From Lachnospiraceae bacterium (GTDB lineage: Bacteria; Bacillota; Clostridia; Lachnospirales; Lachnospiraceae), in the NCBI GenBank assembly GCA_017408025.1, contig JAFQVJ010000011.1, positions 97,363 to 161,362 on the forward strand: DNA of 64,000 nucleotides, read 5' to 3'. The notes beneath the pieces are model-generated. The model was given only the letters and a program-made list of their open reading frames with translations. It ran no database searches and had not been told where the DNA came from. Position 1 is the stretch's first letter; each line of letters starts with the position of its first letter. Below are positions 1 to 64,000 of this stretch, one piece after another. Both the position numbers and the translations under genes were made by a program.

Positions 1-1294
1 CTGCAAGTTTCCCCAAGGTGTTAGACATGATAGACAAGGCGGAATTTGCTTTTAGGCTTCCGTCCTCGGCAACTCCAAGCATATCTATAATCATGCCTTT
101 AACCGTGCCTGCAATCTTTCCGGCTTTGCCTAAAATATCATTCCATACTACCTGTGCCTGCCTGTTTTGGATAATCTGCTTGTTATTCTCCTTAAAGGCT
201 GCCGTAGCGTCTTGGTATGTGCCTTGCAGGGTGTTCATAATCAACTGATTTCTTTCAGCTTCGCTTGTGCAACTCTGTAAAGCAAGGTTAAAATAATCTT
301 CCGCCGATTCACACGCTTCTACGGCTTTGTTCCACTCTTGGTTAGCCTTGGTGTTGGCTTTCATGGTAACGCCGAATGTTTCGCCCTCCATAGCGGCCCA
401 ATTTATAGCGTCCGCAAGATTGCCCGTAACCTTTCCTGTACGGCTTGTTTCGTTTGCGGATTCTATAAGTGCTTCTATCGGCAGGGAATCGCCAAAGGTG
501 GCGTATACGCCTGCTGCTATATCCGTCCACTTCGCTACGTCCGCTTCATTCCTTGCCAACTTCGCCAATAACTGCGTTGCTTCGGTGGCGGTATCATCAT
601 CTCCAAGCACCCGGTAGAATCCTGCGTAGGCTTCCTTTGCTGCGTTGGTGCTTAACCCTGCTGCTTGAAAGGCGGTAGTTAGCTTCGCTTGATTGTTTCT
701 GTATTCCTCGGTTGCCGAATCTAACGCAAAAAAGGACGTTGCAAGAGCCGTTACCGTGCCTATCGTTCCTGCTATCTGTCCTTTTGTTTTAGAAATTGCT
801 TCTCCGTTTTTCGCCTGCTTTTCGCTTATAGCCTGTACCTTTTCCTGTGTCTTGGCTAATTTCTCATACTGCTTTTGCAGTTCTGCGGTATCCTCGGTTA
901 GATTGTCTGTGTTTATGCCTGCTTCCTTTAAGGCTGCGGACATATCTTGTAACTTTTCCTCTTCGTCCGCTACTGCGTTTTTTGCCTTTGCTAATGCTGC
1001 CTGTGCTTTTTCAAGTTGCTTTTTCTGCTTGTCGGTTGCGTTGTTGGTATCTCCAATTTCTTCCGTCAGCTTGTCGTATTCCGCCTGTAACTCATTTACC
1101 CTAGCCTTGCTATTTTCTACGGCTTTCTGTTGCTTCTGATATGCGGATACGTCCTTAATTTTTTGATTCGCACTTGCTAAATCTCCCTGTAAGACATTCA
1201 TAGTCTGTGAAGCATTTTTAAAGGACTTGGAAAAGCTCGGTCCTAATTTCGCCGATAACTGAAACAAAAATTCAAACGTCTTTCCTGCTGCCAC
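1..1294 (-). CDS. Phage tail tape measure protein (3' end cut by window)
   Basis: This is the N-terminal ~431 residues of a tape measure protein, which sets tail length and is threaded into the tail tube. The start is GTG at 1294, chosen because a perfect AAAGGAGG lies 6 bases upstream at 1303-1310; there is no upstream ATG in frame. The protein opens AAGKTFEFLFQLSAKLG. It then has a long, heptad-rich coiled coil full of K, E, A and Q (about residues 30-170), followed by an Ala/Gly-rich section, as tape measure proteins do. It follows the sheath, tube and frameshifted chaperone genes, the usual tail order in P2-like phages. A terminator at 1318-1348 separates it from the TM2-domain gene. The protein continues beyond base 1. 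Confidence 0.85.
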   Translation of the reverse strand, partial: MAAGKTFEFLFQLSAKLGPSFSKSFKNASQTMNVLQGDLASANQKIKDVSAYQKQQKAVENSKARVNELQAEYDKLTEEIGDTNNATDKQKKQLEKAQAALAKAKNAVADEEEKLQDMSAALKEAGINTDNLTEDTAELQKQYEKLAKTQEKVQAISEKQAKNGEAISKTKGQIAGTIGTVTALATSFFALDSATEEYRNNQAKLTTAFQAAGLSTNAAKEAYAGFYRVLGDDDTATEATQLLAKLARNEADVAKWTDIAAGVYATFGDSLPIEALIESANETSRTGKVTGNLADAINWAAMEGETFGVTMKANTKANQEWNKAVEACESAEDYFNLALQSCTSEAERNQLIMNTLQGTYQDATAAFKENNKQIIQNRQAQVVWNDILGKAGKIAGTVKGMIIDMLGVAEDGSLKANSALSIMSNTLGKLA

Positions 1295-1317
1295 TTTTAC
1301 CCTCCTTTCCGCATAAG

Positions 1318-1348
1318 AAAAGCACCTACAATACTGTAAGTGCTTTTT
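1318..1348 (-). terminator. Hairpin terminator between the TM2-domain gene and the tape measure gene
   Basis: On the minus strand a stem of AAAAGCAC and TACA pairs with TGTA and GTGCTTTTC around a short loop and ends in a T-rich tract. It lies after the stop at 1362 and just before the tape measure ribosome binding site. It could reduce readthrough from the upstream tail genes. The distance to the next start is only about 25 bases, so it may also act as an attenuator. Confidence 0.6.
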
Positions 1349-1361
1349 GTGCTAATCTATA

Positions 1362-2213
1362 TTATTTTAAATAGTGTTCGTCTTTGTCTTTAAATTTGCC
1401 TGTTGCTATTCTTACAATGTCAACAAGCCAACCAACGCCAAACAATCCGACCGTACATAAATACAAAATCCCTATTCCTGTTTTGCCTGCATAAAAATAA
1501 TGTAGACCAAAATAACCGCCGAATATACATAAAATCAAGGCTATTGTTTTGCTTTTTCTTATTGCGTCTGCTTGCTTTGTTGTACCGTCTGCCCTTGGTG
1601 TCACACGTTCCACCGTAGCGTAAAGGTTTTTGTATCTGTCGCTTTCGGTTTTGGCTCTCTCTTTTTCGTGTTGCATTTCTTCGTAGCACTCTATCATTGA
1701 CACGTTTTCATAATCCGAATAATGCGTATGTATGATTTCCTCTACTACTTTTTCAATCTCTCGTATGTGTGGTTGGAATCCGTCCGACCACTCCACCTCA
1801 ATATATTTTCCTGCTAACCTTTGCAACGCCTTTTCATTGCCTAAAATATAATCAATCATATCTTTCTTTGTTGTCGTTGTCTTAGGCGTAATATCGTATG
1901 TGCGTTTGCTTAATTCGCTAAACAATGCGTTTCTGTCATATTCTTGCTCTAAAATTTTCCTGTTATCCGTTACGTCCACCAAATAACCATAATTAACAAG
2001 TTCTTCGATTTCCTTACTTCTCTTTACTGTAAATGAATAACTTACAGGAAACGCCTTTACTGTTCGTCTTAACTGCAAATTAACTTCAAGGGGGAGAGTA
2101 TCAATCTGTTTTAATACGTCAGTTACCCCCCCCCGAAAATATGTTCGGTTTTCTCTGTCATGCCGTTGTACCTCCTTGGGGGATTTTCTTATAGAATACC
2201 ACAAGTCGTACAA
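1362..2213 (-). CDS. TM2-domain phage protein, out of frame with its best start at a G9 tract
   Basis: The open frame ends in a TM2-type double membrane segment (about residues 222-275, with GGYFGLHYFYAGKTG and GVGWLVDIVRI). This follows a helical region and a basic, SAP-like stretch near residues 100-140. The frame can only be extended upstream to a TTG at 2213 that has no ribosome binding site. The well-placed start is ATG 2161, with AAGGAGG 9 bases upstream. That ATG reads into a run of nine G (2126-2134) and stops at TAA 2125-2123 after 12 codons. Ten G would join the two frames exactly. The gene is therefore off, phase-variable, rescued by slippage, or miscalled by one base. A TM2 protein between the tail chaperone and the tape measure is unusual; its function is unknown. 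Confidence 0.6.
   Translation of the reverse strand: MYDLWYSIRKSPKEVQRHDRENRTYFRGGVTDVLKQIDTLPLEVNLQLRRTVKAFPVSYSFTVKRSKEIEELVNYGYLVDVTDNRKILEQEYDRNALFSELSKRTYDITPKTTTTKKDMIDYILGNEKALQRLAGKYIEVEWSDGFQPHIREIEKVVEEIIHTHYSDYENVSMIECYEEMQHEKERAKTESDRYKNLYATVERVTPRADGTTKQADAIRKSKTIALILCIFGGYFGLHYFYAGKTGIGILYLCTVGLFGVGWLVDIVRIATGKFKDKDEHYLK
2126..2134 (-). repeat. G9 homopolymer tract (possible phase-variation switch)
   Basis: Nine consecutive C on the plus strand are nine G in the mRNA. The tract lies 27 bases inside the ATG 2161 frame. With nine G that frame meets TAA at once; with ten G (or seven) it continues into the TM2-domain protein. It is the longest G/C homopolymer I noticed in the window. 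Confidence 0.75.
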
Positions 2214-2228
2214 TTTTTCATTAAGAAA

Positions 2229-2773
2229 TTAGGCTTGTTTGTCCTGTTGCTCTTTTGTAAGTTCGTTATACTCTCCAATCCAAGAGTTAAACTCTCTTAG
2301 TGTCCGGCTCAACCAAAACTCTAAGCCTGTGTGTGTTTCCTTTGCCAAAAGCAGGCTATTTCTTTTAACCCATTTTGTGGGATTCTGCTTTACAATCCCA
2401 AACTTACTAAAAAATCTCTTGCCACATTTTTGATTTTTCCAAAATCTCTAATAGGCAAGTTTGCGATAACGTCACTTCCTACGCCTGCTGCCTTGGCTGC
2501 CAAGCGGTACAGGTATGCGGTTGAGATTTCCGGGGTTAATGCAAATTCGCCTACCGCCGTCATTTCGTTTTCAATGGCTACAAGGTCGTCGCCTATCAGC
2601 TTTTCAAAGTCAAATACTAATTCTGTATAGGTCTTGTCCTCGTAGGTGTAAGGCTTCTGAAACTTATGCGTATACGCTCCCTGTGGTGTGTCCGAATCGG
2701 TCACATTTGCCTTGTTTTCTGCCTTTCCCTCTGCTGCTTCCTGTGTTGCATTAGCTTTCTTAATATCTTCCAT
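2229..2773 (-). CDS. Tail assembly chaperone E+E'-like frameshift product
   Basis: A -1 shift at T TTT TTA (2408-2414) would take ribosomes out of the 127-residue frame. They would enter an overlapping open frame with no stop until TAA 2231-2229, giving about 181 residues. The added part reads like real protein (for example LEFWLSRTLREFNSWIGEY) and has no start codon with a ribosome binding site of its own. P2 E/E+E' and lambda G/GT make their tail chaperones this way, just before the tape measure gene. The heptamer, extension and position are seen; the frameshift itself is inferred from the family. Confidence 0.8.
2390..2773 (-). CDS. Tail assembly chaperone, unshifted form (P2 gpE-like)
   Basis: This is a 127-residue protein from ATG 2773 to TAA 2392. 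It lies downstream of the tail tube gene and upstream of the tape measure gene, the position of the tail chaperone in P2-, lambda- and Mu-like phages. The first 35 residues are rich in A, E, K and N and probably disordered. The rest looks like the common all-helical chaperone with a YRLAAKAAG segment. It would coat the tape measure during tube polymerisation and is absent from virions. Residues 22-29 contain VTDSDTPQ, coded by one of the five 17-bp dyads. It contains the slippery site five codons before its end. Confidence 0.75.
   Translation of the reverse strand: MEDIKKANATQEAAEGKAENKANVTDSDTPQGAYTHKFQKPYTYEDKTYTELVFDFEKLIGDDLVAIENEMTAVGEFALTPEISTAYLYRLAAKAAGVGSDVIANLPIRDFGKIKNVARDFLVSLGL
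2408..2414 (-). other. -1 frameshift slippery heptamer T TTT TTA
   Basis: The minus strand reads GAT TTT TTA in the zero frame, so the heptamer X XXY YYZ is T TTT TTA, one of the most slip-prone known. It lies just before the zero-frame stop at 2392-2390, and the -1 frame stays open for another ~60 codons. I did not identify a clear downstream pseudoknot. Confidence 0.8.
2688..2704 (-). repeat. 17-bp dyad site 1 (candidate ParB site)
   Basis: The plus strand reads GTGTCCGAATCGGTCAC, an exact match to sites 4 and 5. It lies inside the tail chaperone gene and encodes VTDSDT. See the finding on dispersed dyads. Confidence 0.6.
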
Positions 2774-2827
2774 TGTCTTAATCCTCCAAAAATGAATTTA
2801 AGCAGGAAAAAGCACGGTTGCCCGTGC

Positions 2828-3346
2828 CTATTTCCCAAGTGCCTTTCTGACCTCTGCCAAATAATCCTTACCGTTGACATAGTAAATATAATTTAACGGG
2901 TCAATTTCAAGCATTTTCTTACCGTCAATGTATGTAGCGTAATACGTTACCGCATATTCTCCGCTTACCTCCGCTGCACTTGCCGTAGCGACCTTGCCCG
3001 GGTTTAACTTCTTAGGTGTTACGGTTAAAATATGCTTAACCTTTACTACCTCTGTTTCGCCCTTTGTGGTGTCTTTCTGTTGCTGTGCTGCCCTCAAATC
3101 AATATTGTGCTGGCGTGGCTCATGCAGTTTAATAGCGTTCTTTGTAACCGTGCGGAAATTAAGGGTAAGGGTCATTGCTTCGATTGCACCCAAAATAACG
3201 GATTCAATCTTACCGCCAATGCCGGCCCCGCTGATTTCCTCGGTCATGTTTGAGATTTCCGGCAATGTTACTTCGGATAATCCCATATACTCGGTTGCGT
3301 CCTCATATACCGCAAACCCTATAACTGTTTCGTCAATCTTTGGCAT
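2828..3346 (-). CDS. Phage tail tube protein (P2 FII-like)
   Basis: This 172-residue protein begins MPKIDETVIGFAVYEDATEY and has the layout of P2 FII-type tube proteins: an opening beta strand, a central SVILGAIEAMTLTLNF strand pair, and a C-terminal domain that binds its neighbour. It would polymerise as stacked hexameric rings to form the inner tube of a contractile tail. It directly follows the sheath gene with a 16-base gap and its own ribosome binding site, the normal FI-FII order. Length fits the family. Confidence 0.85.
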   Translation of the reverse strand: MPKIDETVIGFAVYEDATEYMGLSEVTLPEISNMTEEISGAGIGGKIESVILGAIEAMTLTLNFRTVTKNAIKLHEPRQHNIDLRAAQQQKDTTKGETEVVKVKHILTVTPKKLNPGKVATASAAEVSGEYAVTYYATYIDGKKMLEIDPLNYIYYVNGKDYLAEVRKALGK

Positions 3347-3362
3347 TTGCTCTTACCTCCTG

Positions 3363-4829
3363 TTATGCTGCGAATAAGTTTGAAAGGTAACTTACATCGT
3401 ATTCAACGACAAAATCAAGTTCCTTTGCAGGACTTGGCGGGGTAAGGTAAATATGGAATTTCGCTTTGCCTGCCATTAAGTCCGTTTCCGTGTTCTCGGC
3501 TTCCAAAAACTCAATACGTCCGCCTAAAATCTTGCCGTCCGCCATAAGTCCGTTAAGCCAAATATTAAGACTATCTACCACGGATTCAATCAAGCGTCTG
3601 TTTAACTTGCGGTCAACCTTGCTCCATACGGATAAGATAACGGAATTTGCAACCCAATTAAACATACGGGATACACAATAGAAATAATCTGTCACGTCCG
3701 TATTTGCAGGATAGCAAGCCGTTTCGTTGCCCCAAGAAACAAAACCGCCGATAAAGTTGAGTGCGGTAATGATACCGTTAGCATTTAAGTAGTTTGCCTT
3801 TGTAAGGTCTAACAATACCTCCGTGCCGTCCTCTAATACCATGCTATCAATCTGCAAACTCTTGTTACTTGCAGATTCGCACGGTGTACCACCGCCCAAA
3901 TCTTCGTTAGCGTCCGTTTTAGCCATAACCCCGGCTTGATGTACTGACGCATGGTATACCTTGCCACCAAGGGAATACTTGGGCCACATAAGCAACTGTG
4001 ACGGCTGCGTAATGTTGTTTTTATTCTTCCACTCCACGGCTTCGGTATAGGTCTTTGCTTCTGTTGTGTCAACGTCAACAAGTGCCTTTCCTGTAAATAA
4101 TCCGTTGATATTCTCCGCTTTGGCTGACATAACCGCTGCCACTTCGCTATCATGCGAAAAGTTCGGTGCAAGGAAAAGCGTAGGAATTACACGGAATTTC
4201 GGGAAAATAGAATCCGTCAACTCAAAACCGCTTGATTTCTTGGTGCTTACGTCATAACCGCCGATAATATCAGCTTTTGTTACCTTTGTAGGGTCTACGG
4301 CATTGTAAGTTACGTTAAGTGTTGCGTTTTCGGACGTAATCTTGCCACCCTCGATACGTTCCAATCTCAAAACGCCGTCCGTATACATAAGGTCGTAATC
4401 TTCGCCCCTTGTATACTCTTCTGTCAATGCTTCCTCTCCGTCATAACCCTTAACTTTTACCGTGTCCGCCAATGCTTCAAGCGGTAAGTCTAATACATTG
4501 CCTGCCAACTGCTTATCTGCGGTCGTTTCGCCTGCAAGGTGCTTTTTAGGGTCAAGAACATTAACCATAACGACCGGACCGTTAGAGTACAACTGAAAAC
4601 TTGCGTAAATCTCTTCGCAAATATCGTAATTCTTCCAATCCTCGCTATATCCCATTGCTGCTACTGCTTCCGGGTAAGAGGAAGCGTATACAGGCTCGTT
4701 TACTTTTCCGCCTACCATGTGTACCGGGGCAGTACCTACGATAAAATGGATACTGCTATCTGCGGTTGTAGGTGTGGATACGCTTGTAGCCTGTTTGCCT
4801 GCTTTCGCTCCGTGAAAAAAATCACTCAT
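3363..4829 (-). CDS. Phage contractile tail sheath protein (P2 FI-like)
   Basis: A 488-residue sheath protein shows that this phage had a contractile tail (myovirus). Seen: an N-terminal arm, the opening SSIHFIVGTAPVHM, a variable middle domain of about residues 130-190, and a conserved C-terminal part with FVSWGNETACYP, YFYCVSRMFNWVANSVI and the final LDFVVEYDVSYLSNLF. The C-terminal region forms the interlocking arms of the sheath. It lies first in the tail block before tube, chaperone and tape measure. The start has a GGAGGATAAGTTAAA leader. Its length is typical. Confidence 0.92.
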   Translation of the reverse strand: MSDFFHGAKAGKQATSVSTPTTADSSIHFIVGTAPVHMVGGKVNEPVYASSYPEAVAAMGYSEDWKNYDICEEIYASFQLYSNGPVVMVNVLDPKKHLAGETTADKQLAGNVLDLPLEALADTVKVKGYDGEEALTEEYTRGEDYDLMYTDGVLRLERIEGGKITSENATLNVTYNAVDPTKVTKADIIGGYDVSTKKSSGFELTDSIFPKFRVIPTLFLAPNFSHDSEVAAVMSAKAENINGLFTGKALVDVDTTEAKTYTEAVEWKNKNNITQPSQLLMWPKYSLGGKVYHASVHQAGVMAKTDANEDLGGGTPCESASNKSLQIDSMVLEDGTEVLLDLTKANYLNANGIITALNFIGGFVSWGNETACYPANTDVTDYFYCVSRMFNWVANSVILSVWSKVDRKLNRRLIESVVDSLNIWLNGLMADGKILGGRIEFLEAENTETDLMAGKAKFHIYLTPPSPAKELDFVVEYDVSYLSNLFAA

Positions 4830-4851
4830 TTTAACTTATCCTCCTTGTCTT

Positions 4852-5202
4852 TTACTTTCTTGACAGGCTCAAAACGTCATTGTAATACTTATTCAGTATT
4901 GTACCTGTCTTTTTTACTTTTGCCTTACTCTCTGCAAGGCTCTTTGTTGCCACAATAAGTAATCTTACCTGTGGAATCTTATCTAAAGTGTCCTTTAAAT
5001 GCTCTTCCACGGCTTCCCTGGTCCCGGTAAAAATGGTGTTTGCCACTAATCCCGTGCCTGTGGTCGGTCCGATATAAATAAATCTACCCTCTGTGGCTTC
5101 CGTATTTGCCGTTTCCTGCGTTTTTTCTGCTTCGGGTGTGGAATTTACCACCTCTGCATTTTCAACCGCATTTTCGGCGGTTTTGGTTGTTTTCCCTGCC
5201 AT
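4852..5202 (-). CDS. Phage protein between head-tail joining genes and sheath, unknown
   Basis: This 116-residue protein has a disordered, Ala/Glu/Thr-rich first 38 residues, then GRFIYIGPTTGTGLVANTIF and a helical KIPQVRLLIVATKSLAESK segment. The FIYIGPT stretch and the position just before the sheath match small conserved proteins of P2/Mu-like contractile-tail phages whose role is not known. It would be co-transcribed with the sheath gene (23-base gap). No catalytic motif was seen. Confidence 0.7.
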   Translation of the reverse strand: MAGKTTKTAENAVENAEVVNSTPEAEKTQETANTEATEGRFIYIGPTTGTGLVANTIFTGTREAVEEHLKDTLDKIPQVRLLIVATKSLAESKAKVKKTGTILNKYYNDVLSLSRK

Positions 5203-5215
5203 ATACGGCTACCTC

Positions 5216-5689
5216 CTATTCTAAATATTGTCGTACATCTCTTTCCGGCTTCGTCATTTCCCAAACGGTCATCATTTCGCCCACTTGGTAAACCTCCAAA
5301 TCGTCATCATAAATAACGGTTTCTATCGGTTTCTGACAGGAATAGCGTTTGTCTATAACAACGTCCTCTAATAGCTTCGTTTCAATCTTCGTAAGCACAT
5401 TTAGGCATTGTATATAATTCTCCTGCTTATCCTCCGAAAAGGTCACGCAAATAATACGCACCCTGCATACACTCTCTTCCTCGTCCGTTTTCTTGGTAAG
5501 AAGTTTTAAGAGTATATAGGGTGCTGCCTTTTTCTCTGCTTCCTTGTCCGGCAGATTGCCAATAAATACCTTGGGCGGTCGTTCTCCTGCTTCCGTGCCA
5601 TTCTCCGGCACTCTTGCAACCAACCGCATATCCTTAGTTATTCCCTCGCAATAGCTTTTCAAAGAAGTTAATAGGTCTAATGGTGTCAT
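5216..5689 (-). CDS. Putative tail terminator/completion protein
   Basis: This 157-residue protein lies between the minor-tail-Z-like gene and the sheath gene. That is where lambda gpU-like tail terminators and P2 gpR/gpS-like completion proteins are found. It mixes helices and strands (PYILLKLLTKKTDEEESVCRVRIICVTF and VGEMMTVWEM), compatible with a terminator fold. The assignment is by position and size, not by a diagnostic motif. It starts at ATG 5689, two bases after the preceding stop. Confidence 0.6.
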   Translation of the reverse strand: MTPLDLLTSLKSYCEGITKDMRLVARVPENGTEAGERPPKVFIGNLPDKEAEKKAAPYILLKLLTKKTDEEESVCRVRIICVTFSEDKQENYIQCLNVLTKIETKLLEDVVIDKRYSCQKPIETVIYDDDLEVYQVGEMMTVWEMTKPERDVRQYLE

Positions 5690-5691
5690 TT

Positions 5692-6258
5692 TTAACCCTC
5701 GCTATTAAACAATCTTTCTATTTCGTGTTCGATTCTTCGGTTTAATACCTCGTTTACTTTGTCTGTTACTGCTTGTATAACCTCTTCATTCTCGGTTATT
5801 TTCGGTGTTGACGGTCCGTACAGTTCTTTAATTTTTCCTGTATCTTCTCTCTTGAAAATACCTATATGTCCGCTACCCATTTGCTGAACGAATACGTCTT
5901 TCTTTCGGTCGAATTTTACGGGACTATTTGCCTTTTTTACTACTGCACTTGGCGTTTTCCTGCTAGGCGTTTTAGGACTTACATTGTACTTTATCAGCGG
6001 TATCGGATTTCCTGCAAAAGAAATAGTGCCTATTATTTCATCTTCTCCGTGTTCCTCGCTTTGGTACTGTATGTATGTATTTTTCTTGTATTCGCCCGGC
6101 TTAATATGGTACGTTTCAACCGCTTTTCTTTTTGCTTCTGTTTTGCCTGCTTGTAAGGCTCTACCAAATGCAGGCTTTAGTACCTTTCCTCTTGCATTTT
6201 CTACCCTCGCAAGTACCGTATGCAGTTTTTCTATTGTTTCGTCCGATACTTCAATCAT
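5692..6258 (-). CDS. Minor tail protein Z-like (tail completion)
   Basis: This 188-residue protein resembles lambda gpZ / minor tail protein Z. It has an N-terminal helix around KPAFGRALQAGKTEAKRKA, a central strand region with GEDEIIGTISFAGNPIPLIKY, and a C-terminal helix VNEVLNRRIEHEIERLF typical of the family. The family helps finish the tail and join it to the head. The ATG overlaps the last base of the preceding gene, suggesting translational coupling. Head-to-tail position supports the call. Confidence 0.75.
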   Translation of the reverse strand: MIEVSDETIEKLHTVLARVENARGKVLKPAFGRALQAGKTEAKRKAVETYHIKPGEYKKNTYIQYQSEEHGEDEIIGTISFAGNPIPLIKYNVSPKTPSRKTPSAVVKKANSPVKFDRKKDVFVQQMGSGHIGIFKREDTGKIKELYGPSTPKITENEEVIQAVTDKVNEVLNRRIEHEIERLFNSEG

Positions 6259-6596
6259 TATTCGTCAAACCTCTCTAAGTCTATGATTAACTCGTTGTAC
6301 TCATTTAGCACGTTGGCAATCGTGTAAAGGTTGTTGTCAATCCAAAACCTCGCCCCCTGCCTTGGCTCGCTCCCTAAGTCGCTTAGTCTGACCCGGATAA
6401 CAATAAATCTCCCATAAATACCCTCTGCATGGTCGGACCCTATGCCGTTACGGTCTTTGGTTTCCTCGGAATCAAGCACAACGGGAATATCCTTTGATAC
6501 CCCGTCATACTTAATTTTCCTTACCTGTGCAAATTCGTTAGTATTGTAAAAGGTCGTTTCCAAGTCCTTATCAAGCATTTCCTTAAAGTTTTTCAT
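6258..6596 (-). CDS. Head-tail joining protein (lambda FII-like)
   Basis: A 112-residue protein directly after the major capsid gene, where lambda-like phages keep their FI/FII head completion genes. Beta-rich segments such as YGRFIVIRVRLSDLG and QGARFWIDNNLYTIANVLNEY match the small barrel expected of an FII-type joiner, which forms the platform to which the tail attaches. It starts at ATG 6596 and ends with a one-base overlap with the Z-like gene. The family call rests on position, size and general shape. Confidence 0.65.
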   Translation of the reverse strand: MKNFKEMLDKDLETTFYNTNEFAQVRKIKYDGVSKDIPVVLDSEETKDRNGIGSDHAEGIYGRFIVIRVRLSDLGSEPRQGARFWIDNNLYTIANVLNEYNELIIDLERFDE

Positions 6597-6608
6597 AGGC
6601 TACACCGC

Positions 6609-7664
6609 CTAGCAAACTTCGGCAATGTACCAAGAATCTACCTCATGCGGTACACAAAGAGGTGCTGCGGACAACTGTAAAAATCTTCTTGCCGGGCGTC
6701 TTTCTACCCACTGTTCCGGGATTCTGCTACCCTCTGCAACCGCAATAGTCTTTCCTGCTTCGTCCACGATAGCAACCGCACCATAATACATAGAGTAGTT
6801 AGCTTCTGTGGATAACAGGGCAACCACGTTAGCAGGAAGTAAAGGCTTATCCTCCGGCTTGTCCTTGTTAGTCCAGTTATCAAGATACCATTCGTTGTAA
6901 GTGTAAATATCCATGCCTAACTCATGGATAGTACCAACGTAGGTAGCACCGTTAGGAAGTTCTTTAGGTGCGATAACTGCAACCTCAAAACGTCTAACGT
7001 CAAGTACACTCTGTACCTCTTCGTCAGATAAGAACGCTTCCAATGCGTCCGCACCCATAAGGCATACATTACAGTTTACAAAACCTGTTTTCTGTACCTG
7101 TTTTCTCCAAGCCTTTAACTGCTTGATTTTTCCGCCCTGTGTCTTAGTCCACTTTTCAGCGTCCTTTAAGGTTGTTTTGTTGCTAAACTTAAAGTCAATT
7201 TCCGCCTGCAACTCCTTACCGTCCTTATCAAGGATAGGGATTTTACCTGTAAATAACGCCTGACAACACATCCACTCTTCACGGCGTGTAATCATTTCGT
7301 CCAACTCGGTAAAATCACGCTGCATTTTCTCAACGGCTCTCTGATTAGGGGATTTTCCGTTGTAAAGGCTCTCGCCCGGGGAACGCTTCAAAATATCGTC
7401 CACCGTAGTAATCTTGTTAGGTGCTACTAAAGGTGGCTCGTAGGTGTTGGTTTCATAACCTAAGTTATCTACCGTTACACCGCCGATTTTCTTATGTACG
7501 AAAGGTGCTAACGCCCTGTTGCCTTTCTTAAAATCTACATCAATCTTCTGTGTGTCGAATGTTTCCACATTGCGGAAAAAAGTATCCTTGATAAAGGTAT
7601 GCACTCTCGGCATACGCTCTACTAATTTACCCATTGTTCTAGGGTCGTAAATACTAATAGCCAT
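6609..7664 (-). CDS. Major capsid protein, gpE family (HK97 fold)
   Basis: This 351-residue protein carries the N-terminal signature of the lambda gpE capsid family: FIKDTFFRNVETFDTQKIDVD followed by KKGNRALAPFV at about residues 24-57. Later segments such as REEWMCCQALFTGKIPI and FRKQ-type helices are also typical. It forms the icosahedral shell through the HK97 fold. The gene follows a decoration protein gene and a ClpP-type protease gene, the lambda C-D-E order. It has no long propeptide, which agrees with the lambda arrangement, where a separate scaffold lies in the protease gene. Confidence 0.92.
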   Translation of the reverse strand: MAISIYDPRTMGKLVERMPRVHTFIKDTFFRNVETFDTQKIDVDFKKGNRALAPFVHKKIGGVTVDNLGYETNTYEPPLVAPNKITTVDDILKRSPGESLYNGKSPNQRAVEKMQRDFTELDEMITRREEWMCCQALFTGKIPILDKDGKELQAEIDFKFSNKTTLKDAEKWTKTQGGKIKQLKAWRKQVQKTGFVNCNVCLMGADALEAFLSDEEVQSVLDVRRFEVAVIAPKELPNGATYVGTIHELGMDIYTYNEWYLDNWTNKDKPEDKPLLPANVVALLSTEANYSMYYGAVAIVDEAGKTIAVAEGSRIPEQWVERRPARRFLQLSAAPLCVPHEVDSWYIAEVC

Positions 7665-7688
7665 GTTGTACTATCTCCTTTTCTTTTC

Positions 7689-8057
7689 TTATTCTGTTGC
7701 TTCCGCTACGGCATTATCGGTATCAACCAAGAAAATACCCAACTTGCGGAAAGGTGCTTTAAAATCTGCTGCGGTAGTTCCTGCGGGTACTTCGATAGCT
7801 TCCCCGAAAAACTGTCCTGTAAGGTAAATTACTACCTCTTCGCCTGCTTCGGCGTTCTCTGCTGCCAAACCGTAAACGTCTGCCACGTTATCCGCCGTAA
7901 CGGCTTTTAATGTGCCGTCTGCGTTAAGCACTACGGGCATAAGTTCTACGATAGTTTCGCCCTCTGCTACTGTGCCCGAATCGGTCACTACGGGATAATC
8001 CCCGGCGTGTACCATTTTAGGGGTGTAAGTTCCTAAATTCTCTTTGCCTGCTGCCAT
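7689..8057 (-). CDS. Head decoration protein (gpD-like)
   Basis: This 122-residue protein between the protease and the capsid gene is the gpD decoration protein by position, size and a beta-rich sequence (AGDYPVVTDSGTV, GETIVELMPVVL, GEEVVIYLTGQFF). gpD trimers stabilise the expanded head against DNA pressure. Residues near 21-26 (VTDSGT) are coded by the second 17-bp dyad, with a single base change. The AAGGAAATGGC leader supports the start. Confidence 0.8.
   Translation of the reverse strand: MAAGKENLGTYTPKMVHAGDYPVVTDSGTVAEGETIVELMPVVLNADGTLKAVTADNVADVYGLAAENAEAGEEVVIYLTGQFFGEAIEVPAGTTAADFKAPFRKLGIFLVDTDNAVAEATE
7972..7988 (-). repeat. 17-bp dyad site 2 (candidate ParB site)
   Basis: GTGCCCGAATCGGTCAC on the plus strand differs from sites 1, 4 and 5 at one position. 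That position is one of the two variable positions that sit symmetrically about the dyad axis. It lies inside the decoration protein gene. Confidence 0.55.
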
Positions 8058-8076
8058 TTCCTTTTACCTCCTGTAA

Positions 8077-9312
8077 TTATTTTGTCTTAGGGTACATCTG
8101 GTCGATAAGGTCGCCGTAAGGGTCCTCTTCGTTGCCGTCATGCCCTGTGTTAGGTGTAGGGGTTACATTCTTTACGCCGGAATCGTCAATATCCTTTTCA
8201 CGGTCTGTTAAAAACGCCTGCCCTGTCTTTTTCTGCTCTGCAATAATCTGCATTGCGAACGCTTCGGCAGTAATAGGCTCTTCATACTTTGCCTTGTCTG
8301 CCATTTTCTCGAATCCCGGCAATGTCATATCATCAATCGCCTTAATTCTCGCTCTCTCTGCGTCTACTGCTGCCTGTGTGTTCTCCCCTGTGCCTGCCGT
8401 TGCCATAATTTCGTTTTTATAAGCATTGGCTACGTCCGGGTGCTTTGCTTTAAACTCTTCCAATGTCATTTTTTCTTCCTCCTGTTCGTTTTTCGCATTG
8501 GTTATATTATTATGGCTATTGGCATAGCCTAATAATCCTTTAGGCACGGTATGGAATCTTTCCAAACCGATAGATACGGAATTTACAATAATCTTTTCCG
8601 CATTTTCTACCTCTGTCTGTACGTCCGTAAACATAACGGCGGTACAAAATCCTGCGTCTACCGCTTCCTGTCCTGTAAACCAACTTCCCTCGTCCGTCAT
8701 AAGGTTTTTTATTTCCTCTTCGGACTTGTCCGTAACGGTCATGTAACAATTAACAATAGACTGCTTGATAACTTCCAACTCCTTAACAATGTTTGCAAGG
8801 TCGGTAGTGTTGTAGTATCCCATAAGTCCGGCTAACGGGTCGTGTATCATAAACACGCCTGCTACGGATATTTCCACGGTATCTCCTGCCATTGCTATAA
8901 TGGTGGCAGCACTCGCACACCAACCGTCAATCTTGACCGCAATTTTCGCCTTGTGTTCCTTTAATCGGGTGTAGATTGCCACCGCTGCGAACACGTCGCC
9001 ACCGCCCGAATTGATACGGACGGTTATTTCTTCAACCGGTCCCAAGGCTTTAAGGTCGTTGTTAAATTCTGCCGGGGTTACTTCGTCGCCCCACCATGAA
9101 TACTCTGAAATTTCGCCGTATAACAGAAGTTCCGCCGTGCTGCCCTCTTGGCTCGCTATGAAATTCCAAAACTTGTGTATCTCGGCTTTATTCTTCGGTT
9201 TCTTCCTCCGCTTCCCCTCCGTCATTGTCGGGGTTGTCGGGGTCGTTGTCGGGATTGTCGGGGTCTGATTCCTTACCTCCATTATTCCCGGGTGCAATCG
9301 TCCTTTTCGCAC
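8077..9312 (-). CDS. ClpP-type prohead protease with scaffold-like C-terminus
   Basis: This 411-residue protein is a head maturation serine protease of the ClpP/gpC type. INSGGGDVFAA at 100-110, WCASAAT with the likely catalytic Ser134, and MIHDP with His157 are visible. The Lys/Glu-rich C-terminal third (about 280-411) looks like an internal scaffold, as in lambda gpC/Nu3. The GTG start at 9312 is supported by AAAGGAGGT 8 bases upstream. It makes the gene overlap the portal gene by 125 bases, and the GACAACCCC-type repeat at 9225-9260 is then read in two frames (TPTIPTTTP here, DPDNPDND in the portal). The alternative start ATG 9225 lacks a clear ribosome binding site. Confidence 0.85.
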   Translation of the reverse strand: MRKGRLHPGIMEVRNQTPTIPTTTPTTPTMTEGKRRKKPKNKAEIHKFWNFIASQEGSTAELLLYGEISEYSWWGDEVTPAEFNNDLKALGPVEEITVRINSGGGDVFAAVAIYTRLKEHKAKIAVKIDGWCASAATIIAMAGDTVEISVAGVFMIHDPLAGLMGYYNTTDLANIVKELEVIKQSIVNCYMTVTDKSEEEIKNLMTDEGSWFTGQEAVDAGFCTAVMFTDVQTEVENAEKIIVNSVSIGLERFHTVPKGLLGYANSHNNITNAKNEQEEEKMTLEEFKAKHPDVANAYKNEIMATAGTGENTQAAVDAERARIKAIDDMTLPGFEKMADKAKYEEPITAEAFAMQIIAEQKKTGQAFLTDREKDIDDSGVKNVTPTPNTGHDGNEEDPYGDLIDQMYPKTK

Positions 9313-10825
9313 TTCCTGTTACCTCCTTTAATAACTCTTCCTCACGCTTACGTTGCTTTACATTCTTGAAAAAGTCCGTGCCTGTGAGTTCGGTTGTTTC
9401 TCTTTCCCTTGTTGAGAATCCGCATTGTACCCTTAATTCTGCTGCTTCGACCTCTTTTTTCGGGTCTAACTGTCCGGCACTCGGTCCGTTCCACTCTGCG
9501 TTACAATATGCGTCCTTTATGATAGGGTCGTTGAAAAATCCCGGGGCGTGTATCCTGCCCTTGGCTACCGCTTCGCTCAACCACTCTACATAGATTGGTT
9601 GGCAAAAATCGGCAATAAACCACGCACGGTACATTTTAATTACCTTGAAAAATTCCAAAATGGCGGCCCTTGACGCTGAATAATTGCTACTGAACGCCAT
9701 TAAAAGGACTTCGTAAGGGATTTCCAACGCTGCCCCTATCTGCTTAATAACCGCCATTACAAACGGGTCAAAGTTCGGGTTAGGTCTGCCCGGATTAACC
9801 ATATTTGCCTTTTCGCCCTCCCCAAGGTCAATTACTGCACCCGGGGCAAGTTCTATACTGTTTTCGTCCTGTGCGTCCACCTGCATATCTTCCGGCACGG
9901 TTTCGCCAAACGGTACATCATCACTCGCACTTTCTTTTTCAATAAAGACCGTGAATAATCCGTTAATTACCGCTGCCAATATTTCCGCTTCTGTGTATCG
10001 TCCAAGCTGCTTTATTGCTTCGATAACAGGGGATAAAAAAGGAACGCCCCGGACTTGCCCGATTCGCTCCCTGTTCATAACGTGTATTACGTTTCTCCTG
10101 CCTGTTTTATCTCCAAAGGCTTTTACCCTTACCCACTCCCTCGGCTCTCTGTCTGCAAAAGAGAGGGGGTGGAATTTTGAAATATGGTAGGCTACTACTT
10201 CGCCGTCCGTGTTCTTCTCCACGCCCTCGCAAAATAGAGGGTTGACCCTTTCGTTATCCGGGGTGCTTACCCTGTCAGCTTCCACAAGTTCAATCCTCAA
10301 ATCGTAAATACTGCCGATTCGCTTTGTGGTTGTCATTAGTGCGAATGTGTCGCCACTAAGTAGGGCGTTAAGTAATGCCAACTGCTGCAACTGATAAAAA
10401 TTGTCTATCCTTTCAACGTCACAATTAGTAGAGTTCGCCCAATGTGCAAACTCCCTTTCTATTGTTTCCTCTAACTGCCTTGCTTCCTCGGGTGTAATGC
10501 CTAACACTTCCTCGTTAATCATGCTTTTAAGGTGTAAGCCGGTCCCTACTGCATTAGTTCTAAGCCTTTTAACCGCACCTGTGGCAATGTTTGAGCCACC
10601 ATAATATAAATCCCTTGACCTCTGACGCAAAGTATTTACATGCTCTTCCACATCTTCCCTATGGCTTCCTCCGCCGTGCGTCCAACCGATAACGGACTTT
10701 TTAACCCCGTTCGCTCCGTGGTTTCCGTATCCGCTATTGATTATGCTTAGTTTTTGCCTTGCGACTTCCCTTTTTAACGCCTTTTCCGGGGAAATTGCGT
10801 TAATTGCTCTGTCTATCCAATTCAA
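9188..10825 (-). CDS. Phage portal protein, lambda gpB family
   Basis: The portal dodecamer forms the DNA entry vertex of the head. Seen: SVIGWTHGGGSHREDVEEH, RQRSRDLYYGGSNIATGAVKRL and SSNYSASRAAILEFFK, all typical of lambda-family portals, and a long acidic tail of D-P-D-N repeats. The open frame extends upstream to 10972. The likely start is TTG 10825 (NWIDRAINAISPEKAL follows), which has AAAGGAGAT about 9 bases upstream and excludes the terminator hairpin at 10886-10930. The 3' end overlaps the protease gene by 125 bases. From TTG it is about 545 residues, normal for the family. Confidence 0.9.
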   Translation of the reverse strand: MNWIDRAINAISPEKALKREVARQKLSIINSGYGNHGANGVKKSVIGWTHGGGSHREDVEEHVNTLRQRSRDLYYGGSNIATGAVKRLRTNAVGTGLHLKSMINEEVLGITPEEARQLEETIEREFAHWANSTNCDVERIDNFYQLQQLALLNALLSGDTFALMTTTKRIGSIYDLRIELVEADRVSTPDNERVNPLFCEGVEKNTDGEVVAYHISKFHPLSFADREPREWVRVKAFGDKTGRRNVIHVMNRERIGQVRGVPFLSPVIEAIKQLGRYTEAEILAAVINGLFTVFIEKESASDDVPFGETVPEDMQVDAQDENSIELAPGAVIDLGEGEKANMVNPGRPNPNFDPFVMAVIKQIGAALEIPYEVLLMAFSSNYSASRAAILEFFKVIKMYRAWFIADFCQPIYVEWLSEAVAKGRIHAPGFFNDPIIKDAYCNAEWNGPSAGQLDPKKEVEAAELRVQCGFSTRERETTELTGTDFFKNVKQRKREEELLKEVTGSAKRTIAPGNNGGKESDPDNPDNDPDNPDNDGGEAEEETEE

Positions 10826-10885
10826 AACGCCGTTATCTCCTTTCTGTGCTACAAAATCCTGATTCTGTGCCACGATTTCCATACA

Positions 10886-10930
10886 AAAAAGCACCCTTGG
10901 AAACGCTCTTATTTCCTTTGGTGCTTTTGC
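10886..10930 (-). terminator. Terminator or attenuator hairpin ahead of the portal gene
   Basis: On the minus strand AAAAGCACC and GGAAA pair with TTTCC and GGGTGCTTT, followed by a run of T. It lies between late promoter copy B and the portal start, so it sits at the very 5' end of any transcript from that promoter. The same arrangement occurs at copy A. Confidence 0.75.
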
Positions 10931-10931
10931 T

Positions 10932-10973
10932 ATTATATATAATACCATAAAAAATCGGGCAATGGCGGGCAAT
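10932..10973 (-). promoter_or_regulatory. Late promoter copy B with tandem ATTGCCCG repeats
   Basis: On the minus strand two ATTGCCCG direct repeats (10973-10966 and 10963-10956, 10-base period) are followed by GATTTTTTATG and a -10 like TATTAT (10944-10939) or TATAAT (10937-10932). There is no good -35 hexamer at 17 bases; the repeats occupy that place. The segment is nearly identical to copy A upstream of the small-terminase-like gene. An activator is likely to bind the repeats. Confidence 0.7.
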
Positions 10974-11044
10974 CTTTTATTTTTTTATTTCGCCTGTATT
11001 TTCAAGGATTTTCGCACTTTTTAGCCGTTTTCTGCCCGCAAAGT

Positions 11045-11281
11045 TTATAAATCCCTTGGTACGATTCTGTATACCCTGTTTCTGCCCTTTTTCTTGGCTA
11101 TATTCTGCAATTCCGCAACTTTGTTACTCCAATACTCCACCTGTTTACGGATTTCTCCCAAATTTGCCCTTGTAAAGGACTTACCGCCTATGGAATAGGC
11201 TTGATTGATTGCTACTTGGCTTTCCGCTTCAAGCCACATATCCAAGTGCTTTTTTGCCGTTTCTAATGTGATTCCTGCCAT
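11045..11281 (-). CDS. Head-tail joining protein gpW-like
   Basis: This 78-residue protein between terminase and portal is gpW-like by size, position and sequence: an N-terminal helix (TLETAKKHLDMWLEAESQVA), a strand around YSIGGKSFTRANLGEI and a helix RKQVEYWSNKVAEL, matching the alpha-beta-beta-alpha gpW fold. gpW is needed to stabilise packaged DNA and for tail attachment. The start ATG 11281 overlaps the terminase stop by one base. Confidence 0.85.
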   Translation of the reverse strand: MAGITLETAKKHLDMWLEAESQVAINQAYSIGGKSFTRANLGEIRKQVEYWSNKVAELQNIAKKKGRNRVYRIVPRDL

Positions 11282-13125
11282 TATGTAATACCTCCGCTTC
11301 TATTTCCTCGCCGTCTGCTTCGTTTCGGCGGTGCTTGTGTGCTTCCTGCTTCGCTTTTTGGTGCTTCTTTTAAGGTCATGCCTGTAATTTCTATTGCTGC
11401 CTGTGCGTAGTTCCTGCAATCCAAAGGCTCGTTTCTCTTGGTTTCGCCTGTCAGTTCCCATACAAAGTAAGGACGGCCCTTTTTGTACCGTAATACCTGT
11501 TTTTCCGCCGTAAGACCCTTAAAATAGTCCTTGTCATATCCTCGGATATATTCCTTTTCATCTTTCGGGAAGTGGCAGTAACCCGGTCCCTCTTCCTCGA
11601 CCTGTAAGCGTTGTAGTAGCAGGGATTTACCCGTATCTACTCCAAGCGTAAATAAATACGCCTGCTCTCGGTTGTTTTTTGACGGTTTCGGGATATATGG
11701 GCGGTCTGTGCCGTCTTTACCCTTAATAGCAAAAATCTTTCTTGCCACTCTTGCCTTGCAGAATTTATATACTTTGTTGGTAAAGTGTCCGCCGGAGTCC
11801 ATGCAGGCACACACTATACGCAATTCTGTACCGTCTTTCTTTTTGAATTTCTGTAATAAAAATTCATCAAGATTTTTCCATACCTCTGTCTGCTTTAAGT
11901 CGCCGTAAATCCTCTTGTAGATTATGCCGTAGGATTCATGCCCTACGCCCCAACCGACAACCTCGATTTCAAAACGGTCGTCCTGCGTGTCGATTCCTGC
12001 CGTAATTGCTATTACTTCGTCCGGCACTTCGCAACCGTACTTCTCACGGCGTTTTAATAATTCGTCCTTATTGGCTTTTTCGCCCTCTTCCTCCCAAGTC
12101 TGCCCTAGTTCGGTATTGACCCAAGATTTCATAAGTTCAATGTTACCCTTTTTTAATGCCTGGTCCGCTTCAATAAACCCCTTAACTATCTTTTCCCACC
12201 CAAAGAACGTGGACGCAAGAGAGTTAAAATGGAATCCCCGGACTTTCCTGTTAGGGTACTTTGCCACATACCGCCCCTCGTTAAAATGGTCTTTCCATTC
12301 AACCTCCGAATGAATAACGCCACACTTGGCACAAACGTAGGTAATATTCTTTACCTCTCCGTCCGCATCCACTTCGTAAGACAGATTCGCCCACTCCAAA
12401 GGCTGCAACTCTCCGCAAGACGGACACGGTACATTCCATTCCTCCATTGTTGAATGTTCGTACTCCATTTCTATACGGCTTACGCCCTTTATGGTCGGTG
12501 TGCTTGTGTCTACCTCCTTACGATTCCAATAGGTCGTTAAACGCTTGCCTGCAAGTATCAGAGGGTCGCCCTCCGCTCCTGCGGTCGGCGGGTATGCGTC
12601 TATTTCGTCTGCAAGCAGGATACGGATAGGACGGCTTCTAAGTTCTGTCGGGGAATTTGCCCCGGTCATTGTGATACGTCCGCCCGGAAATGATTTTTTA
12701 AAAATCGTATTACCGCTTGTCCTGCTCTTTTCGTTTATCTTATCCCTTAATACCGGGGTATCCCTTACCATTGGCATAAGTCTATCTTTACTCATGGTTT
12801 CCGCAAGGGATAGGGTCGGTTGCATACATAACATGGTGCAAGGGTCATAGTGCATATAATAGCCTATGGTATTAAGCAAAAATGCGTCCGTCTTTCCCAT
12901 CTGTGCTGCACTCATTACCACGACCTTTTCAACGGAAATATCGGTTATAGCGTCCATTATTTCCCTCTGCCAAGGTGCTTTTGAGGTGTCCCAACGTCCG
13001 CCCTTGCTTCCCGATTCAGAGGAAAGACGGCGGAATTTGTCCGCCCATTGTGATAGCGTAAGGTCGGGCGGTGGCTCTAAAACCTTAAAAATTTGATTGA
13101 AAAGGTCAATCGTTTCCCTCTTCAT
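11281..13125 (-). CDS. Terminase large subunit, GpA family
   Basis: This 614-residue protein is the packaging motor ATPase and nuclease. Seen: SLSQWADKFR-type opening, a Walker A-like SAAQMGKTDA at 72-81, the IRILLADEIDAYP Walker B region near 165-177, a zinc-ribbon-like CPSCGELQPLEW with a second Cys pair (CAKCGV), and a nuclease domain with GIDTQDDRFEIEVVGWG. GpA-type terminases cut at cos sites. It overlaps the Nu1-like gene by 20 bases and precedes gpW, as in lambda. Length fits the family. Confidence 0.93.
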   Translation of the reverse strand: MKRETIDLFNQIFKVLEPPPDLTLSQWADKFRRLSSESGSKGGRWDTSKAPWQREIMDAITDISVEKVVVMSAAQMGKTDAFLLNTIGYYMHYDPCTMLCMQPTLSLAETMSKDRLMPMVRDTPVLRDKINEKSRTSGNTIFKKSFPGGRITMTGANSPTELRSRPIRILLADEIDAYPPTAGAEGDPLILAGKRLTTYWNRKEVDTSTPTIKGVSRIEMEYEHSTMEEWNVPCPSCGELQPLEWANLSYEVDADGEVKNITYVCAKCGVIHSEVEWKDHFNEGRYVAKYPNRKVRGFHFNSLASTFFGWEKIVKGFIEADQALKKGNIELMKSWVNTELGQTWEEEGEKANKDELLKRREKYGCEVPDEVIAITAGIDTQDDRFEIEVVGWGVGHESYGIIYKRIYGDLKQTEVWKNLDEFLLQKFKKKDGTELRIVCACMDSGGHFTNKVYKFCKARVARKIFAIKGKDGTDRPYIPKPSKNNREQAYLFTLGVDTGKSLLLQRLQVEEEGPGYCHFPKDEKEYIRGYDKDYFKGLTAEKQVLRYKKGRPYFVWELTGETKRNEPLDCRNYAQAAIEITGMTLKEAPKSEAGSTQAPPKRSRRRGNRSGGIT

Positions 13126-13600
13126 CTTCTTTTAGTTCCTCCTTAAATACTTCCTCAAAATTTGATAATTCGTTTAACGCTTCCTTGATTTTCCCATTGA
13201 GATATAAAAATATCTTTGCCTTGTCGGTCATGGTTGCCAACTTCTCGGCTTCCTCTGCCGGAATCGCACTTAATCGGCTTTTAAAGTTTATCAGCGTGGC
13301 GGACATGATTTTTTGCACGTCCTCCGCCCTGTGTAATTCGCCTTTCTTTACCGCTAAATCCAATTCCTCATTAAGTCTTTTTGCCTTTGTTAGCTTTGCC
13401 CTTTCCTCGTTAAGGTCTATGTTTTCTTCGCTTTCCGGGTTTTTCTCCCGTAAGTATTTGATATAGGCGTGGGTCGTTTCCGTCAAGTGGTATAATCCGC
13501 CCTGCCTTGGTTTCAAAATTCCCTTTTCCGTCAACCTCTGCACATTCTTAGGGGTCATATCTAGGAATTTTGCCACCGCATTTTTATCATAGAGTTTCAA
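13106..13600 (-). CDS. Terminase small subunit, Nu1-like
   Basis: This 164-residue protein starts with a winged-helix DNA-binding domain of the Nu1 type (KNAVAKFLDMTPKNVQRLTEKGIL, residues 5-29), a wing with TTHAYIKYLREK, then a long coiled-coil oligomerisation region (about 55-95). Small terminase subunits recognise the packaging site and dock to the large subunit. The start is TTG 13600. The 20-base overlap with the large subunit supports co-translation. A second small-terminase-like gene lies just upstream, so which one recognises DNA is open. Confidence 0.8.
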   Translation of the reverse strand: MKLYDKNAVAKFLDMTPKNVQRLTEKGILKPRQGGLYHLTETTHAYIKYLREKNPESEENIDLNEERAKLTKAKRLNEELDLAVKKGELHRAEDVQKIMSATLINFKSRLSAIPAEEAEKLATMTDKAKIFLYLNGKIKEALNELSNFEEVFKEELKEDEEGND

Positions 13601-13759
13601 AATCCTACCCCCTTAAAAAATTTTCGGAAATTTTGGAAGTCGATTTTCGCCCCGGAATCTAGGCAATCCTTGGGGTCACGGGACCCCCGGGCGGTTTTCC
13701 CTCGGTACAGTACCTTTTTAAGCCCTCCGCCTGCTGCCGTGTCGGTGCTACTTCTCTTG
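13601..13759 (-). other. Noncoding gap upstream of Nu1-like gene, candidate packaging (cos) region
   Basis: In lambda the cos site lies just upstream of the small terminase gene. This 159-base gap is at that place in a gene set with a GpA-type terminase. It is unusually GC-rich in its centre and contains a perfect dyad, GGGGTC-ACGG-GACCCC (13672-13687), next to CCGGGCGG. No coding frame was recognised. The cos role is inferred only. Confidence 0.4.
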
Positions 13760-14560
13760 CTAATCTTCTAATAAATCTTCGTCCTCTCCTGCGTAGGTAT
13801 CGTTTATTTCCCCGGTGTCCGGGTCTACGTCATACTCTCCGCTTATCTTCTGTTTCATTAGTGCGTACCGCTTCTCTTCCAAGGCTATACGGCGTTGCTC
13901 TAACTCATAGGACTTAATAGAATCCAATAGCTTAATAATGCGTCCGTGTATTTTATTTAGTTCTGCTTCTAGCTTCATTGCCCTTTCAAAGGCTGATGAT
14001 TTAACGGTAGTTTCCATAGCCACATCAAGGGGCGGTTTATTGCCACCCTCTGCCCCTGTATCCTCATACGGTCCGTAAGGGTCGCTATCCTCTGCCTTGC
14101 GTGGTGTACGCATTTCTACAACCTTGTCCGTATATAACTGCCCTGTATCGTCACTATTAAGCGTGGCTATGCGTTTCTTTAGGTCGTTTTCCTTGGCTAC
14201 AAGGGTTTGCAATTCCCTACGCATATTATCTTCTGTGTCAAGGGTAACGGATTCTATAAGTGCCTTTTCTTCCTCCGTTAATTCGTCAAAATAGACCGTA
14301 GAATATGCCCCGTGTGTTTCTGCGTTTTTATTGCGTTGCGGGGCCCCGTGTCCTTGGGCGTTTTTATTGCCCTTTTGTCCGCCCCTTTTTTTAGGCTTGT
14401 TTTCTAAGGCTTCTTTCCACTTGTCTACGCACTTCCATTTTCTTATCTTGTCGGAAGTCACGCCCAACGCTTCCGCTATTTCCGGGTTGCTCATTAACCC
14501 CTCGGAATCTAAAAAAAGTTGCTTCGCTTTTTCCCTGTTTTCGTCCTTTTGCCGTGCCAC
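13760..14560 (-). CDS. Small-terminase-like DNA-binding protein (PBSX XtmA / phBC6A51 type)
   Basis: From GTG 14560 (AAAGGAGG 6 bases upstream) this is a 266-residue protein. The opening ARQKDENREKAKQLFLDS, MSNPEIAEALGVTSDKIRKWK helix-turn-helix (about 20-45) and a basic GGQKGNKNAQGHGAPQRNKN stretch are typical of small terminase subunits of PBSX-like phages. The C-terminal half is helical with a long coiled coil (about 165-215). It sits alone behind late promoter copy A. With the Nu1-like gene next to it, the phage has two small-terminase candidates; one may do another job. Confidence 0.75.
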   Translation of the reverse strand: MARQKDENREKAKQLFLDSEGLMSNPEIAEALGVTSDKIRKWKCVDKWKEALENKPKKRGGQKGNKNAQGHGAPQRNKNAETHGAYSTVYFDELTEEEKALIESVTLDTEDNMRRELQTLVAKENDLKKRIATLNSDDTGQLYTDKVVEMRTPRKAEDSDPYGPYEDTGAEGGNKPPLDVAMETTVKSSAFERAMKLEAELNKIHGRIIKLLDSIKSYELEQRRIALEEKRYALMKQKISGEYDVDPDTGEINDTYAGEDEDLLED

Positions 14561-14651
14561 GGTAAACCTCCTTTCGTTTGTTTTTCCATTTTCCGCCGTT
14601 TTGTTACATCGGAATTTACGCATTTTTGCAAATTTTCAAAAATGCAAACGT

Positions 14652-14692
14652 AAAAAGGCAGCAGGGTACTACACATTCTCCCGCTGCCCTTT
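14652..14692 (-). terminator. Terminator or attenuator hairpin ahead of the small-terminase-like gene
   Basis: On the minus strand AAAGGGCAGCGGG pairs, with two bulges, with CCCTGCTGCCTTTTT. It begins about 10 bases after the expected start point of late promoter copy A and lies 90 bases before the gene. Confidence 0.75.
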
Positions 14693-14709
14693 GGCATTTT
14701 CACTCTTGC

Positions 14710-14744
14710 ATTATATCATAAAAAATCGGGCAATAGCGGGCAAT
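14710..14744 (-). promoter_or_regulatory. Late promoter copy A with tandem ATTGCCCG repeats
   Basis: On the minus strand ATTGCCCG occurs twice (14744-14737, 14734-14727; 10-base period), followed by GATTTTTTATGA and TATAAT (14715-14710). It starts 4 bases after the ArpU-like gene ends, so the regulator gene and its presumed target are adjacent. Confidence 0.75.
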
Positions 14745-14747
14745 CTT

Positions 14748-15227
14748 TCACTTTACAATTTCACTAATAATTTTACTTCGTGATATATTCTTGTTCCTTG
14801 CAAATTTTCCGCCTAAGACCTCTAAGGCTACACACCTTATATTTTTACTTTGGCGAACGCTATAACTAATTTGTTCCGCTATGCGTTCCCATTTCTGACC
14901 CTGCAAGTAAAAACCGCAAACAATGGCTTTATGTATCGGGTTGAGGGAAGAAATTTCTTTTAAAATCTCCGTCCTAAGTTTCTTCAAATCCTTAACCCTG
15001 CCTTTCAGCACTCGGATACGGTCCGCCGTGTCGGTTTTTGCTATTTCGATTGCAAGCAGAGCCGTAGAATCCGATATATTGTTACCGTGGGGCATACCGT
15101 CATAGTTTATTGCCCCTCTTGTGTCATATACGCTTTCGTACTGCTCTAGCCACTCGCTCGTAACCTTAATATCAAGGTCAATGTCCTTGTAAAATTTCAA
15201 GATTGCTTCTACTTCCGAATTTTTCAT
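14748..15227 (-). CDS. ArpU/RinA-like phage late transcription regulator
   Basis: This 159-residue protein resembles phage late regulators of the ArpU/RinA/DUF1492 group: a helical N-terminal half (VKDLKKLRTEILKEISSL) and a sigma-70 region-4-like C-terminal helix-turn-helix (GFYLQGQKWERIAEQISYSVRQSKNIR, about 107-133). Such proteins switch on packaging and structural genes. The gene ends 4 bases before the tandem ATTGCCCG repeats of late promoter copy A, and the same repeats precede the portal gene, which makes it the obvious candidate to act there. Binding is inferred. Confidence 0.75.
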   Translation of the reverse strand: MKNSEVEAILKFYKDIDLDIKVTSEWLEQYESVYDTRGAINYDGMPHGNNISDSTALLAIEIAKTDTADRIRVLKGRVKDLKKLRTEILKEISSLNPIHKAIVCGFYLQGQKWERIAEQISYSVRQSKNIRCVALEVLGGKFARNKNISRSKIISEIVK

Positions 15228-15245
15228 TATTGCTTATCCTTTCTT

Positions 15246-15584
15246 TTATGGCGGTCTGTATTTTTCCTGCCATTTGATATTTGCTTTTGCCTGTCTTGGC
15301 TTTCCTGCCTTAATACTGCTGCCGTGCCGTGTCCTCCTGCCTATGCAGGATTCGCAAATATCCTCTTTCTCTACCGCCAATACCTCCAAAATCCTTTCTG
15401 AAAGGTCTTTTAAGGTTTCCCATGCGTCCGAAAGGGTTTGCAATAATACGCTTAGTCTATCGCACGTTGTTACTATATCTTCCCCCATGCAGAGGGATAG
15501 CGTTTTAATGTTTTCTGTGTCCGAATCGGACAACGCCACCCCTCCAAGGGTTATTTTATCCTCCCATACTATCAGTTTATCCAT
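15246..15584 (-). CDS. Small phage protein of unknown function
   Basis: A 112-residue protein with no recognised domain, in line with the ParB gene (10-base gap). It has a helical middle (RLSVLLQTLSDAWETLKDLSERILEVLAVE), a CESC pair and a basic C-terminus. Residues near 18-24 (LSDSDTE) are coded by the third dyad site. Function not known. Confidence 0.65.
   Translation of the reverse strand: MDKLIVWEDKITLGGVALSDSDTENIKTLSLCMGEDIVTTCDRLSVLLQTLSDAWETLKDLSERILEVLAVEKEDICESCIGRRTRHGSSIKAGKPRQAKANIKWQEKYRPP
15517..15533 (-). repeat. 17-bp dyad site 3 (most symmetric copy)
   Basis: GTGTCCGAATCGGACAA on the plus strand contains a perfect 7-bp dyad, TGTCCGA-A-TCGGACA. It differs from sites 1, 4 and 5 at a variable inner position and at the last base. 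It lies inside the 112-residue gene next to parB. Confidence 0.55.
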
Positions 15585-15594
15585 AAGCTACCGC

Positions 15595-17190
15595 CTAACC
15601 CTGTAAATAGGCTTGGTATTCTTTGGTTTTCTCCATTACCCATACAGAAACGGCGTTTGTAATCCTGCTTTCCCATTCTTTCGGGCAGATATTGTTATTT
15701 TCTTCCGCCTGTAAAAGAATAGTATCCCTTACAACCTTTTGTATCATGTTGTACTGTGCTACTCCGTACTTGGCTTGCAAATACTTTGTAAAATCTAATC
15801 CTTTTTCGGCAGGCTCGGGTACATATTCCGGGTAATCACTCATATCCTGCTGCCCCGGCAGTTCCTCGTTATCCTCTTCCTCGGTGTCTACTGCTGCCAT
15901 AGGTGCATTTACAGGCTCATTCATAAAACCGCTTTCCTGTGTGGCTTCTCCTGTTTCCGTGTCGGTATTTTCTACCCCTTCCGGCGTATCATCATAAGCC
16001 AACATATCATTTTCAATCATTAACGCCACGATTTCCGCAAGGTCTGTATAGGCAATCAAGTAATTTTTCCAATTTTCGTCTATCAAGGTCATTCCCTCGG
16101 TGGAAAATCTGTAAATAAAGTGCTTTCCGCCCTCTAACTCTACCTTTGAGCCGTTAAATGATTTCTCAAAATGCTTTCTCAATGCCTTTTCAATGCCTGC
16201 GGTATCCTTTGCTTTAAATACTGCCCTGTTTGCTTCGCCCTTTAAAGCGTGTGTGATTGCTAATTGTGCCTGCTCTGCCTGTTCGTCCGTGATTTCCTCT
16301 TTTTGTTCCTGCTTCACGTCCTTAATGTGCAATTCTCCCTTATCCTCGTACTGCTTATAGGCGTTTGCCTGGTCCTCTTCGCTCAATCGGCTTAATTCGT
16401 GGGCGGTAGAAATACCGATATTGCCCTTTTCTAACTCCTGCTTAAATTCCGGGGATAAATTATTGTCTATTGCTTCCATTCTGCCAATCTGTGTAGTGGA
16501 CGTATTGAGGTATTCCGCCACAATTTCACGAATACGGCCCATTTTCTCCCTTTCGTAGCAAGGGCAATTAACGCCTTTTGCTTCCAAGTATGTAGCCTTG
16601 TCCTCTTCACTCATTCCCTCGCACTCGCAACCGTCTACGCAACGGAATTTACAACCTCGGCAGTAATCCCCGGCTTTGATTGCTTCTTTAATCTCGGTAT
16701 CAAGTGCTTTCTTATACTCGGTAAGGATTTCTTTTAATTCCTTTGCCTGCTGCACCTTTTCCCAATCGCTTAACTGTCTTGCGGTGGCATTTGTGAGAAT
16801 AAGGCTTAACTTATCCCTTATAGCGTCTGATTCCGTTTCAATGCGACAAGGTACATATCTGTACTCTTCCTTACCCTCTGCTATCAGCTTCAAACTTGCC
16901 AATCTACGGCGGTGTCCTGCGATAACCTCATACTTGCCGTGTGCTTCCGGCTTAACTACCAAATTCTGCTTGATACCGCCTAATAATTCGATAGCGTCCG
17001 CCAAATCGTTAATATCTTCGGTTGTATAGAAATTGTCTTTGCTCGGCATTAAATCCTCTGCGTCAATCATCACAATATCAAAGGTGCTTTCCTGTTTCTC
17101 TGCCGGTCCCTCTGCCTGTGTATTCTTTTCGGGTACTGCTGCCCCTTTGCTCTTTCCGTTCAATAAGTCATTAAGGTTAAATCCTGCCAT
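15595..17190 (-). CDS. parB: ParB-like partition protein with Cys-rich insertion
   Basis: This 531-residue protein has a ParB N-terminal CTPase domain (MIDAEDLMPSKDNF at 41-54; AGHRRRLASL at 91-100, the GERRxRA-type box), then a helix-turn-helix region (QIGRMEAIDNNLSPEF, GNIGISTAHELSRL, about 234-272). Between them is a segment with seven cysteines (177, 180, 184, 188, 190, 209, 211) that ordinary ParB lacks and that could bind zinc or iron-sulfur. The acidic linker after 400 and a C-terminal helical domain complete it. ParB loads on palindromic centromere sites and is moved by ParA. The ParA gene lies 1.1 kb upstream with four small genes between. It could also be a nucleoid-binding ParB-like regulator. 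Confidence 0.88.
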   Translation of the reverse strand: MAGFNLNDLLNGKSKGAAVPEKNTQAEGPAEKQESTFDIVMIDAEDLMPSKDNFYTTEDINDLADAIELLGGIKQNLVVKPEAHGKYEVIAGHRRRLASLKLIAEGKEEYRYVPCRIETESDAIRDKLSLILTNATARQLSDWEKVQQAKELKEILTEYKKALDTEIKEAIKAGDYCRGCKFRCVDGCECEGMSEEDKATYLEAKGVNCPCYEREKMGRIREIVAEYLNTSTTQIGRMEAIDNNLSPEFKQELEKGNIGISTAHELSRLSEEDQANAYKQYEDKGELHIKDVKQEQKEEITDEQAEQAQLAITHALKGEANRAVFKAKDTAGIEKALRKHFEKSFNGSKVELEGGKHFIYRFSTEGMTLIDENWKNYLIAYTDLAEIVALMIENDMLAYDDTPEGVENTDTETGEATQESGFMNEPVNAPMAAVDTEEEDNEELPGQQDMSDYPEYVPEPAEKGLDFTKYLQAKYGVAQYNMIQKVVRDTILLQAEENNNICPKEWESRITNAVSVWVMEKTKEYQAYLQG

Positions 17191-17554
17191 TTCCTTTTAC
17201 CTCTCTTTCCGCTCTGTGTGGTATTGCTACCTGTGATTCGTCCGCTCTGCTTACTTTCTCGCCTGCGATTCTCTTAATTATCTTTTCCGCCATTTCGTCC
17301 GCTACCATTCGTGCTACTACGTCCGTCTGCTCGTCAAGGCTTTTTCTACTTTCTATCTCATGCCGTAACTCTTCTATGTAACGGTCTGCTTCCATCAACC
17401 TATCCTCTAAGGCTCTGCGTTCCTCTCTAAGGCGGTTATATTCTTCTAAAGGGATTTCCACGGTCGGACCCTTAAACTGCCATTCAAGAAACGCCTTGTA
17501 TTCGTCTAACGGCACTTCCACGGTTGGCATTGCTACTACTTGTGCTTCGCTCAC
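17177..17554 (-). CDS. Small coiled-coil phage protein in the par block
   Basis: A 125-residue protein overlapping parB by 14 bases. It carries an imperfect repeat near its start (VEVPLDEYKAFLEW and VEIPLEEYNRLREE), then a long coiled coil (RALEDRLMEADRYIEELRHEIESR). No enzyme motif was seen. The tight overlaps on both sides suggest it is translated with parA and parB; a role in partition is only a guess. Confidence 0.7.
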   Translation of the reverse strand: MSEAQVVAMPTVEVPLDEYKAFLEWQFKGPTVEIPLEEYNRLREERRALEDRLMEADRYIEELRHEIESRKSLDEQTDVVARMVADEMAEKIIKRIAGEKVSRADESQVAIPHRAEREVKGNGRI

Positions 17555-17739
17555 TTTCTTTTACCTCTCTTTCTCGGTATGCAACCCTCGCAATCCTCGG
17601 TATCCCTTAATTTGCTGATTTTGCAACCGCCTGTATGCTGATACGCCTTTGTAATGTGCTTACTGCAATTTGTATTATCACATCTGCTATCGCAAAACAT
17701 AGGGTAATTGTCTGTATTGATAAAAATGATTCCTCCCAT
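17551..17739 (-). CDS. Small Cys-rich phage protein
   Basis: A 62-residue protein with seven cysteines (CDSRCDNTNC, GGCKISKL, DCEGCIP) and a basic tail, probably metal-binding. It shares ATGA-type overlaps with both neighbours. Function unknown. Confidence 0.6.
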   Translation of the reverse strand: MGGIIFINTDNYPMFCDSRCDNTNCSKHITKAYQHTGGCKISKLRDTEDCEGCIPRKRGKRK

Positions 17740-18017
17740 TATCTCCTACCTCCTGCTACCCTGCGATTTACAAAGGCGGGTATCTGTATTTCTCTTTGCG
17801 GTTTAGTGTCCGAATCGGTCACAATGCCTTTAATCTGCTGCATTAACACGCCTGCTACTTCCTCTACCGCCTTGCGTCTGCTTAACTCTTCCGCTGCCTG
17901 CTTTAATTCTGTTTGCAATCTGAAATTTTCCGCTATGATTGCGTTGTATTTCTCCACGGATATATTGATATAGTTACTTCCCTGTGTTCCAAACTCCTTT
18001 ACTGCTAAATTTGACAT
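17739..18017 (-). CDS. Small coiled-coil phage protein
   Basis: This 92-residue protein has ISVEKYNAIIAENFRLQTELKQ leading a short coiled coil, then VLMQQIKGIVTDSDTK, where VTDSDT is coded by dyad site 4. The pattern (hydrophobic strand, then coiled coil) resembles the 125-residue neighbour, so the two may be related. Function unknown. Confidence 0.65.
   Translation of the reverse strand: MSNLAVKEFGTQGSNYINISVEKYNAIIAENFRLQTELKQAAEELSRRKAVEEVAGVLMQQIKGIVTDSDTKPQREIQIPAFVNRRVAGGRR
17806..17822 (-). repeat. 17-bp dyad site 4 (candidate ParB site)
   Basis: GTGTCCGAATCGGTCAC on the plus strand, an exact match to sites 1 and 5. It lies between parA and parB, inside a small gene. Confidence 0.65.
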
Positions 18018-18053
18018 ACTCGCTACCTCCTGCTTATGATATTTTACTTTGCA

Positions 18054-18269
18054 CTATCTGTACTCTTTTCCTGTTTCTTTATCCCTTAGAACGATACGCC
18101 CTACCAACTCAAACCCTGCAAGGCTTATAATCTGCTTTAACATTGTGATAAGGCTTGTTACTGCTGCGTTACGCTCTCTTGCTTCCTGTCTTTCCTCCTT
18201 GGCAACCGCTCCTAATGCTTCGCCTGCCGTTGGGTCGGGATAACCCTCTTTGTTTCTGTAACCTCCCAT
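18054..18269 (-). CDS. Small phage protein directly after parA
   Basis: A 71-residue protein with a Glu/Arg-rich helix (AKEERQEARERNAAVTSLI) and a strand-rich end (FELVGRIVLRDKETGKEY). It starts one base after the parA stop. It may be the small partner gene often found in par operons, but there is no sequence proof. Confidence 0.6.
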   Translation of the reverse strand: MGGYRNKEGYPDPTAGEALGAVAKEERQEARERNAAVTSLITMLKQIISLAGFELVGRIVLRDKETGKEYR

Positions 18270-18270
18270 G

Positions 18271-19023
18271 CTATACCTCCAAATACTCTTTTACAAACGC
18301 CTTATAATCTCTAGCGGCCCCGGAACGTGGGGAATACTCCATAAGGCTTTCATTGGTAAATGTTACTTCGTCCGCTTTCTCTGTTCTGCGGATATGTGTT
18401 TTAAATACCGGGTAACGCTGATTCTGTAACCACTCTTCGCCCTGTCTGCATACATCACGGTTATAGAACATAGTCACAAGGCAACCCCTAAATTTTAATT
18501 TCGGGTTAAGCTGCTTTGCATTGTTTATCTGCTCTTCCAATTCGTCCATACCGTCAAAGGCGTATCCGTCAATCTTAATCGGTATAATAACTTCGTCTGC
18601 TGCCACAAGTGCATTGATAACCGATATATTTATATCCGGCGGACAATCAATAATACAGTAATCGTAATTATCCTTTACCCTCTCCAATTCCTTAGAAAGT
18701 ATTGTTGCCTGGTCCCTCTCTTCGTCCTTGATAACCATTAAATTAGCGGTCAAAAGGTGCATATTGGCAGGAATCGCATATAATCTCTCGGTCGCCGTTT
18801 CCTGCGTTACCTCTTCTATTGCCTGCTGCCCTGTCAGAATATCCGCAAGGCTCGGATTGTCGTAACTCCATACACCGCAAGCCTTGGATAAATTACCCTG
18901 CTTGTCGTTATCAATCACTAAAACCCTTTTGCCGTAATCTGTGGCTAAGATATGAGCCATATTGACCGTTGTTGTTGTTTTGGCACAACCGCCTTTCATG
19001 TTGATAATTGCTATTGTTTTCAT
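18271..19023 (-). CDS. parA: ParA-type partition ATPase
   Basis: This 250-residue protein is a Walker-type ParA. KGGCAKTT (residues 10-17) is the deviant Walker A with its signature lysine, VLVIDNDKQGNLS the A' region, and CIIDCPPDINIS the Walker B region. ParA binds DNA nonspecifically with ATP and is released by ParB, which moves replicon copies apart. It has no N-terminal HTH, so it is unlikely to repress its own operon in the manner of P1 ParA. The gene overlaps the preceding 90-residue gene by 4 bases. Confidence 0.93.
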   Translation of the reverse strand: MKTIAIINMKGGCAKTTTTVNMAHILATDYGKRVLVIDNDKQGNLSKACGVWSYDNPSLADILTGQQAIEEVTQETATERLYAIPANMHLLTANLMVIKDEERDQATILSKELERVKDNYDYCIIDCPPDINISVINALVAADEVIIPIKIDGYAFDGMDELEEQINNAKQLNPKLKFRGCLVTMFYNRDVCRQGEEWLQNQRYPVFKTHIRRTEKADEVTFTNESLMEYSPRSGAARDYKAFVKEYLEV

Positions 19024-19292
19024 TCGCCGTTACCTCCTGTTAATATTTTCTGTGCTTCTTTAAAATCAGCTTTCTTTAATGCTCTAAGCAGTTTCGCCCA
19101 TATTGCCCCGGCTTGCCTGCCTAACTCCTTACTCATAAACTCGTAATCTTCTTTGGTAAAAATGCTTCTGTTTTGCTTTATAAATTCTGCCATTATAAGC
19201 ATTTCAGTACCGCATAGGGTCTTTACTCCGTTTTTGAAATACTCCCTATCCTCTGCCGTCATTACCGCTTTATCCGTCTTTATATCTGCCAT
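19020..19292 (-). CDS. Small helical phage protein before parA
   Basis: This 90-residue helical protein (NRSIFTKEDYEFMSKELGRQ, AIWAKLLRALKKADF) overlaps parA by 4 bases and the Cys-rich gene before it by 13 bases. No domain was recognised; translational coupling with parA is likely. Confidence 0.65.
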   Translation of the reverse strand: MADIKTDKAVMTAEDREYFKNGVKTLCGTEMLIMAEFIKQNRSIFTKEDYEFMSKELGRQAGAIWAKLLRALKKADFKEAQKILTGGNGE

Positions 19293-19510
19293 ACCGTTTT
19301 ACCTCTATCAATCGGCTTTCCGCACTCGGGGCAGAAGTTTAAGGGTCTTGCCTTAAATCCTAAATGCCCTCTCCTGCGATTCTGCTTGTCGTATGTGCGT
19401 ATCACAATCTGCACTTTGGCTACTTTTGTCATTCCCAACGGCTTTTCCGCATTTCCCTTAAAAATCTCTGCGTTTTCCTCAATCTCTCTACACGTCTTGC
19501 ATTTCTTCAA
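19280..19510 (-). CDS. Small zinc-ribbon phage protein
   Basis: The protein starts at TTG 19510, which has AAAGGAGG 8 bases upstream, and has 76 residues. A CKTC pair near the start and CPECGKPIDRG near the end suggest a small zinc-binding domain. Function unknown. An upstream extension to 19552 is open but has no ribosome binding site. Confidence 0.65.
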   Translation of the reverse strand: MKKCKTCREIEENAEIFKGNAEKPLGMTKVAKVQIVIRTYDKQNRRRGHLGFKARPLNFCPECGKPIDRGKTVWQI

Positions 19511-19668
19511 GGCTCTTTCCTCCTTTGGTGTGCGTCTGCACACTTTATACAATCTCTAAGGCTTTAGGCACTCTATAAAGTGTGCAATAGCCTTTCTGTG
19601 GGTGGACTTCTTGGCATTAAATCCACCGCCTTTCTCGGCATTTGTGATAGACGTTGCAATTTTTCACA

Positions 19669-19854
19669 TTAAAAAAGTGCTAAAAACTTGTTGACCGACC
19701 GTACACGCTCTGGTATGGTGTACCCACCGCTATTTTTCCATTCTATCCCTGCTACGGCTATTGGCTTGCCCTCGTCAGAAAACAGGTTGCCGTCCTGTCT
19801 TGACGGCTCGGGGCGGTTGCCCCTGCCGTTTCGGCTATTTGCCGTTATGAAATT
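19669..19854 (-). other. Open frame without standard start in a 280-base gap
   Basis: Between the genes at 19280-19510 and 19835-20083, one minus frame is open from 19854 to TAA 19671-19669. It reads like protein (PSRQDGNLFSDEGKPIAVAG, EWKNSGGYTIPERVRSVNKF) but has no ATG, GTG or TTG start. It could be an extension of the upstream gene by frameshift near 19840, a gene with an AUA start, or a gene decayed at its 5' end. The AT-rich segment 19560-19670 shows no other coding. Confidence 0.3.
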
Positions 19855-20083
19855 CTATTTTCCAATCATCAACCTGTATAAACGGGATTTTTAAATATCC
19901 GTTGTCCGACCATACAGGAAGTTCCACCTTGCAACCAAAGTCTATTAAAATTCCTGCTAATGTGCTTGCACTTCCGTAATTTGTATGATTTCTATTATTG
20001 TCTTTCTGCTCTGCATAATCGTTTACATTGCTTGCACTTCTGTAAAGGTCTACTTTCAATTTTTCGATGTATAAATTATTCAT
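19835..20083 (-). CDS. Small phage protein behind the palindrome-controlled promoter
   Basis: An 82-residue protein starting MNNLYIEKLKVDLYRSASN, with strands GCKVELPVWSD and FIQVDDWKIEF. It is the first gene after the promoter at 20121-20149 and so heads the block leading into parA/parB. GGAGGTAATCGGTT precedes the ATG. No family recognised. Confidence 0.65.
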   Translation of the reverse strand: MNNLYIEKLKVDLYRSASNVNDYAEQKDNNRNHTNYGSASTLAGILIDFGCKVELPVWSDNGYLKIPFIQVDDWKIEFHNGK

Positions 20084-20120
20084 AACCGATTACCTCCGTT
20101 TGCTTTCCTTTGATGATTCT

Positions 20121-20149
20121 ATTATATACTTGTGCAAGTATAAAAGCAA
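20121..20149 (-). promoter_or_regulatory. Promoter with operator between -35 and -10
   Basis: On the minus strand TTGCTT (20149-20144) and TATAAT (20126-20121) are 17 bases apart. The palindrome TATACTTGCACAAGTATA fills the spacer, so a bound protein would block RNA polymerase. It points toward the 82-residue gene and the par block. Confidence 0.75.
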
Positions 20150-20223
20150 CCCGGGATAATTAACAAATATACTTGCATAAGTATATAATTTCTTTGTGCA
20201 TTTTGTATACTTGCACAAGTATT
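20125..20223. repeat. Three palindromic operators TATACTT-N4-AAGTATA
   Basis: Copies at 20125-20142 (TATACTTGTGCAAGTATA), 20168-20185 (TATACTTGCATAAGTATA) and 20206-20223 (TATACTTGCACAAGTATT) are spaced 43 and 38 bases apart. Equal arms and constant 4-base centres show a dimeric DNA-binding protein site. A fourth copy lies in the rep leader at 26617-26634. Confidence 0.8.
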
Positions 20224-20528
20224 TAATCCTGATTATGTGCTACAATCTTCTTTGCTTCCAATTCCTGCCGTTTTTCTTTCAAATACTGCATATATTCGCC
20301 GTAGGTCATGCCCGGCGGTACTATCTTCTGTTGTATCTGCCTTGCCTGCTGCACCTTACGGCTTAATACTGCTGCCTTGGTTTCCCTCTTGGGCGTTTCC
20401 TGCTTCGGTGGCTCTACCGCCACTATCCCTAACCGCCTTGCCTGTCTGTTCGGCTTTGTGGTATTGTATGTAATCCTGTTATCCTGCTTAAATGGTATTA
20501 CCTTGCGTTTGCTTTTCTTCTTTCCCAT
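20223..20528 (-). CDS. Small basic phage protein
   Basis: This ~101-residue protein starts at ATG 20528 (MGKKKSKRKVIPFKQDNR), preceded by GAAAGGGGCGG. It is very basic with a Gln-rich helix (RKVQQARQIQQKI) and ends PGMTYGEYMQYLKEKRQELE. Nucleic acid binding is plausible. It overlaps the preceding zinc-ribbon gene by about 40 bases. Confidence 0.65.
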   Translation of the reverse strand: MGKKKSKRKVIPFKQDNRITYNTTKPNRQARRLGIVAVEPPKQETPKRETKAAVLSRKVQQARQIQQKIVPPGMTYGEYMQYLKEKRQELEAKKIVAHNQD

Positions 20529-20742
20529 GCTTACCGCCCCTTTCCAATTCGTCCGCAATCTCTATAAGGCTTTCCATGCACTCCCTTATATTGCCGTCCG
20601 TTCCTGCCGTAATGCTTAAAATACTACTTATCTGCTTTAATCTCTTGATATGTTCGGGGGTAACTGCTGCCCGTTGTAAGCACTCCGGGCAGATTTCTAC
20701 AACCTCCAAGGCTTTTTTACCGCATACATGGCATTTACTCAT
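20488..20742 (-). CDS. Small zinc-ribbon phage protein
   Basis: An 84-residue protein with CHVCGKKALEVVEICPEC at the N-terminus, a clear two-CxxC zinc knuckle, then helices (RLKQISSILSITAG, ECMESLIEIADELER). The start ATG 20742 has GGAGTG upstream. Function unknown. Confidence 0.65.
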   Translation of the reverse strand: MSKCHVCGKKALEVVEICPECLQRAAVTPEHIKRLKQISSILSITAGTDGNIRECMESLIEIADELERGGKHGKEEKQTQGNTI

Positions 20743-20941
20743 TTTTTCTATCACTCCAAATTCTTTTTACTTCCTGCCACGTCAAAATAAATAACGCCGT
20801 GTATCCTATATTCGCATTTAAAACATAATGCACAAAACCGATAATAAGCATAAGCACAACGGCAATTACAAACGGTGTCAGCTTTTCTTTTACCCAAAAC
20901 TTAAATACCGCCTTATAAAAGGCTTTCGTTTTCTCTTTCAC
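20735..20941 (-). CDS. Small membrane protein of the prophage
   Basis: A 68-residue protein starting at GTG 20941 with GGAGGT 5 bases upstream. One or two hydrophobic segments are seen (PFVIAVVLMLIIGFVHYVL and GYTALFILTW). It lies between the methyltransferase and the zinc-ribbon gene. Function unknown. Confidence 0.65.
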   Translation of the reverse strand: MKEKTKAFYKAVFKFWVKEKLTPFVIAVVLMLIIGFVHYVLNANIGYTALFILTWQEVKRIWSDRKNE

Positions 20942-22523
20942 TCGCTACCTCCAACAATCCTAATACGTCTAAAATGCCTAAATAGACCCTTTCCGCACAA
21001 AATACGCATATACTGTTGCCTATTGCCCTATAACGTGCCGTATCGGCTATTTCCGTGCCGTCTGCACCGTATTTAGTCCAATTATCCGGGTATCCCTGTA
21101 ACCTCTCGCACTCAACCGGGGTTAATCGGCGTATGATGTATATTATTTTCTGTACGGCTTTCTTTAAAATGTCCTTTATGCTCTTAGGCTTGTTAGGGAT
21201 ACTCTCCTTTGTCCTGTGGCTCTCGGTTACTATGGTTTCCGACCCTCCGCCGTAAGACCCCCCCGCTGCCCTCAAAGTGCCGTTAATCTCCGTTTCACGG
21301 TATCCGCCGTGTTGGTTTTCCTCAAAGGCTCTTTTATCGGTGCTTACCACTAAAGGCGTATCCCCTCTAATGGTGCTATTTTGGTCTGTCGTGAGTGTTC
21401 CGCTTGTTTGGCTCTCCCTGTATCCGTGGTGTTGGTAGGCTTCATAGAATACGCTATGTACGTCCGCCGTGGTAAGTGTCGGGCATGGTCCCCCAACCTC
21501 TCCAACGCCTAATCCGTTGCTTGCCTTATTCCGGGTCACTTCATCACGCAAAGGTATAACGCTTTTCTTTTCGATAAATACCGCTTCTTTTCCGCCTGTC
21601 ATAAGGGTAGGTGCTTGACCGTCTTTAAATCCTAATCCTTTGCCCTCTCCGCCTTGGTTATATACAAATCCTGCTGCCGTTCTTTCTTCGTGCATTACGC
21701 AAGGAATCTGACCGCCTGCACTTCCCATATTCTGTAACAGGGTAGGGGTTTTGTCCTCAAACGTCCTTACCACGCTATCAGCGTGTGCAAAATCAAGACC
21801 TAAAACCTCCCCCCCTCGGCTACTTTCTGCTCTAAGGCTATTCGTAGGTTGTCCGGCAGCGTCCGCCCTTTCGCCTTTGCTCTTCGGAGTATACCCAAGC
21901 AGGCTTTCGGACTTAAATAATATTTCTGCTGCACGTTGTCCTCCAAAATCTCCGACAAGGTAGATTCTCTTTCTACGTTGGGGTACTCCCCAAAATTGAG
22001 CGTCAAGCACTCTCCATGCTGCGTCAACTGCCCCCCCTCTAACCATTCCTGCGGTTGCCCATTTACCACTTGCAGGCATTGGAATATCGGTTTTTGTGAT
22101 TTTTTCAAGCACGGTTCTAAAATCTTCTCCGTCTGCTGATGAAAAAGCACCGGGTACGTTCTCCCAAATAATGAAAGTTGGATATTTTCCATTTGTTGCT
22201 AACCTCATTTCCTCTATAATTCTGATTGCTTCCAAGAATAACCCGGACCGGTTGCCCTCTAGTCCTTTTCGTTGTCCTGCTATGCTTAAATCTTGGCAAG
22301 GACTACCGAAAGTGATTATATCCACGGGTTGTATTTCGTCGCCTTTAAGTTCCGTTACGCTTCCAACGTGCATAACGTCCTTAAATCGGTATCGTGTAAT
22401 ATCTATGCAACTTGGCTCTATCTCGGCGGCCCAAATAGGCTTTATCTTGCCTGTAAGCTGTGCTGCATAGCAGAAACCGCCGATACCGTCAAATAGGCTT
22501 CCTAATGTCAATTCTGCTGCCAC
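20913..22523 (-). CDS. C5-cytosine DNA methyltransferase
   Basis: The 536-residue enzyme transfers a methyl group from S-adenosylmethionine to C5 of cytosine. Motif I (LFDGIGGFCYA), motif IV with catalytic Cys76 (GSPCQDLS), motif VI (IIWENVPGAF), motif VIII (PQRRKRIYLVGDF) and the C-terminal RRLTPVECERLQGYP and RAIGNSICV are all present. The target recognition region of about 230-450 has repeated Thr/Gly-rich segments, perhaps more than one recognition module. No cognate restriction nuclease was seen, so it likely protects phage DNA. Start is GTG 22523 after GAAAGGAGCGG. Three runs of seven G lie in the gene (21248-21267, 21809-21817 and 22031-22037 regions). Confidence 0.93.
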   Translation of the reverse strand: MAAELTLGSLFDGIGGFCYAAQLTGKIKPIWAAEIEPSCIDITRYRFKDVMHVGSVTELKGDEIQPVDIITFGSPCQDLSIAGQRKGLEGNRSGLFLEAIRIIEEMRLATNGKYPTFIIWENVPGAFSSADGEDFRTVLEKITKTDIPMPASGKWATAGMVRGGAVDAAWRVLDAQFWGVPQRRKRIYLVGDFGGQRAAEILFKSESLLGYTPKSKGERADAAGQPTNSLRAESSRGGEVLGLDFAHADSVVRTFEDKTPTLLQNMGSAGGQIPCVMHEERTAAGFVYNQGGEGKGLGFKDGQAPTLMTGGKEAVFIEKKSVIPLRDEVTRNKASNGLGVGEVGGPCPTLTTADVHSVFYEAYQHHGYRESQTSGTLTTDQNSTIRGDTPLVVSTDKRAFEENQHGGYRETEINGTLRAAGGSYGGGSETIVTESHRTKESIPNKPKSIKDILKKAVQKIIYIIRRLTPVECERLQGYPDNWTKYGADGTEIADTARYRAIGNSICVFCAERVYLGILDVLGLLEVASERENESLL

Positions 22524-22524
22524 G

Positions 22525-22743
22525 TTACCGCTCCTTTCTTCGTTTTCGTTGCTTCTTTTCTTCCTGCTCTTTCCTGTATCTTTCCAAATACTCTAACTGC
22601 TCTTTGTCCTCTTCCTCTTTGTAGTATTTCCACGCTTCGGATTGTGTAGCTTTGTCTATTGCCCGGACATACAGGACGGATACAGGCACAACGCAAATTA
22701 TTATGATTAAGATAATTGCTATTGTATTTGTCATTCCTGCCAA
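22525..22743 (-). CDS. Small membrane-anchored phage protein
   Basis: A 72-residue protein with one N-terminal membrane helix (IAIILIIIICVVPVSVLYV) and a long charged cytoplasmic helix rich in E, K and R. It starts with a 13-base overlap with the preceding gene. Function unknown. Confidence 0.65.
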   Translation of the reverse strand: MAGMTNTIAIILIIIICVVPVSVLYVRAIDKATQSEAWKYYKEEEDKEQLEYLERYRKEQEEKKQRKRRKER

Positions 22744-23024
22744 TCCTCCATTTTTAAAATCCTCTGCCTTTGGTTTTCTATGGTCTGCTTCATTTCCTCA
22801 ATCTGATAAGGCAATACGTCCGCATTTTCAAACATATAAAGGACTTCGACCGCCCGGGCAACCTCTACGCCTGCTTTAAGCCTTGGCTTTTTCGTTTTCG
22901 GGTCAATCTCTGTAAGCCTGCGGTTTTTAGGTTTCTTTTTTTTCTTTGACGGTCCAGGCATTGCCTTTTTCATCATGCCGTAATACGGTATCTCTGCCCC
23001 TAAGATTCTGCCGATTCCTGCCAT
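22731..23024 (-). CDS. Small basic phage protein
   Basis: A 97-residue protein with a strongly basic centre (PSKKKKKPKNRRLTEID) and a C-terminal helix (QIEEMKQTIENQRQRILKME). It overlaps both neighbours. No domain recognised. Confidence 0.6.
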   Translation of the reverse strand: MAGIGRILGAEIPYYGMMKKAMPGPSKKKKKPKNRRLTEIDPKTKKPRLKAGVEVARAVEVLYMFENADVLPYQIEEMKQTIENQRQRILKMEDWQE

Positions 23025-23356
23025 TGTGTGTTATCCTCCGCCTGCTGCCCTGCCGTATCCTCTGCCTGTAACTTCTCCCAAAGAATCGGCAATAAAATTT
23101 TAGGTGCTGACATCATGTGTGCTATGGTCGGTGCTTCTACGATACGGTCGCACATTTGTATATATACCTCTGCTGCCGTGGCGGTTTTAATCCAATCCGG
23201 CGTTTTGCTTATGGATTGCTTGTATATATGCGATTCCTTGTATTTCTCCGCCAATTCCTTAATGATTTCTTTTGCACGGTCTGAAAAATCGACCTTTCCG
23301 CCCTCTTCAATTTCCGCAATCTCTAGCAACTCTATAACTAAGTCCTTTTCGCTCAT
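23000..23356 (-). CDS. Small helical phage protein
   Basis: A 118-residue, mostly helical protein (DRAKEIIKELAEKYKES, AAEVYIQMCDRIVEA, HMMSAPKILLPILWEKL). It overlaps the next gene by 25 bases and follows the RecU-like gene by 3 bases. Function unknown. Confidence 0.6.
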   Translation of the reverse strand: MSEKDLVIELLEIAEIEEGGKVDFSDRAKEIIKELAEKYKESHIYKQSISKTPDWIKTATAAEVYIQMCDRIVEAPTIAHMMSAPKILLPILWEKLQAEDTAGQQAEDNTQWQESAES

Positions 23357-23359
23357 TTT

Positions 23360-23983
23360 CTACCTCCATACCCATACTTCTTTAATGTTTTGTAAAAAGT
23401 GTACCGCTCCGTCAAACTTTACCTTGTATTCCTCTATGTCCTCCGGCTTTAAATACTGCCTGCCGTACATTTCTTTCATATCACGCCACACATTCCACGG
23501 AATAAAGAAAAAATCGTCCTGTATGCAGATACAAACGCCACACAACGCCCCGAATCTGTTATGTGCTTCCAATACGTCCATTTGCGTATCCGTCAATACA
23601 TTTCTTTGTATTCTGTCTTGGGTTGTCCTCTTGGCTTCAAATACAATCGACCGACCGCCGTATAAGGTCCCTTGAAAGTCGGGTTGTGCGTGTTTGCTGA
23701 AACGGCCCGTAAATTCTCCTGTTTTATGATTTTTCTTTGTTACACGGAACGGCTCGGGTGTTTTATCTATCACGGCTATATTGTGTTGCTCGTACATTTT
23801 GCACCCGGCTAATATCTCATTTTCAAAATGTTGTCCTTGGGCGTTATTCATGCGGTTTTTGTACTGCCGTTTTAACTGTTCTTCGTCTATCGGGTTATTT
23901 CTCGCCTGCTGCCACGCCTGCAACTCTCTATCCGTGTCCGAATCGGTCACAAACCCTTGATTTATCGCACTTCGCATTAACAA
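23360..23983 (-). CDS. RecU-like Holliday junction resolvase
   Basis: This 207-residue protein resembles RecU/PD-(D/E)xK resolvases: GQHFENEILAGCKMYEQ at about 50-66, QPDFQGTLYGGRSIVFEAKRT with the D and ExK nuclease residues (about 97-117), and TDTQMDVLEAHNRFGALCGVCICI. Phages use it to resolve branched DNA before packaging. N-terminal residues 12-17 (VTDSDT) are coded by dyad site 5. Overlaps the ASCH gene by 7 bases. Confidence 0.82.
   Translation of the reverse strand: MLMRSAINQGFVTDSDTDRELQAWQQARNNPIDEEQLKRQYKNRMNNAQGQHFENEILAGCKMYEQHNIAVIDKTPEPFRVTKKNHKTGEFTGRFSKHAQPDFQGTLYGGRSIVFEAKRTTQDRIQRNVLTDTQMDVLEAHNRFGALCGVCICIQDDFFFIPWNVWRDMKEMYGRQYLKPEDIEEYKVKFDGAVHFLQNIKEVWVWR
23934..23950 (-). 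repeat. 17-bp dyad site 5 (candidate ParB site)
   Basis: GTGTCCGAATCGGTCAC on the plus strand, an exact match to sites 1 and 4. It lies near the start of the RecU-like gene. Confidence 0.6.
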
Positions 23984-24294
23984 CCGCTCCTTTCCGTAAT
24001 CTGATGTATTTTAAGGGTGTAATACTCTTTTCCCGGCTCTGCACCCCATTCCTCCCGACCTGTCTTTATGTCTAAACTGCACTCTGCTACAAACTCGGGT
24101 CTACTGCTACCGTATCCGTTTCTAAAGCGGATTTCCCTTGTATCGGTCCCGACCGGGATGTATGAGTTAGGGTGCATATCAAAAATTTTCTTAAACCGGG
24201 TCATATAATACGGCTTAATCTCTCGGTATTCCTCTTTCTTTTCCCCGGAAAGAATCATATTAAACCATTTCCCCATTATCGGTAGTGTCAGCAT
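23977..24294 (-). CDS. ASCH-domain protein
   Basis: A 105-residue protein with an ASCH-like opening (MGKWFNMILSGEKKEEYREIKPYY) and strands REIRFRNGYG and AECSLDIKTGREEWG. ASCH domains are related to PUA folds and act in RNA processing or as small nucleases. The role in this phage is unknown. It overlaps the exonuclease gene by 35 bases. Confidence 0.75.
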   Translation of the reverse strand: MLTLPIMGKWFNMILSGEKKEEYREIKPYYMTRFKKIFDMHPNSYIPVGTDTREIRFRNGYGSSRPEFVAECSLDIKTGREEWGAEPGKEYYTLKIHQITERSGC

Positions 24295-24808
24295 TTTGTA
24301 CCCTCCTTTCCGCTTCCTCTGTCATTTTCTTATAACAGTACAACGTAGCTTTCGTATCCTCTAAGGAATCGTGAGCCTTAAACTCATATCCGTAATACCT
24401 TGCACATTTACTAAGGCTCTGCCACTTGTAGTTACCGTGGTAACTATCCCATTCGCCGTAGATTTCCGCAAAGGCAAGCATAGGGTCAAACCATTTCTTA
24501 CGGTCTATCTCAATGCCGTAGGCTCTTAAAAATGCGTCCTCAAAGGCGTAATTGTAGGCTATTACATAATCCGCCTTTGTCAGAATATCTAATACTGCTG
24601 CCGTGTATCTCTCAAAAGGCAGTTCATTAGCAACCATTAACGGCGTGATTCCGTGTACTTTCTGTGCGTCCTCCCAACTGTCTTTATTGTTGGGTCTGCA
24701 ATATGTGTTAAGCAGGGTGTTGTATTCTTCATCAATGATTGATACTTGCAATACTTCATCTTCCCCGGCTTTAAATCCTGTTGTTTCAAAATCAATTACT
24801 ACTATCAT
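24260..24808 (-). CDS. DEDDh 3'-5' exonuclease (PolIII epsilon-like)
   Basis: A 182-residue exonuclease: motif I IDFETTG (5-11), motif II around YNYAFEDAFL (about 97-106), and motif III HDSLEDTKAT (about 148-157) with the catalytic His and Asp. It degrades DNA or RNA from the 3' end and may serve proofreading or recombination. No phage DNA polymerase was seen in the window. It overlaps the ASCH and radical SAM genes. Confidence 0.85.
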   Translation of the reverse strand: MIVVIDFETTGFKAGEDEVLQVSIIDEEYNTLLNTYCRPNNKDSWEDAQKVHGITPLMVANELPFERYTAAVLDILTKADYVIAYNYAFEDAFLRAYGIEIDRKKWFDPMLAFAEIYGEWDSYHGNYKWQSLSKCARYYGYEFKAHDSLEDTKATLYCYKKMTEEAERRVQNADTTDNGEMV

Positions 24809-25739
24809 CTGCTACCTCCAATCTCTGCCTTACCCAAGGTCTTTTACTTAAATACTCTTTCCAAGTTTCTTTCCTGTATAGGTTGCCGTATATGTAGCGG
24901 TTGGTAAATTCCAACTGTGCCTTGTTGGGGCGGATACCTAAACCCTCGTTTCTCTCTGCCTGTGCGTATAGGTGTATGCCCTTGTGTTTCTTCAACTGCT
25001 GCACCCTGTAATCCGCTTCGTCAAGGTCTTTCCTCACAAGCACATAGATAAATAACCGATACGGCTTTATCCCTCTTCGCTCCAACATTTCCGCTACCCT
25101 GTCAATATGTTTTACTTGGCTTACGGTATCGCATGAAAACCGAATGTATTTTATCCATTGCAAGCCTGCCAATATATCCGCTATTTCCTCGGTAACTAAT
25201 CTTGCGTCCATTCCTTGATTTAGGTCGATTCTCCAACCCTTGCCTATCATATCCCTTAACTGTGCTATGCCGTATTCGCTTGCAAGTATGTTATTATCCA
25301 TTAAAACTAAATCCGGCGTATCAATCCTTACTAACTGCGTCCATAGCCTGTAAGGTCTTATATTTCCCTCTTTCCGGGGAACGTAGCACCAAGGGCATTT
25401 ATTAGGGCAACCCCTCGTAATATAGCCTATTGCATAGTTGCAATCGGGGTATATTGAGTAATCCGGGGACATATCCTCTATTTCCTGCGGTAACTGCTTT
25501 TCTATGTCGTACCCTGTACCGCCCTTTATGGTATCCGGCGGTAAATCCTTGTTTTCCTCGGTAAAATCAAATATCTTTGAGGAATAGACCAAATCGTAAG
25601 ATTTTGCAGGATTCCACCACTCGACCGTATCGCCTTTTTCTTTGTGGTAAGCTGATATTTTCATAAGGGCGTAGTTTGGAAAGGTTTTATGCTTGAAATG
25701 CTCTTTTTCGCTATCGTGTAATGCTATAATCAATTTCAA
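24792..25739 (-). CDS. Radical SAM protein
   Basis: The 315-residue protein (start TTG 25739, overlapping the preceding stop as TTGA) has a radical SAM CX3CX2C motif, RGCPNKCPWCYVPRK, at about residues 109-123, which binds the [4Fe-4S] cluster. The N-terminal region (ALHDSEKEHFKHKTFPNYAL) looks like a reduced B12-binding-type fold as in many phage or plasmid radical SAM proteins. Further TIM-barrel segments (DLVLMDNNILASEYG, IDLNQGMDARLV) are clear. An ATG 25775 is also open but its first 12 codons come from overlap with the upstream gene. Substrate unknown; DNA, RNA or protein modification are possible. Confidence 0.85.
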   Translation of the reverse strand: MKLIIALHDSEKEHFKHKTFPNYALMKISAYHKEKGDTVEWWNPAKSYDLVYSSKIFDFTEENKDLPPDTIKGGTGYDIEKQLPQEIEDMSPDYSIYPDCNYAIGYITRGCPNKCPWCYVPRKEGNIRPYRLWTQLVRIDTPDLVLMDNNILASEYGIAQLRDMIGKGWRIDLNQGMDARLVTEEIADILAGLQWIKYIRFSCDTVSQVKHIDRVAEMLERRGIKPYRLFIYVLVRKDLDEADYRVQQLKKHKGIHLYAQAERNEGLGIRPNKAQLEFTNRYIYGNLYRKETWKEYLSKRPWVRQRLEVADDSSN

Positions 25740-26557
25740 TCCCTCACTTTCCGCAATCGTAGGTAGCAACTCCACCCGGTATAATCGTTATACTCAAACT
25801 TAATCTTGGTAGGCTCGTACCCTTTGTACTGCTTACGCCAAACGTCTTTATCTTCCGGGGTCTGTGCCAACTCTCGCAACTTCTTAAAACTGTATTTATG
25901 GTCGTTTTTCCTCTCCTTTGGCTTCTCCAAATTCATAGAGGTAGACCACTTTTTGCAACCTTTTTTACGCTTGTTTATGTAGTTTACTAATCCCTCTATA
26001 CCGTTTTCGTTAGGCTGCAATCTGTCACAATTCACGAATCCGATATAATCAATGTTTTTCCTGTATTCCCTGTCTGCTGCCTTTTTCCAATTTATGCGGT
26101 TTGTACTCCACATCAACTCCAAATCATCACGGCTTAACCCTCCATTTAGGATAATATGGTGGTGGATTCTGACCGCCTTTTCTTCGTCCTCTTCGTCCGG
26201 GGTGTACTCCGTCACAAGCATATACTTTAAGTCCTGCCCTGTTACCCTCTTCATTCTGCGTTTTATACGGTCTAAGTAGTTGTGTACGTTCTTTTCCGCT
26301 TCCTTTAGGGTCATTGGCAAGTGTGCTTCATTGTAGGTAGCTGATATGTGTAAATCATCTTCCCCAAAGTTGGTATTTGCTATCTGTACGAATCTTCTTT
26401 TGCTCCGTTTATCATTCAAATTCTTTTGAGCCTGTGAAGATTCCTTGCCCTTTTCCTTTCCTGCTTCCGGCATATTGGTAACAGGCACTATATCAACCTC
26501 TAACCATTCTTTACCGCAATATATTTTCTTCTCTCGGATAAAGTTCTTTCTAGCCAT
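25736..26557 (-). CDS. HUH-type replication initiator-like protein
   Basis: This 273-residue protein carries a HUH-like motif, RIHHHIILNGG (His132-His134), following a KYMLVTEYTPDEED strand region, and later LVNYINKRKKG with a candidate nicking Tyr193, as in rolling-circle Rep proteins of the inovirus Gp2/microvirus type. It would nick one strand at an origin and start rolling-circle replication. Its leader holds a fourth copy of the palindromic operator and an antisense RNA, both typical for replication control. Replication in this phage by HUH nicking is an inference; it may also be a relaxase-like remnant. Confidence 0.78.
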   Translation of the reverse strand: MARKNFIREKKIYCGKEWLEVDIVPVTNMPEAGKEKGKESSQAQKNLNDKRSKRRFVQIANTNFGEDDLHISATYNEAHLPMTLKEAEKNVHNYLDRIKRRMKRVTGQDLKYMLVTEYTPDEEDEEKAVRIHHHIILNGGLSRDDLELMWSTNRINWKKAADREYRKNIDYIGFVNCDRLQPNENGIEGLVNYINKRKKGCKKWSTSMNLEKPKERKNDHKYSFKKLRELAQTPEDKDVWRKQYKGYEPTKIKFEYNDYTGWSCYLRLRKVRD

Positions 26558-26616
26558 TTCCTCTCTCCTTATACTACCAAGCCTTTATCCTATAAAAGGG
26601 TACATCAATCCAACCG

Positions 26617-26634
26617 TATACTTTGGTAAGTATA
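26617..26634. repeat. Fourth TATACTT-N4-AAGTATA palindrome, in the rep leader
   Basis: TATACTTTGGTAAGTATA has the same arms and 4-base centre as the three copies at 20125-20223. It lies 60 bases upstream of the rep start at 26557. This links control of rep with that of the block leading to par. Confidence 0.7.
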
Positions 26635-26639
26635 TAGTT

Positions 26640-26750
26640 TTATATAATGCCTTAGATGTTAATACCCCATACAAGGTCCGAAACACGCCCGTATTTATAG
26701 CCTTTTTGGCGTGTTTCCAAGGCTTCCTTATTGACTTTTGGCAAGCCTTG
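26640..26750 (-). other. Rep leader with two inverted repeats
   Basis: On the minus strand, upstream of rep, CAAGGCTT...AAGCCTTG and AAACACGCC...GGCGTGTTT (about 26667-26750) form two consecutive stems. They could be a rolling-circle double-strand origin, a leader that folds against the antisense RNA, or a transcription attenuator. No T-run follows them. Confidence 0.45.
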
Positions 26751-26759
26751 TAGTATAAT
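26731..26759 (+). promoter_or_regulatory. Strong consensus promoter on the opposite strand
   Basis: TTGACT at 26731-26736 and TATAAT at 26754-26759 are separated by 17 bases. It is the only recognised strong plus-strand promoter within the prophage and has no gene downstream, only a ~75-base RNA unit ending in a terminator. Confidence 0.8.
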
Positions 26760-26765
26760 TTGAGT

Positions 26766-26840
26766 AGGTGTAATTATTGCTACAAGGCAGTAAGTTAAAG
26801 GCGTTTGCGTAAGCCACTATGCAAACGCCTTTTCTTTTTC
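26766..26840 (+). ncRNA. Small antisense RNA opposite the rep leader (ctRNA-like)
   Basis: A transcript from the promoter at 26731 would start near 26766. It ends at a 12-bp perfect hairpin (AAAGGCGTTTGC, 26797-26808, with GCAAACGCCTTT, 26821-26832) followed by TTTTCTTTTTC. It contains no start codon with a useful frame. It is complementary to the mRNA that runs from the YopX-like gene into rep. Rolling-circle plasmids control rep with just such counter-transcribed RNAs. The RNA itself is inferred from promoter and terminator. Confidence 0.7.
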
Positions 26841-27431
26841 TCTGTATACTTTCGTTGTGAATCCTGTTTTAAGGAATCCTCCGCAATCTTTGCATTTCGC
26901 TTTATATTGGCAGGCAAGCACGGTATGCTTGCACTTGGTACATTCTAACTTTAAGTACGGATACGCCGACATTTGCACGTTAAGTAGCGGAATGTACGGT
27001 ATCTCTATTTCGTTATCCCTGTAAAATCCCATGCCCTCTATGAAGTCGGGGCAATCTATCAAATTACCGATAACCTTTATGTCCTCCGCCTGCAAGCCGT
27101 TTAAAGGCATTACCTCGCCCCAAACAACGTCTACGGCGGTTTCTTCGTTCTCCACGATAAAATAGCCTATTTCTTCCTGTGTTTCGTATAAAATAACGTC
27201 CTGCGTGTATATTTCTTTGCCGTAGCGGTCAACCGCTGCCGTCTGTGTGCAAAAGGTTGTCATATCAGCTTCATACACATTTGCACCCGGATAACCGCCC
27301 TTGTCTATATAGTGACCCTCGGGGCGTACTGCCCCGTCCTTGGGTCTTATGGGTGGGTTTGTTATGTATTCGCCGTAAACCCATATAGGGTAAGGCGTTT
27401 TACTGCTCTTTGCTCTCGCTTTCACTCTCAC
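26817..27431 (-). CDS. YopX-like protein with C-terminal zinc ribbon
   Basis: A 204-residue protein resembling YopX family phage proteins (PYPIWVYGEYITNPP, KEIYTQDVILYETQEEIGYF) with an extra C-terminal zinc ribbon (LECTKCKHTVLACQYKAKCKDCG). Start is GTG 27431 or GTG 27425, within the end of the preceding YopX gene (32-base overlap). Its last codons form one arm of the terminator of the opposite-strand RNA. Function unknown. Confidence 0.72.
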   Translation of the reverse strand: MRVKARAKSSKTPYPIWVYGEYITNPPIRPKDGAVRPEGHYIDKGGYPGANVYEADMTTFCTQTAAVDRYGKEIYTQDVILYETQEEIGYFIVENEETAVDVVWGEVMPLNGLQAEDIKVIGNLIDCPDFIEGMGFYRDNEIEIPYIPLLNVQMSAYPYLKLECTKCKHTVLACQYKAKCKDCGGFLKTGFTTKVYREKEKAFA

Positions 27432-27888
27432 GCACCGCCCTTTCCGCTGCCGTGTCTATAATCTCCATGAAAATAGGGTCTGCTACGCCTGCTTCATTGA
27501 CACAAGGTAACAGGTTGTATACTTCGCCCTCCGGGGATACCCAACGAAAGGCAATCACTCCCGATAATCTGACCTTGACCGTTCCGCCCTCGCTTTCCAT
27601 TCCCGGCAGGGTGTTATATTCTCGCTCTATGGTAATCTCCACTACCTCAAATTCCCTTAATTCGCCGTCCACTTCCAAGGTTGTAATATCCCCTGTATAG
27701 ATTGGCTTTCCGTGCCGGTCCCTGTACTCCGTTTCTTTTCCAAGGGTCGTAGGGTCTATGTCGTAAAAGTCGCCGTATGGTGTGCCGATTTCTGCTATTT
27801 CCTCGGTTTCAAATCCATAAGAGGGCAATCCGTAGACCCATTTGTAATTTTCCTTTTTCTTATCCCACGTTAAACCTCTAAACTTCAT
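27400..27888 (-). CDS. YopX family phage protein
   Basis: A 162-residue protein with the YopX layout: MKFRGLTWDKKKENYKWVYG at the start, then TEYRDRHGKPIYTGDITTLEV, the usual (K)D-x-x-G-K-x-I-Y-x-G-D box, and a beta-rich end. YopX proteins are common in Firmicutes phage early regions; their role is not known. It overlaps its paralogue downstream and the Cys-rich gene upstream (11 bases). Confidence 0.82.
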   Translation of the reverse strand: MKFRGLTWDKKKENYKWVYGLPSYGFETEEIAEIGTPYGDFYDIDPTTLGKETEYRDRHGKPIYTGDITTLEVDGELREFEVVEITIEREYNTLPGMESEGGTVKVRLSGVIAFRWVSPEGEVYNLLPCVNEAGVADPIFMEIIDTAAERAVRESESESKEQ

Positions 27889-28108
27889 GCTTAAAACCTC
27901 GCTTTTCCAATGCTTCGCCGTACTTTTCGTAGGCTTCTAAGGTAATCCGCCCTGTTTCCAAGGGGCAAGTAATCTTAACGCTTTTCTTCGGGTCGGTTAG
28001 TATCATGCTGACAAAACCGCCTGCATATCGTGTTAAACCACAAGCAGGAAAACGACCGTCTTTATCTAAGCAAAATTCGCAATCATAACAACATTTTTCT
28101 TTTGCCAT
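27878..28108 (-). CDS. Small Cys-rich phage protein
   Basis: A 76-residue protein with CCYDCEFCLDKDGRFPACGL and a later CPLETGR, probably zinc-binding. One-base overlap with the next small zinc protein gene. Function unknown. Confidence 0.62.
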   Translation of the reverse strand: MAKEKCCYDCEFCLDKDGRFPACGLTRYAGGFVSMILTDPKKSVKITCPLETGRITLEAYEKYGEALEKRGFKHEV

Positions 28109-28344
28109 TACTTACCGCCTGCTTTCTTCGGACACCATGCCGGAGAAGTCTTTATAGGTACTTCCTCCGAATACTTTGCACCAAATCCTATAAAACCCTC
28201 CATTTTGTGTATTTTGTGTTCTCTGTAATAATTTCTGATGTACTCATGGTCGGGGTGTTCGCAAGTAAAATTACTTCTTGTATTCCCTACGGGTCTAAAT
28301 TCCTTGCAGTATTCGCAATTCGCACATTTAATTTTATCTGCCAC
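28108..28344 (-). CDS. Small Cys-rich phage protein
   Basis: A 78-residue protein with CANCEYCKEF, FTCEHPDHEY and AWCPKK, a zinc-binding pattern similar to the next gene. Start ATG 28344 after GGAGGTAAAAGAAAG. Function unknown. Confidence 0.62.
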   Translation of the reverse strand: MADKIKCANCEYCKEFRPVGNTRSNFTCEHPDHEYIRNYYREHKIHKMEGFIGFGAKYSEEVPIKTSPAWCPKKAGGK

Positions 28345-28371
28345 TTTCTTTTACCTCCTGTTTTTAGATTT

Positions 28372-28391
28372 AGGGGTGCTATCGCACCCCT
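28372..28391 (-). repeat. DGR-type target hairpin with GATA tetraloop
   Basis: On the minus strand AGGGGTGC-GATA-GCACCCCT forms a perfect 8-bp stem with a 4-base loop, starting 5 bases after the stop of the lectin gene. Hairpins with GRNA loops right after the variable region are a known part of diversity-generating retroelement targets; GATA fits GRNA. There is no T-run, so it is not a normal terminator. Confidence 0.7.
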
Positions 28392-28396
28392 TTCAG

Positions 28397-29398
28397 TTAT
28401 TCAGTAATCAGTTTTCCGTTTACCTCGTAAAAAGCGGAGCGGAAACCAACGCTGTCGTTGGAGTAGGAACGGACGCCATCCAAGTGGAGAGCGGACGGAC
28501 CCGAATGGGAAGCATTGTAGAAAGCCGACCCACGGAAAGGCATATACTCGCCCTCGGTAGCGTCAAACCATACATAGGTTTTACCCTCTGACCCCAAACG
28601 GCTTTCCGGGATAATTCCCAAATCTCTAAGCACCTGCGGAATGTGGTTTAAATCCACTTTCAAGTCCTTAATAGGTGTGCCGTCATAATCCGGCGTGTAC
28701 TCTTCGCCTGCTGCCTTGTCGGTAATCGTGATTTCTCCATGCTCTACGTTGACCCTTACCACGTCCTTATCTACTGCGTCCGTGATAATCTGCTGCCAAT
28801 CCTTGCTATCTCTTGATAAATCGCAATCCTCCAAGGCTGCGTTATTGTTCGGTATGTACTCTAAAACTCCGTCCACGATACGCAAGCCTGCCAACCATTC
28901 CCACACGTTACCGCACATATCAGATACGCCGTATATGGTGTGGTCGTGATTCCATGTAGCCGGTCCCGACCCTGTTAATGTTCTGCCTACCGTCCTGCTT
29001 CTGTCGGGAAATTCGCCGTGTTCTTCCTTGTGGTAATAATCATTTCCATAATTGGTATTGCCGTGCGGTAAAGTATCCTGCTGCCTGCTTTCATTTAACA
29101 AATACTCCCACTCTACGGCGGTCATTAAGTGCCAACCCTTGCCTTTGGCTCTGCAAGCCTGTACCGCTTCGTCAAAATTGATATTTACGGTAGGGTCTAC
29201 CATTGGCAAACTGTACGCCCTGCCACCTATTACCTTGTTAGGGTACTTGGAAATATAAATAGCGTCTGCCGTTTCCGTTCCTAAAATGAACATTGCCGGG
29301 GTAACTTCGGTTTTTGGTCTTTCGATACGGACCATAATAGAGGGTATCCCCCTATCATCAAATACAACTACGTTTTCGTGTCTGATTGTTTCGCTCAT
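28397..29398 (-). CDS. DGR-type variable protein, FGE-sulfatase/C-type lectin fold
   Basis: A 333-residue protein of the formylglycine-generating-enzyme-like C-type lectin group: AIYISKYPNKVIGGRAYSLP, CRAKGKGWHLMTAVEWEYL, SDMCGNVWEWLAGLRI. Its last ~48 residues (MPFRGSAFYNASHSG then SALHLDGVRSYSNDSVGFRS) match the variable tail of DGR target proteins, where a framework (FRG, ALxL, RS, GFRSAFY) alternates with changeable positions. The coding DNA there is C/T-rich with few A on the minus strand, and a GATA-loop hairpin follows. No reverse transcriptase, Avd or template repeat was found in the window, so the partner elements must lie beyond base 1 or elsewhere. Ligand unknown. Confidence 0.85.
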   Translation of the reverse strand: MSETIRHENVVVFDDRGIPSIMVRIERPKTEVTPAMFILGTETADAIYISKYPNKVIGGRAYSLPMVDPTVNINFDEAVQACRAKGKGWHLMTAVEWEYLLNESRQQDTLPHGNTNYGNDYYHKEEHGEFPDRSRTVGRTLTGSGPATWNHDHTIYGVSDMCGNVWEWLAGLRIVDGVLEYIPNNNAALEDCDLSRDSKDWQQIITDAVDKDVVRVNVEHGEITITDKAAGEEYTPDYDGTPIKDLKVDLNHIPQVLRDLGIIPESRLGSEGKTYVWFDATEGEYMPFRGSAFYNASHSGPSALHLDGVRSYSNDSVGFRSAFYEVNGKLITE

Positions 29399-29412
29399 GC
29401 CTGCTTGTCCTC

Positions 29413-29616
29413 CTACTTTTTAGAATAAATGGAATGTAACTTTATGCTTCCTCTGCGTCTTATGCTTTCCTCGGTATGTAATCCCGAATCAAAGAACGCA
29501 CAAAACGTAGTACCGCCGATTATGCTAGTCGCCACAATATGCGACCCGATATTATGAAATTCGCACTTTTTCACGTTTCGATACGCTACCGTGTGCTTTT
29601 CTGCCTTGTTAGCCAC
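29413..29616 (-). CDS. Small phage protein, unknown
   Basis: A 67-residue protein starting at GTG 29616 with AAAGGAGAG upstream. It has a central strand pair (HIVATSIIGGTTFCAFF). No family recognised. It lies directly before the variable lectin gene and could be translated with it. Confidence 0.6.
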   Translation of the reverse strand: MANKAEKHTVAYRNVKKCEFHNIGSHIVATSIIGGTTFCAFFDSGLHTEESIRRRGSIKLHSIYSKK

Positions 29617-29617
29617 C

Positions 29618-29905
29618 TTAACTCTCCTTTCCTGCTGCCGTCTGCAACTTTTCTATTGCCTGCTGCTCTTCTTTTATGTCATTTGCTGCCTGCCTAATCT
29701 GTCTGCAATCCTCTTTTAACAGGTCCGCCACAATTTCCAATACTTCAAGCGGTATATTTTCATCAACTACCACGCTTCCGACCATATCCGCCAACTCCCT
29801 AGCCTTTGCCTTGTTAGCCTGTAACCGCAAAAACTCCGCCTGTACGTCCGGCGTTGATTCGTTGAATAACCTCAACGCTTCGCCTGTTAAGTTCAAATCC
29901 TGCAC
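29618..29905 (-). CDS. Small helical phage protein
   Basis: A 95-residue helical protein (QAEFLRLQANKAKARELADM, VLEIVADLLKEDCRQIRQAA). GTG 29905 is chosen as start because AAAGGAG lies 10 bases upstream; TTG 29914 is too close to it. It overlaps the preceding gene by 92 bases, an unusually long overlap. Function unknown. Confidence 0.6.
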   Translation of the reverse strand: MQDLNLTGEALRLFNESTPDVQAEFLRLQANKAKARELADMVGSVVVDENIPLEVLEIVADLLKEDCRQIRQAANDIKEEQQAIEKLQTAAGKES

Positions 29906-30053
29906 CTGTGCCAATCTCCTTTACAAACCCTACGCATTTGCCGTTAGAAATAACTGCTACCCGGTTTTTCTTCTCGTAATTGTCTATACAATCCTGTAAC
30001 GTCACGGCTTCGGGGTTGAATCCTGTTATATAGTCCTCTTCGTGTGTAATCAT
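29814..30053 (-). CDS. Small phage protein, unknown
   Basis: The start ATG 30053 has AGGAGGT 8 bases upstream. The 79-residue frame reads MITHEEDYITGFNPEA and VAVISNGKCVGFVKEIGTG. Its last 30 codons overlap the next gene in another frame; the end of the real protein may therefore be unusual. Function unknown. Confidence 0.55.
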   Translation of the reverse strand: MITHEEDYITGFNPEAVTLQDCIDNYEKKNRVAVISNGKCVGFVKEIGTGAGFELNRRSVEVIQRINAGRTGGVFAVTG

Positions 30054-30066
30054 TGCCCTGTACCTC

Positions 30067-30249
30067 CTATACCGTTCTTTGTGCCACTTCCGCCCGGTAA
30101 GGTGTACCGCCACGCTTTAACTCATTGTAGATAGTCGCACGGTGGACCCCGATAGTGTCCGCAATAACAATTACTCTCGTTCCCTGCTCGGTCAGCTTTT
30201 CAATTTTCTTTCTGTCCTCGTAATTCAAACGTCTATTACCTTTTCTCAC
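30067..30249 (-). CDS. Small helix-turn-helix protein at the prophage edge
   Basis: A 60-residue protein with an HTH_38/IS30-type helix-turn-helix (YEDRKKIEKLTEQG, VIVIADTIGVHRATIYNELKRG). It is the first gene of the long leftward prophage block, so it may be an early regulator. It could also be the N-terminal piece of a resolvase or transposase, but the short frame ends cleanly and has AGGAGG upstream. Confidence 0.7.
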   Translation of the reverse strand: MRKGNRRLNYEDRKKIEKLTEQGTRVIVIADTIGVHRATIYNELKRGGTPYRAEVAQRTV

Positions 30250-30285
30250 GCTTTCTTACACCTCCTGCCGTTTCAAATTAAAAAA

Positions 30286-30323
30286 GGAATGTGCCAAAAG
30301 TCCTTAAACTCTTGACACATTCC
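30286..30323 (-). terminator. Terminator 1 at the prophage/host border
   Basis: On the minus strand GGAATGTG-t-CAA-g-AGT pairs with ACT-t-TTG-g-CACATTCC, followed by TTTTTT. It lies at the right edge of the prophage and looks like a relative of terminator 2, 20 bases away. Confidence 0.75.
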
Positions 30324-30343
30324 CTATAAAACCGTATAAAAAA

Positions 30344-30380
30344 GAAATGCGATAGAGTTTATTAACTCTTGTCGCATTTC
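30344..30380 (-). terminator. Terminator 2, end of the host nad-peptidase transcripts
   Basis: On the minus strand GAAATGCGA and AGAGTT pair with AACTCT and TCGCATTTC, then TTTTTT. It stops leftward transcription from the peptidase gene at 30421 before it enters the prophage. Confidence 0.8.
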
Positions 30381-30420
30381 ATTTTACAATGTAGCTTATT
30401 TTTGTAAGATGGCAAAACAT

Positions 30421-31338
30421 CTATTCCCCAATGCTTGCATTTACCTCATCATCACTTGTCTGGTTGACCTTTACAAGTGCCAATGCCTGCTTGCCAAGCT
30501 CTGCATACCGCTTAGATACCAGCTCTTTTTCATAAGCTATCAGACCATGCTCCTCCAATGGGTCATAAAAATAATATTTATCATTATCCCAACCAGCAAG
30601 CAGCAGACAATGTTCTTTGCCAATCCATGTATATGTCTCACCAGTGCGCTCTATATACCATGTTCTTCCTTCTATGGACTGAACCATATCCATAGTTGCC
30701 CACAAGATAACAGGTATTCCTTTACTTACATACTCGTCTATCATTTCATCAATGGACATGCCAGATAAATCATGAACTGCATTTTCTCCTGCATATGCTG
30801 TAAGTGCTTTCTTTATAACTGGTGAATAACAGCCATAGCTATTTGCCGTTCTCGGATCACCTATGAAGTACTTATTAGGATCTTCTCCAAACATTATATT
30901 TTCACCCCAGCTAATGGTGAAGGTGTCAAGATAATTATCAATAAATCTATCTATTGATATATCATATCCCATATAATTGAGTGCCATCCAAGTTGTTACA
31001 CTCTCACAGCCTGCAGGATAATCTTTCTGACTCATATATTCCAAATCAATTATCTTCTTTACATCTGTGCTGTCATATGTCCAGCTAAAATCTTCTCTTC
31101 CAGCCTCAATATACTGTTCTTCTGAATCTTTATCTATAATGTCATCCTTTATACCATCTGCTTCAGCCTTTATTGTTGATTCTTTCTCGCCAGCAGATGC
31201 CACAGCCACCTCATCTTTACTATAAATCTTAACCACAAGAACAATATTTACAATCAATACAATAATATTTAAAAGAAATATAATTCTATTGATAAGTGAA
31301 CTTTTTCTTTTTTTTCGCCTCTTCTCGTATCTTTCCAT
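30421..31338 (-). CDS. C39-like cysteine peptidase, membrane-anchored
   Basis: A 305-residue protein with a basic N-terminus, one membrane helix (about 16-40, LINRIIFLLNIIVLIVNIVL) and an outside domain of the peptidase C39-like type: DYPAGCESVTTWMALNYMG with the likely catalytic Cys near 117, and GKEHCLLLAGWDNDKYYFYDP with the His and Asp near 255-267. Such proteins are anchored outside the cell; the substrate is unknown. It follows nadC by about 55 bases and may be read from the same transcript. It is the first host gene next to the prophage. Confidence 0.82.
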   Translation of the reverse strand: MERYEKRRKKRKSSLINRIIFLLNIIVLIVNIVLVVKIYSKDEVAVASAGEKESTIKAEADGIKDDIIDKDSEEQYIEAGREDFSWTYDSTDVKKIIDLEYMSQKDYPAGCESVTTWMALNYMGYDISIDRFIDNYLDTFTISWGENIMFGEDPNKYFIGDPRTANSYGCYSPVIKKALTAYAGENAVHDLSGMSIDEMIDEYVSKGIPVILWATMDMVQSIEGRTWYIERTGETYTWIGKEHCLLLAGWDNDKYYFYDPLEEHGLIAYEKELVSKRYAELGKQALALVKVNQTSDDEVNASIGE

Positions 31339-31393
31339 ATCCTACCCACAATATAATTTTATATATCTACATGCTTCCAATATAAAAACGCAG

Positions 31394-32269
31394 CTAAAAC
31401 TGTTCTTCTGTATCCTCCATTGGTGTGAGGTTCTTAAGTGAGATATCCATAATAGGAGCTGAGTGTGTAAGAGCACCGCATGAAACAAAATCGACACCGA
31501 TTTCAGCGATTTCCTTAAGTCTAGCCTTTGTAACATTTCCTGAACACTCTGTCTGTGCCTTTCCCGCTACAAGCTCAACAGCTTTCTTCATAGTATCATT
31601 ATCCATATTGTCAAGCATAATGATATCTGCGCCTGCCTCTACAGCTTCCTTAAGCTGTTCAAGTGTCTCTACTTCTACCTCAATTTTACGAACAAATGGT
31701 GCATATTCCTTAGCCATTTCCACAGCCTTTGTAATGCTTCCTGCCGCACCGATATGATTATCCTTGATGAGAATTCCATCTGACAAATTGTATCTGTGGT
31801 TTGTGCCACCACCAACCTTTACGGCATGCTTCTCGAAAGGTCGCATATTAGGAGTTGTCTTTCTTGTATCAAGAAGCTTTGTCTTGTACCCTTTAAGCTC
31901 TGCCACCATCTCATGTGTAAGAGTTGCGATACCACTCATTCTCTGAAGGTAATTAAGAGCTGTTCTCTCACCTGATAAGAGAACTCTTATATCTCCATAG
32001 ATTGTGCCCATTAGCTGTCCCTTCTTAACCTCATCACCGTCAGATAATAATGTCTCAAATACTGATGAACTGTCAAGAAGCTCGAATACTCTCTTAAATA
32101 CATCAAGACCGCACACAACACCATCCTGCTTGCAGATAAGGTCTGCCTTGCCCCATGTAGCCTCTCTCATAACTGCATTTGTAGTAACGTCCTCGCTTGT
32201 AATATCCTCGCGAAGCGCATTTAAAATATACTCATCTACATTAATTTTCAGTGTTACACCATTTAACAT
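31394..32269 (-). CDS. nadC: Quinolinate phosphoribosyltransferase
   Basis: NadC converts quinolinate and PRPP to nicotinate mononucleotide, CO2 and PPi. The family signature is clear: LLDTRKTTPNMRPFEKHAV, GGGTNHRYNLSDGILIKDNH (about 130-165) and DIIMLDNM (about 213-220). ATG 32269 is preferred over 32281 because of GAGGATTTTT spacing. It overlaps the nadB end by about 29 bases, so nadA-nadB-nadC is one operon. From 32269 the length of about 291 residues is normal. Confidence 0.96.
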   Translation of the reverse strand: MLNGVTLKINVDEYILNALREDITSEDVTTNAVMREATWGKADLICKQDGVVCGLDVFKRVFELLDSSSVFETLLSDGDEVKKGQLMGTIYGDIRVLLSGERTALNYLQRMSGIATLTHEMVAELKGYKTKLLDTRKTTPNMRPFEKHAVKVGGGTNHRYNLSDGILIKDNHIGAAGSITKAVEMAKEYAPFVRKIEVEVETLEQLKEAVEAGADIIMLDNMDNDTMKKAVELVAGKAQTECSGNVTKARLKEIAEIGVDFVSCGALTHSAPIMDISLKNLTPMEDTEEQF

Positions 32270-33566
32270 AAAAATCCTCATCCTTTCTCTTTATCTCATC
32301 CATTATAAGCTTTTTATTGTCATTTTTCCACCTATTTATGGAAATGTATTTATCCATATCCACCGCTACTATCTCGATTTCTTTAGATTCATCATCTGCT
32401 ATATCCATAACTATTTCATCTGCTGCTCTCTTGGCAAAAATCAGACTCTCAAGAAGTGAATTGCTGGCAAGTCTGTTTGCTCCATGGACACCATTACATG
32501 CTGTCTCACCTGCCGCATACAGGTTTTCCATAGAAGTCTTACCATTCTTGTCTGTATGTATACCACCCATGAGATAATGCTGTGCCGGAACTACTGGTAT
32601 TGCTTCCTTTCCAAGGTCATACCCCTCTTCAAGACAATACTCATATATATTCGGAAATCTCTCTGCTATCTCTTCCGAAGTCATGACATGCTTTATTGAT
32701 AGCATTACATGGTCTGTACCATCCTTCTTCATCTGCTTTAAGATTTCTCCTGTAACCACATCTCTTGGTTGAAGTTCATCTGTAAAGCGCTCTCCGTTCT
32801 TGTCTAAGAGTATCGCACCTTCACCTCGAACTGACTCAGATATAAGGAATCTTCTTCCTTCCTTCTTGGAATAGAAAACAGTTGGATGAATCTGTATATA
32901 ATTAAGATTCTCAAGCTCTATACCATGACGCAATGCTATGGCAAAGCTGTCTCCTGTAAGATGTCTGAAATTAGTAGAATCCTTAAACAATCCACCAATT
33001 CCACCTGTGGCAAGTATGACTTTCTTGCTATATACTGCCTTCATCTCACCATCCTTCGTACATACAACTATTCCCTTTGCCTCATTACCCTTGGAAATTA
33101 TATCAAGCATAGTTGTGTACTCGTACAGCTCCACATTTTCAAGCTTTCTTACATTCATAAGAAGCTTTTCTGTTATCTCTTTTCCTGTCACATCATCATG
33201 ATGAAGGATTCTGAAAGTGGAATGACCACCCTCTCTTGTAAATGAAAAGCTTCCATCCTCATTTTTCTCAAACTCTACACCATACTCTACAAGGCTTTCT
33301 ATTGTCTCCTTAGAAGAACGAAGCATGATATCTACCGACTCCTTACGATTTTCATATCTTCCTGCCTTCATAGTATCTTCAAAATAACTGTCATAATCTG
33401 CATCGTTTAACATCATACAGATTCCACCCTGAGCAAGGTATGAATCACTATTTTCTGCCATATCCTTTGTTATCAAAAGAACTGACATGCTCTGTGGCAA
33501 TGATAATGCTGCATAAAGACCTGCTGCTCCTGTACCAACTATGATTACGTCATACTTATCTTTCAT
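32241..33566 (-). CDS. nadB: L-aspartate oxidase
   Basis: NadB oxidises L-aspartate to iminoaspartate with FAD. The N-terminal FAD site VIIVGTGAAGLYAAL (8-22), YLAQGGICMM, the GGHSTFRILHHDDVTG active-site segment and HGANRLASNSLLESLIF are all present. At 441 residues it lacks most of the C-terminal helical domain of E. coli NadB (about 540), as is common in Clostridia. It lies between nadA and nadC; the intergenic piece to nadA (33567-33712) holds a palindromic repeat element. Confidence 0.96.
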   Translation of the reverse strand: MKDKYDVIIVGTGAAGLYAALSLPQSMSVLLITKDMAENSDSYLAQGGICMMLNDADYDSYFEDTMKAGRYENRKESVDIMLRSSKETIESLVEYGVEFEKNEDGSFSFTREGGHSTFRILHHDDVTGKEITEKLLMNVRKLENVELYEYTTMLDIISKGNEAKGIVVCTKDGEMKAVYSKKVILATGGIGGLFKDSTNFRHLTGDSFAIALRHGIELENLNYIQIHPTVFYSKKEGRRFLISESVRGEGAILLDKNGERFTDELQPRDVVTGEILKQMKKDGTDHVMLSIKHVMTSEEIAERFPNIYEYCLEEGYDLGKEAIPVVPAQHYLMGGIHTDKNGKTSMENLYAAGETACNGVHGANRLASNSLLESLIFAKRAADEIVMDIADDESKEIEIVAVDMDKYISINRWKNDNKKLIMDEIKRKDEDFYVKWCNTEN

Positions 33567-33589
33567 AATAATATCATTCCTTTCCTAGG

Positions 33590-33700
33590 AAGACCAAAGC
33601 GGACAAGTGTGCTGGGACTCCCTTAATCCCCCACTCATAAGGGACCGGTCTGCTAATGCTTCCTTAATCCCTATTTCATGAGAGACTTGACTGCTTTGCT
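33590..33700. repeat. Intergenic palindromic element (mosaic family, short form)
   Basis: Between nadA and nadB, CAAAGCGGACAAGT, CCCTTAATCCCCCACTCATA and AGGGAC parallel the copy at 34775-34840 (CAAAGTGGACAAGT, CCTCATTCATGAGGGAC). It would be transcribed inside the nad mRNA as folded RNA. Confidence 0.55.
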
Positions 33701-33712
33701 TTCTGCTCCGTA

Positions 33713-34627
33713 TTAATATTCAAGCATTCTCTTAAGTGGAGCATTTGCCTTATCTATTACCTCTTGTGAAAGCTTCACTTCATATTCCATATTTTCAAGT
33801 GAAGATGCCACCTTCTCAAGTGTTATCTTCTTCATGTTTGGACAAACTTGCGTCTCATCTGCTGCATAAAACTTCTTATTCGGATTTTTCTTCTTAAGCT
33901 CATACATTACACCAAGCTCTGTGCCAATTATGAACTCCTGTGCCTCTGATTTTGTTGCAAAATCAATGATTCCAGCTGTGCTTCCTACATAATCAGCCAG
34001 CTCAACAATTTCTTTTCTACACTCTGGATGTACAAGGAAGAGAGCATTTTCATGGTTTTTCTTCGCATTCATAACGCTTTCCACTGAAAGCTCTTTATGT
34101 ACATGACAATATCCATCATTCAATATAATATTCTTCTCTGGCAGCTTGTCCTTAATATACGAACCAAGATTCTGGTCAGGTATAAAGAATATATTTTTAT
34201 TTGGCAAGCTTTTTACTATATTGAGAGCATTTGATGATGTAACGCATATATCAGAATGCATCTTAAGCTCTGCTGTAGAATTGACATAGCATACAACTGC
34301 TAAGTCTTCATACTGTGCTCTTAACGCTTTTATCTTCTCAACCTGTGCCATATGAGCCATAGGACAATCTGCTGTTGCATCTGGCAAGAGAACTGTCTTA
34401 TTAGGATTTAATATCTTGGCACTCTCTCCCATGAACATAACGCCACAGAACAGAATCACTTTCTTATCTATACCTGTTGCTACCTTTGCAAGGTAGAATG
34501 AATCACCTACATAATCTGCAATCGCCTGCACATCATCATCAACATAATAATGAGCAAGAATAACTGCATCCTTTTCTTCTTTGAGTTTCTTAATCTTCTC
34601 GATTAATTCAGCGTTTAAATTTGACAT
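33713..34627 (-). CDS. nadA: Quinolinate synthase A
   Basis: NadA condenses iminoaspartate with dihydroxyacetone phosphate to quinolinate using a [4Fe-4S] cluster. Start ATG 34627 (MSNLNAELIEKIKKLKEEK) has AAGGAGA 7 bases upstream; an upstream in-frame extension would read through the promoter dyad. Typical parts: LAHYYVDDDVQAIADYVGDS, the cluster cysteines in ATADCPMAHMA, HPECRKEIVELADYVGST and DETQVCPNM. About 304 residues, normal for the family. First gene of the nad operon. Confidence 0.96.
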   Translation of the reverse strand: MSNLNAELIEKIKKLKEEKDAVILAHYYVDDDVQAIADYVGDSFYLAKVATGIDKKVILFCGVMFMGESAKILNPNKTVLLPDATADCPMAHMAQVEKIKALRAQYEDLAVVCYVNSTAELKMHSDICVTSSNALNIVKSLPNKNIFFIPDQNLGSYIKDKLPEKNIILNDGYCHVHKELSVESVMNAKKNHENALFLVHPECRKEIVELADYVGSTAGIIDFATKSEAQEFIIGTELGVMYELKKKNPNKKFYAADETQVCPNMKKITLEKVASSLENMEYEVKLSQEVIDKANAPLKRMLEY

Positions 34628-34644
34628 TTGGATATCTCCTTTTG

Positions 34645-34680
34645 TGTTAAATGTTTGCATAATAAAACAAACATTTAACA
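34645..34680 (-). promoter_or_regulatory. Operator-like perfect dyad at the nadA start site
   Basis: TGTTAAATGTTTG (34645-34657) and CAAACATTTAACA (34668-34680) form a perfect 13-bp inverted repeat around 10 bases. It covers the expected transcription start of the nadA promoter and the leader. A NAD-responsive repressor such as NiaR is the likely binder by context; the site was not matched to a known consensus. Confidence 0.7.
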
Positions 34681-34708
34681 TTATCTACGCTATACCATGA
34701 TTTGTCAA
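34680..34708 (-). promoter_or_regulatory. nadA promoter
   Basis: On the minus strand TTGACA (34708-34703), a 17-base spacer and GATAAT (34685-34680). Its start point falls inside the perfect dyad at 34645-34680. Confidence 0.85.
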
Positions 34709-34769
34709 ATATTGTGATTTTTTTAACAATATCACAAATTTTACTATAACTTTATAAAATCTTTGATTG

Positions 34770-34960
34770 TAGAACAAAGTGGACAAGTCCACTTCAACTT
34801 CCTAAATCCCTCATTCATGAGGGACTTGCTCCACTTTGCGAGCCGAGCGCGGTCAGCATTAGCTGACTTTTTCTTCTCGTGCGAGTGCTCATCTTATTTT
34901 TTTATTGTATAGGAAAGTTTCGAGAACTTTCCTATACAATAAAAAAGACGAGGCCAGATT
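34770..34960. repeat. Mosaic intergenic repeat element, copy 1
   Basis: The 370-base gap between nadA and the Fic gene holds the nadA promoter and this element. Parts: CAAAGTGGA...TCCACTTTG around CCCTCATTCATGAGGG; GGTCAGCATTAGCTGAC; TTCTTCTCGTGCGAGTGCTC; and a long palindrome with arms ATTGTATAGGAAAGTT and AACTTTCCTATACAAT. The same parts recur near 54.7 and 63.4 kb. It could act as a terminator in both directions. Confidence 0.75.
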
Positions 34961-35050
34961 AATCCACCTCGTCTCAAGAATTGCTTTAAGCGTTACTACT
35001 ATCGTGTTCTTCATATCGCACTCTATTATTTTATCTTTCTGTTAAAATTG

Positions 35051-36160
35051 TTAATCTATCAAATCTTTTATAATTATTTGCCACTGTCCATATCGTTTTC
35101 CATTGATACGTCGTATATATTCTTTTTTTTGTAAAGATTCCATGATTCTCTTAACAGTACTTAAAGACTTTCCTGTTTTTCTACTTAATTCGCTTTGTTT
35201 AATAGAACTATTCTCCATGATAAGCTTTAAAATTGCCAATTCTTCTAAAGTACATTCTAAAGCGTCAATTTGACACTTTGGAATTTTAAAAATGACACTT
35301 TGAGCCATATCCTTTTCACAGTTCAGAGTATAATCTACATGCATATGTCGATTTTTAAGTTCATAATTTGTTCCCATAAGCAAATTACTAAAGAAAAGTT
35401 CCAAAAATTTAGTTGTTGCATGTATACCATTTTTCAAATCATTATAATTTGCTCTCACTAGCGCATTTCTAAAATACCATGAGTGATTTTCAAAGGCATC
35501 GTTATTTACATCAAACCCAAACGATTTCATATATTTAATCATAAACACAGCCGTAGCTCTCGTATTTCCCTCTCCGAATGGATGTATCTGCCATATATCA
35601 GACGCAAATTTTGCAAGATGCTTCACGGATTCCATCAGCGACAATCCCTCATAAGAGAAACTTTTTTCTGTTGCAAAATCATAATCCAAAGTCTCTTTGA
35701 TACTGTTAAATGACGCATAAATTACAGTTTCACCTTTCAATACCCATTCTCTCTTAGTTATGTTATATTTTCTAACCTGTCCAGCATGCTTATAGACCCC
35801 TTCGAACAAACGGCGATGAATAGATATCCATTCTGCCGGTGAAAACTGAAATGTCTTCTCACCAAGAATCTTTGCTATTCTTGCAGACACTATATCAGCT
35901 TCCATTGTTCCATTCTCCATTTCTGTACGCTCACCACGTTCCTCGTAATAACTATGGATTCTTCTCTGCGCTTCATCAATACCAATTTTGCCCTCAATAT
36001 GCTCTTTGGCAGTTTCTACCAGATACGCTGATGTCTTCAATCCATCTACCGCCTGTAAACCGATAGCAGTCTGCCAGCTTTTACTTTTTTCAACTCGCTC
36101 AGGCTCACCTTGCCTTATATATTCTTCAAGTTCAATTTTCCATTTTTTTTCCTCTGACAT
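35051..36160 (-). CDS. Fic family protein with C-terminal winged helix
   Basis: A 369-residue Fic protein: an N-terminal helical region, the Fic core motif IHPFGEGNTRAT (about 200-211; consensus HxFx[DE]GNGRxxR, here with Thr for the second Gly), and a C-terminal winged helix (LAILKLIMENSSIKQSELSRKTGKSL, about 310-340). Fic enzymes usually transfer AMP from ATP to hydroxyls of target proteins; an Arg of the motif binds ATP. No partner antitoxin gene is next to it. The HTH suggests it may regulate itself. It stands alone between repeats and may have been acquired. Confidence 0.87.
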   Translation of the reverse strand: MSEEKKWKIELEEYIRQGEPERVEKSKSWQTAIGLQAVDGLKTSAYLVETAKEHIEGKIGIDEAQRRIHSYYEERGERTEMENGTMEADIVSARIAKILGEKTFQFSPAEWISIHRRLFEGVYKHAGQVRKYNITKREWVLKGETVIYASFNSIKETLDYDFATEKSFSYEGLSLMESVKHLAKFASDIWQIHPFGEGNTRATAVFMIKYMKSFGFDVNNDAFENHSWYFRNALVRANYNDLKNGIHATTKFLELFFSNLLMGTNYELKNRHMHVDYTLNCEKDMAQSVIFKIPKCQIDALECTLEELAILKLIMENSSIKQSELSRKTGKSLSTVKRIMESLQKKEYIRRINGKRYGQWQIIIKDLID

Positions 36161-36244
36161 ATATACATCTCACCTACCTTTTATTTATAAACTATATTTT
36201 ATTTTATCATTTTTTCTTATCCAAAACAATATTTTCAATATATT

Positions 36245-36381
36245 ATGAGCCATGCCGCATCTCGTGACCTACGTCACTCGATGTCGCGGCTTCGCCGTAT
36301 ACATCCGTCTTTCCACTCTATGAGCCATGCCGCATCTCGTGACTATCGTCACTCGATGTCGCGGCTTCGCCGTATACATCC
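36245..36381. repeat. Tandem 62-base hairpin repeat
   Basis: Two almost identical units, 36245-36306 and 36320-36381, each starting ATGAGCCATGCCGCATCTCG and ending CGCCGTATACATCC, with period 75. Each folds through GTGAC/GTCAC and GCCGC/GCGGC stems. It lies in the 295-base gap between the Fic gene and the ABC operon. Function unknown. Confidence 0.75.
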
Positions 36382-36387
36382 ATAAAA

Positions 36388-36429
36388 AAGAAAACTTGCT
36401 TGTAAGCTAGCTTACAGCAAGTTTTCTTT
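36388..36429. terminator. Terminator after the ABC transporter genes
   Basis: AAGAAAACTTGCT and GTAAGC pair with TTAC and AGCAAGTTTTCTT, with T- and A-rich flanks on both sides, so it can work in both directions. It lies 25 bases after the stop of the ABC gene at 36455. Confidence 0.8.
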
Positions 36430-36454
36430 TCCATGTCTGTGCATGGCTCATGCA

Positions 36455-38209
36455 TCACGCATACTGACTGTTATATAAGTCATGGTAGAAGCCATTTTGT
36501 CTCATCAATTCCTCATGGTTGCCCTGCTCAATTATATTTCCATCCTTCATAACAAGAATTACATCTGCCTCCTGTATGGTTGACAGTCTATGTGCAACTA
36601 TAAAGCTTGTTCTTCCCTCCATAAGTGCATCGAATGCTTTCTGGATGCGGATTTCTGTACGAGTATCTATACTTGATGTTGCTTCGTCTAATATAAGCAT
36701 AGGTGGCTTCATCAGCATTACTCTGGTTATACATAAAAGCTGCTTCTGTCCCTGTGACAGGCTTCCTCCATCCTCGCCTATAATAGTGTTATATCCATTT
36801 GGAAGTCGTTTTATAAAACCATGAGCATGAGCTGCCTTGGCTGCCGCTATGATTTCTTCATCTGTTGCATCTGGCTTGCCCATAGCTATGTTTTCCTTGA
36901 TTGTACCAGCTTTGAGCCAGGTCTCCTGAAGCACCATTCCAAACAACTGTCTTAAACTTTTTCTCGTCATCTTTTTTACAGATACACCATCTATCAATAT
37001 GTCACCTTCATTGACATCATAAAACCTCATAAGAAGATTGATAAGTGTTGTCTTTCCACATCCAGTAGGTCCTACGATAGCTATTCGCTGACCAGATTTT
37101 ACAGATAGATTGAATTTCTCTATAAGCCTTCTCTCTGGCACATATGAGAATGATACATTTTCAAGGGTAACATTTCCCTTGGCATCCCTTAATTTAACTG
37201 CGTCTGCAGCATCTGGTGTCACTGACTCTTCCTCTATAAGCTCTATAACTCTTGATGCACAGACAAGCGAGTTCTGAAGCTCGGTTATAACGCCAGAAAT
37301 TTCATTAAATGGCTTTGTATACTGGTTAGCGTAGCTTAAGAGGCATGTCAGCTGGCCTACTGATATGGCCCCGCTTGTTATGGATATAAATCCACCAAAA
37401 ACTGCCACCACTGCATACACAAGATTATTTACAAATCTCGTACATGGATTTGTCAGTGATGAAAAGAAAACTGCTTTTAATGAATATTTAGCAAGTCTGT
37501 CATTAACCTGGTCAAAGCGCTCAAGCACTTTTTTCTCCTGACCGTATGCCTGCACCACCTTCTGATTCCCTATCATCTCGTCTATAAGGGCAGTCTGCTC
37601 ACCTCTGGTCTCTGACTGTTTTTTGAACATATCGTGTGTTCTGCCTGCAATAAATTTTGCCACAAAAAATGAAATTGGTGTCAATATAACTACTGCCAAG
37701 GCTATCTTCCAATTTATAGCTATCATGAAGCCTACTGTACCTAAGATTGTTACAACACCTGTAAAAAGCTGGGTAAATCCCATGAGAAGACCATCTGCAA
37801 ACTGATCAGCATCTGCTATGACACGGCTGACTGTGTCGCCATACGGATGACCATCTATATATTTAAGTGGTAGCTTTTCTATCTTCATAAATGCATTATC
37901 CCTGATATCCTTGACTACACCATATGTAATCTTATTGTTACATGCATTCATAAACCACTGAGCCAACGCCGCTACAACGGTTAGCACTGCTATCTGTATA
38001 AGAATACTCCATATTCCATCAAAATCTACAAGTCCTTTATCTATTATAAGGTCAATTGCCTTTCCAGTAAGGTTTGGAATATAAAGGGTAAGTGCCACTG
38101 TAACCGCCGCAAAGAGCAATGACATCATAACAAATCCCCAATATTTCTTAATATACTGAAGAACCTTTTTTATTGTATTGCTTGTACGGTTTTTATTAAT
38201 ATCACTCAT
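36455..38209 (-). CDS. ABC exporter half-transporter (consensus site partner)
   Basis: A 584-residue half-transporter with six membrane helices (about 20-310) and an ATPase domain: Walker A GPTGCGKTTL (about 379-388), signature LSQGQKQL and Walker B MLILDEATSSID with the catalytic Glu. It follows a partner gene by 10 bases. The pair resembles BmrC/BmrD or LmrC/LmrD heterodimeric exporters for drugs or lipids. Substrate unknown. Confidence 0.9.
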   Translation of the reverse strand: MSDINKNRTSNTIKKVLQYIKKYWGFVMMSLLFAAVTVALTLYIPNLTGKAIDLIIDKGLVDFDGIWSILIQIAVLTVVAALAQWFMNACNNKITYGVVKDIRDNAFMKIEKLPLKYIDGHPYGDTVSRVIADADQFADGLLMGFTQLFTGVVTILGTVGFMIAINWKIALAVVILTPISFFVAKFIAGRTHDMFKKQSETRGEQTALIDEMIGNQKVVQAYGQEKKVLERFDQVNDRLAKYSLKAVFFSSLTNPCTRFVNNLVYAVVAVFGGFISITSGAISVGQLTCLLSYANQYTKPFNEISGVITELQNSLVCASRVIELIEEESVTPDAADAVKLRDAKGNVTLENVSFSYVPERRLIEKFNLSVKSGQRIAIVGPTGCGKTTLINLLMRFYDVNEGDILIDGVSVKKMTRKSLRQLFGMVLQETWLKAGTIKENIAMGKPDATDEEIIAAAKAAHAHGFIKRLPNGYNTIIGEDGGSLSQGQKQLLCITRVMLMKPPMLILDEATSSIDTRTEIRIQKAFDALMEGRTSFIVAHRLSTIQEADVILVMKDGNIIEQGNHEELMRQNGFYHDLYNSQYA

Positions 38210-38219
38210 GTGGCACCTC

Positions 38220-40013
38220 CTATCTCATTGCATTTTGCGAATGATATATTTCTCTATATACCTCATTTGTTTCCATAAGCTCATTATGAGCTCCCATGCC
38301 CGATATTTCACCGTCATCAAGAACTATTATATTATCTGCATGCATGATTGCTGATGCTCTCTGTGACACTATAATAACTGTTGTCTTTCCCGTATCACTG
38401 ATATTCTTAAGCGCCTTTCTAAGCTTTGCGTCTGTAGCGAAGTCCAAGGCTGATGAACTATCATCAAGAATAAGTATCTCTGGTCTTCTTATGACAGCAC
38501 GAGCTATTGTAAGTCTCTGCTTCTGACCGCCTGAAAGATTTTTTCCTCCCTGCTCTATCATTGTCTCTATGCCTTCTGGCTTGCCATCAACAAACTCTCT
38601 TGCCTGTGCTATGTCCAATGCCTCATATATTTCTTCATCTGTGGCATTTGCATTTCCCCATAACAAATTGTCCTTTATAGTTCCTTTGAATAAAACTGCT
38701 TTTTGCAATACTATACCTATTTTATCTCTCAATTCATCTAAGGCATAGCTTTTCACGTTTTTACCATCCACCTTTATCTCGCCCGAAGACACATCATAGA
38801 ATCTTGGAATCATCTGCACAAGTGTAGACTTTCCTGACCCAGTACCTCCTATAATACCTACAGTTGTACCTCTCTTTATTTTGAAATCCATGTCATTCAA
38901 TGACTCCTCTGATGCTCCCTTATACATGTATGATGCGTGAACAAACTCAACTGCATATTCATAACTATTATGTGCTACATTGTCATCAACTATTTTTTCA
39001 TTACCACTAAATGCTTCAGATACATCACCTGATTCAAAAGCATCCTCCTCTTTTTTACCTGTCTTGATGCTAGTTTCTACATCAAACACGGTCTTGATTC
39101 TATTTCCACAGGCTACAGCCTTTGTCAGTGTTACTATAAGGTTTGCCAGCTTAACAAGCTCCACAAGTATTTGAGACATATAAGATACTAAAGCGATTAC
39201 ATCTCCCCGTGTCAACACATCTGTATCAACCTGAACAGCGCCTGTCCACACTAAGATAATTGTGGCAACGTTTATGATAACAAAAGTAACTGGATTCATA
39301 AGTGCAGAGATTTTTCCAACGCCTATCTGTAGTCTGACAAGCTTATCCGTCCTGTCATTGTATTCCTCTATCTCATCCTCTTCCATACCAAATGCTCTTA
39401 TAACTCTTGCACCTGTAAGGTTTTCTCTTGTGATTCCAAGCACCCTGTCAAGAGCCGCCTGAACCTTTTTATACATAGGAATTGTGTATAATATAATGGC
39501 AAACACAACTACTGATAAAACGATAATAGTCACAACGAATATTAATGCTGCTTTCACATTGATTGTAAATGCCATTATCATGGCTCCAAACACAATAAAC
39601 GGCGAACGAAGGAACAATCTTAGGAACATGTTTACACCTGATTGTACCTGATTGATATCACTTGTCATTCTGGTGATAAGTGTGGATGTTCCCACACTGT
39701 CTATCTCTGTAAACGACAAGCTCTCTATGTGTTTAAACAGCCCATGACGAAGCTTTGTGGCTACACCCACTGCCGCTCTGGCTGAGAAATACTGTGCAAC
39801 TACTGAACATAAAAGTCCTACAGCCGCTAAAATAAAGAGTATGCCGCCCATTCTGGCAACATACCCTTTGTCTCCAGCCAAAATACCTCTATCGGTAATC
39901 TCGGCAATGACAAGTGGCACGCACAACTCAAAGCATGCTTCAAGCATCTTAAAGAGTGGTGCGAGCACTGTCTCCTTTTTATAATTTTTCATGTATATCC
40001 AAATTTGTTTCAT
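38220..40013 (-). CDS. ABC exporter half-transporter (degenerate site partner)
   Basis: A 597-residue half-transporter with membrane helices (about 15-310), an acidic linker (about 325-345) and an ATPase domain: Walker A GGTGSGKSTL, signature KNLSGGQKQR and Walker B ILILDDSSSALD. Asp replaces the catalytic Glu, the normal mark of the degenerate half of a heterodimer. The start overlaps the pullulanase end by 35 bases, so it may be read from the sugar operon. Works with the product of the next gene. Confidence 0.9.
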   Translation of the reverse strand: MKQIWIYMKNYKKETVLAPLFKMLEACFELCVPLVIAEITDRGILAGDKGYVARMGGILFILAAVGLLCSVVAQYFSARAAVGVATKLRHGLFKHIESLSFTEIDSVGTSTLITRMTSDINQVQSGVNMFLRLFLRSPFIVFGAMIMAFTINVKAALIFVVTIIVLSVVVFAIILYTIPMYKKVQAALDRVLGITRENLTGARVIRAFGMEEDEIEEYNDRTDKLVRLQIGVGKISALMNPVTFVIINVATIILVWTGAVQVDTDVLTRGDVIALVSYMSQILVELVKLANLIVTLTKAVACGNRIKTVFDVETSIKTGKKEEDAFESGDVSEAFSGNEKIVDDNVAHNSYEYAVEFVHASYMYKGASEESLNDMDFKIKRGTTVGIIGGTGSGKSTLVQMIPRFYDVSSGEIKVDGKNVKSYALDELRDKIGIVLQKAVLFKGTIKDNLLWGNANATDEEIYEALDIAQAREFVDGKPEGIETMIEQGGKNLSGGQKQRLTIARAVIRRPEILILDDSSSALDFATDAKLRKALKNISDTGKTTVIIVSQRASAIMHADNIIVLDDGEISGMGAHNELMETNEVYREIYHSQNAMR

Positions 40014-41886
40014 GATCTATAACCTCCACTGTGATTGCAGTTGGATTATACACCACACGTAGCTTTTTATCTACTATAAATTGGATATTTGCTCTTGTTT
40101 TATCTTCTGCATCCTCCAAAAACTCCACACTTTCCTCTGACATGTGATAGAGCTCATGGTGTGCTTTTCTCAGTTTTATTAGGCTTTTGTAATACTCAAC
40201 TATATCTCTGTTTTGGTAAGCTCTCTTCCAGTCAAGCTTATTGATATTTGCTGATGTATTGTAGCTGTCATCAAGACCATACTTTGTGCGGAGGAACTCT
40301 TCTCCTGCCTGGAAGAATGGTATACCTGCTGATGTAAAGTAGATACCTGCTGCCATCTTTGACATAGCTGCTATCTTCTCATTTCTTCCAAATACTTCAC
40401 TATCTACAGCCTTTCCTGCTCCAAATTTTTCAATGACTGCCTCTGCCTTTGCTCTCTCACTATCCACTGACATAAGCAGCTTATCGTACAACGTGAAGTT
40501 ATCATGAGCCGATGTATAAGATATTCTATTTGGAAGTAACATAGCCTTCTTTAAATCATCTACGAACTCTGAGGCCCTATCTTCACTGTTGACATATGCC
40601 GCCTCCTCAGCCTCAAATACACTACCCTTGATAGCATCTCTTATGGCGTCGCTGAATATACTTATACCATCCATAAGGTATTTTTCATTAGCTGTAACTG
40701 ACGGTATATATCCTTCTGCCATAGCAGTTGGGCCAGCAGACCAAGGTTCTCCGTAGAGAAGAATTTTCTCTCCATCTGGCAGCTCATTAAGTGCCTTTCT
40801 TATAGCATTCATGGTCTCAGTATCATGGATTCCCATCAGGTCAAATCTAAATCCATCTATATGGTATTCATTTGCCCAATATAAGATTGAGTTAATTATA
40901 AAGCGTCTGTACATTTCACGCTCACTTGCCGTCTCGTTTCCACAACCTGAAGCATTAGAAAATTCACCATTTTCATCTACTCTGTGATAATAGTATGGAG
41001 CTGTGTGATGAAGTGGATTGTCTCTGTGATATGTGTGATTGTATACCACATCCATTACCACACCAATACCTGCCTTATGAAGTGCCATAACCATCTGTTT
41101 TACTTCTTTTATACGAATCGCTCCATCAAATGGATTTGTTGCATACTGACCATCTGGAACATTATACAGCATAGGATCATATCCCCAGTTAAACTTATCA
41201 GACGGATTTATATACATATCTGCCTCGTCCACAGAGCCTGAATCAGCTATAGGTAAAAGATGTACATAAGTAATACCTAACTCTTTTAAATAATTCACGC
41301 AAGTAGGATATTTGTCTCCATTATCTGCTGTATAATAGGAATTATCCACTGTAAATGCAACATATTTTCCTCTCAATGATTCCTCGATACCCGAATTTTT
41401 ATCATAAGAAAAATCCTTTACATGTGTCTCATAGATAACAGCCTCCTCAATTGGTATCTCCGGACGCTTATCCTCATTCCAGCCTGCTGGATTAGTCTTC
41501 TCCAAATCAACCACCATAGATCTCATACTGTTTGCCCCACATGCCACGCAATATGGATCTGCTGTCTCAACACTCTCGCCATCTGTCTCTACGATATAGG
41601 TATAGAATTTGCCGTGCAAGTCTCCCAGCTCAGAGAGGGCTTTTTCATAAACATTCCTGTCACCTTTTTTCATCTCAAAGGTTCCAAGAAGCTTGTCATT
41701 CTCCTCTTCTGGTGTTCCCTTCTCATAGATACATACCTTTACACTATCAGCAATAGGAGCCCATACCTTAAATGTAGTTGATTTCTTGTCATAATTTGCT
41801 CCAAGATCATTACCTGCATATGTCTGATTTTCTATGAATTCTTTAGATTCATACATTTTTTTGAGCTTTAATGTTTCTTTTTTCAT
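39979..41886 (-). CDS. pulA: Type I pullulanase (GH13_14), intracellular
   Basis: This 635-residue enzyme hydrolyses alpha-1,6 branches. Seen: a CBM48-like N-terminal domain (YDKKSTTFKVWAPIADSVKV), the type I pullulanase mark FNWGYDPMLYNVPDGQY (about 225-241; usually YNWGYDP), GFRFDLMGIHD with the nucleophile Asp, LYGEPW with the acid/base Glu, and SAHDNFTLYDK. No signal peptide, so it acts on imported or stored glucans. It is 25 bases downstream of the GH133 gene and overlaps the ABC gene. Confidence 0.93.
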   Translation of the reverse strand: MKKETLKLKKMYESKEFIENQTYAGNDLGANYDKKSTTFKVWAPIADSVKVCIYEKGTPEEENDKLLGTFEMKKGDRNVYEKALSELGDLHGKFYTYIVETDGESVETADPYCVACGANSMRSMVVDLEKTNPAGWNEDKRPEIPIEEAVIYETHVKDFSYDKNSGIEESLRGKYVAFTVDNSYYTADNGDKYPTCVNYLKELGITYVHLLPIADSGSVDEADMYINPSDKFNWGYDPMLYNVPDGQYATNPFDGAIRIKEVKQMVMALHKAGIGVVMDVVYNHTYHRDNPLHHTAPYYYHRVDENGEFSNASGCGNETASEREMYRRFIINSILYWANEYHIDGFRFDLMGIHDTETMNAIRKALNELPDGEKILLYGEPWSAGPTAMAEGYIPSVTANEKYLMDGISIFSDAIRDAIKGSVFEAEEAAYVNSEDRASEFVDDLKKAMLLPNRISYTSAHDNFTLYDKLLMSVDSERAKAEAVIEKFGAGKAVDSEVFGRNEKIAAMSKMAAGIYFTSAGIPFFQAGEEFLRTKYGLDDSYNTSANINKLDWKRAYQNRDIVEYYKSLIKLRKAHHELYHMSEESVEFLEDAEDKTRANIQFIVDKKLRVVYNPTAITVEVIDHETNLDIHEKL

Positions 41887-41910
41887 ATTATCTCCCTCAC
41901 GGAAAAAATC

Positions 41911-43860
41911 TTACGAGTTTTTTCCATTTTCTAACATTTCATAAACTCTCAGTATCTCTCCAACACTCCATGCCTGAGCAAAGCAGCCCTTGGAATCTGT
42001 TGGATTAAGTCCATCAAAAATTTCTGCTATATGGCCTATGCAACCCTCTTTTAATGTGGCTGTTATGCCATCAAGCTGATGATATATTTCCTCTGCCACC
42101 TTATTTTTATCTTCTGCCCACTTGTAGCGCGCAAGATAATATCCTCCAAGAGGGAAGCCCCATACAGTTCCCTGGTGGTACGCCATATCTCGCTCTTCCA
42201 TAGGTCCGCCATAGGTTGGATGAAATTCCTTATCCTTTGGTGATAAGCTTCTAAGTCCCACTGGTGTATAAAGCTCTTCGTATACCTTTTTTATAACTGC
42301 AGCTGCCTGTTCCTGGCTAAGCATTGAATATGGCATGGATGCTGCCCATATCTGGTTACATCTAATCTGATTGTCAGCTTCTGTTCCTGATACAAGATCC
42401 TTAAGGCAGTTTTCATCTGCATTCCAGAATTTCTGTCCAAAGCTTTCCTTTACCTTATCTGCAAGCGCCTTATAATCTACCACACATTTCTCTTTGCCAA
42501 GTCCTAATAACTGGCTAAGTTCATCTGCAATCATAAGTGCATTATACCAGTAAGCATTTATCTCTACTGGTTTTCCATGGCGTGGTGTTGGTAATATGTC
42601 ATTTACACGAACATCCATCCATGTAACCTGCCATAAACCGCTTCCTGCCATTATAAGTCCATCATCATCCATCTTTATGCTATAATCAGTTCCCTTCATA
42701 TACCATGAGATGATTTCGTCTATAGTGGTAAATGCTTCTTTTACGAATTCCAAGTCTCCACTTGCTCTGTAATACTCATATACTGCATTTACGAACAGCA
42801 GTGATGCATCTACTGTGTTATACATTGGTGCGTCCTCTCCCTCTGGGAAAAGGTTTGGCATAATACCCTTGTGACAGTATTTCATAAATGTTCTCAAGAT
42901 ACTTTTTGCCGTCTCAAACTGCTTTGTTGTCACTGCACAGCCAGTAAGAGCTATCATTGTATCTCTTCCCCAATCTTCAAAGAATGGGAAGCCTGCCAAT
43001 ATAGTCTTGCCACCAGTTGACTCTCTGTCTGCCACATAGGCATCGGCTGCCTTTACAAGACACTTTGCTGTCTCGTCCTTAAGACCGGCTGTGCTGATAA
43101 GCATTTTTTGTCTTGCAATTTCCTCATCTATAAGCTGGTCTATGTCATAATTCACACTCCCCATGCCATAGATTATAAAATGCTCTCCTGCACCCTCAAA
43201 CAATATCTCATGGTTGTGGAACGCATATCCTTCACTGTTTCGACCATCTCTTTCGTCATACGCGTAATACATATCTTCAAGCTTTTTCTGTGCATAAGGC
43301 GATACTTTTCCATCAGTCTTAAAATTCAGGCTTATACCCTCGCTTGAAATAGTATTTCCTTCTATAGCGTATTTCTGATTCTTTTCCGGCATCTTACCTT
43401 TACATGAAAAATGAAGAAGCGGTACAACTTTAAGCTGTACCGCCTCCTTACCGTGATTTATCACTTTGTATCTGATACCAAGTGTGTTTTCACCGTGTTT
43501 CATGGTAATGGTCTTAATGATTTCTACTGAACCTACCTTAAATGTATATTCAGGAAGGTATTCATAGGAAAATCCGTCAAGGTAACGGTAGCCTGAAAAC
43601 TCTTTATTATCCGCAAATCTTTGCGAAGAAAGATTATACTCTTTTCCGTCTATTGTAAGGAGCTCCTTAGTATTCGCAAGAAGCTGATACCTCTTATTGG
43701 GAGCAGTCTTTGCTGCCATGAATAATGTATGATCACATCTCGCTGAAGAGCCTGCTATAGTTAAAGATGAGAAGCCTCCCAAGCCATTGGTTATAAGGTA
43801 GCAATTCTCCTCTGCACGTTCAAGCGTCTTTAAATCATTCTTACCATATATGAATTTCAT
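41911..43860 (-). CDS. Glycogen debranching enzyme, GH133 type
   Basis: A 649-residue amylo-alpha-1,6-glucosidase. The N-terminal domain begins CYLITNGLGGFSSLTIAGSSA, and the (alpha/alpha)6 catalytic part has LAGFPFFEDWGRDTMIALTG, LFPEGEDAPMYNTVDASLLF and KPVEINAYWYNAL, all typical. It removes single-glucose branch points of glycogen or limit dextrins. It lies directly after the amylase gene (1-base overlap) and before pullulanase. Confidence 0.93.
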   Translation of the reverse strand: MKFIYGKNDLKTLERAEENCYLITNGLGGFSSLTIAGSSARCDHTLFMAAKTAPNKRYQLLANTKELLTIDGKEYNLSSQRFADNKEFSGYRYLDGFSYEYLPEYTFKVGSVEIIKTITMKHGENTLGIRYKVINHGKEAVQLKVVPLLHFSCKGKMPEKNQKYAIEGNTISSEGISLNFKTDGKVSPYAQKKLEDMYYAYDERDGRNSEGYAFHNHEILFEGAGEHFIIYGMGSVNYDIDQLIDEEIARQKMLISTAGLKDETAKCLVKAADAYVADRESTGGKTILAGFPFFEDWGRDTMIALTGCAVTTKQFETAKSILRTFMKYCHKGIMPNLFPEGEDAPMYNTVDASLLFVNAVYEYYRASGDLEFVKEAFTTIDEIISWYMKGTDYSIKMDDDGLIMAGSGLWQVTWMDVRVNDILPTPRHGKPVEINAYWYNALMIADELSQLLGLGKEKCVVDYKALADKVKESFGQKFWNADENCLKDLVSGTEADNQIRCNQIWAASMPYSMLSQEQAAAVIKKVYEELYTPVGLRSLSPKDKEFHPTYGGPMEERDMAYHQGTVWGFPLGGYYLARYKWAEDKNKVAEEIYHQLDGITATLKEGCIGHIAEIFDGLNPTDSKGCFAQAWSVGEILRVYEMLENGKNS

Positions 43861-45536
43861 TATTTTATTACAGCCACTCCATATGCTGGAAGTGTAACTG
43901 TTTCTCCTTCCATTTTAACTTTATTTTCATCAACTTCAAGAGCTGCAACAAGTCCCTCATAGCTATATTTATCTTTTGATAATGTAACTACTGTCTCTTC
44001 ATTTGCCAAGTTGAACAGAAGATAAATTGTTTCTCCTTCGTATGTCTTTTTTATAGCACATACTCTTCCATCCTCTACTTCTACAGCCTCAACAAGACCT
44101 CTTGCTATCTCAGGATAAACATTCTTAATATGCAAAAGATTGCGATAGTACCAATATAATGAATAAGTATCCTTCATCTGTGATTCAACTGAGCCAAATT
44201 CCTGACTAAAGTCTTCCATGGCGGCAGGACCAGTACAGATACCCTCAGCACCTGCAAAATCACTCCAGTACATAGGTGCACGCTTGTTCTCATCTATTCC
44301 TGCACCGACCATACCGATTTCATCGCCGTAATATGTGAATGAGCTACCACTCATATACAAGCTTAGAGCTGCTGCAATCTTCATCTTTTCAATCTTTCTC
44401 TGAGCAAATCCAGCTATTCTTCCACAGTCATGGTTAGCTATGAATGGTGCATTAATCATGTCAGGATTTGCCTCCAGATAATCATTCTGTGTTGTCACAA
44501 AACGTTCTGCCAGACTCTTTCCGTTTGTTGTACTTGTACCTGAATTTAACGCCTTCATTATATATCCTGATGAATCACCATAGCAATAATCGAAGATACT
44601 TGTTATACCACTCTTGTAGTAGCTTGTAATTGTTGCATGGTTATCCCATACCTCAGCTACAAGATATAAATCTTCATCTACACTCTTAACATAATCAGTA
44701 AACCACTTGAGAACTTCTACATTTTTTTGTATATTTCCTGTATAAAATTCCTTTGCAGCGTCAAGACGGAAACCACCTACACCCTTGTCTATCCAAAATT
44801 GTGCAATAGTCTCTATCTCTGTTCTGAGTGCCTCATTGGCAAGGTTAAGGTCTGGCATCTGATCCCAGAACTGACCCTCATAGCTGTATTCACTGTTTGT
44901 AACCTTGTAATATGCCGAGCCACTGGCCTCACTAGACTTAACAAAGTTATAATATCCCACATAAGGACATTCATTTAAGTCAGGTTCTTCACCAGCTTCA
45001 AGACCTCTAAGATACTTAGTTGCTGTAGTAAACCATTCATGCTTTGCTGATGTATGGTTGAATATAAAATCAATAACTACCTTTATACCTCTTTTGTTAC
45101 ACTCTGCAATAAAGTTTTCAAAATCTTCCATTGTTCCGTACTCTTTATCAATAGAGTAATAATCAACTACATCATACTTGTGATATGTTGTTGACTGATG
45201 AATAGGCGAAAGCCATATACCATTGTAACCAAGCTCTGCCAAATAATCGAGCTTTTCAGTAATACCATTGATATCTCCTATTCCATCACCATCACTATCA
45301 GCAAATGAATATACAAATATCTGATAATAATTTCGATAGTTATCGTCAATTACATTCTCCTGTGATTCCCAATCTGCCACACCGTAATATTCCTCCGGTG
45401 TAATCTCCTTTTCCTCTTGTGAAGCATTGCTTTCGTTAACATCGTCTACATTGTTATCACTACTACATCCTGCAAACATGGATGTTGCCATAAGTGATGC
45501 AAGAAGCAGTGATACAATTTTTTTACTCTTGCGCAT
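43860..45536 (-). CDS. Alpha-amylase family GH13 lipoprotein
   Basis: Start ATG 45536 (MRKSKKIVSLLLASLMATS) with AAAGGAG upstream; the lipobox MFAGC places the lipid-bound Cys near residue 23. The mature enzyme has the GH13 barrel: FADSDGDGIGDINGI, IDFIFNHTSAKHEWF, GGFRLDAAKEF with the nucleophile Asp, LVAEVWDNH with the acid/base Glu, and IANHDCGRIAGF. It would cut starch or maltodextrin at the cell surface and feed the ABC importer. About 558 residues. Confidence 0.92.
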   Translation of the reverse strand: MRKSKKIVSLLLASLMATSMFAGCSSDNNVDDVNESNASQEEKEITPEEYYGVADWESQENVIDDNYRNYYQIFVYSFADSDGDGIGDINGITEKLDYLAELGYNGIWLSPIHQSTTYHKYDVVDYYSIDKEYGTMEDFENFIAECNKRGIKVVIDFIFNHTSAKHEWFTTATKYLRGLEAGEEPDLNECPYVGYYNFVKSSEASGSAYYKVTNSEYSYEGQFWDQMPDLNLANEALRTEIETIAQFWIDKGVGGFRLDAAKEFYTGNIQKNVEVLKWFTDYVKSVDEDLYLVAEVWDNHATITSYYKSGITSIFDYCYGDSSGYIMKALNSGTSTTNGKSLAERFVTTQNDYLEANPDMINAPFIANHDCGRIAGFAQRKIEKMKIAAALSLYMSGSSFTYYGDEIGMVGAGIDENKRAPMYWSDFAGAEGICTGPAAMEDFSQEFGSVESQMKDTYSLYWYYRNLLHIKNVYPEIARGLVEAVEVEDGRVCAIKKTYEGETIYLLFNLANEETVVTLSKDKYSYEGLVAALEVDENKVKMEGETVTLPAYGVAVIK

Positions 45537-45562
45537 TTTTTTCTCCTTTCTTAGTCGCTTTT

Positions 45563-47224
45563 TTATTTCATCAGAATTGCTCTGACTTCTTTCGTAATAA
45601 TCTTTCCACCCTGTTGATTCCATTGTTCAACAAACTCATTAAAGTAGTCTATATCTACTTTACCTGTTATTATCTTTAAATAAGTTTCATTCTCTAATTC
45701 CTTCAGTTGCCACCAGCTGGTATTCATAGTTTGTGTTTCTGAAAAGAACAGTGAATTAACAACCTTTACTCTTTCATCAGCAATTAAGGAACATGCTTCC
45801 ACCCTTGATACATATGCAGACCACTGTCCAAGGGTCGCATTCTCACGATTATCCAGATATGCCACACATTGCTTTGCGTATGAACGTTCCAGCTCATTTA
45901 ATTCACCCATGTCTTTCTCTCCTGAAAGAACCGCTTGTATATTCTCATAACAACGGGACAAAGCATTATTATAATCCACATTAATAACAAGTGGCCTGGC
46001 TGTTGGGTCAACAGCATTTTTATCATATTCAGCTATCTCAGCTGTCCCTTCCTTATCCTCGTATCTTGCATAATCAAACAATACACTTATTATCTTCCAT
46101 GCAATCTCTGGATGTTCAAATCCCTTTCGCACTACAACATATTTGTAGCTTGTGGGGTTAGTTGAATGGTAATATGTATTACCATCATCATTTGTTGCTA
46201 TAAGATACGGCTGCCAATCTGCCTTCTCCGACTGTTGTACAGCAGCCATAAGCGGATTGTTTGGCGACCACCATGGTCCAAAAAATGAACCACACTTACC
46301 ACTAACTATCAACTGAATAATATCATTTGTACTTCTAAACAAGAAATTTCTATCTAAAATCCCTTTTTCATATAGTTCATGAAGATGAATAAGTGCTTCT
46401 TTCGCTTCAGGCTGAACCGAACCATATACCACTTCCCCATCGCTATTTTCAATCCACTGCTTTGGATACGCTCCAAATGTTGCAAAAATAATATCCGTAA
46501 GGTACTGACTACTATATCCACTCTCACCACAAAGTTCAGAATAAGTTACAATACCTACTCTGCTGGAATCTGCTTCTAAAAATTTCGACACAATATATTC
46601 AACGTCTTCCAATGTTTTTGGGGCTTCCAATTCAAGTTCGTCCATCCAGTCTTTTCTAAGCCATATAAGATTTGGTCCTTCCGCTATATTAGTTTCAGGT
46701 ATGGCCATTATCTTTCCATCAAATGTAACTCCATCAAATATACCTTCACCATAGCTGTCGTATATTGCTTTAATAGCATCACTTGCACAATTCTCATAGC
46801 TTTCTGTCAGGTCTTCAACAAGCCCTTTATTAACTAAATCCATAAGGTCTTCATGACTGTTGATTACCATAATATCCGGAATATCCTCCATTGCAATCGC
46901 CATAGATACTTCTGTGTTGTATTCGTCATCCATTTCTTCAAATGCATTGACATTTTGAATATTCAATTTTTCTAAAAGATATCTTGTATATGCATTATCT
47001 TCATATGTGTCACCTTCAGGCATATTAGAATTATTTTTTGCTATCTCTTTTCCTAAAGTGTATGTCACCTTCTCAGGATACTTTCCATATGGTGTAGTTG
47101 AAGCACTATACCACTGTTGTTCCTTTGATTCTTCCACATTCCCATTATCCGAACTTTCTGCATATCCCCATACTACAATTATTAAAATAGTGCATATTAA
47201 CAATAAGCTAACTAAACGTTTCAT
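45563..47224 (-). CDS. Extracellular solute-binding protein, type LplA-like
   Basis: A 553-residue family-1-type binding protein with an N-terminal signal/anchor (LVSLLLICTILIIVVWGYA) but no lipobox cysteine. It has typical segments (GKIMAIPETNIAEGPNLIWLRKDWMD, FGPWWSPNNPL). Such long LplA-type proteins usually bind oligosaccharides for ABC import. It lies between the amylase and the MalG-type permease, while a separate MalE-like lipoprotein is upstream, so the locus has two binding proteins. Confidence 0.85.
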   Translation of the reverse strand: MKRLVSLLLICTILIIVVWGYAESSDNGNVEESKEQQWYSASTTPYGKYPEKVTYTLGKEIAKNNSNMPEGDTYEDNAYTRYLLEKLNIQNVNAFEEMDDEYNTEVSMAIAMEDIPDIMVINSHEDLMDLVNKGLVEDLTESYENCASDAIKAIYDSYGEGIFDGVTFDGKIMAIPETNIAEGPNLIWLRKDWMDELELEAPKTLEDVEYIVSKFLEADSSRVGIVTYSELCGESGYSSQYLTDIIFATFGAYPKQWIENSDGEVVYGSVQPEAKEALIHLHELYEKGILDRNFLFRSTNDIIQLIVSGKCGSFFGPWWSPNNPLMAAVQQSEKADWQPYLIATNDDGNTYYHSTNPTSYKYVVVRKGFEHPEIAWKIISVLFDYARYEDKEGTAEIAEYDKNAVDPTARPLVINVDYNNALSRCYENIQAVLSGEKDMGELNELERSYAKQCVAYLDNRENATLGQWSAYVSRVEACSLIADERVKVVNSLFFSETQTMNTSWWQLKELENETYLKIITGKVDIDYFNEFVEQWNQQGGKIITKEVRAILMK

Positions 47225-47365
47225 GTTTTCTCAAGCTATTTCTCCCACAATATTGTCAACGTTTGTTTTTTTACAATCTAAAACAACAAAATACCGCAAT
47301 ATAAATTGCAATATTTTGTTGTTCTATTTTTGTTTGATAGAATTTTAATTTTACTAAATCGTACC

Positions 47366-48253
47366 TTAACCCTTAACAGCTCCTGACATACCATCCTGAT
47401 AGAACTTCTGCATAAGGATGAATATGGTTGCTATCGGAATGGATACAAGTACAGCACCTGCACAGAATCTTGTGAAGTACTTATACAGATACTCTTTTTC
47501 AAGCATGTTCCAAAGACCGATTGAAACTGTATAGTATTCCTTTTGAGTACGGCAAAGTACCTTAGCAAAGATGAAATCGAGCCATGGACCCATAAATGAT
47601 GTCAATACTGTATACACGATGATTGGTTTACTAAGAGGCATTGTAACCTTTGTAAACACTTGGAACTTTGTAGCTCCGTCGATAAGTGCTGCCTCATCAA
47701 GTGACTTAGGAATAGTATCAAAAAATCCCTTAGCCATATAGAATCCCATACCTGAACCACCAGCGTACACAAGTATCATAGCAACTCTTACTAACTCACC
47801 TTCTGTAAGACCAAGTGTCTTTAATATCTGATAAGTAGCAACCATTGACATGAATCCAGGGAAAAGTCCCATAATCATAGCCAAGTTAAGATAAGTCTTT
47901 CTAAGCTTAAATCTAAGTCTTGACATTGTGTATGCTACTGACAATACAAAGAGTGTTGATATGATACATGTAAATATGGCAATTATAAGAGTATTCATAA
48001 ACATCTGTGGGAAATTCAATATATCAGTCTCTGTGAAAAGTCTGATATAGTTTTTAAATCCCAATTCCTTAGGGAAGAAATATGTTGTATATGAACCGTA
48101 TCCATTATTCTCAACTCTAAAGCTCTGTAATATAACCCATAATACAGGGAATAACCAGATAACTGAAAGTACGGTAAGGAAAACATGAACTACACTGTTA
48201 GTTACAAATCTCCTTGGATTAAATTTTTTCTTAACCTTAATTTTCTTACTCAT
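47366..48253 (-). CDS. malG: ABC sugar permease, MalG type
   Basis: The start ATG 48253 follows the malF stop by one base with GGAGGG upstream. About 295 residues with six membrane helices; the EAA loop EAALIDGATKFQVFTKVTMPLSKP (about 190-213) contacts the ATPase. It forms the maltose/maltodextrin channel with the MalF-type partner. No ATPase gene is in the locus; a shared MsmK-type ATPase elsewhere is likely. 47225-47365 has no gene. Confidence 0.9.
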   Translation of the reverse strand: MSKKIKVKKKFNPRRFVTNSVVHVFLTVLSVIWLFPVLWVILQSFRVENNGYGSYTTYFFPKELGFKNYIRLFTETDILNFPQMFMNTLIIAIFTCIISTLFVLSVAYTMSRLRFKLRKTYLNLAMIMGLFPGFMSMVATYQILKTLGLTEGELVRVAMILVYAGGSGMGFYMAKGFFDTIPKSLDEAALIDGATKFQVFTKVTMPLSKPIIVYTVLTSFMGPWLDFIFAKVLCRTQKEYYTVSIGLWNMLEKEYLYKYFTRFCAGAVLVSIPIATIFILMQKFYQDGMSGAVKG

Positions 48254-48254
48254 T

Positions 48255-49649
48255 TTACTGGAATCCCTCCTCATCCTTATAAGAGCCTGAACTTCTATAA
48301 GTTACTAATGAAACTATAGCCAGTACAACGAATGTCATAATACCGATAACCGCACCAATATTATAATCGTTCTTGTCGATAGTCAGCTTATACAACCACG
48401 TTACCAAGAGATCCGTCTGTCCTGCCGTATATCCCAGCTTTCCAGGTCCACCACCTGTTAAGAGATAAATAACGTTAAAGTTATTGATATTTCCTGTAAA
48501 TGTTGTGATAAGATATGGTGTTGTTACGAATAACATGTATGGTAATGTTATCTTAAAGAATGTTGTAATCGCATTAGCACCATCTACCTTAGCAGCTTCA
48601 TATAACTCTGCCGGAATATTCTGCAATACACCTGATAACTGAAGCATAGTGTAAGGTATACCAACCCAAAGGTTTACTACGATAACTGTCACTCTTGCCC
48701 ACGTAGCATTTGTCCAGAACGGCAATGCCTTATCTATCAATCCCCAATCCATAAGAAGATTGTTGATAGCACCTGTATCACTAAGCATAGTTCTCATGAT
48801 AAGCAATGATACGAACTGTGGTATAGCAATTGACAATACAAAGTTGAATCTCCACAAGCCCTTAAACTTTGTTTCTTTTCTATTAATAATGATGGCAAGA
48901 ATCATACCACCAATATAATTCAATAATGTAGCAAAAACTGCCCAAATAAGTGTCCAAGCAAGAACACTCCAGAACTGTTCACCGATATTACCGTTGATGC
49001 TAAGTACATCCTTGAAGCTGTCAAAACCTACCCAGTAAAATCTGTTCAGATAGTTTGATGTTCCATCCGGAGTCACAGCATCAGAATAATTTGTAAATGC
49101 CATCAACATCATGAATATTAATGGTAATGCAGTGAATGTAAGAATACCTGCCAAAGGAAGAGCAAGTAAAAGTTTATGAAGATTTACATTAAATAAATCC
49201 TTGATGTCATCAATAAATTTATTTACATACATGCCTGTCTCATTCAAACGTTGTACCTTGTATGCACTCTTAACTGCTTCTCGCCAAAACGCAACAAACA
49301 AAAGTGTTAAAACTATTGTTGCCACTCCATAGAGAAGTACTCGTACTGATGGAATACCTATATACTCGTAAGTATATCCGCCCCAATCAGTCTCTGTTTC
49401 TATTCTCTCATAATGACCTAATGTTACAAACTCTGATAACGAATAGAAACCATAACTAACCATATAATAGATATAACAAATTTCTGTAAAGACGAACAAT
49501 AAGCCTTTTGCAATCTGCTTTCTCGCAATATTACCAGCTCCAAGCAACAAGAACGATAATCTTGTAAGAATATCACCCTTCTTTAAGGCATTTGTAACTG
49601 TATATTCTGTTGCGAATTCAGATGGCTTTCTTTTAAATATATTCTTCAC
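48255..49649 (-). CDS. malF: ABC sugar permease, MalF type
   Basis: GTG 49649 is the likely start (AGGAGG 6 bases upstream; KNIFKRKPSEFATEY follows). About 464 residues, with an extra N-terminal pair of membrane helices and a soluble loop as in MalF, then the EAA loop YEAAKVDGANAITTFFKITLPYM. Partner of the MalG-type permease, downstream of the MalE-type gene. Confidence 0.9.
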   Translation of the reverse strand: MKNIFKRKPSEFATEYTVTNALKKGDILTRLSFLLLGAGNIARKQIAKGLLFVFTEICYIYYMVSYGFYSLSEFVTLGHYERIETETDWGGYTYEYIGIPSVRVLLYGVATIVLTLLFVAFWREAVKSAYKVQRLNETGMYVNKFIDDIKDLFNVNLHKLLLALPLAGILTFTALPLIFMMLMAFTNYSDAVTPDGTSNYLNRFYWVGFDSFKDVLSINGNIGEQFWSVLAWTLIWAVFATLLNYIGGMILAIIINRKETKFKGLWRFNFVLSIAIPQFVSLLIMRTMLSDTGAINNLLMDWGLIDKALPFWTNATWARVTVIVVNLWVGIPYTMLQLSGVLQNIPAELYEAAKVDGANAITTFFKITLPYMLFVTTPYLITTFTGNINNFNVIYLLTGGGPGKLGYTAGQTDLLVTWLYKLTIDKNDYNIGAVIGIMTFVVLAIVSLVTYRSSGSYKDEEGFQ

Positions 49650-49753
49650 AATGTGCCTCCTACTGCATCGCTGTTTAAAAAATTCCCCGCGGCATCTGTC
49701 GGTCACGTGATACCACGGAGAATCTTATGAACTAAAATCTTTAAATAGCGTTA

Positions 49754-51013
49754 TTAATTGTTGCCGTTACAAGCATCCTCAAATGCCTGTGTCTTCTCAG
49801 CTGAGTTATCCTTTGTACAAGTACCAGCCTTAATCTCGGCGATTATTGCACCTGCTGCGTCCCAGTAGTTATCATTGAATTTTGAATCAAGTGGCTGAAC
49901 GATTGAAGTATTAGCAATTGTATCACCCTGTGCCTTAACTAAAGCATCGCTCTTGATTACATCAACTTCAAGTAACTCTGTATTACATGGGATGATGTTT
50001 CTCATCTCATAATGAGACTGCTGTGCATCCTTACCAGCAAGATACTTAGCTAATGCTGTAGCTATCTCTGGGTACTCAGTACGTGGGTTAACACCGATAC
50101 ACTTTGAACCAGCGAATGACTTAAGAACGCAATCTGTTCCGTCAATGTTGATTGCTGGAAGCTGTGCGATACCAATGTTATCACCAAGAGCTGCCTTAAC
50201 ATCTTCGTAATTCCATGTACCACCCATACAAGCTGCAACAGTACCATCTGCAAATCCCTTTATAGCATCTGGAGCTTCAAGGTCACGGAAGTTTGCGTTA
50301 GCATATAAATCAATGATGTAATCTGTTACCTTTGCTGCCTTGTCGCCTAACTCTGTACCAGCTGACTCATCGTTACCAGCTGCACCGCTGAATGTAGCAC
50401 CTGCTGCTGCGTATAACGATGCTGTATACCATGTGTTAGTTACAGGGAATGCAACTACACCCTTCTCTAACATTGTGTCAAGGCTCTTAACATCATCTTC
50501 TGAATAAACAGACTTATCATAGTATAAGAACCATGTATTAGCTGTGAATGGAATACCATAGATATTACCATCAATTGTAACTGAGTTTACAAGTGTTTCA
50601 CTGTTTGTAGCCTTGATATCATCTACTACAGTACCACCAAACTTAGCAATAGCTTCTGCATTGAGTAATGTTGTAAGCTGATCGTTAGCAAAGAAATATA
50701 CATCACCAGCTGCCTCAACGTCTGCTACAACGTTTGTCTTCGCATCACCTTCACCACATACCTCATATGTGAATGTAATATCCCATTCTGGATGAGCCTT
50801 GCTGAAGTTCTCACATTCCTGTTGAATCCAGCCTGATGTCTGATCTTCCTGTGGGCTCCATACTTTGATTTCAGCCTTAATAGGGTTTTCTTCTGAAGCA
50901 CCGCTGCCTGTTGTTGTTTCCTTGCTGCCATCCTCTGATGAACCACAACCGAAAACTGTTGCTGCACACATTGCTGTTGTCATAGCAAGTGCTGTTAACT
51001 TCTTAAGTTTCAT
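49754..51013 (-). CDS. malE: Maltodextrin-binding lipoprotein, MalE type
   Basis: Start ATG 51013 with AGGAGG; MKLKKLTALAMTTAMCAATV leads to the lipobox VFGC, then a Ser/Gly/Thr linker. About 419 residues. Family-1 binding segments are seen (IKVWSPQEDQTSGWIQQECE, NIYGIPFTANTWFLYYDK, KGFADGTVAACMGGTWNYED). It captures maltodextrins outside the cell for the permease pair. A two-component system lies just upstream, the usual control of such genes. Confidence 0.92.
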   Translation of the reverse strand: MKLKKLTALAMTTAMCAATVFGCGSSEDGSKETTTGSGASEENPIKAEIKVWSPQEDQTSGWIQQECENFSKAHPEWDITFTYEVCGEGDAKTNVVADVEAAGDVYFFANDQLTTLLNAEAIAKFGGTVVDDIKATNSETLVNSVTIDGNIYGIPFTANTWFLYYDKSVYSEDDVKSLDTMLEKGVVAFPVTNTWYTASLYAAAGATFSGAAGNDESAGTELGDKAAKVTDYIIDLYANANFRDLEAPDAIKGFADGTVAACMGGTWNYEDVKAALGDNIGIAQLPAINIDGTDCVLKSFAGSKCIGVNPRTEYPEIATALAKYLAGKDAQQSHYEMRNIIPCNTELLEVDVIKSDALVKAQGDTIANTSIVQPLDSKFNDNYWDAAGAIIAEIKAGTCTKDNSAEKTQAFEDACNGNN

Positions 51014-51268
51014 AATTTTTCCTCCTATAAATTTACCAAATACGCATTTATGTAGTATTAGGCTTTCTTTATGCACCTATTATATGATGTAGTACCAATA
51101 AAAGATATATTAAAAATCATAGATTTATATCGAATTTTTATTATTTAAAATATTTATATATATTTATACATATAATAGAAATCAAGTGCGAAAAAGTTCA
51201 TCATCCATATGTGCTTGTAAAAAAATGATAGATTAACTTCTTCACACACCACAATACGAACATAAAAG

Positions 51269-51304
51269 TGGGTAAAAGGCCCATTTTTATAAGCCTTTTA
51301 CCCA
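51269..51304. terminator. Terminator after the histidine kinase gene
   Basis: A perfect 12-bp stem, TGGGTAAAAGGC (51269-51280) with GCCTTTTACCCA (51293-51304), overlaps the last codons of the kinase gene. Leftward it is followed by CTTTTATG, rightward by TTTTTC. It separates the two-component genes from malE. The rest of 51080-51268 is AT-rich, with a TATAAT at about 51080 as possible malE -10. Confidence 0.75.
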
Positions 51305-53016
51305 TTTTTCATCTCTATTGCCGGTATACACACAGTGATACAGGTACCTTCATTTATTTTACTATTCACTCTCAGACTATACTGTTCACCATAATACAAT
51401 TGTATTCTTTCATTGACATTACGTATACCATAGCCCTTAGAATCTCGTGTAATTATAGATTGCGCCTTTTCATCATCCATACCAACACCATTATCTTCAA
51501 CACTTATATATATAAGATTTTCTTCTTTCCATCCCTTTATGGTTATAAGACCTTTCTTTCCATCTCGTCTTACATCTATTCCATGCTCAATAGCATTTTC
51601 CACTATAGGCTGTAATATAAGATTTAATGTCTCGTATTTTAAAATTTCATCATGCACATCATACTTTACTTCAAATGAGTAATCTCGCATAAAGAGCTGA
51701 ATATCTATATATGACCTGACATTGCTAATCTCAGCCTCTACAGACATGGTATTGCTGCCCTTATTTAGTGACGTGCGATAGAAATTTGAAAGTGCCAGAG
51801 TGATATTACTTATATCCTCATTGCCAACTTCAAGTGCTTTCCAGTTAATAAGTGATAATGTATTATACAGGAAATGAGGGTTTATCTGATTCTGCAATGC
51901 CTTCATCTCGTGTTTCTTCTCTGTAAGCTTACTTTCATACACCTGATGGATAAGGTTATGCACTTCATCTATAAGTGTATTATATCCACTTATAAGTTCA
52001 CCAATTTCATCCTTTTCCCTAACTTCAAGGCGCACATCAAAATTTCCGCTTTCAGCCGTTTTCATACCGTTTCTAAGATATTCAATCCTACCTGTTATGA
52101 ATTTGCTGACAGCAATAGTCCCAACAACTAATGCCAATGATGCACTTATAGCCACAGCATACCAAATTAAATTGATAGGCTCTGTATCGCTTAAAATCGT
52201 TTTATCTGCTTTATAAAGCCATAGCTTCCATGATGTCTCTTCCAATTCTTCATACATTACTGTATATTCTGAATCGGAATCCAATTGTTGGAACTGTTCG
52301 TAAGTCAAAGCGCAATCTTCATACCTTTCTTCAAAGCGTGCCAGGCTGTACACCACCTTATTATCTTTATCTGTAATAAAAATTCCATAATTTTTTCCCA
52401 TATCATTGTTTGAGAGTGGTTCGAACAATTTGTTATAGTCAATAGATAAATATAAAATGCCAAGCTTGTTGTATTTATCAAGCATAGACATTCTTCTGAC
52501 ACAGAATGCTATATTCTTCTCTGCGTCAGTATACCATTGCCTTGCCACATCACCACACGCCTGATTGTACCAAGGTTCATACGCAATATCTGCTATAGGA
52601 ACAATAATATCTTCATACTTTATACCATTTATATTTGCATAAATAGTAACCTGTTTAGCAGTATCGCTGAAATACTTTATTGTTTCCATCTGTGGTTTAA
52701 TAACCGCCTTTATCTGAGTGTACAGATCATAAGGATTCTCGTAGGATGCCACCAATACCTGTGCCACAACATCATTGAAGGACAGATAATCAGAAATACT
52801 GTTATATGCTATCAGCTCTGCGTCTACGCTATATGCAGCCTGGTTCAAGTATGTTTTAATACTGGCATTTTCCTTTTCCTTCAATATAGAAGTCATTAGT
52901 TTTGTACTTATAATGACAAGAAATACCATCGGTACAATACCGACTAAAAAGTAAATCAGAAATAGCTTACCTTTTAGCTTTGTATTGCTAAAGGCTGTTG
53001 CAATTTTTTTAAACAA
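51298..53016 (-). CDS. Sensor histidine kinase (YesM/LytS type)
   Basis: A 572-residue membrane kinase: helix near 15-38, an extracellular sensor of about 40-280, a second helix (about 283-305), HAMP, then the H-box NQINPHFLYNTLSLINWKAL with the phosphorylated His and the ATP site VENAIEHGID and SVEDNGVGM. Pairs with the AraC-type response regulator just upstream, which ends one base before this start. It most likely senses sugar or the binding protein and controls the sugar import genes downstream. Confidence 0.93.
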   Translation of the reverse strand: MFKKIATAFSNTKLKGKLFLIYFLVGIVPMVFLVIISTKLMTSILKEKENASIKTYLNQAAYSVDAELIAYNSISDYLSFNDVVAQVLVASYENPYDLYTQIKAVIKPQMETIKYFSDTAKQVTIYANINGIKYEDIIVPIADIAYEPWYNQACGDVARQWYTDAEKNIAFCVRRMSMLDKYNKLGILYLSIDYNKLFEPLSNNDMGKNYGIFITDKDNKVVYSLARFEERYEDCALTYEQFQQLDSDSEYTVMYEELEETSWKLWLYKADKTILSDTEPINLIWYAVAISASLALVVGTIAVSKFITGRIEYLRNGMKTAESGNFDVRLEVREKDEIGELISGYNTLIDEVHNLIHQVYESKLTEKKHEMKALQNQINPHFLYNTLSLINWKALEVGNEDISNITLALSNFYRTSLNKGSNTMSVEAEISNVRSYIDIQLFMRDYSFEVKYDVHDEILKYETLNLILQPIVENAIEHGIDVRRDGKKGLITIKGWKEENLIYISVEDNGVGMDDEKAQSIITRDSKGYGIRNVNERIQLYYGEQYSLRVNSKINEGTCITVCIPAIEMKNG

Positions 53017-54549
53017 CTATATGTCCCCCTGACTTCTGAACTTCTGTGGACTTATACCAAAATATTCCCTAAAGCTTTGACAGAAATATGATACATTTGG
53101 ATATCCCACATCATTGCTTATATTTACAATCTTCTTCTGCGTTTCCTCAAGCATCTCTTTTGCCTTTTCCATCCTGTACGACTTGATAAATTTACTCAGG
53201 TTTTGTCCTGTTTCCTTCTTAAATATACAACTCAAGTAGCTTGGCGCCATATATACCATATCTGCAAGAATCTCAACACCAATTTCCTCTCCATAATGGT
53301 TGTATATATACTGTTTTACTTCCTCAACCTCTCTGTGTATCATCTTCGGATTCTTCGAGAATGTGTTTTCTATTCTTTCTATATTAATGTTGATTATATC
53401 AATTACCGTCTGGAAATCATTGGAACGATATAATCTGTCTATCTCCTTGTTAAGTTCAAGTTCATTAACATCAGGAAGTATGTCATAAAAATCCTTAAGC
53501 AAATTGGAGAATATAAACTTTATATAAACCTGGGAAAAATCAGTTTTGCTTCTATATTTAAGACAAAGCTTATCAAAATGTTCTCTAAGGCTTATAGCAT
53601 CCTTCATCTTGATATCCTGCTTCATCTGTTTCATCAATGTGTCATCATCAATCTGTACGAGCAATGGTGATTCTTCATTTTCATAAGGCAAATAGATCTT
53701 AGTATCATTCTGATAAAATCTGTTTTCCATAAGAGTTTCTGTATCTTCAAATGCTCCTACTATCTCCTCATGTTTTTCAAAGGATTTTGATACCGCTACA
53801 TATACGTTTGTCTTATACGTGTTCTCTATCATTTTACTGATAGTTGTAGCTATTCCTTTCCAATAATCCTCATTAGATTTATCTACTGTGAACAAAATAA
53901 CTCCCTGTTCAGGATTAAGGTTAAGATACTGATAATCCTTATCATATTCATAAAGACATTCTCTGATATTTTCATAAAAATCAGTATCGCACTTACCAAA
54001 GAAAGTGTTTTCAAACTCCATCAGCATAAGTCGTTTATAATTTTTTATCTCCAACACTTCCATCTGACTAGGAGGAATGTCGCTCAAAGGAAGACCATTA
54101 ACAAGAGAATACAGATAATGCTGCTTCATAAAAGACATACTCTGTTCCATAAATACTTTCTCTATCTTCTCATTGTCTATATCGTCCATAATTTTCCTCA
54201 TAGCAGGCTCGAACTCTTTAGGATCTACCGGCTTAAGAAGATAATCTGATACCCCCAGCTTAACTGCAAGCTTCGCATATTCAAAATCACTATAACCACT
54301 TATAATGATTATCTTCATTTTAGGATTTATATTCTTTTCTTTTATACTTCTTATTAAATCTATACCATCCATATGCGGCATTTTTACATCAGTGAGAAGA
54401 ATATCCGCTTCGTTTTCCTCAAGCCATTCCAATGCCTCCTGACCATTTACTGTCTCTGTCAGTTCGCACTCTACATCCATCTGCTTTATAAGAAAGCTTA
54501 CGCCTTTTCTCTCTATCTTTTCATCATCTACAATTAAAATTCTATACAT
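53017..54549 (-). CDS. Response regulator with AraC-type DNA-binding domain (YesN type)
   Basis: A 510-residue regulator: receiver domain at 1-120 (ILIVDDEKIERKGV, phosphorylated Asp in LLTDVKMPHMDG, Lys in YLLKPVDPKEF), a long middle part, and two AraC helix-turn-helices at the C-terminus (VEILADMVYMAPSYLSCIFK, NISNDVGYPNVSYFCQSF). Downstream the kinase, malE, malF and malG follow on the same strand, so it probably turns on import. Confidence 0.93.
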   Translation of the reverse strand: MYRILIVDDEKIERKGVSFLIKQMDVECELTETVNGQEALEWLEENEADILLTDVKMPHMDGIDLIRSIKEKNINPKMKIIIISGYSDFEYAKLAVKLGVSDYLLKPVDPKEFEPAMRKIMDDIDNEKIEKVFMEQSMSFMKQHYLYSLVNGLPLSDIPPSQMEVLEIKNYKRLMLMEFENTFFGKCDTDFYENIRECLYEYDKDYQYLNLNPEQGVILFTVDKSNEDYWKGIATTISKMIENTYKTNVYVAVSKSFEKHEEIVGAFEDTETLMENRFYQNDTKIYLPYENEESPLLVQIDDDTLMKQMKQDIKMKDAISLREHFDKLCLKYRSKTDFSQVYIKFIFSNLLKDFYDILPDVNELELNKEIDRLYRSNDFQTVIDIININIERIENTFSKNPKMIHREVEEVKQYIYNHYGEEIGVEILADMVYMAPSYLSCIFKKETGQNLSKFIKSYRMEKAKEMLEETQKKIVNISNDVGYPNVSYFCQSFREYFGISPQKFRSQGDI

Positions 54550-54619
54550 GTAAACCTCCGAATTTTATCCAAATGAAATAAAACCATTTTATATTTTACA
54601 TTGTTTTACGAAAAATAAC

Positions 54620-54845
54620 AAGAACAAAGTGGAGCACGGTCAGCTTCAGCTGATATTTCTTCTCGTGCGAGTGCTCATCTTTTTTTCATATATCTTTCCT
54701 TTATGATAAAAAAGAATCTTACTTGCAAGATTCTCCGCCTACGGCGGGTCGCTTTAGCGACATCTTCCTATCCACCGTAGTGCGATCCTTTGCGGAGCAT
54801 TTTTGTTGTATAGGAAAGTTTCGAGAACTTTCCTATACAATAAAG
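54620..54845. repeat. Mosaic intergenic repeat element, copy 2
   Basis: In the 351-base gap between the response regulator and glgP: CAAAGTGGAGCACGGTCAGC, TTCTTCTCGTGCGAGTGCTC, AGAATCTT/AAGATTCT, CCGTAGTGCGATCCTTTGCG and the palindrome TTGTATAGGAAAGTT/AACTTTCCTATACAA. Same parts and orientation as copy 1 and copy 3. Confidence 0.75.
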
Positions 54846-54872
54846 AAATCGCCGGCTTTTAACCGGCGATTT
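54846..54872. terminator. glgP terminator
   Basis: AAATCGCCGG and CCGGCGATTT form a perfect 10-bp stem with a 7-base loop, followed on the minus strand by a T-rich tract. It lies 28 bases after the glgP stop. Confidence 0.85.
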
Positions 54873-54899
54873 GCATTAACAATTTTATTAAATTAGGTT

Positions 54900-57155
54900 T
54901 TATGATAAATGCCAGATATCTCTGTTGTATTCTTCTATTGTTCTATCTGATGAGAAGAATCCAGCGTTTGCAATATTCACAAGCATCTTCTTAGCCCATG
55001 TCTTTCTGTCAGCATAATCCTTAAGAGCTGTCTCTTTAACTCTGATGTAATCCTTAACATCAAGTAATGTCATGAACCAGTCTTTCTGGATAAGCTCTGC
55101 ATGAAGTCTTAATAATACATATGGATTACCAATCTTCATCATCTCTGGGCTGATGATAAAGTTGATGTATTCTCTGATATCTGCATCATTGATGTAGTAG
55201 TTTGCTGCTACGTAATCACCCTTAGCATAATGCTCAATTACCTGCTCACTGCTCTCACCAAATGTGTAGATGTTGTCTTTTCCAACAAGCTCAGCAATCT
55301 CAACGTTTGCGCCATCCATTGTTCCAAGTGTAACAGCACCGTTAAGCATGAACTTCATGTTACCTGTACCAGAAGCTTCCTTAGAAGCAAGTGAAATCTG
55401 CTCTGAAATATCACAAGCTGGGAAGAGCTTAGCAGCCTTTGATACGTTATAGTTTTCTACCATAACAACCTTTAAGTATGGTGCAACCTCTGGATCGTTT
55501 GCTGTAAGATTCTGTAAGCATAAGATTGCATGAATAATATCCTTTGCAATCTGGTAAGCTGGAGCAGCCTTTGCACCGAATATTACTGTGATAGGTGTCT
55601 CTGGCTTATTACCCTTCTTAATCTCTAAGTACTTGTAGATAACATAAAGTACATTTAACTGCTGACGCTTGTACTCATGAAGTCTCTTAACCTGAATATC
55701 GTAAATTGAGTTCTCATCAATATCAACATTCTGTGTCTTCTTTAAGTAATCCTTAAGAACCTTCTTTCTAGCCTTCTTTGTCTCAAGTAAGCCTTCAAGA
55801 ACTGCATCATCATTGATGAATTTCTCTAAATCCTTAAGCTTTGTAGCATCCTTCTTGAACTCTGGTCCAATAAGCTTCTCAATGTAAGCTGCAAGATCCT
55901 CGTTACAGTGAAGTAACCATCTTCTGAATGTGATACCATTTGTCTTATTGTTAAACTTCTCTGGATAAATCTTGAAGAAGTTATTTAACTCGCTGTTCTT
56001 TAAAATCTCTGTATGGAGATAAGCAACACCGTTTACACTATATCCGTAGTGGATGTCCATATGAGCCATATGAACTCTGTTCTGCTCGTCAATGATATAT
56101 ACTGAAGGATCACCGAACTTAGCTCTTACTCTCTCATCTAATACTCTGATGATTGGAACAAGCTGTGGAACAACCTTCTCAAGGTAATGAATTGGCCACT
56201 TCTCAAGTGCTTCTGCAAGAATTGTATGGTTTGTATATGCACATGTCTTAGATACAATATCAATAGCCTCATCCTGTGAGATTCCCTCTGCTGTAAGAAG
56301 TCTGATTAACTCTGGAATAACCATTGATGGGTGTGTATCGTTAATCTGAATTGTAGCGTACTCATGTAAATCATGAAGGTTGCAGCCCTTAGCCTTAACT
56401 TCATCAAGGATTAATCTTGCACCGTTTGATACCATGAAATACTGCTGATATATTCTAAGTAAGTTACCAGCCTCATCCGAATCATCTGGATATAAGAATA
56501 ATGTAAGGTTCTTTGCAATCTGTGTCTTATCAAAGTGAATGTCATCACCCCAAACAAGGCTCTCATCGATTGACTCAATATCAAATAAGTGAAGCTTATT
56601 TGTTCTATTCTCGTAACCCGTTACATCTATATCATATAATACTGATCTAACCTTAAAACCACCGAACTCAACTTCGTAAGACTTATCTGTCTTTGTAAGC
56701 CAGCCTTTATCCTCAATCCAAGGATTTTTTGTTTCCTTCTGGAAATTATTTTCAAATACCTGCTTAAAGAGACCAAAATGGTAGTTTAATCCGATACCAT
56801 CACCGTTTAAACCAATGCTTGCCATTGAATCAAGGAAACATGCAGCAAGTCTGCCAAGACCACCGTTACCAAGTGATGGTTCTGGCTCGATCTCCTCTAT
56901 ATCATAGATGCTCTTACCAGCAGCCTCAAGTTCAGCCTTAACTTCACCGAAGATTCCTAAGTTGATTAAGTTGTTTGACAAAAGCTTTCCAATAAGGAAC
57001 TCAGCTGAGATGTAGTAAATCTTCTTCTTGCCCTCATTTGATACCTTAGCCTGTGACATTTCCTTTGTCATCTCAAGAAGAGCAACATAAATCTCCTCGT
57101 TTGAAAGTGCGCTCAACTCTTTGCCGTACTTCTTGTTACAATACTCTTTTAACAT
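54900..57155 (-). CDS. glgP: Glycogen/maltodextrin phosphorylase
   Basis: A 751-residue phosphorylase that releases glucose 1-phosphate from alpha-1,4-glucan ends. Conserved parts: [21 protein letters not shown] (about 93-113), the substrate loop around [30 protein letters not shown], and the pyridoxal phosphate site [20 protein letters not shown], where Lys binds the cofactor. It is about 50-80 residues shorter than E. coli enzymes, mainly at the N-terminus, a form common in Clostridia. ATG 57155 follows TAGGAGG. Confidence 0.96.
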
Positions 57156-57365
57156 AATTACCTCCTATGTTGGATGTACCTTCTCCTGACCTCGTATTGC
57201 TATACATGATTTATGTCTTTCGCAAGCCTTCGGTCTATTACACCCTTTTGTTTATATAATTTTTTAGGGTTCATACTTAGGTGAAGCTTATTTAATATCA
57301 TGTAGCTTCATCATGTTAGCATTATAATACCCTTTTTTTTCTTTTACTTGTAGTATAGTAGTATT

Positions 57366-59027
57366 TTATAGTACGATACTATCAATTTTATATATCACAG
57401 CTTCGTATGGTCGAAGTGGCAATTTTTCAAGTTTTTTCGATGAATCTGCGTAATTACTAAGGATTATCTCCGTTTTCACTTTTGTATCATCTACATCTGC
57501 AACTTCTATAATTCTATCTCTTCCATAAAAATTACATATTATTAAGAACTTGTCCTTACCATATGTTCTGTAATACGCAAAGATATCCTTATCTTCCATC
57601 AGTATAGGTGTAAATTCTCCGTAAACAAATGCCTTATCTGTTTTTCTTAAATTTATAAGCTTCTTATAATGATGAAGAACACTATTTTCATCTGCCAAAG
57701 ATTTCTCAACATTTATTTCTCTGTAGTTTTCATTCACACCAATCCATGGATTACCATCAGTAAATCCTGCGTTCTTCCCACAAGTCCACTGCATAGGCGT
57801 TCTGGCATTATCGCGACTCTTTATATAAATTGACTTCATAATGTCTTCTTTAGCGTATCCTGCCGCAATTCTTTCCTTGTACATATTCAAGGTTTCAATA
57901 TCTCTGTACTCTACTATATCATCAAACTGGATATTTGTCATCCCTATTTCTTCACCCTGATATATGAAAGGTGTACCCTTCATACCGTGAAGAAGAGTTG
58001 CAAGCATTTTAGCGCTCTCTACTCTGTACTCTCCATCATTACCATAATGGGACACAATTCTTGGCAAATCGTGATTATCCCAGAAAAGTGTATTCCATCC
58101 CTTAGTGTGCTCAATCTGCCACTTGTAGAGAACTCGCTTCAAATCCAAAGGGTCAAGCTCTTTTGTATCCCATTTTGCCTTTCCCTTTTGTTCATCAAGG
58201 CTTATATGTTCAAACTGGAATACCATAGACAATTCTTTGTTTTCCGGTGCGGTATATTTAGTAGCTATATCTATATCTGCAGACCAGCATTCACCAATAG
58301 TTACTATATCCTCTCCAGTTCCTCTTGCATTGAAACCATTTTCATAAAGTTCATGAATATATTCATGTAGCTTTGGACCATTTGCTACAATCTTTTCATC
58401 AGGAATCTTTCCGATATTTTCTATAACATCCAGCCTAAATCCGCCAACTCCTTTATCAAGCCAGAACTCAACTATCTCTGCCACACTTTTTCTAACCTTA
58501 ACATTCTCCCAGTTTAAGTCAGGCTGTTTCTTGCTGAATATGTGAAGATAATACTGTCCTGTCTGCTCGTCAAGCTGCCATGCACTTCCAGAAAAGCACG
58601 AGCCCATATCATTTGGCTCCTTGCCATCAACCGGATCTCTCCATATATAGTAATCTCTATATTTATTATTCTTAGACTTTCTTGCTTCTATAAACCATGC
58701 ATGCTCATCCGAAGTATGATTAAATACCATATCCATAATGATACGTATATCCCTCTTTTTAGCCTCTGCTATGAGCTTGTCCATATCCTCCATGGTACCA
58801 AATTCATCCATGATATCAAAATAATCTGATATATCGTATCCATTATCATCATTTGGTGATTTGTATACGGGACTTAACCACAGTGCATCAACTCCAAGCC
58901 ATTTAAAATAATCTAACTTCTCTATTATACCTGGTATATCACCTACTCCATCTTTATTGCTATCCTTAAAGCTTCTAGGATATATCTGATAGATAACCGC
59001 TTCCTTCCACCATCTTCTGTCTGACAT
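57366..59027 (-). CDS. malL: Oligo-1,6-glucosidase / alpha-glucosidase (GH13_31)
   Basis: The start ATG 59027 (MSDRRWWKEAVIYQIYPRSF) has AGGAGAG upstream. About 553 residues. Typical GH13_31 parts: DMVFNHTSDEHAWF, GGFRLDVIENIG with the nucleophile Asp, VTIGECWSAD with the acid/base Glu, and LFWDNHDLPRIVSHYG. It cuts isomaltose- or maltose-type ends of imported oligosaccharides. Divergent from an AraC-type regulator gene, which likely controls it. Confidence 0.92.
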   Translation of the reverse strand: MSDRRWWKEAVIYQIYPRSFKDSNKDGVGDIPGIIEKLDYFKWLGVDALWLSPVYKSPNDDNGYDISDYFDIMDEFGTMEDMDKLIAEAKKRDIRIIMDMVFNHTSDEHAWFIEARKSKNNKYRDYYIWRDPVDGKEPNDMGSCFSGSAWQLDEQTGQYYLHIFSKKQPDLNWENVKVRKSVAEIVEFWLDKGVGGFRLDVIENIGKIPDEKIVANGPKLHEYIHELYENGFNARGTGEDIVTIGECWSADIDIATKYTAPENKELSMVFQFEHISLDEQKGKAKWDTKELDPLDLKRVLYKWQIEHTKGWNTLFWDNHDLPRIVSHYGNDGEYRVESAKMLATLLHGMKGTPFIYQGEEIGMTNIQFDDIVEYRDIETLNMYKERIAAGYAKEDIMKSIYIKSRDNARTPMQWTCGKNAGFTDGNPWIGVNENYREINVEKSLADENSVLHHYKKLINLRKTDKAFVYGEFTPILMEDKDIFAYYRTYGKDKFLIICNFYGRDRIIEVADVDDTKVKTEIILSNYADSSKKLEKLPLRPYEAVIYKIDSIVL

Positions 59028-59029
59028 AT

Positions 59030-59207
59030 TTCTACTCTCCTTACCTAAAATAATTGATATGTTTTTATAATTTTTTATAGTTACACTCAATATTTTATTT
59101 TGTATAATACTACTATAATAATACATTTACTATTACTTTTTCAAGTGTTTATCGCATAATACAGTCACGAAATAATGCACGAAAAAAATTGCGGAAAGGA
59201 ATCAATA
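59030..59207. promoter_or_regulatory. Divergent promoter region between malL and the AraC regulator
   Basis: An AT-rich 180-base region with several TATAAT-like hexamers (59102-59125), divergent for malL and the regulator. A regulator site is expected, but I could not point to a clear dyad. Confidence 0.5.
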
Positions 59208-60089
59208 ATGAACATCTTAGAATACGAAAATTATGAAGAAAAAAAAGCTCATGGTGATGACTCATTTCCCTATATCACTTATCTATGCACTATTCCTCTT
59301 GACTTCACTTCTGTGCCAACACACTGGCACAATGAGTATGAGATTATCTACATAAAAAAAGGTGCTGGCATAATATCCCTTGATTTGGATTATCACCATG
59401 TTAAGAGCGGAGATATTATACTTATCGTACCCGGTCAGTTGCATTCAATTGAGCAAAAGGATAACGAGACAATGGAATATGAAAACATTATTTTTGGTTC
59501 CGAAATCCTCACTAGCAAGCATAATGACTTCTGCTACAATCATTTTTTTAGTTCTCTGACAAAAAGAACTGTCCAGGTTCCTACAATTTTTAACGCCTCA
59601 ACCTGTTCATATTACTGCGATATTGCCAAATGTATCGACAGTGCCGATGAGATATGCAAAACTTTTCCTCACGGTTACCAGTTAGCTATCAAAAGCTATC
59701 TTTTCCAAATGTTCTATATAATTTTTACGAATTTACCAAAGGATACTACTCCTGTAAAAAGAAAGAAATCATTGGATAAGATGAAGCTTATTATCAAATA
59801 TGTTGAAAATAATTATGCCGACAATATTACTATTGAAGATATGGCTAGGCTATGCGATTTTAGTCAGTCACATTTTATGAAATTCTTTAAAAATAATATG
59901 GAGGTTTCATTTATAGAGTATCTGAATAATTACAGATTGACTATGGCATCAAGACTTTTACTTTCGTCTTCATCATCCATAATAGCTATTGCCATGGAAT
60001 CAGGCTTTGATAATTTGTCATACTTCAACAGATTGTTTAAGAAAAAATATGAAATGACACCAAGCGAGTTTAGACGTCAATATATGTAA
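59208..60089 (+). CDS. AraC family transcription regulator
   Basis: Start ATG 59208 (MNILEYENYEEKKAH) with AAAGGA upstream. About 293 residues: an N-terminal cupin-type sensor (THWHNEYEIIYIKKGAGII, GDIILIVPGQLHSIEQ) and a C-terminal pair of AraC helix-turn-helices (IEDMARLCDFSQSHFMKFFK, IIAIAMESGFDNLSYFNRLF). Divergent from malL, thus a likely sugar-responsive activator of it. It is the only plus-strand protein gene I support in the window. Confidence 0.92.
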   Translation: MNILEYENYEEKKAHGDDSFPYITYLCTIPLDFTSVPTHWHNEYEIIYIKKGAGIISLDLDYHHVKSGDIILIVPGQLHSIEQKDNETMEYENIIFGSEILTSKHNDFCYNHFFSSLTKRTVQVPTIFNASTCSYYCDIAKCIDSADEICKTFPHGYQLAIKSYLFQMFYIIFTNLPKDTTPVKRKKSLDKMKLIIKYVENNYADNITIEDMARLCDFSQSHFMKFFKNNMEVSFIEYLNNYRLTMASRLLLSSSSSIIAIAMESGFDNLSYFNRLFKKKYEMTPSEFRRQYM

Positions 60090-60112
60090 ACTCCTTTATA
60101 CACCAAAAGTAT

Positions 60113-60147
60113 CAGACTGAGGTAGAAGATATTCAACCTCAGCCTGA
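60113..60147. terminator. Hairpin between convergent genes
   Basis: CTGAGGT (60117-60123) and ACCTCAG (60136-60142) with flanking pairs form a stem followed by a T-rich stretch on the plus strand. It lies between the regulator gene and the convergent AEC transporter gene. Confidence 0.5.
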
Positions 60148-60212
60148 TTGTTATTTATATGCAGATGCTTTTACATATTAACTTGGTATATACTATTATC
60201 ATATTCTACTAA

Positions 60213-61178
60213 CTATATCCATCCAAACGTCTTCATAAAGAATACCCAGAATGTTACCGTAAATGCTGATAGTAAAGTTGTCAGTGCTACAATGCTTGCC
60301 GTCAGTGTACCTTCATGCCCCATGTTTTTCGCCATTATGTAACAGCTTGGTGTTGTTGGTGCACCAAGCATAATAAGCACCGCTGCCATTTCTGCCACTC
60401 CAAAACCAAGCTTTGCAGCAATTGGTAGAAACACAAGTGGCTGTATAACAAGCTTAATAAGGGTAGCTACAACTGTAGGTCCGAGCATTTTTATAGCCGC
60501 TTTTCCCTTAAAGCTTGCACCTATGCACAGTAACGCAAGAGGTGTTGTAAGACTGGCTATACTAGACATTGTTTTATTTACAATCTGTGGGAAATCCCAT
60601 TCAAAGAAAGAAAATATCATTCCCGCAAAAAGGCTTAAAATAATAGGATTTGTGCATACTCCCTTGACTGCCTTTCTTGCCAGCTCTTTTAAGTTTTTTT
60701 CCTTGTCATCAGGACTCTCTACTGCAAGAATAATTACTGCAAATATGTTGTACAATGGCACTGCTCCCACTATCATAATAGGACCCATGCCAGTATCTCC
60801 AGCCACATTAGCGATAAGCGCCATTCCAAGTACTGCCGCACTACCTCTGTATGAACCTTGTACAAACTCTGCTATAGCAGATTTATCCTTTACAAATATT
60901 CTTGCTCCTATCCATGTCGCAACAATACATACAAAGGTTACCACAAAGCAATATAATACATACTTTCCATCAAAGTTTTCTTTGATACCGCAATCTTTCA
61001 TATCAAGAAACAGAAGGCAGACAAGTGTAACATTGAAATTAAGCTTGTTTGATACATTTACGAACTCGTCACTTATCAACCTTTTGTTTTTCAAAAACCA
61101 TCCTACTACCATAACCAGAAATAATGGCATGGTAGCGTTCAGGCTAAATATAAGATTATCTATCAGCATAATTCTCAC
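60213..61178 (-). CDS. AEC family (auxin efflux carrier-like) transporter
   Basis: A 321-residue membrane protein of about ten helices. Typical parts: ATMPLFLVMVVGWFLKNKRL, KLNFNVTLVCLLFLDM, the conserved MALIANVAGDTGMGPIMIVG, and PTTPSCYIMAKNMGHEGTLT at the end. Family members move organic acids such as malate. Substrate not known. Alternative start at an ATG 9 bases later. Confidence 0.9.
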   Translation of the reverse strand: MRIMLIDNLIFSLNATMPLFLVMVVGWFLKNKRLISDEFVNVSNKLNFNVTLVCLLFLDMKDCGIKENFDGKYVLYCFVVTFVCIVATWIGARIFVKDKSAIAEFVQGSYRGSAAVLGMALIANVAGDTGMGPIMIVGAVPLYNIFAVIILAVESPDDKEKNLKELARKAVKGVCTNPIILSLFAGMIFSFFEWDFPQIVNKTMSSIASLTTPLALLCIGASFKGKAAIKMLGPTVVATLIKLVIQPLVFLPIAAKLGFGVAEMAAVLIMLGAPTTPSCYIMAKNMGHEGTLTASIVALTTLLSAFTVTFWVFFMKTFGWI

Positions 61179-61351
61179 GCTTTCTTTTATGAATTTTATG
61201 ACATTTGCCTTCTATATATTTATGTATTTCAGCAAAATAAGAGTCACTATTTTAATTATTTTTTGGGGAAATTTGCCATGCAATCCCCCCATTATCACAT
61301 TCACATATTCTTTACATCTGTGTTCTCAAGTTTTTACACTTTCTGATGAAA

Positions 61352-63313
61352 TTAGTTCTCGCTACCTTCGACCTCTATCTTTCTGATTTCCTTTGTACGG
61401 ATTTCCTTACAGATTTCATCAATAAATACCGAAAGCTCCTTCTGACCTTCATCGCCAAGGTAACGGCTTCTCACAGATACCTTGCCTTCTTCCTCTTCCT
61501 TCTGTCCAACAACGAGCATGTAAGGAACTCTCTTTAATCTGGCATCTCTAATCTTGAAGCCAATCTTCTCTGAACGGTTATCAACAGAACAACGAATACC
61601 ATTATTCTTAAGCTCAGCTTCCACCTTTGCAGCATAGTCAGCATACTTTTCTGAGATTGGAAGTACACGAACCTGTTCTGGACAAAGCCATGTTGGGAAT
61701 AATCCTGCGTAATGCTCAATAAGCCATGCAAGTGTTCTCTCATAGCATCCCATTGATGTTCTGTGGATAATGTAAGGTCTAACCTTGTCACCATTCTGGT
61801 CAATGTAGTACATATCGAACTGCTCAGCAAGAAGTGCATCCCACTGGATTGTAATCATTGTATCTTCCTTGCCATATACATTCTTGGCATTGATGTCTAC
61901 CTTTGGTCCGTAGAATGCTGCCTCACCAACATCCTCTACAAATGAAATGTTAAGCTCATTTAATATATCTCTGATATGCTGTTCTGTTTCCTCCCAAACC
62001 TCTGGCTCACCAATATACTTTGTTTTATTCTCTGGATCCCACTTTGAAAGATGGTATGTTACTTCACTTTCAACGCCAAGTGTCTCTAAGCAATATTTAG
62101 CAAGAGCAAGACAATCCTTAAACTCTTCAACCATCTGATCAGGACGCACAATCAAGTGACCCTCTGAAATAGTAAACTGACGAACTCTTGTAAGACCGTG
62201 CATCTCACCTGAATCCTCATTTCTAAAAAGTGTAGATGTCTCACCGTATCTGATAGGAAGGTCTCTATAGCTCTTCTGGCTGTTCTTATATACATAATAC
62301 TGGAATGGACAAGTCATCGGTCTTAAAGCAAACACCTCATCATCCTTTTCCTCATCACCAAGTACAAACATACCATCCTTATAATGATCCCAGTGACCTG
62401 AAATCTTGTAAAGGTCCGATTTAGCCATAAGAGGTGTCTTTGTTCTTACATATCCTCTCTTTGTCTCCTCATCTTCAATCCATCTTTGTAACTCCTGAAG
62501 CATAATTACACCATTCGGCATAAGGAGTGGTAAGCCCTGTCCAACAACGTCGACAGTTGTGAAGATTTCCATCTCTCTACCAAGCTTGTTGTGATCACGC
62601 TTCTTAATATCTTCAAGATGCTCAAGGTAAGCTGCAAGTTCATCCTTCTTTGTATATGCTGTACCGTAGATTCTTGCAAGCATCTGATTTTCAGACTTTC
62701 CTCTCCAGTATGCACCTGATGATGATATAAGCTTAAACGCCTTGATAGCACCTGTCTTCATAAGATGAGGACCTGCACAAAGATCTACGAAATCGCCCTG
62801 GCTGTAGAATGAAATAACAGCATCCTCTGGAAGGTCACGAATAAGTTCCACCTTATATGGCTCACCCTTTTCCTCCATGAACTTTATAGCCTCTTCTCTT
62901 GGCATTGTAAATCTCTCAATTTTAGCATTCTCCTTGATAACCTTCTTCATCTCTGCCTCAATTTTGTCAAGATCTTCTCTTGAAAATGGAGCATGCTCAA
63001 AGTCATAATAGAAGCCTGTATCTATAGAAGGTCCTATGGCAAGCTTGGCATCTGGATAAAGTCTCTTAACAGCCTCTGCGAGAACATGTGAGCATGTATG
63101 TCTGTAGGCAGCTTTACCAGCCTCGTCATTGAATGTGAGGATGCTAAGTGTAGAATCCTCCTCTATAACTGTTCTAAGGTCAACTACTTCACCGTTAACC
63201 TCACCAGCGCATGCTGCTCTTCCTAAACCTTCGCTAATGTCGTTTGCGATATCAATAACTGACATTGCCTGTGGGTATTCTTTAACTGAACCGTCTTTTA
63301 AAGTAATTTTCAT
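61352..63313 (-). CDS. thrS: Threonyl-tRNA synthetase
   Basis: A 653-residue ThrRS that charges tRNA-Thr: TGS domain (1-60), editing domain (about 65-225, HTCSHVLAEAVKRLYPDAKL and CAGPHLMKTGAIKAFKL), class II core with RPMTCPFQYYVY (zinc Cys), TSTLFRNEDSGEMHGLTRVRQF motif 2 and GCYERTLAWLIEHYAG motif 3, and anticodon domain with VRVLPISEKYADYAAKV. Controlled by the T-box leader upstream, with a repeat element between. Confidence 0.97.
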   Translation of the reverse strand: MKITLKDGSVKEYPQAMSVIDIANDISEGLGRAACAGEVNGEVVDLRTVIEEDSTLSILTFNDEAGKAAYRHTCSHVLAEAVKRLYPDAKLAIGPSIDTGFYYDFEHAPFSREDLDKIEAEMKKVIKENAKIERFTMPREEAIKFMEEKGEPYKVELIRDLPEDAVISFYSQGDFVDLCAGPHLMKTGAIKAFKLISSSGAYWRGKSENQMLARIYGTAYTKKDELAAYLEHLEDIKKRDHNKLGREMEIFTTVDVVGQGLPLLMPNGVIMLQELQRWIEDEETKRGYVRTKTPLMAKSDLYKISGHWDHYKDGMFVLGDEEKDDEVFALRPMTCPFQYYVYKNSQKSYRDLPIRYGETSTLFRNEDSGEMHGLTRVRQFTISEGHLIVRPDQMVEEFKDCLALAKYCLETLGVESEVTYHLSKWDPENKTKYIGEPEVWEETEQHIRDILNELNISFVEDVGEAAFYGPKVDINAKNVYGKEDTMITIQWDALLAEQFDMYYIDQNGDKVRPYIIHRTSMGCYERTLAWLIEHYAGLFPTWLCPEQVRVLPISEKYADYAAKVEAELKNNGIRCSVDNRSEKIGFKIRDARLKRVPYMLVVGQKEEEEGKVSVRSRYLGDEGQKELSVFIDEICKEIRTKEIRKIEVEGSEN

Positions 63314-63364
63314 TTTCTTTCTTCCTTTCTATTTGCTTGTTCGAATAAAAATTGGATACAAAAA

Positions 63365-63545
63365 TCGTAGTTGCAAAGCAGCTGCGATTAATTCCTCGCG
63401 GAGCGTTGCGAGCCGAGGACGGTCAGCTTCAGCTGACATTTTCTTCTCGTGCGAGCGCTCATCTTCCTATCCGCCGTAGTGCGATCCTTTGGGGAGCGTT
63501 TTTTGTTTAATAGGGAAGTTTGAAGAACTTTCCTATTAAATAAAA
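63365..63545. repeat. Mosaic intergenic repeat element, copy 3, inside the thrS leader
   Basis: GCGAGCCGAGGACGGTCAGC, TTCTTCTCGTGCGAGCGCTC, CCGTAGTGCGATCCTTTGGG and a diverged palindrome AATAGGGAAGTTTG/AACTTTCCTATT. It sits between the T-box terminator and the thrS start, so every full-length thrS mRNA carries it. Confidence 0.75.
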
Positions 63546-63547
63546 AA

Positions 63548-63850
63548 CGCCCTTGTACCATAATGGTACAAGGGACGATATATAACCGTGGTTCCACCCA
63601 AGTTGCAGATTATAATCTGCCTCTCTTGATGATTATAACGTAATCAACGGACCGGATTGGGGTCACTCAGAGGTAGTTTTCGATAAAAGCCAGGAATGAG
63701 GTATTCACACCACCTAACCTCTCTCTGCTAAAAATCGTAGTCACTATTGTGACTGCGATTAAATTCCATTCTGCCTATCTACTCGTCTCATCACAGTGTT
63801 AGTTTATTCATTTACGTTTGAGTTTTCCCCAAACAACTGTATATTATTTT
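63548..63850 (-). promoter_or_regulatory. T-box leader for thrS (tRNA-Thr responsive)
   Basis: On the minus strand the T-box core GGGTGGAACCACGG (63599-63586) is complete, and the terminator stem CCCTTGTACCA/TGGTACAAGGG (63574-63550) followed by TTTTTT is complete. Stem I starts near 63815 (GATGAGACGAGTAGATAGGC) and contains AGAGAGG. A possible Thr specifier is ACC in GTGAATACCTCATTCC (near 63697), not proven. Uncharged tRNA-Thr would pair with the bulge and prevent termination. Confidence 0.92.
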
Positions 63851-63880
63851 AACACGATTAAGAAATTTGTAAAGTATTTT

Positions 63881-64000
63881 TTCGCAACTTCGAGCTTTCG
63901 CTCTTCGTTGCTCATGGAGGACATTCGTCCTCTTCTATGGTATAAACCAGCAGCTTCGCTTCTTCGAAGCTTTCGCTGCTTCCTCCATTCGCAACTTCGA
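63881..64000. repeat. GC-rich hairpin repeat at the window edge
   Basis: TTCGCAACTTCGA occurs at 63881-63893 and again at 63988-64000, about 107 bases apart. Between them are short hairpin-like GAAGC/GCTTC stretches. Probably a tandem or dispersed element that continues beyond the window. No gene was seen here. Confidence 0.5.

Follow-up and report, generated by a model that had tools for sequence, protein, structure and literature searches.

In this study, we characterized a 17-bp dyad that recurs along a prophage and that very probably is the parS of the phage's own dimeric ParB/Noc-type protein, in which case the prophage would carry a dispersed centromere of about eight sites. The sequences are best read as a ParABS system with a new putative parS family, GTGTYM-N5-KRACAC, whose centromere would be dispersed and mostly embedded in genes. 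Because relatives of the phage carry this site where their parB begins, the scattered copies are most likely docking sites for the phage's DNA-segregation machine.

Within the window, i.e. the whole 64,000-nt stretch of DNA that was analysed, the dyad occurs five times, against a chance expectation of 0.04 matches at ≤3 mismatches, and the copies lie where the original prediction had placed them, three of them exact, one with one change and one with two (Table 1). A scan of the 2.35 Mb genome (71 contigs, 91% complete; G000) at ≤2 mismatches yielded eight copies, all confined to one ~47 kb prophage (contig C48:81796-121312; reversed control, 4), and a degenerate 16-mer yielded six, all on the same contig as the window, with none for the reversed control. 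With either pattern there is no copy outside the prophage, in agreement with the claim that the host part is free of the dyad. Three copies lie beyond the left edge of the window, at window positions -6183, -13858 and -15566, and two of these read GTGTCCGAATCGGTCTA and are outside genes. The TAG of the one at C48:83504 terminates a minus-strand frame of 376 aa; the one at C48:81796 ends only a 16-codon frame and is, therefore, intergenic. The other six copies are within unrelated genes, and our annotation bears out the tail assembly chaperone, head decoration, RecU and two small, unassigned genes named for the window copies; all six share the frame V/L-T/S-D-S-D/G-T that had been claimed. The two variable inner bases are at positions 4 and 14 of 17, mirror positions as predicted, and the dyads of this phage are near-perfect, with many perfect ones in relatives. 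The eight sites are scattered over 39.5 kb, some 2-9 kb apart, and their spacing is more even than that of randomly placed sites (P ~0.03 here and 0.004-0.07 in five relatives), a result that is suggestive only, since the relatives share site positions.

Table 1. Putative parS dyads and par genes in the window.
Feature	Position	Strand	Description
Dyad, putative parS	2688..2704	.	Exact; in tail assembly chaperone gene 2390-2773(-); encodes VTDSDT
Dyad GTGCCCGAATCGGTCAC, putative parS	7972..7988	.	One change; in head decoration gene 7689-8057(-); encodes VTDSGT
Dyad GTGTCCGAATCGGACAA, putative parS	15517..15533	.	Two changes; near 5' end of 112-aa gene 15246-15584(-), just downstream of parB
parB	15595..17190	-	531 aa, with ParB_N domain and N-terminal FNLNDLLN; helix-turn-helix region assigned visually, TSTTQIGRMEAI
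Dyad, putative parS	17806..17822	.	Exact; in 92-aa gene 17739-18017(-), 632 bases upstream of parB
71-aa gene after parA	18054..18269	-	phrog_6568
parA	18271..19023	-	250 aa; Walker-type ATPase; AAA_31 4.6e-51; PHROG ParA-like partition protein 8.7e-62
Dyad, putative parS	23934..23950	.	Exact; in recU-like gene 23360-23983(-); encodes VTDSDT

Evidence linking the dyad to ParB comes from 101 loci with ParB relatives that were picked by protein match alone, using a query alignment (A2) built from motif-adjacent ParBs. In 79 of these loci, the interval from -150 to +120 around the parB start contains the dyad, mostly at -32 to -59, and 50 permuted palindromes fell in the same interval at a mean of 0.06 loci and at most 1; when the ParBs are clustered at 90% identity, the figure is 49 of 65. 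Sites with at least 13 of 14 positions matched number 104 across these loci, compared to a control mean of 0.16 and at most 3. Counting symmetric variants, and the whole of the examined DNA, 97 of the 101 loci have a site, indicating that relatives that keep ParB also keep the dyad; four have no recognisable dyad or symmetric variant, and no such palindrome was found within the 6.6 kb examined around the 28%-identical ParB of a Clostridioides plasmid. The variant GTGTTCAATTTGAACAC occupies the same place at the parB start in four Sporomusa-type loci with two distinct ParBs, and GTGTCAGAATCTGACAC is found inside the parB of a divergent ParB clade whose recognition helix has Ile instead of the usual Arg. 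Both half-sites change in pairs, which points to a dimeric protein; together with the placement at parB in relatives and the DNA-level conservation described below, this lends support to the earlier suggestion that the dyad is probably a dimeric DNA-binding site, presumably of the prophage's ParB and dispersed as in N15.

The ParA and ParB genes claimed for the prophage are present, although the ParB_N domain scores 0.1 bit below the Pfam cut-off (26.2 bits against 26.3; 8.1e-6). The ParB family profile matches solved Noc/ParB/Spo0J structures (best 9.4e-13), with Noc as the top matches, and the helix-turn-helix domain was judged by eye in alignments. Four small genes separate parA from parB in this prophage; the two abut in the phage Cormatin and are near each other in other loci where both were found. 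The dyads nearest to parB are at -632 and +1657 (distances from the near-identical L057), with none directly before parB. The region has sequence features of a ParABS system: a Walker-type ParA close to ParB, a ParB with the putatively CTP-binding ParB_N and a helix-turn-helix domain, and an inverted-repeat site at or near the par operon.

The same partners emerge from the DNA side. When 70 prophage proteins were compared with a set of loci carrying the motif, the most frequent matches were to ParA (32 loci) and ParB (30), the next protein reaching 20. In the examined DNA of loci whose dyad has an A/T centre, ParA or ParB was seen in 26 of 93, versus 1 of 27 for a G/C centre. Fifty motif records had a listed locus without ParB (L013 having ParA only); when each record was searched in full, ParB turned up in 12, two of them (L047 and L055) already known from another locus of the same record, and the other 38 gave none. 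Many of the records are fragments, and some are presumably chance matches. Across the family, 7 of 299 genomes carry the motif and the reversed control pattern occurs in more, so that the count alone is uninformative and the clustering of the motif on one contig is the only telling signal. Among the matches listed, the closest relatives have most sites on one contig at similar spacing, and sites of close relatives are ~5-10 kb apart. One genome (G368) has 22 matches, mostly GC-rich near-matches over many contigs among those listed, and its A/T-centre sites, two exact and another differing at one position, are on contig C8, which bears parB. Cormatin, a complete, inducible Flavonifractor phage of 35.4 kb, contains six perfect 17-bp palindromes; four of these are the dyad, one at +48 in parB, whose product is WAK79880.1, and three dispersed. 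Among open-licence PMC papers, a letter search found none containing GTGTCCGAATCGGACAC, the five with GTGTCCGA and 'parb' included none on phage partition judging by title, and topic searches listed no report of the 17-bp site.

ParB proteins in general load at parS, close as CTP-dependent clamps and spread. By analogy, ParB dimers of this phage would load at each putative site, close as clamps and spread into the flanks, and sites at the observed spacing could allow ParB to coat or fold all of the ~47 kb phage DNA into a single partition complex for ParA to move. Partition would presumably be relevant while the phage DNA is extrachromosomal, whether plasmid-like or replicating. The prophage is integrated, and a need for partition is then not obvious, which counts against this reading. 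An alternative, which we regard as possible but clearly the lesser explanation, is that ParB binds the sites in order to regulate or organise the nucleoid in the manner of Noc and VirB, which are related to ParB but are not known to partition DNA, with spreading clamps that silence, de-silence or fold the integrated prophage DNA. The location of the prophage within a chromosomal contig, the structural match to Noc and the spread of sites over late and replication genes are consistent with this; the presence of parA near parB argues against it, as does the conserved N-terminal FNLNxLLN (alignments A2 and A3), which may serve as a contact peptide for ParA instead of forming a membrane helix. In another, equally tentative reading, ParB and dispersed parS may act in integrated phages as a phage-genome organiser and not, or not only, in plasmid partition: clamps loaded every few kb, at sites written into structural genes mostly in a harmless-linker frame, would cover the prophage, or copies of it that are replicating, and fold the DNA into a single domain that would serve excision, silencing, replication or packaging.

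Other binders are weakened by the finding that, in divergent phages, parA and parB are the dyad's most frequent companions. It is very unlikely that the sites are stoperator-like operators of a phage repressor, dispersed along the direction of transcription. All eight copies point the same way with respect to the minus-strand genes, and close site pairs exist on some other contigs (L042 and L046), both of which would fit; however, orientation is uninformative given that almost every prophage gene reads in one direction and that many sites in relatives are symmetric. Phage stoperators are asymmetric repressor sites, unlike these dyads, which in relatives are often perfect palindromes without orientation, and the commonest neighbour is parAB. 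Less credible still is recognition by an IS30-like transposase, a 60-aa HTH_38 protein or a C5 methyltransferase; the prophage encodes all three, but relatives of the transposase and methyltransferase are found in only 2 and 9 of the motif loci compared, as opposed to 32 and 30 for ParA and ParB (the 60-aa protein being outside this comparison).

Since most sites lie in coding DNA, they are mostly frame-locked to a polar, linker-like peptide, V-T/S-D/E-S-D-T. The comparison of homologues that the original prediction had proposed for separating DNA from peptide favours DNA: where site codons in homologous genes specify the same residue, 172 of 173 are the same synonymous codon, compared to 2719 of 4222 (64%) elsewhere. 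Same-residue codons are identical in 19 of 19 cases at the 2688 site (4 relatives), 83 of 84 at 7972 (17 relatives) and 61 of 61 at 23934 (13 relatives); thus, it is the DNA that is conserved, beyond the peptide. The C variant of the 7972 copy is kept in relatives, and the copies at 15517 and 17806 are seen in near-identical relatives only. That the shared peptide VTDSDT is itself the conserved entity deserves practically no credence, despite the common frame of the six coding copies and frame 0 in 123 of 169 coding A/T-centre sites: the remaining 46 use other frames, the C48:81796 copy is in no gene and the C48:83504 copy spans a stop codon, Asp and Glu switch with the free centre base, and the preserved synonymous codons refute a protein motif as the main cause.

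Altogether, these data describe a new putative parS sequence family and its likely cognate ParB clade, reached from both the DNA and the protein sides. Why integrated prophages should have genes for partition becomes a testable question in the inducible phage Cormatin of Flavonifractor plautii YL31, and the paired variants of site and recognition helix are available for studies of ParB-parS specificity. The sites would also exemplify an interval-required DNA element built into the coding sequence of essential genes, where one frame is markedly preferred.

Among known systems, N15 likewise is temperate, encodes ParA/ParB-type proteins and has several inverted-repeat sites scattered over its genome. 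N15 is a linear plasmid prophage with a protelomerase; the prophage described here is found in a chromosome, next to an IS30-like transposase, has a different, odd 17-bp dyad with sites in several late genes, and belongs to another host phylum. Noc, the best profile match among solved structures, also uses dispersed single sites (NBS); it is not known to have a ParA partner, and the NBS sequence differs from the 17-bp dyad. As a large gut prophage with an IS30-family transposase, our phage resembles the Faecalibacterium phage Lagaffe, in which, according to the part of the report cited, that transposase serves as integrase (PMC5883640). The chromosomal ParABS (Spo0J/Soj) of Firmicutes shares the small ParA, the ParB with ParB_N and helix-turn-helix domains, and several parS sites, but the chromosomal parS described in the cited section is TGTTTCACGTGAAACA, an even dyad of 16 bp (PMC10197239), as opposed to GTGTYM-N5-KRACAC, of 17 bp with one central base. 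Phage-borne parABS is also described for the mycobacteriophages RedRock and Miko; in the passages cited, RedRock is without an integrase gene and has two parS loci, each of eight direct repeats of an 8-bp motif (PMC7157519), in contrast to the single scattered dyads of the prophage studied here.

In this analysis we demonstrate that a 17-bp dyad of the family form GTGTYM-N5-KRACAC, with one central base, is scattered through a single prophage whose genes lie nearly all on the minus strand. The five copies first described in the window are present at the stated positions (GTGTCCGAATCGGTCAC itself or with one or two changes), where chance would yield 0.04 matches at up to three mismatches. In the genome (71 contigs totalling 2.35 Mb, 91% complete), matches to the degenerate dyad were found at six places, all on the window's contig, and its reversed control at none; with two mismatches allowed, there were eight dyads and four control matches. 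All eight lie within the prophage and none in the host part of this genome, as had been noted. From a comparison of its ends with those of a related prophage in another genome (G282), the prophage is inferred to span about C48:80575-127757, ending near window 30395. Of seven sites in the three examined stretches of the related prophage, five agree with the dyad at all 14 fixed positions and two belong to the ...TCTA type.

Dyads (at most two mismatches) and other prophage genes; C48 is the window's contig, with the window at C48:97363-161362
Feature	Start on C48	Window position	Strand	Remarks
Dyad	81796			GTGTCCGAATCGGTCTA; left of window; intergenic
Dyad	83504			GTGTCCGAATCGGTCTA; left of window
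Dyad	91179			Left of window
Dyad	100050	2688		Exact
Dyad	105334	7972		One change
Dyad	112879	15517		Two changes
Dyad	115168	17806		Exact
Dyad	121296	23934		Exact
C5 cytosine methyltransferase gene		20913-22523	-	Pfam DNA_methylase, 9.9e-48; early region
Radical SAM protein gene		24792-25775	-	PHROG 9298; between replication initiator and exonuclease genes
60-aa HTH_38 protein		30067-30249	-	Prophage right end

The copies in the window fall inside mutually unrelated genes, namely those for a tail assembly chaperone, a head decoration protein and a recU-like protein and two small genes without assignment; a further dyad, left of the window, lies within a 371-aa gene. The TAG of one GTGTCCGAATCGGTCTA copy (C48:83504) ends a 376-aa gene as its stop codon, and that of the intergenic copy terminates just a 16-codon frame. 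Consistent with the original prediction, the prophage encodes ParA and ParB. The latter is 531 aa long and has a ParB_N domain, and the profile of its family finds Noc, ParB and Spo0J among solved chains, with a best E of 9.4e-13. It also encodes a replication initiation protein. An IS30-family transposase at the left end (NCBIfam transpos_IS30, 239 bits), together with ends common to the G282 prophage, suggests that it may integrate by means of an IS30-type enzyme, as is reported for phage Lagaffe (PMC5883640). The 60-aa HTH_38 protein resembles the N-terminal DNA-binding part of this transposase (32% across 50 aa, against the G282 copy) and is possibly a transposase-derived repressor.

Scanning IMG/VR for GTGNCCGANTCGGNCAC matched at least 120 stretches, which were searched, together with partly overlapping stretches of related genomes, for 70 prophage proteins. 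The commonest were ParA (32 loci) and ParB (30), the next being found at 20. With G/C-centre loci as internal control, ParA or ParB occurred in the examined DNA of 26 of 93 A/T-centre loci vs 1 of 27. Of 50 records whose listed locus had no ParB (at one of these loci ParA was present), a whole-record search found ParB in 12, two of them already represented through a different locus, and in 38 it found no ParB. At many loci one copy precedes parB by 32-36 bases or lies 45-60 bases into the gene. In some other viral contigs (L014:1032-1207, L050:6755-6819, L064:1891-1931) similar dyads are packed into tight arrays, with five in 176 bp or a spacing of 24 bp, and these look more like arrays of operators or iterons.

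The converse search used peptide patterns from a ParB alignment (A2; ten members from the window and motif-bearing loci) and selected 101 loci by protein match alone (59 viral, 42 bacterial-genome), some viral contigs being shared with the DNA-first set and some phages being in both collections. In 79, a dyad agreeing at 12 or more of 14 positions lies within -150 to +120 relative to the first base of parB, in most cases at -32 to -59; 50 permuted palindromes did so in 0.06 loci on average and at most one. Sites with at least 13 positions numbered 104 (control mean 0.16, maximum 3), and after clustering of the ParBs at 90% identity 49 of 65 retained a dyad near the start. Among the hosts named are Lachnospiraceae, Roseburia, Petralouisia, Tepidibacter, Sporomusa, Pelosinus, Paenibacillus, Clostridium and Clostridioides.

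For nine loci that lacked a recognised site close to parB, the interval from -1100 to +2200 was searched for perfect palindromes of 16-18 bases. GTGTTCAATTTGAACAC was the sole palindrome, at the usual place, in three Sporomusa-type loci (with a fourth that also has it, these represent two distinct ParBs), L195 has GTGTCCAAATTGGACAC at -443, and five had none in that interval. In a divergent ParB clade, GTGTCAGAATCTGACAC occurs up to four times inside parB, and the sequence of the recognition helix is QIAIYNTI, most others having an Arg at this place, as in QIGRMEAI. In three loci of this clade (L208, L209, L251), the examined DNA has four GTGTCAG-type dyads, all of them within parB, an arrangement that is clustered rather than dispersed. 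Counting symmetric variants, 97 of the 101 ParB-bearing relatives keep a site somewhere in the examined DNA, the other four (L168, L204, L211, L212) having none there. Paired changes of the two halves are expected where a dimer binds, in agreement with the predicted dimer-type DNA site.

Dispersion extends to relatives. Whole-genome scans of 26 found a match at no more than one mismatch in 22; among the matches listed, the closest relatives have most sites on one contig, at intervals of about 8, 5.4, 9 and 6-8 kb, and a few single sites on other contigs. Spacing is evener than random placement in the window's phage (P ~0.03) and, at P 0.004-0.07, in relatives that are mutually non-independent. 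Flavonifractor phage Cormatin (35,440 bp; no integrase among its annotated genes), one of 13 induced prophages of a mouse consortium, with F. plautii as host (PMC10197239), has six perfect 17-bp palindromes, four of them GTGTCC-N5-GGACAC. One of these four is situated 48 bases inside the gene that follows parA, which is annotated as hypothetical and represents the phage's ParB, and the others are at +5.0, +7.1 and +13.2 kb. Three of the four lie within an annotated gene in its V-S-x-x-D-T frame, and the remaining one is in another frame.

The simplest explanation is a ParABS system with a centromere distributed along the phage's genome; by analogy with ParB proteins in general, ParB would load at the dyads, clamp and spread. 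We consider it very probable that ParB binds the dyad, and a role in partition is likely. Since the prophage is integrated, a role in regulating or folding its DNA is also conceivable. A protein-level cause, with the peptide but not the DNA conserved, is contradicted by codon usage: in four site-bearing genes and 36 relatives at 55-95% identity (71 matches outside that range, not spanning the site or duplicate being dropped), codons for an unchanged residue are the same in 172 of 173 cases within sites vs 2719 of 4222 (64%) in the remainder of these genes.

In most of the more distant homologues neither the site nor the peptide is present. The copies at 15517 and 17806 occur only in near-identical relatives, and most less close ones have one at -40 to -82 of parB: near parB the sites turn over, and in the decoration, recU and chaperone genes they are retained. 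Frames of at least 100 aa contain 169 of 207 distinct A/T-centre sites, of which, with related sites counted individually, 123 are in the V-x-x-S-x-T frame and 25 and 21 in the other two; we read this frame as tolerated because it writes a polar linker.

Searches of open-licence PMC papers showed no report of this site's sequence, of the clade of ParBs, of these phages or of the embedding in structural genes. Dispersed centromeres of phages are already known in kind, from phage N15.
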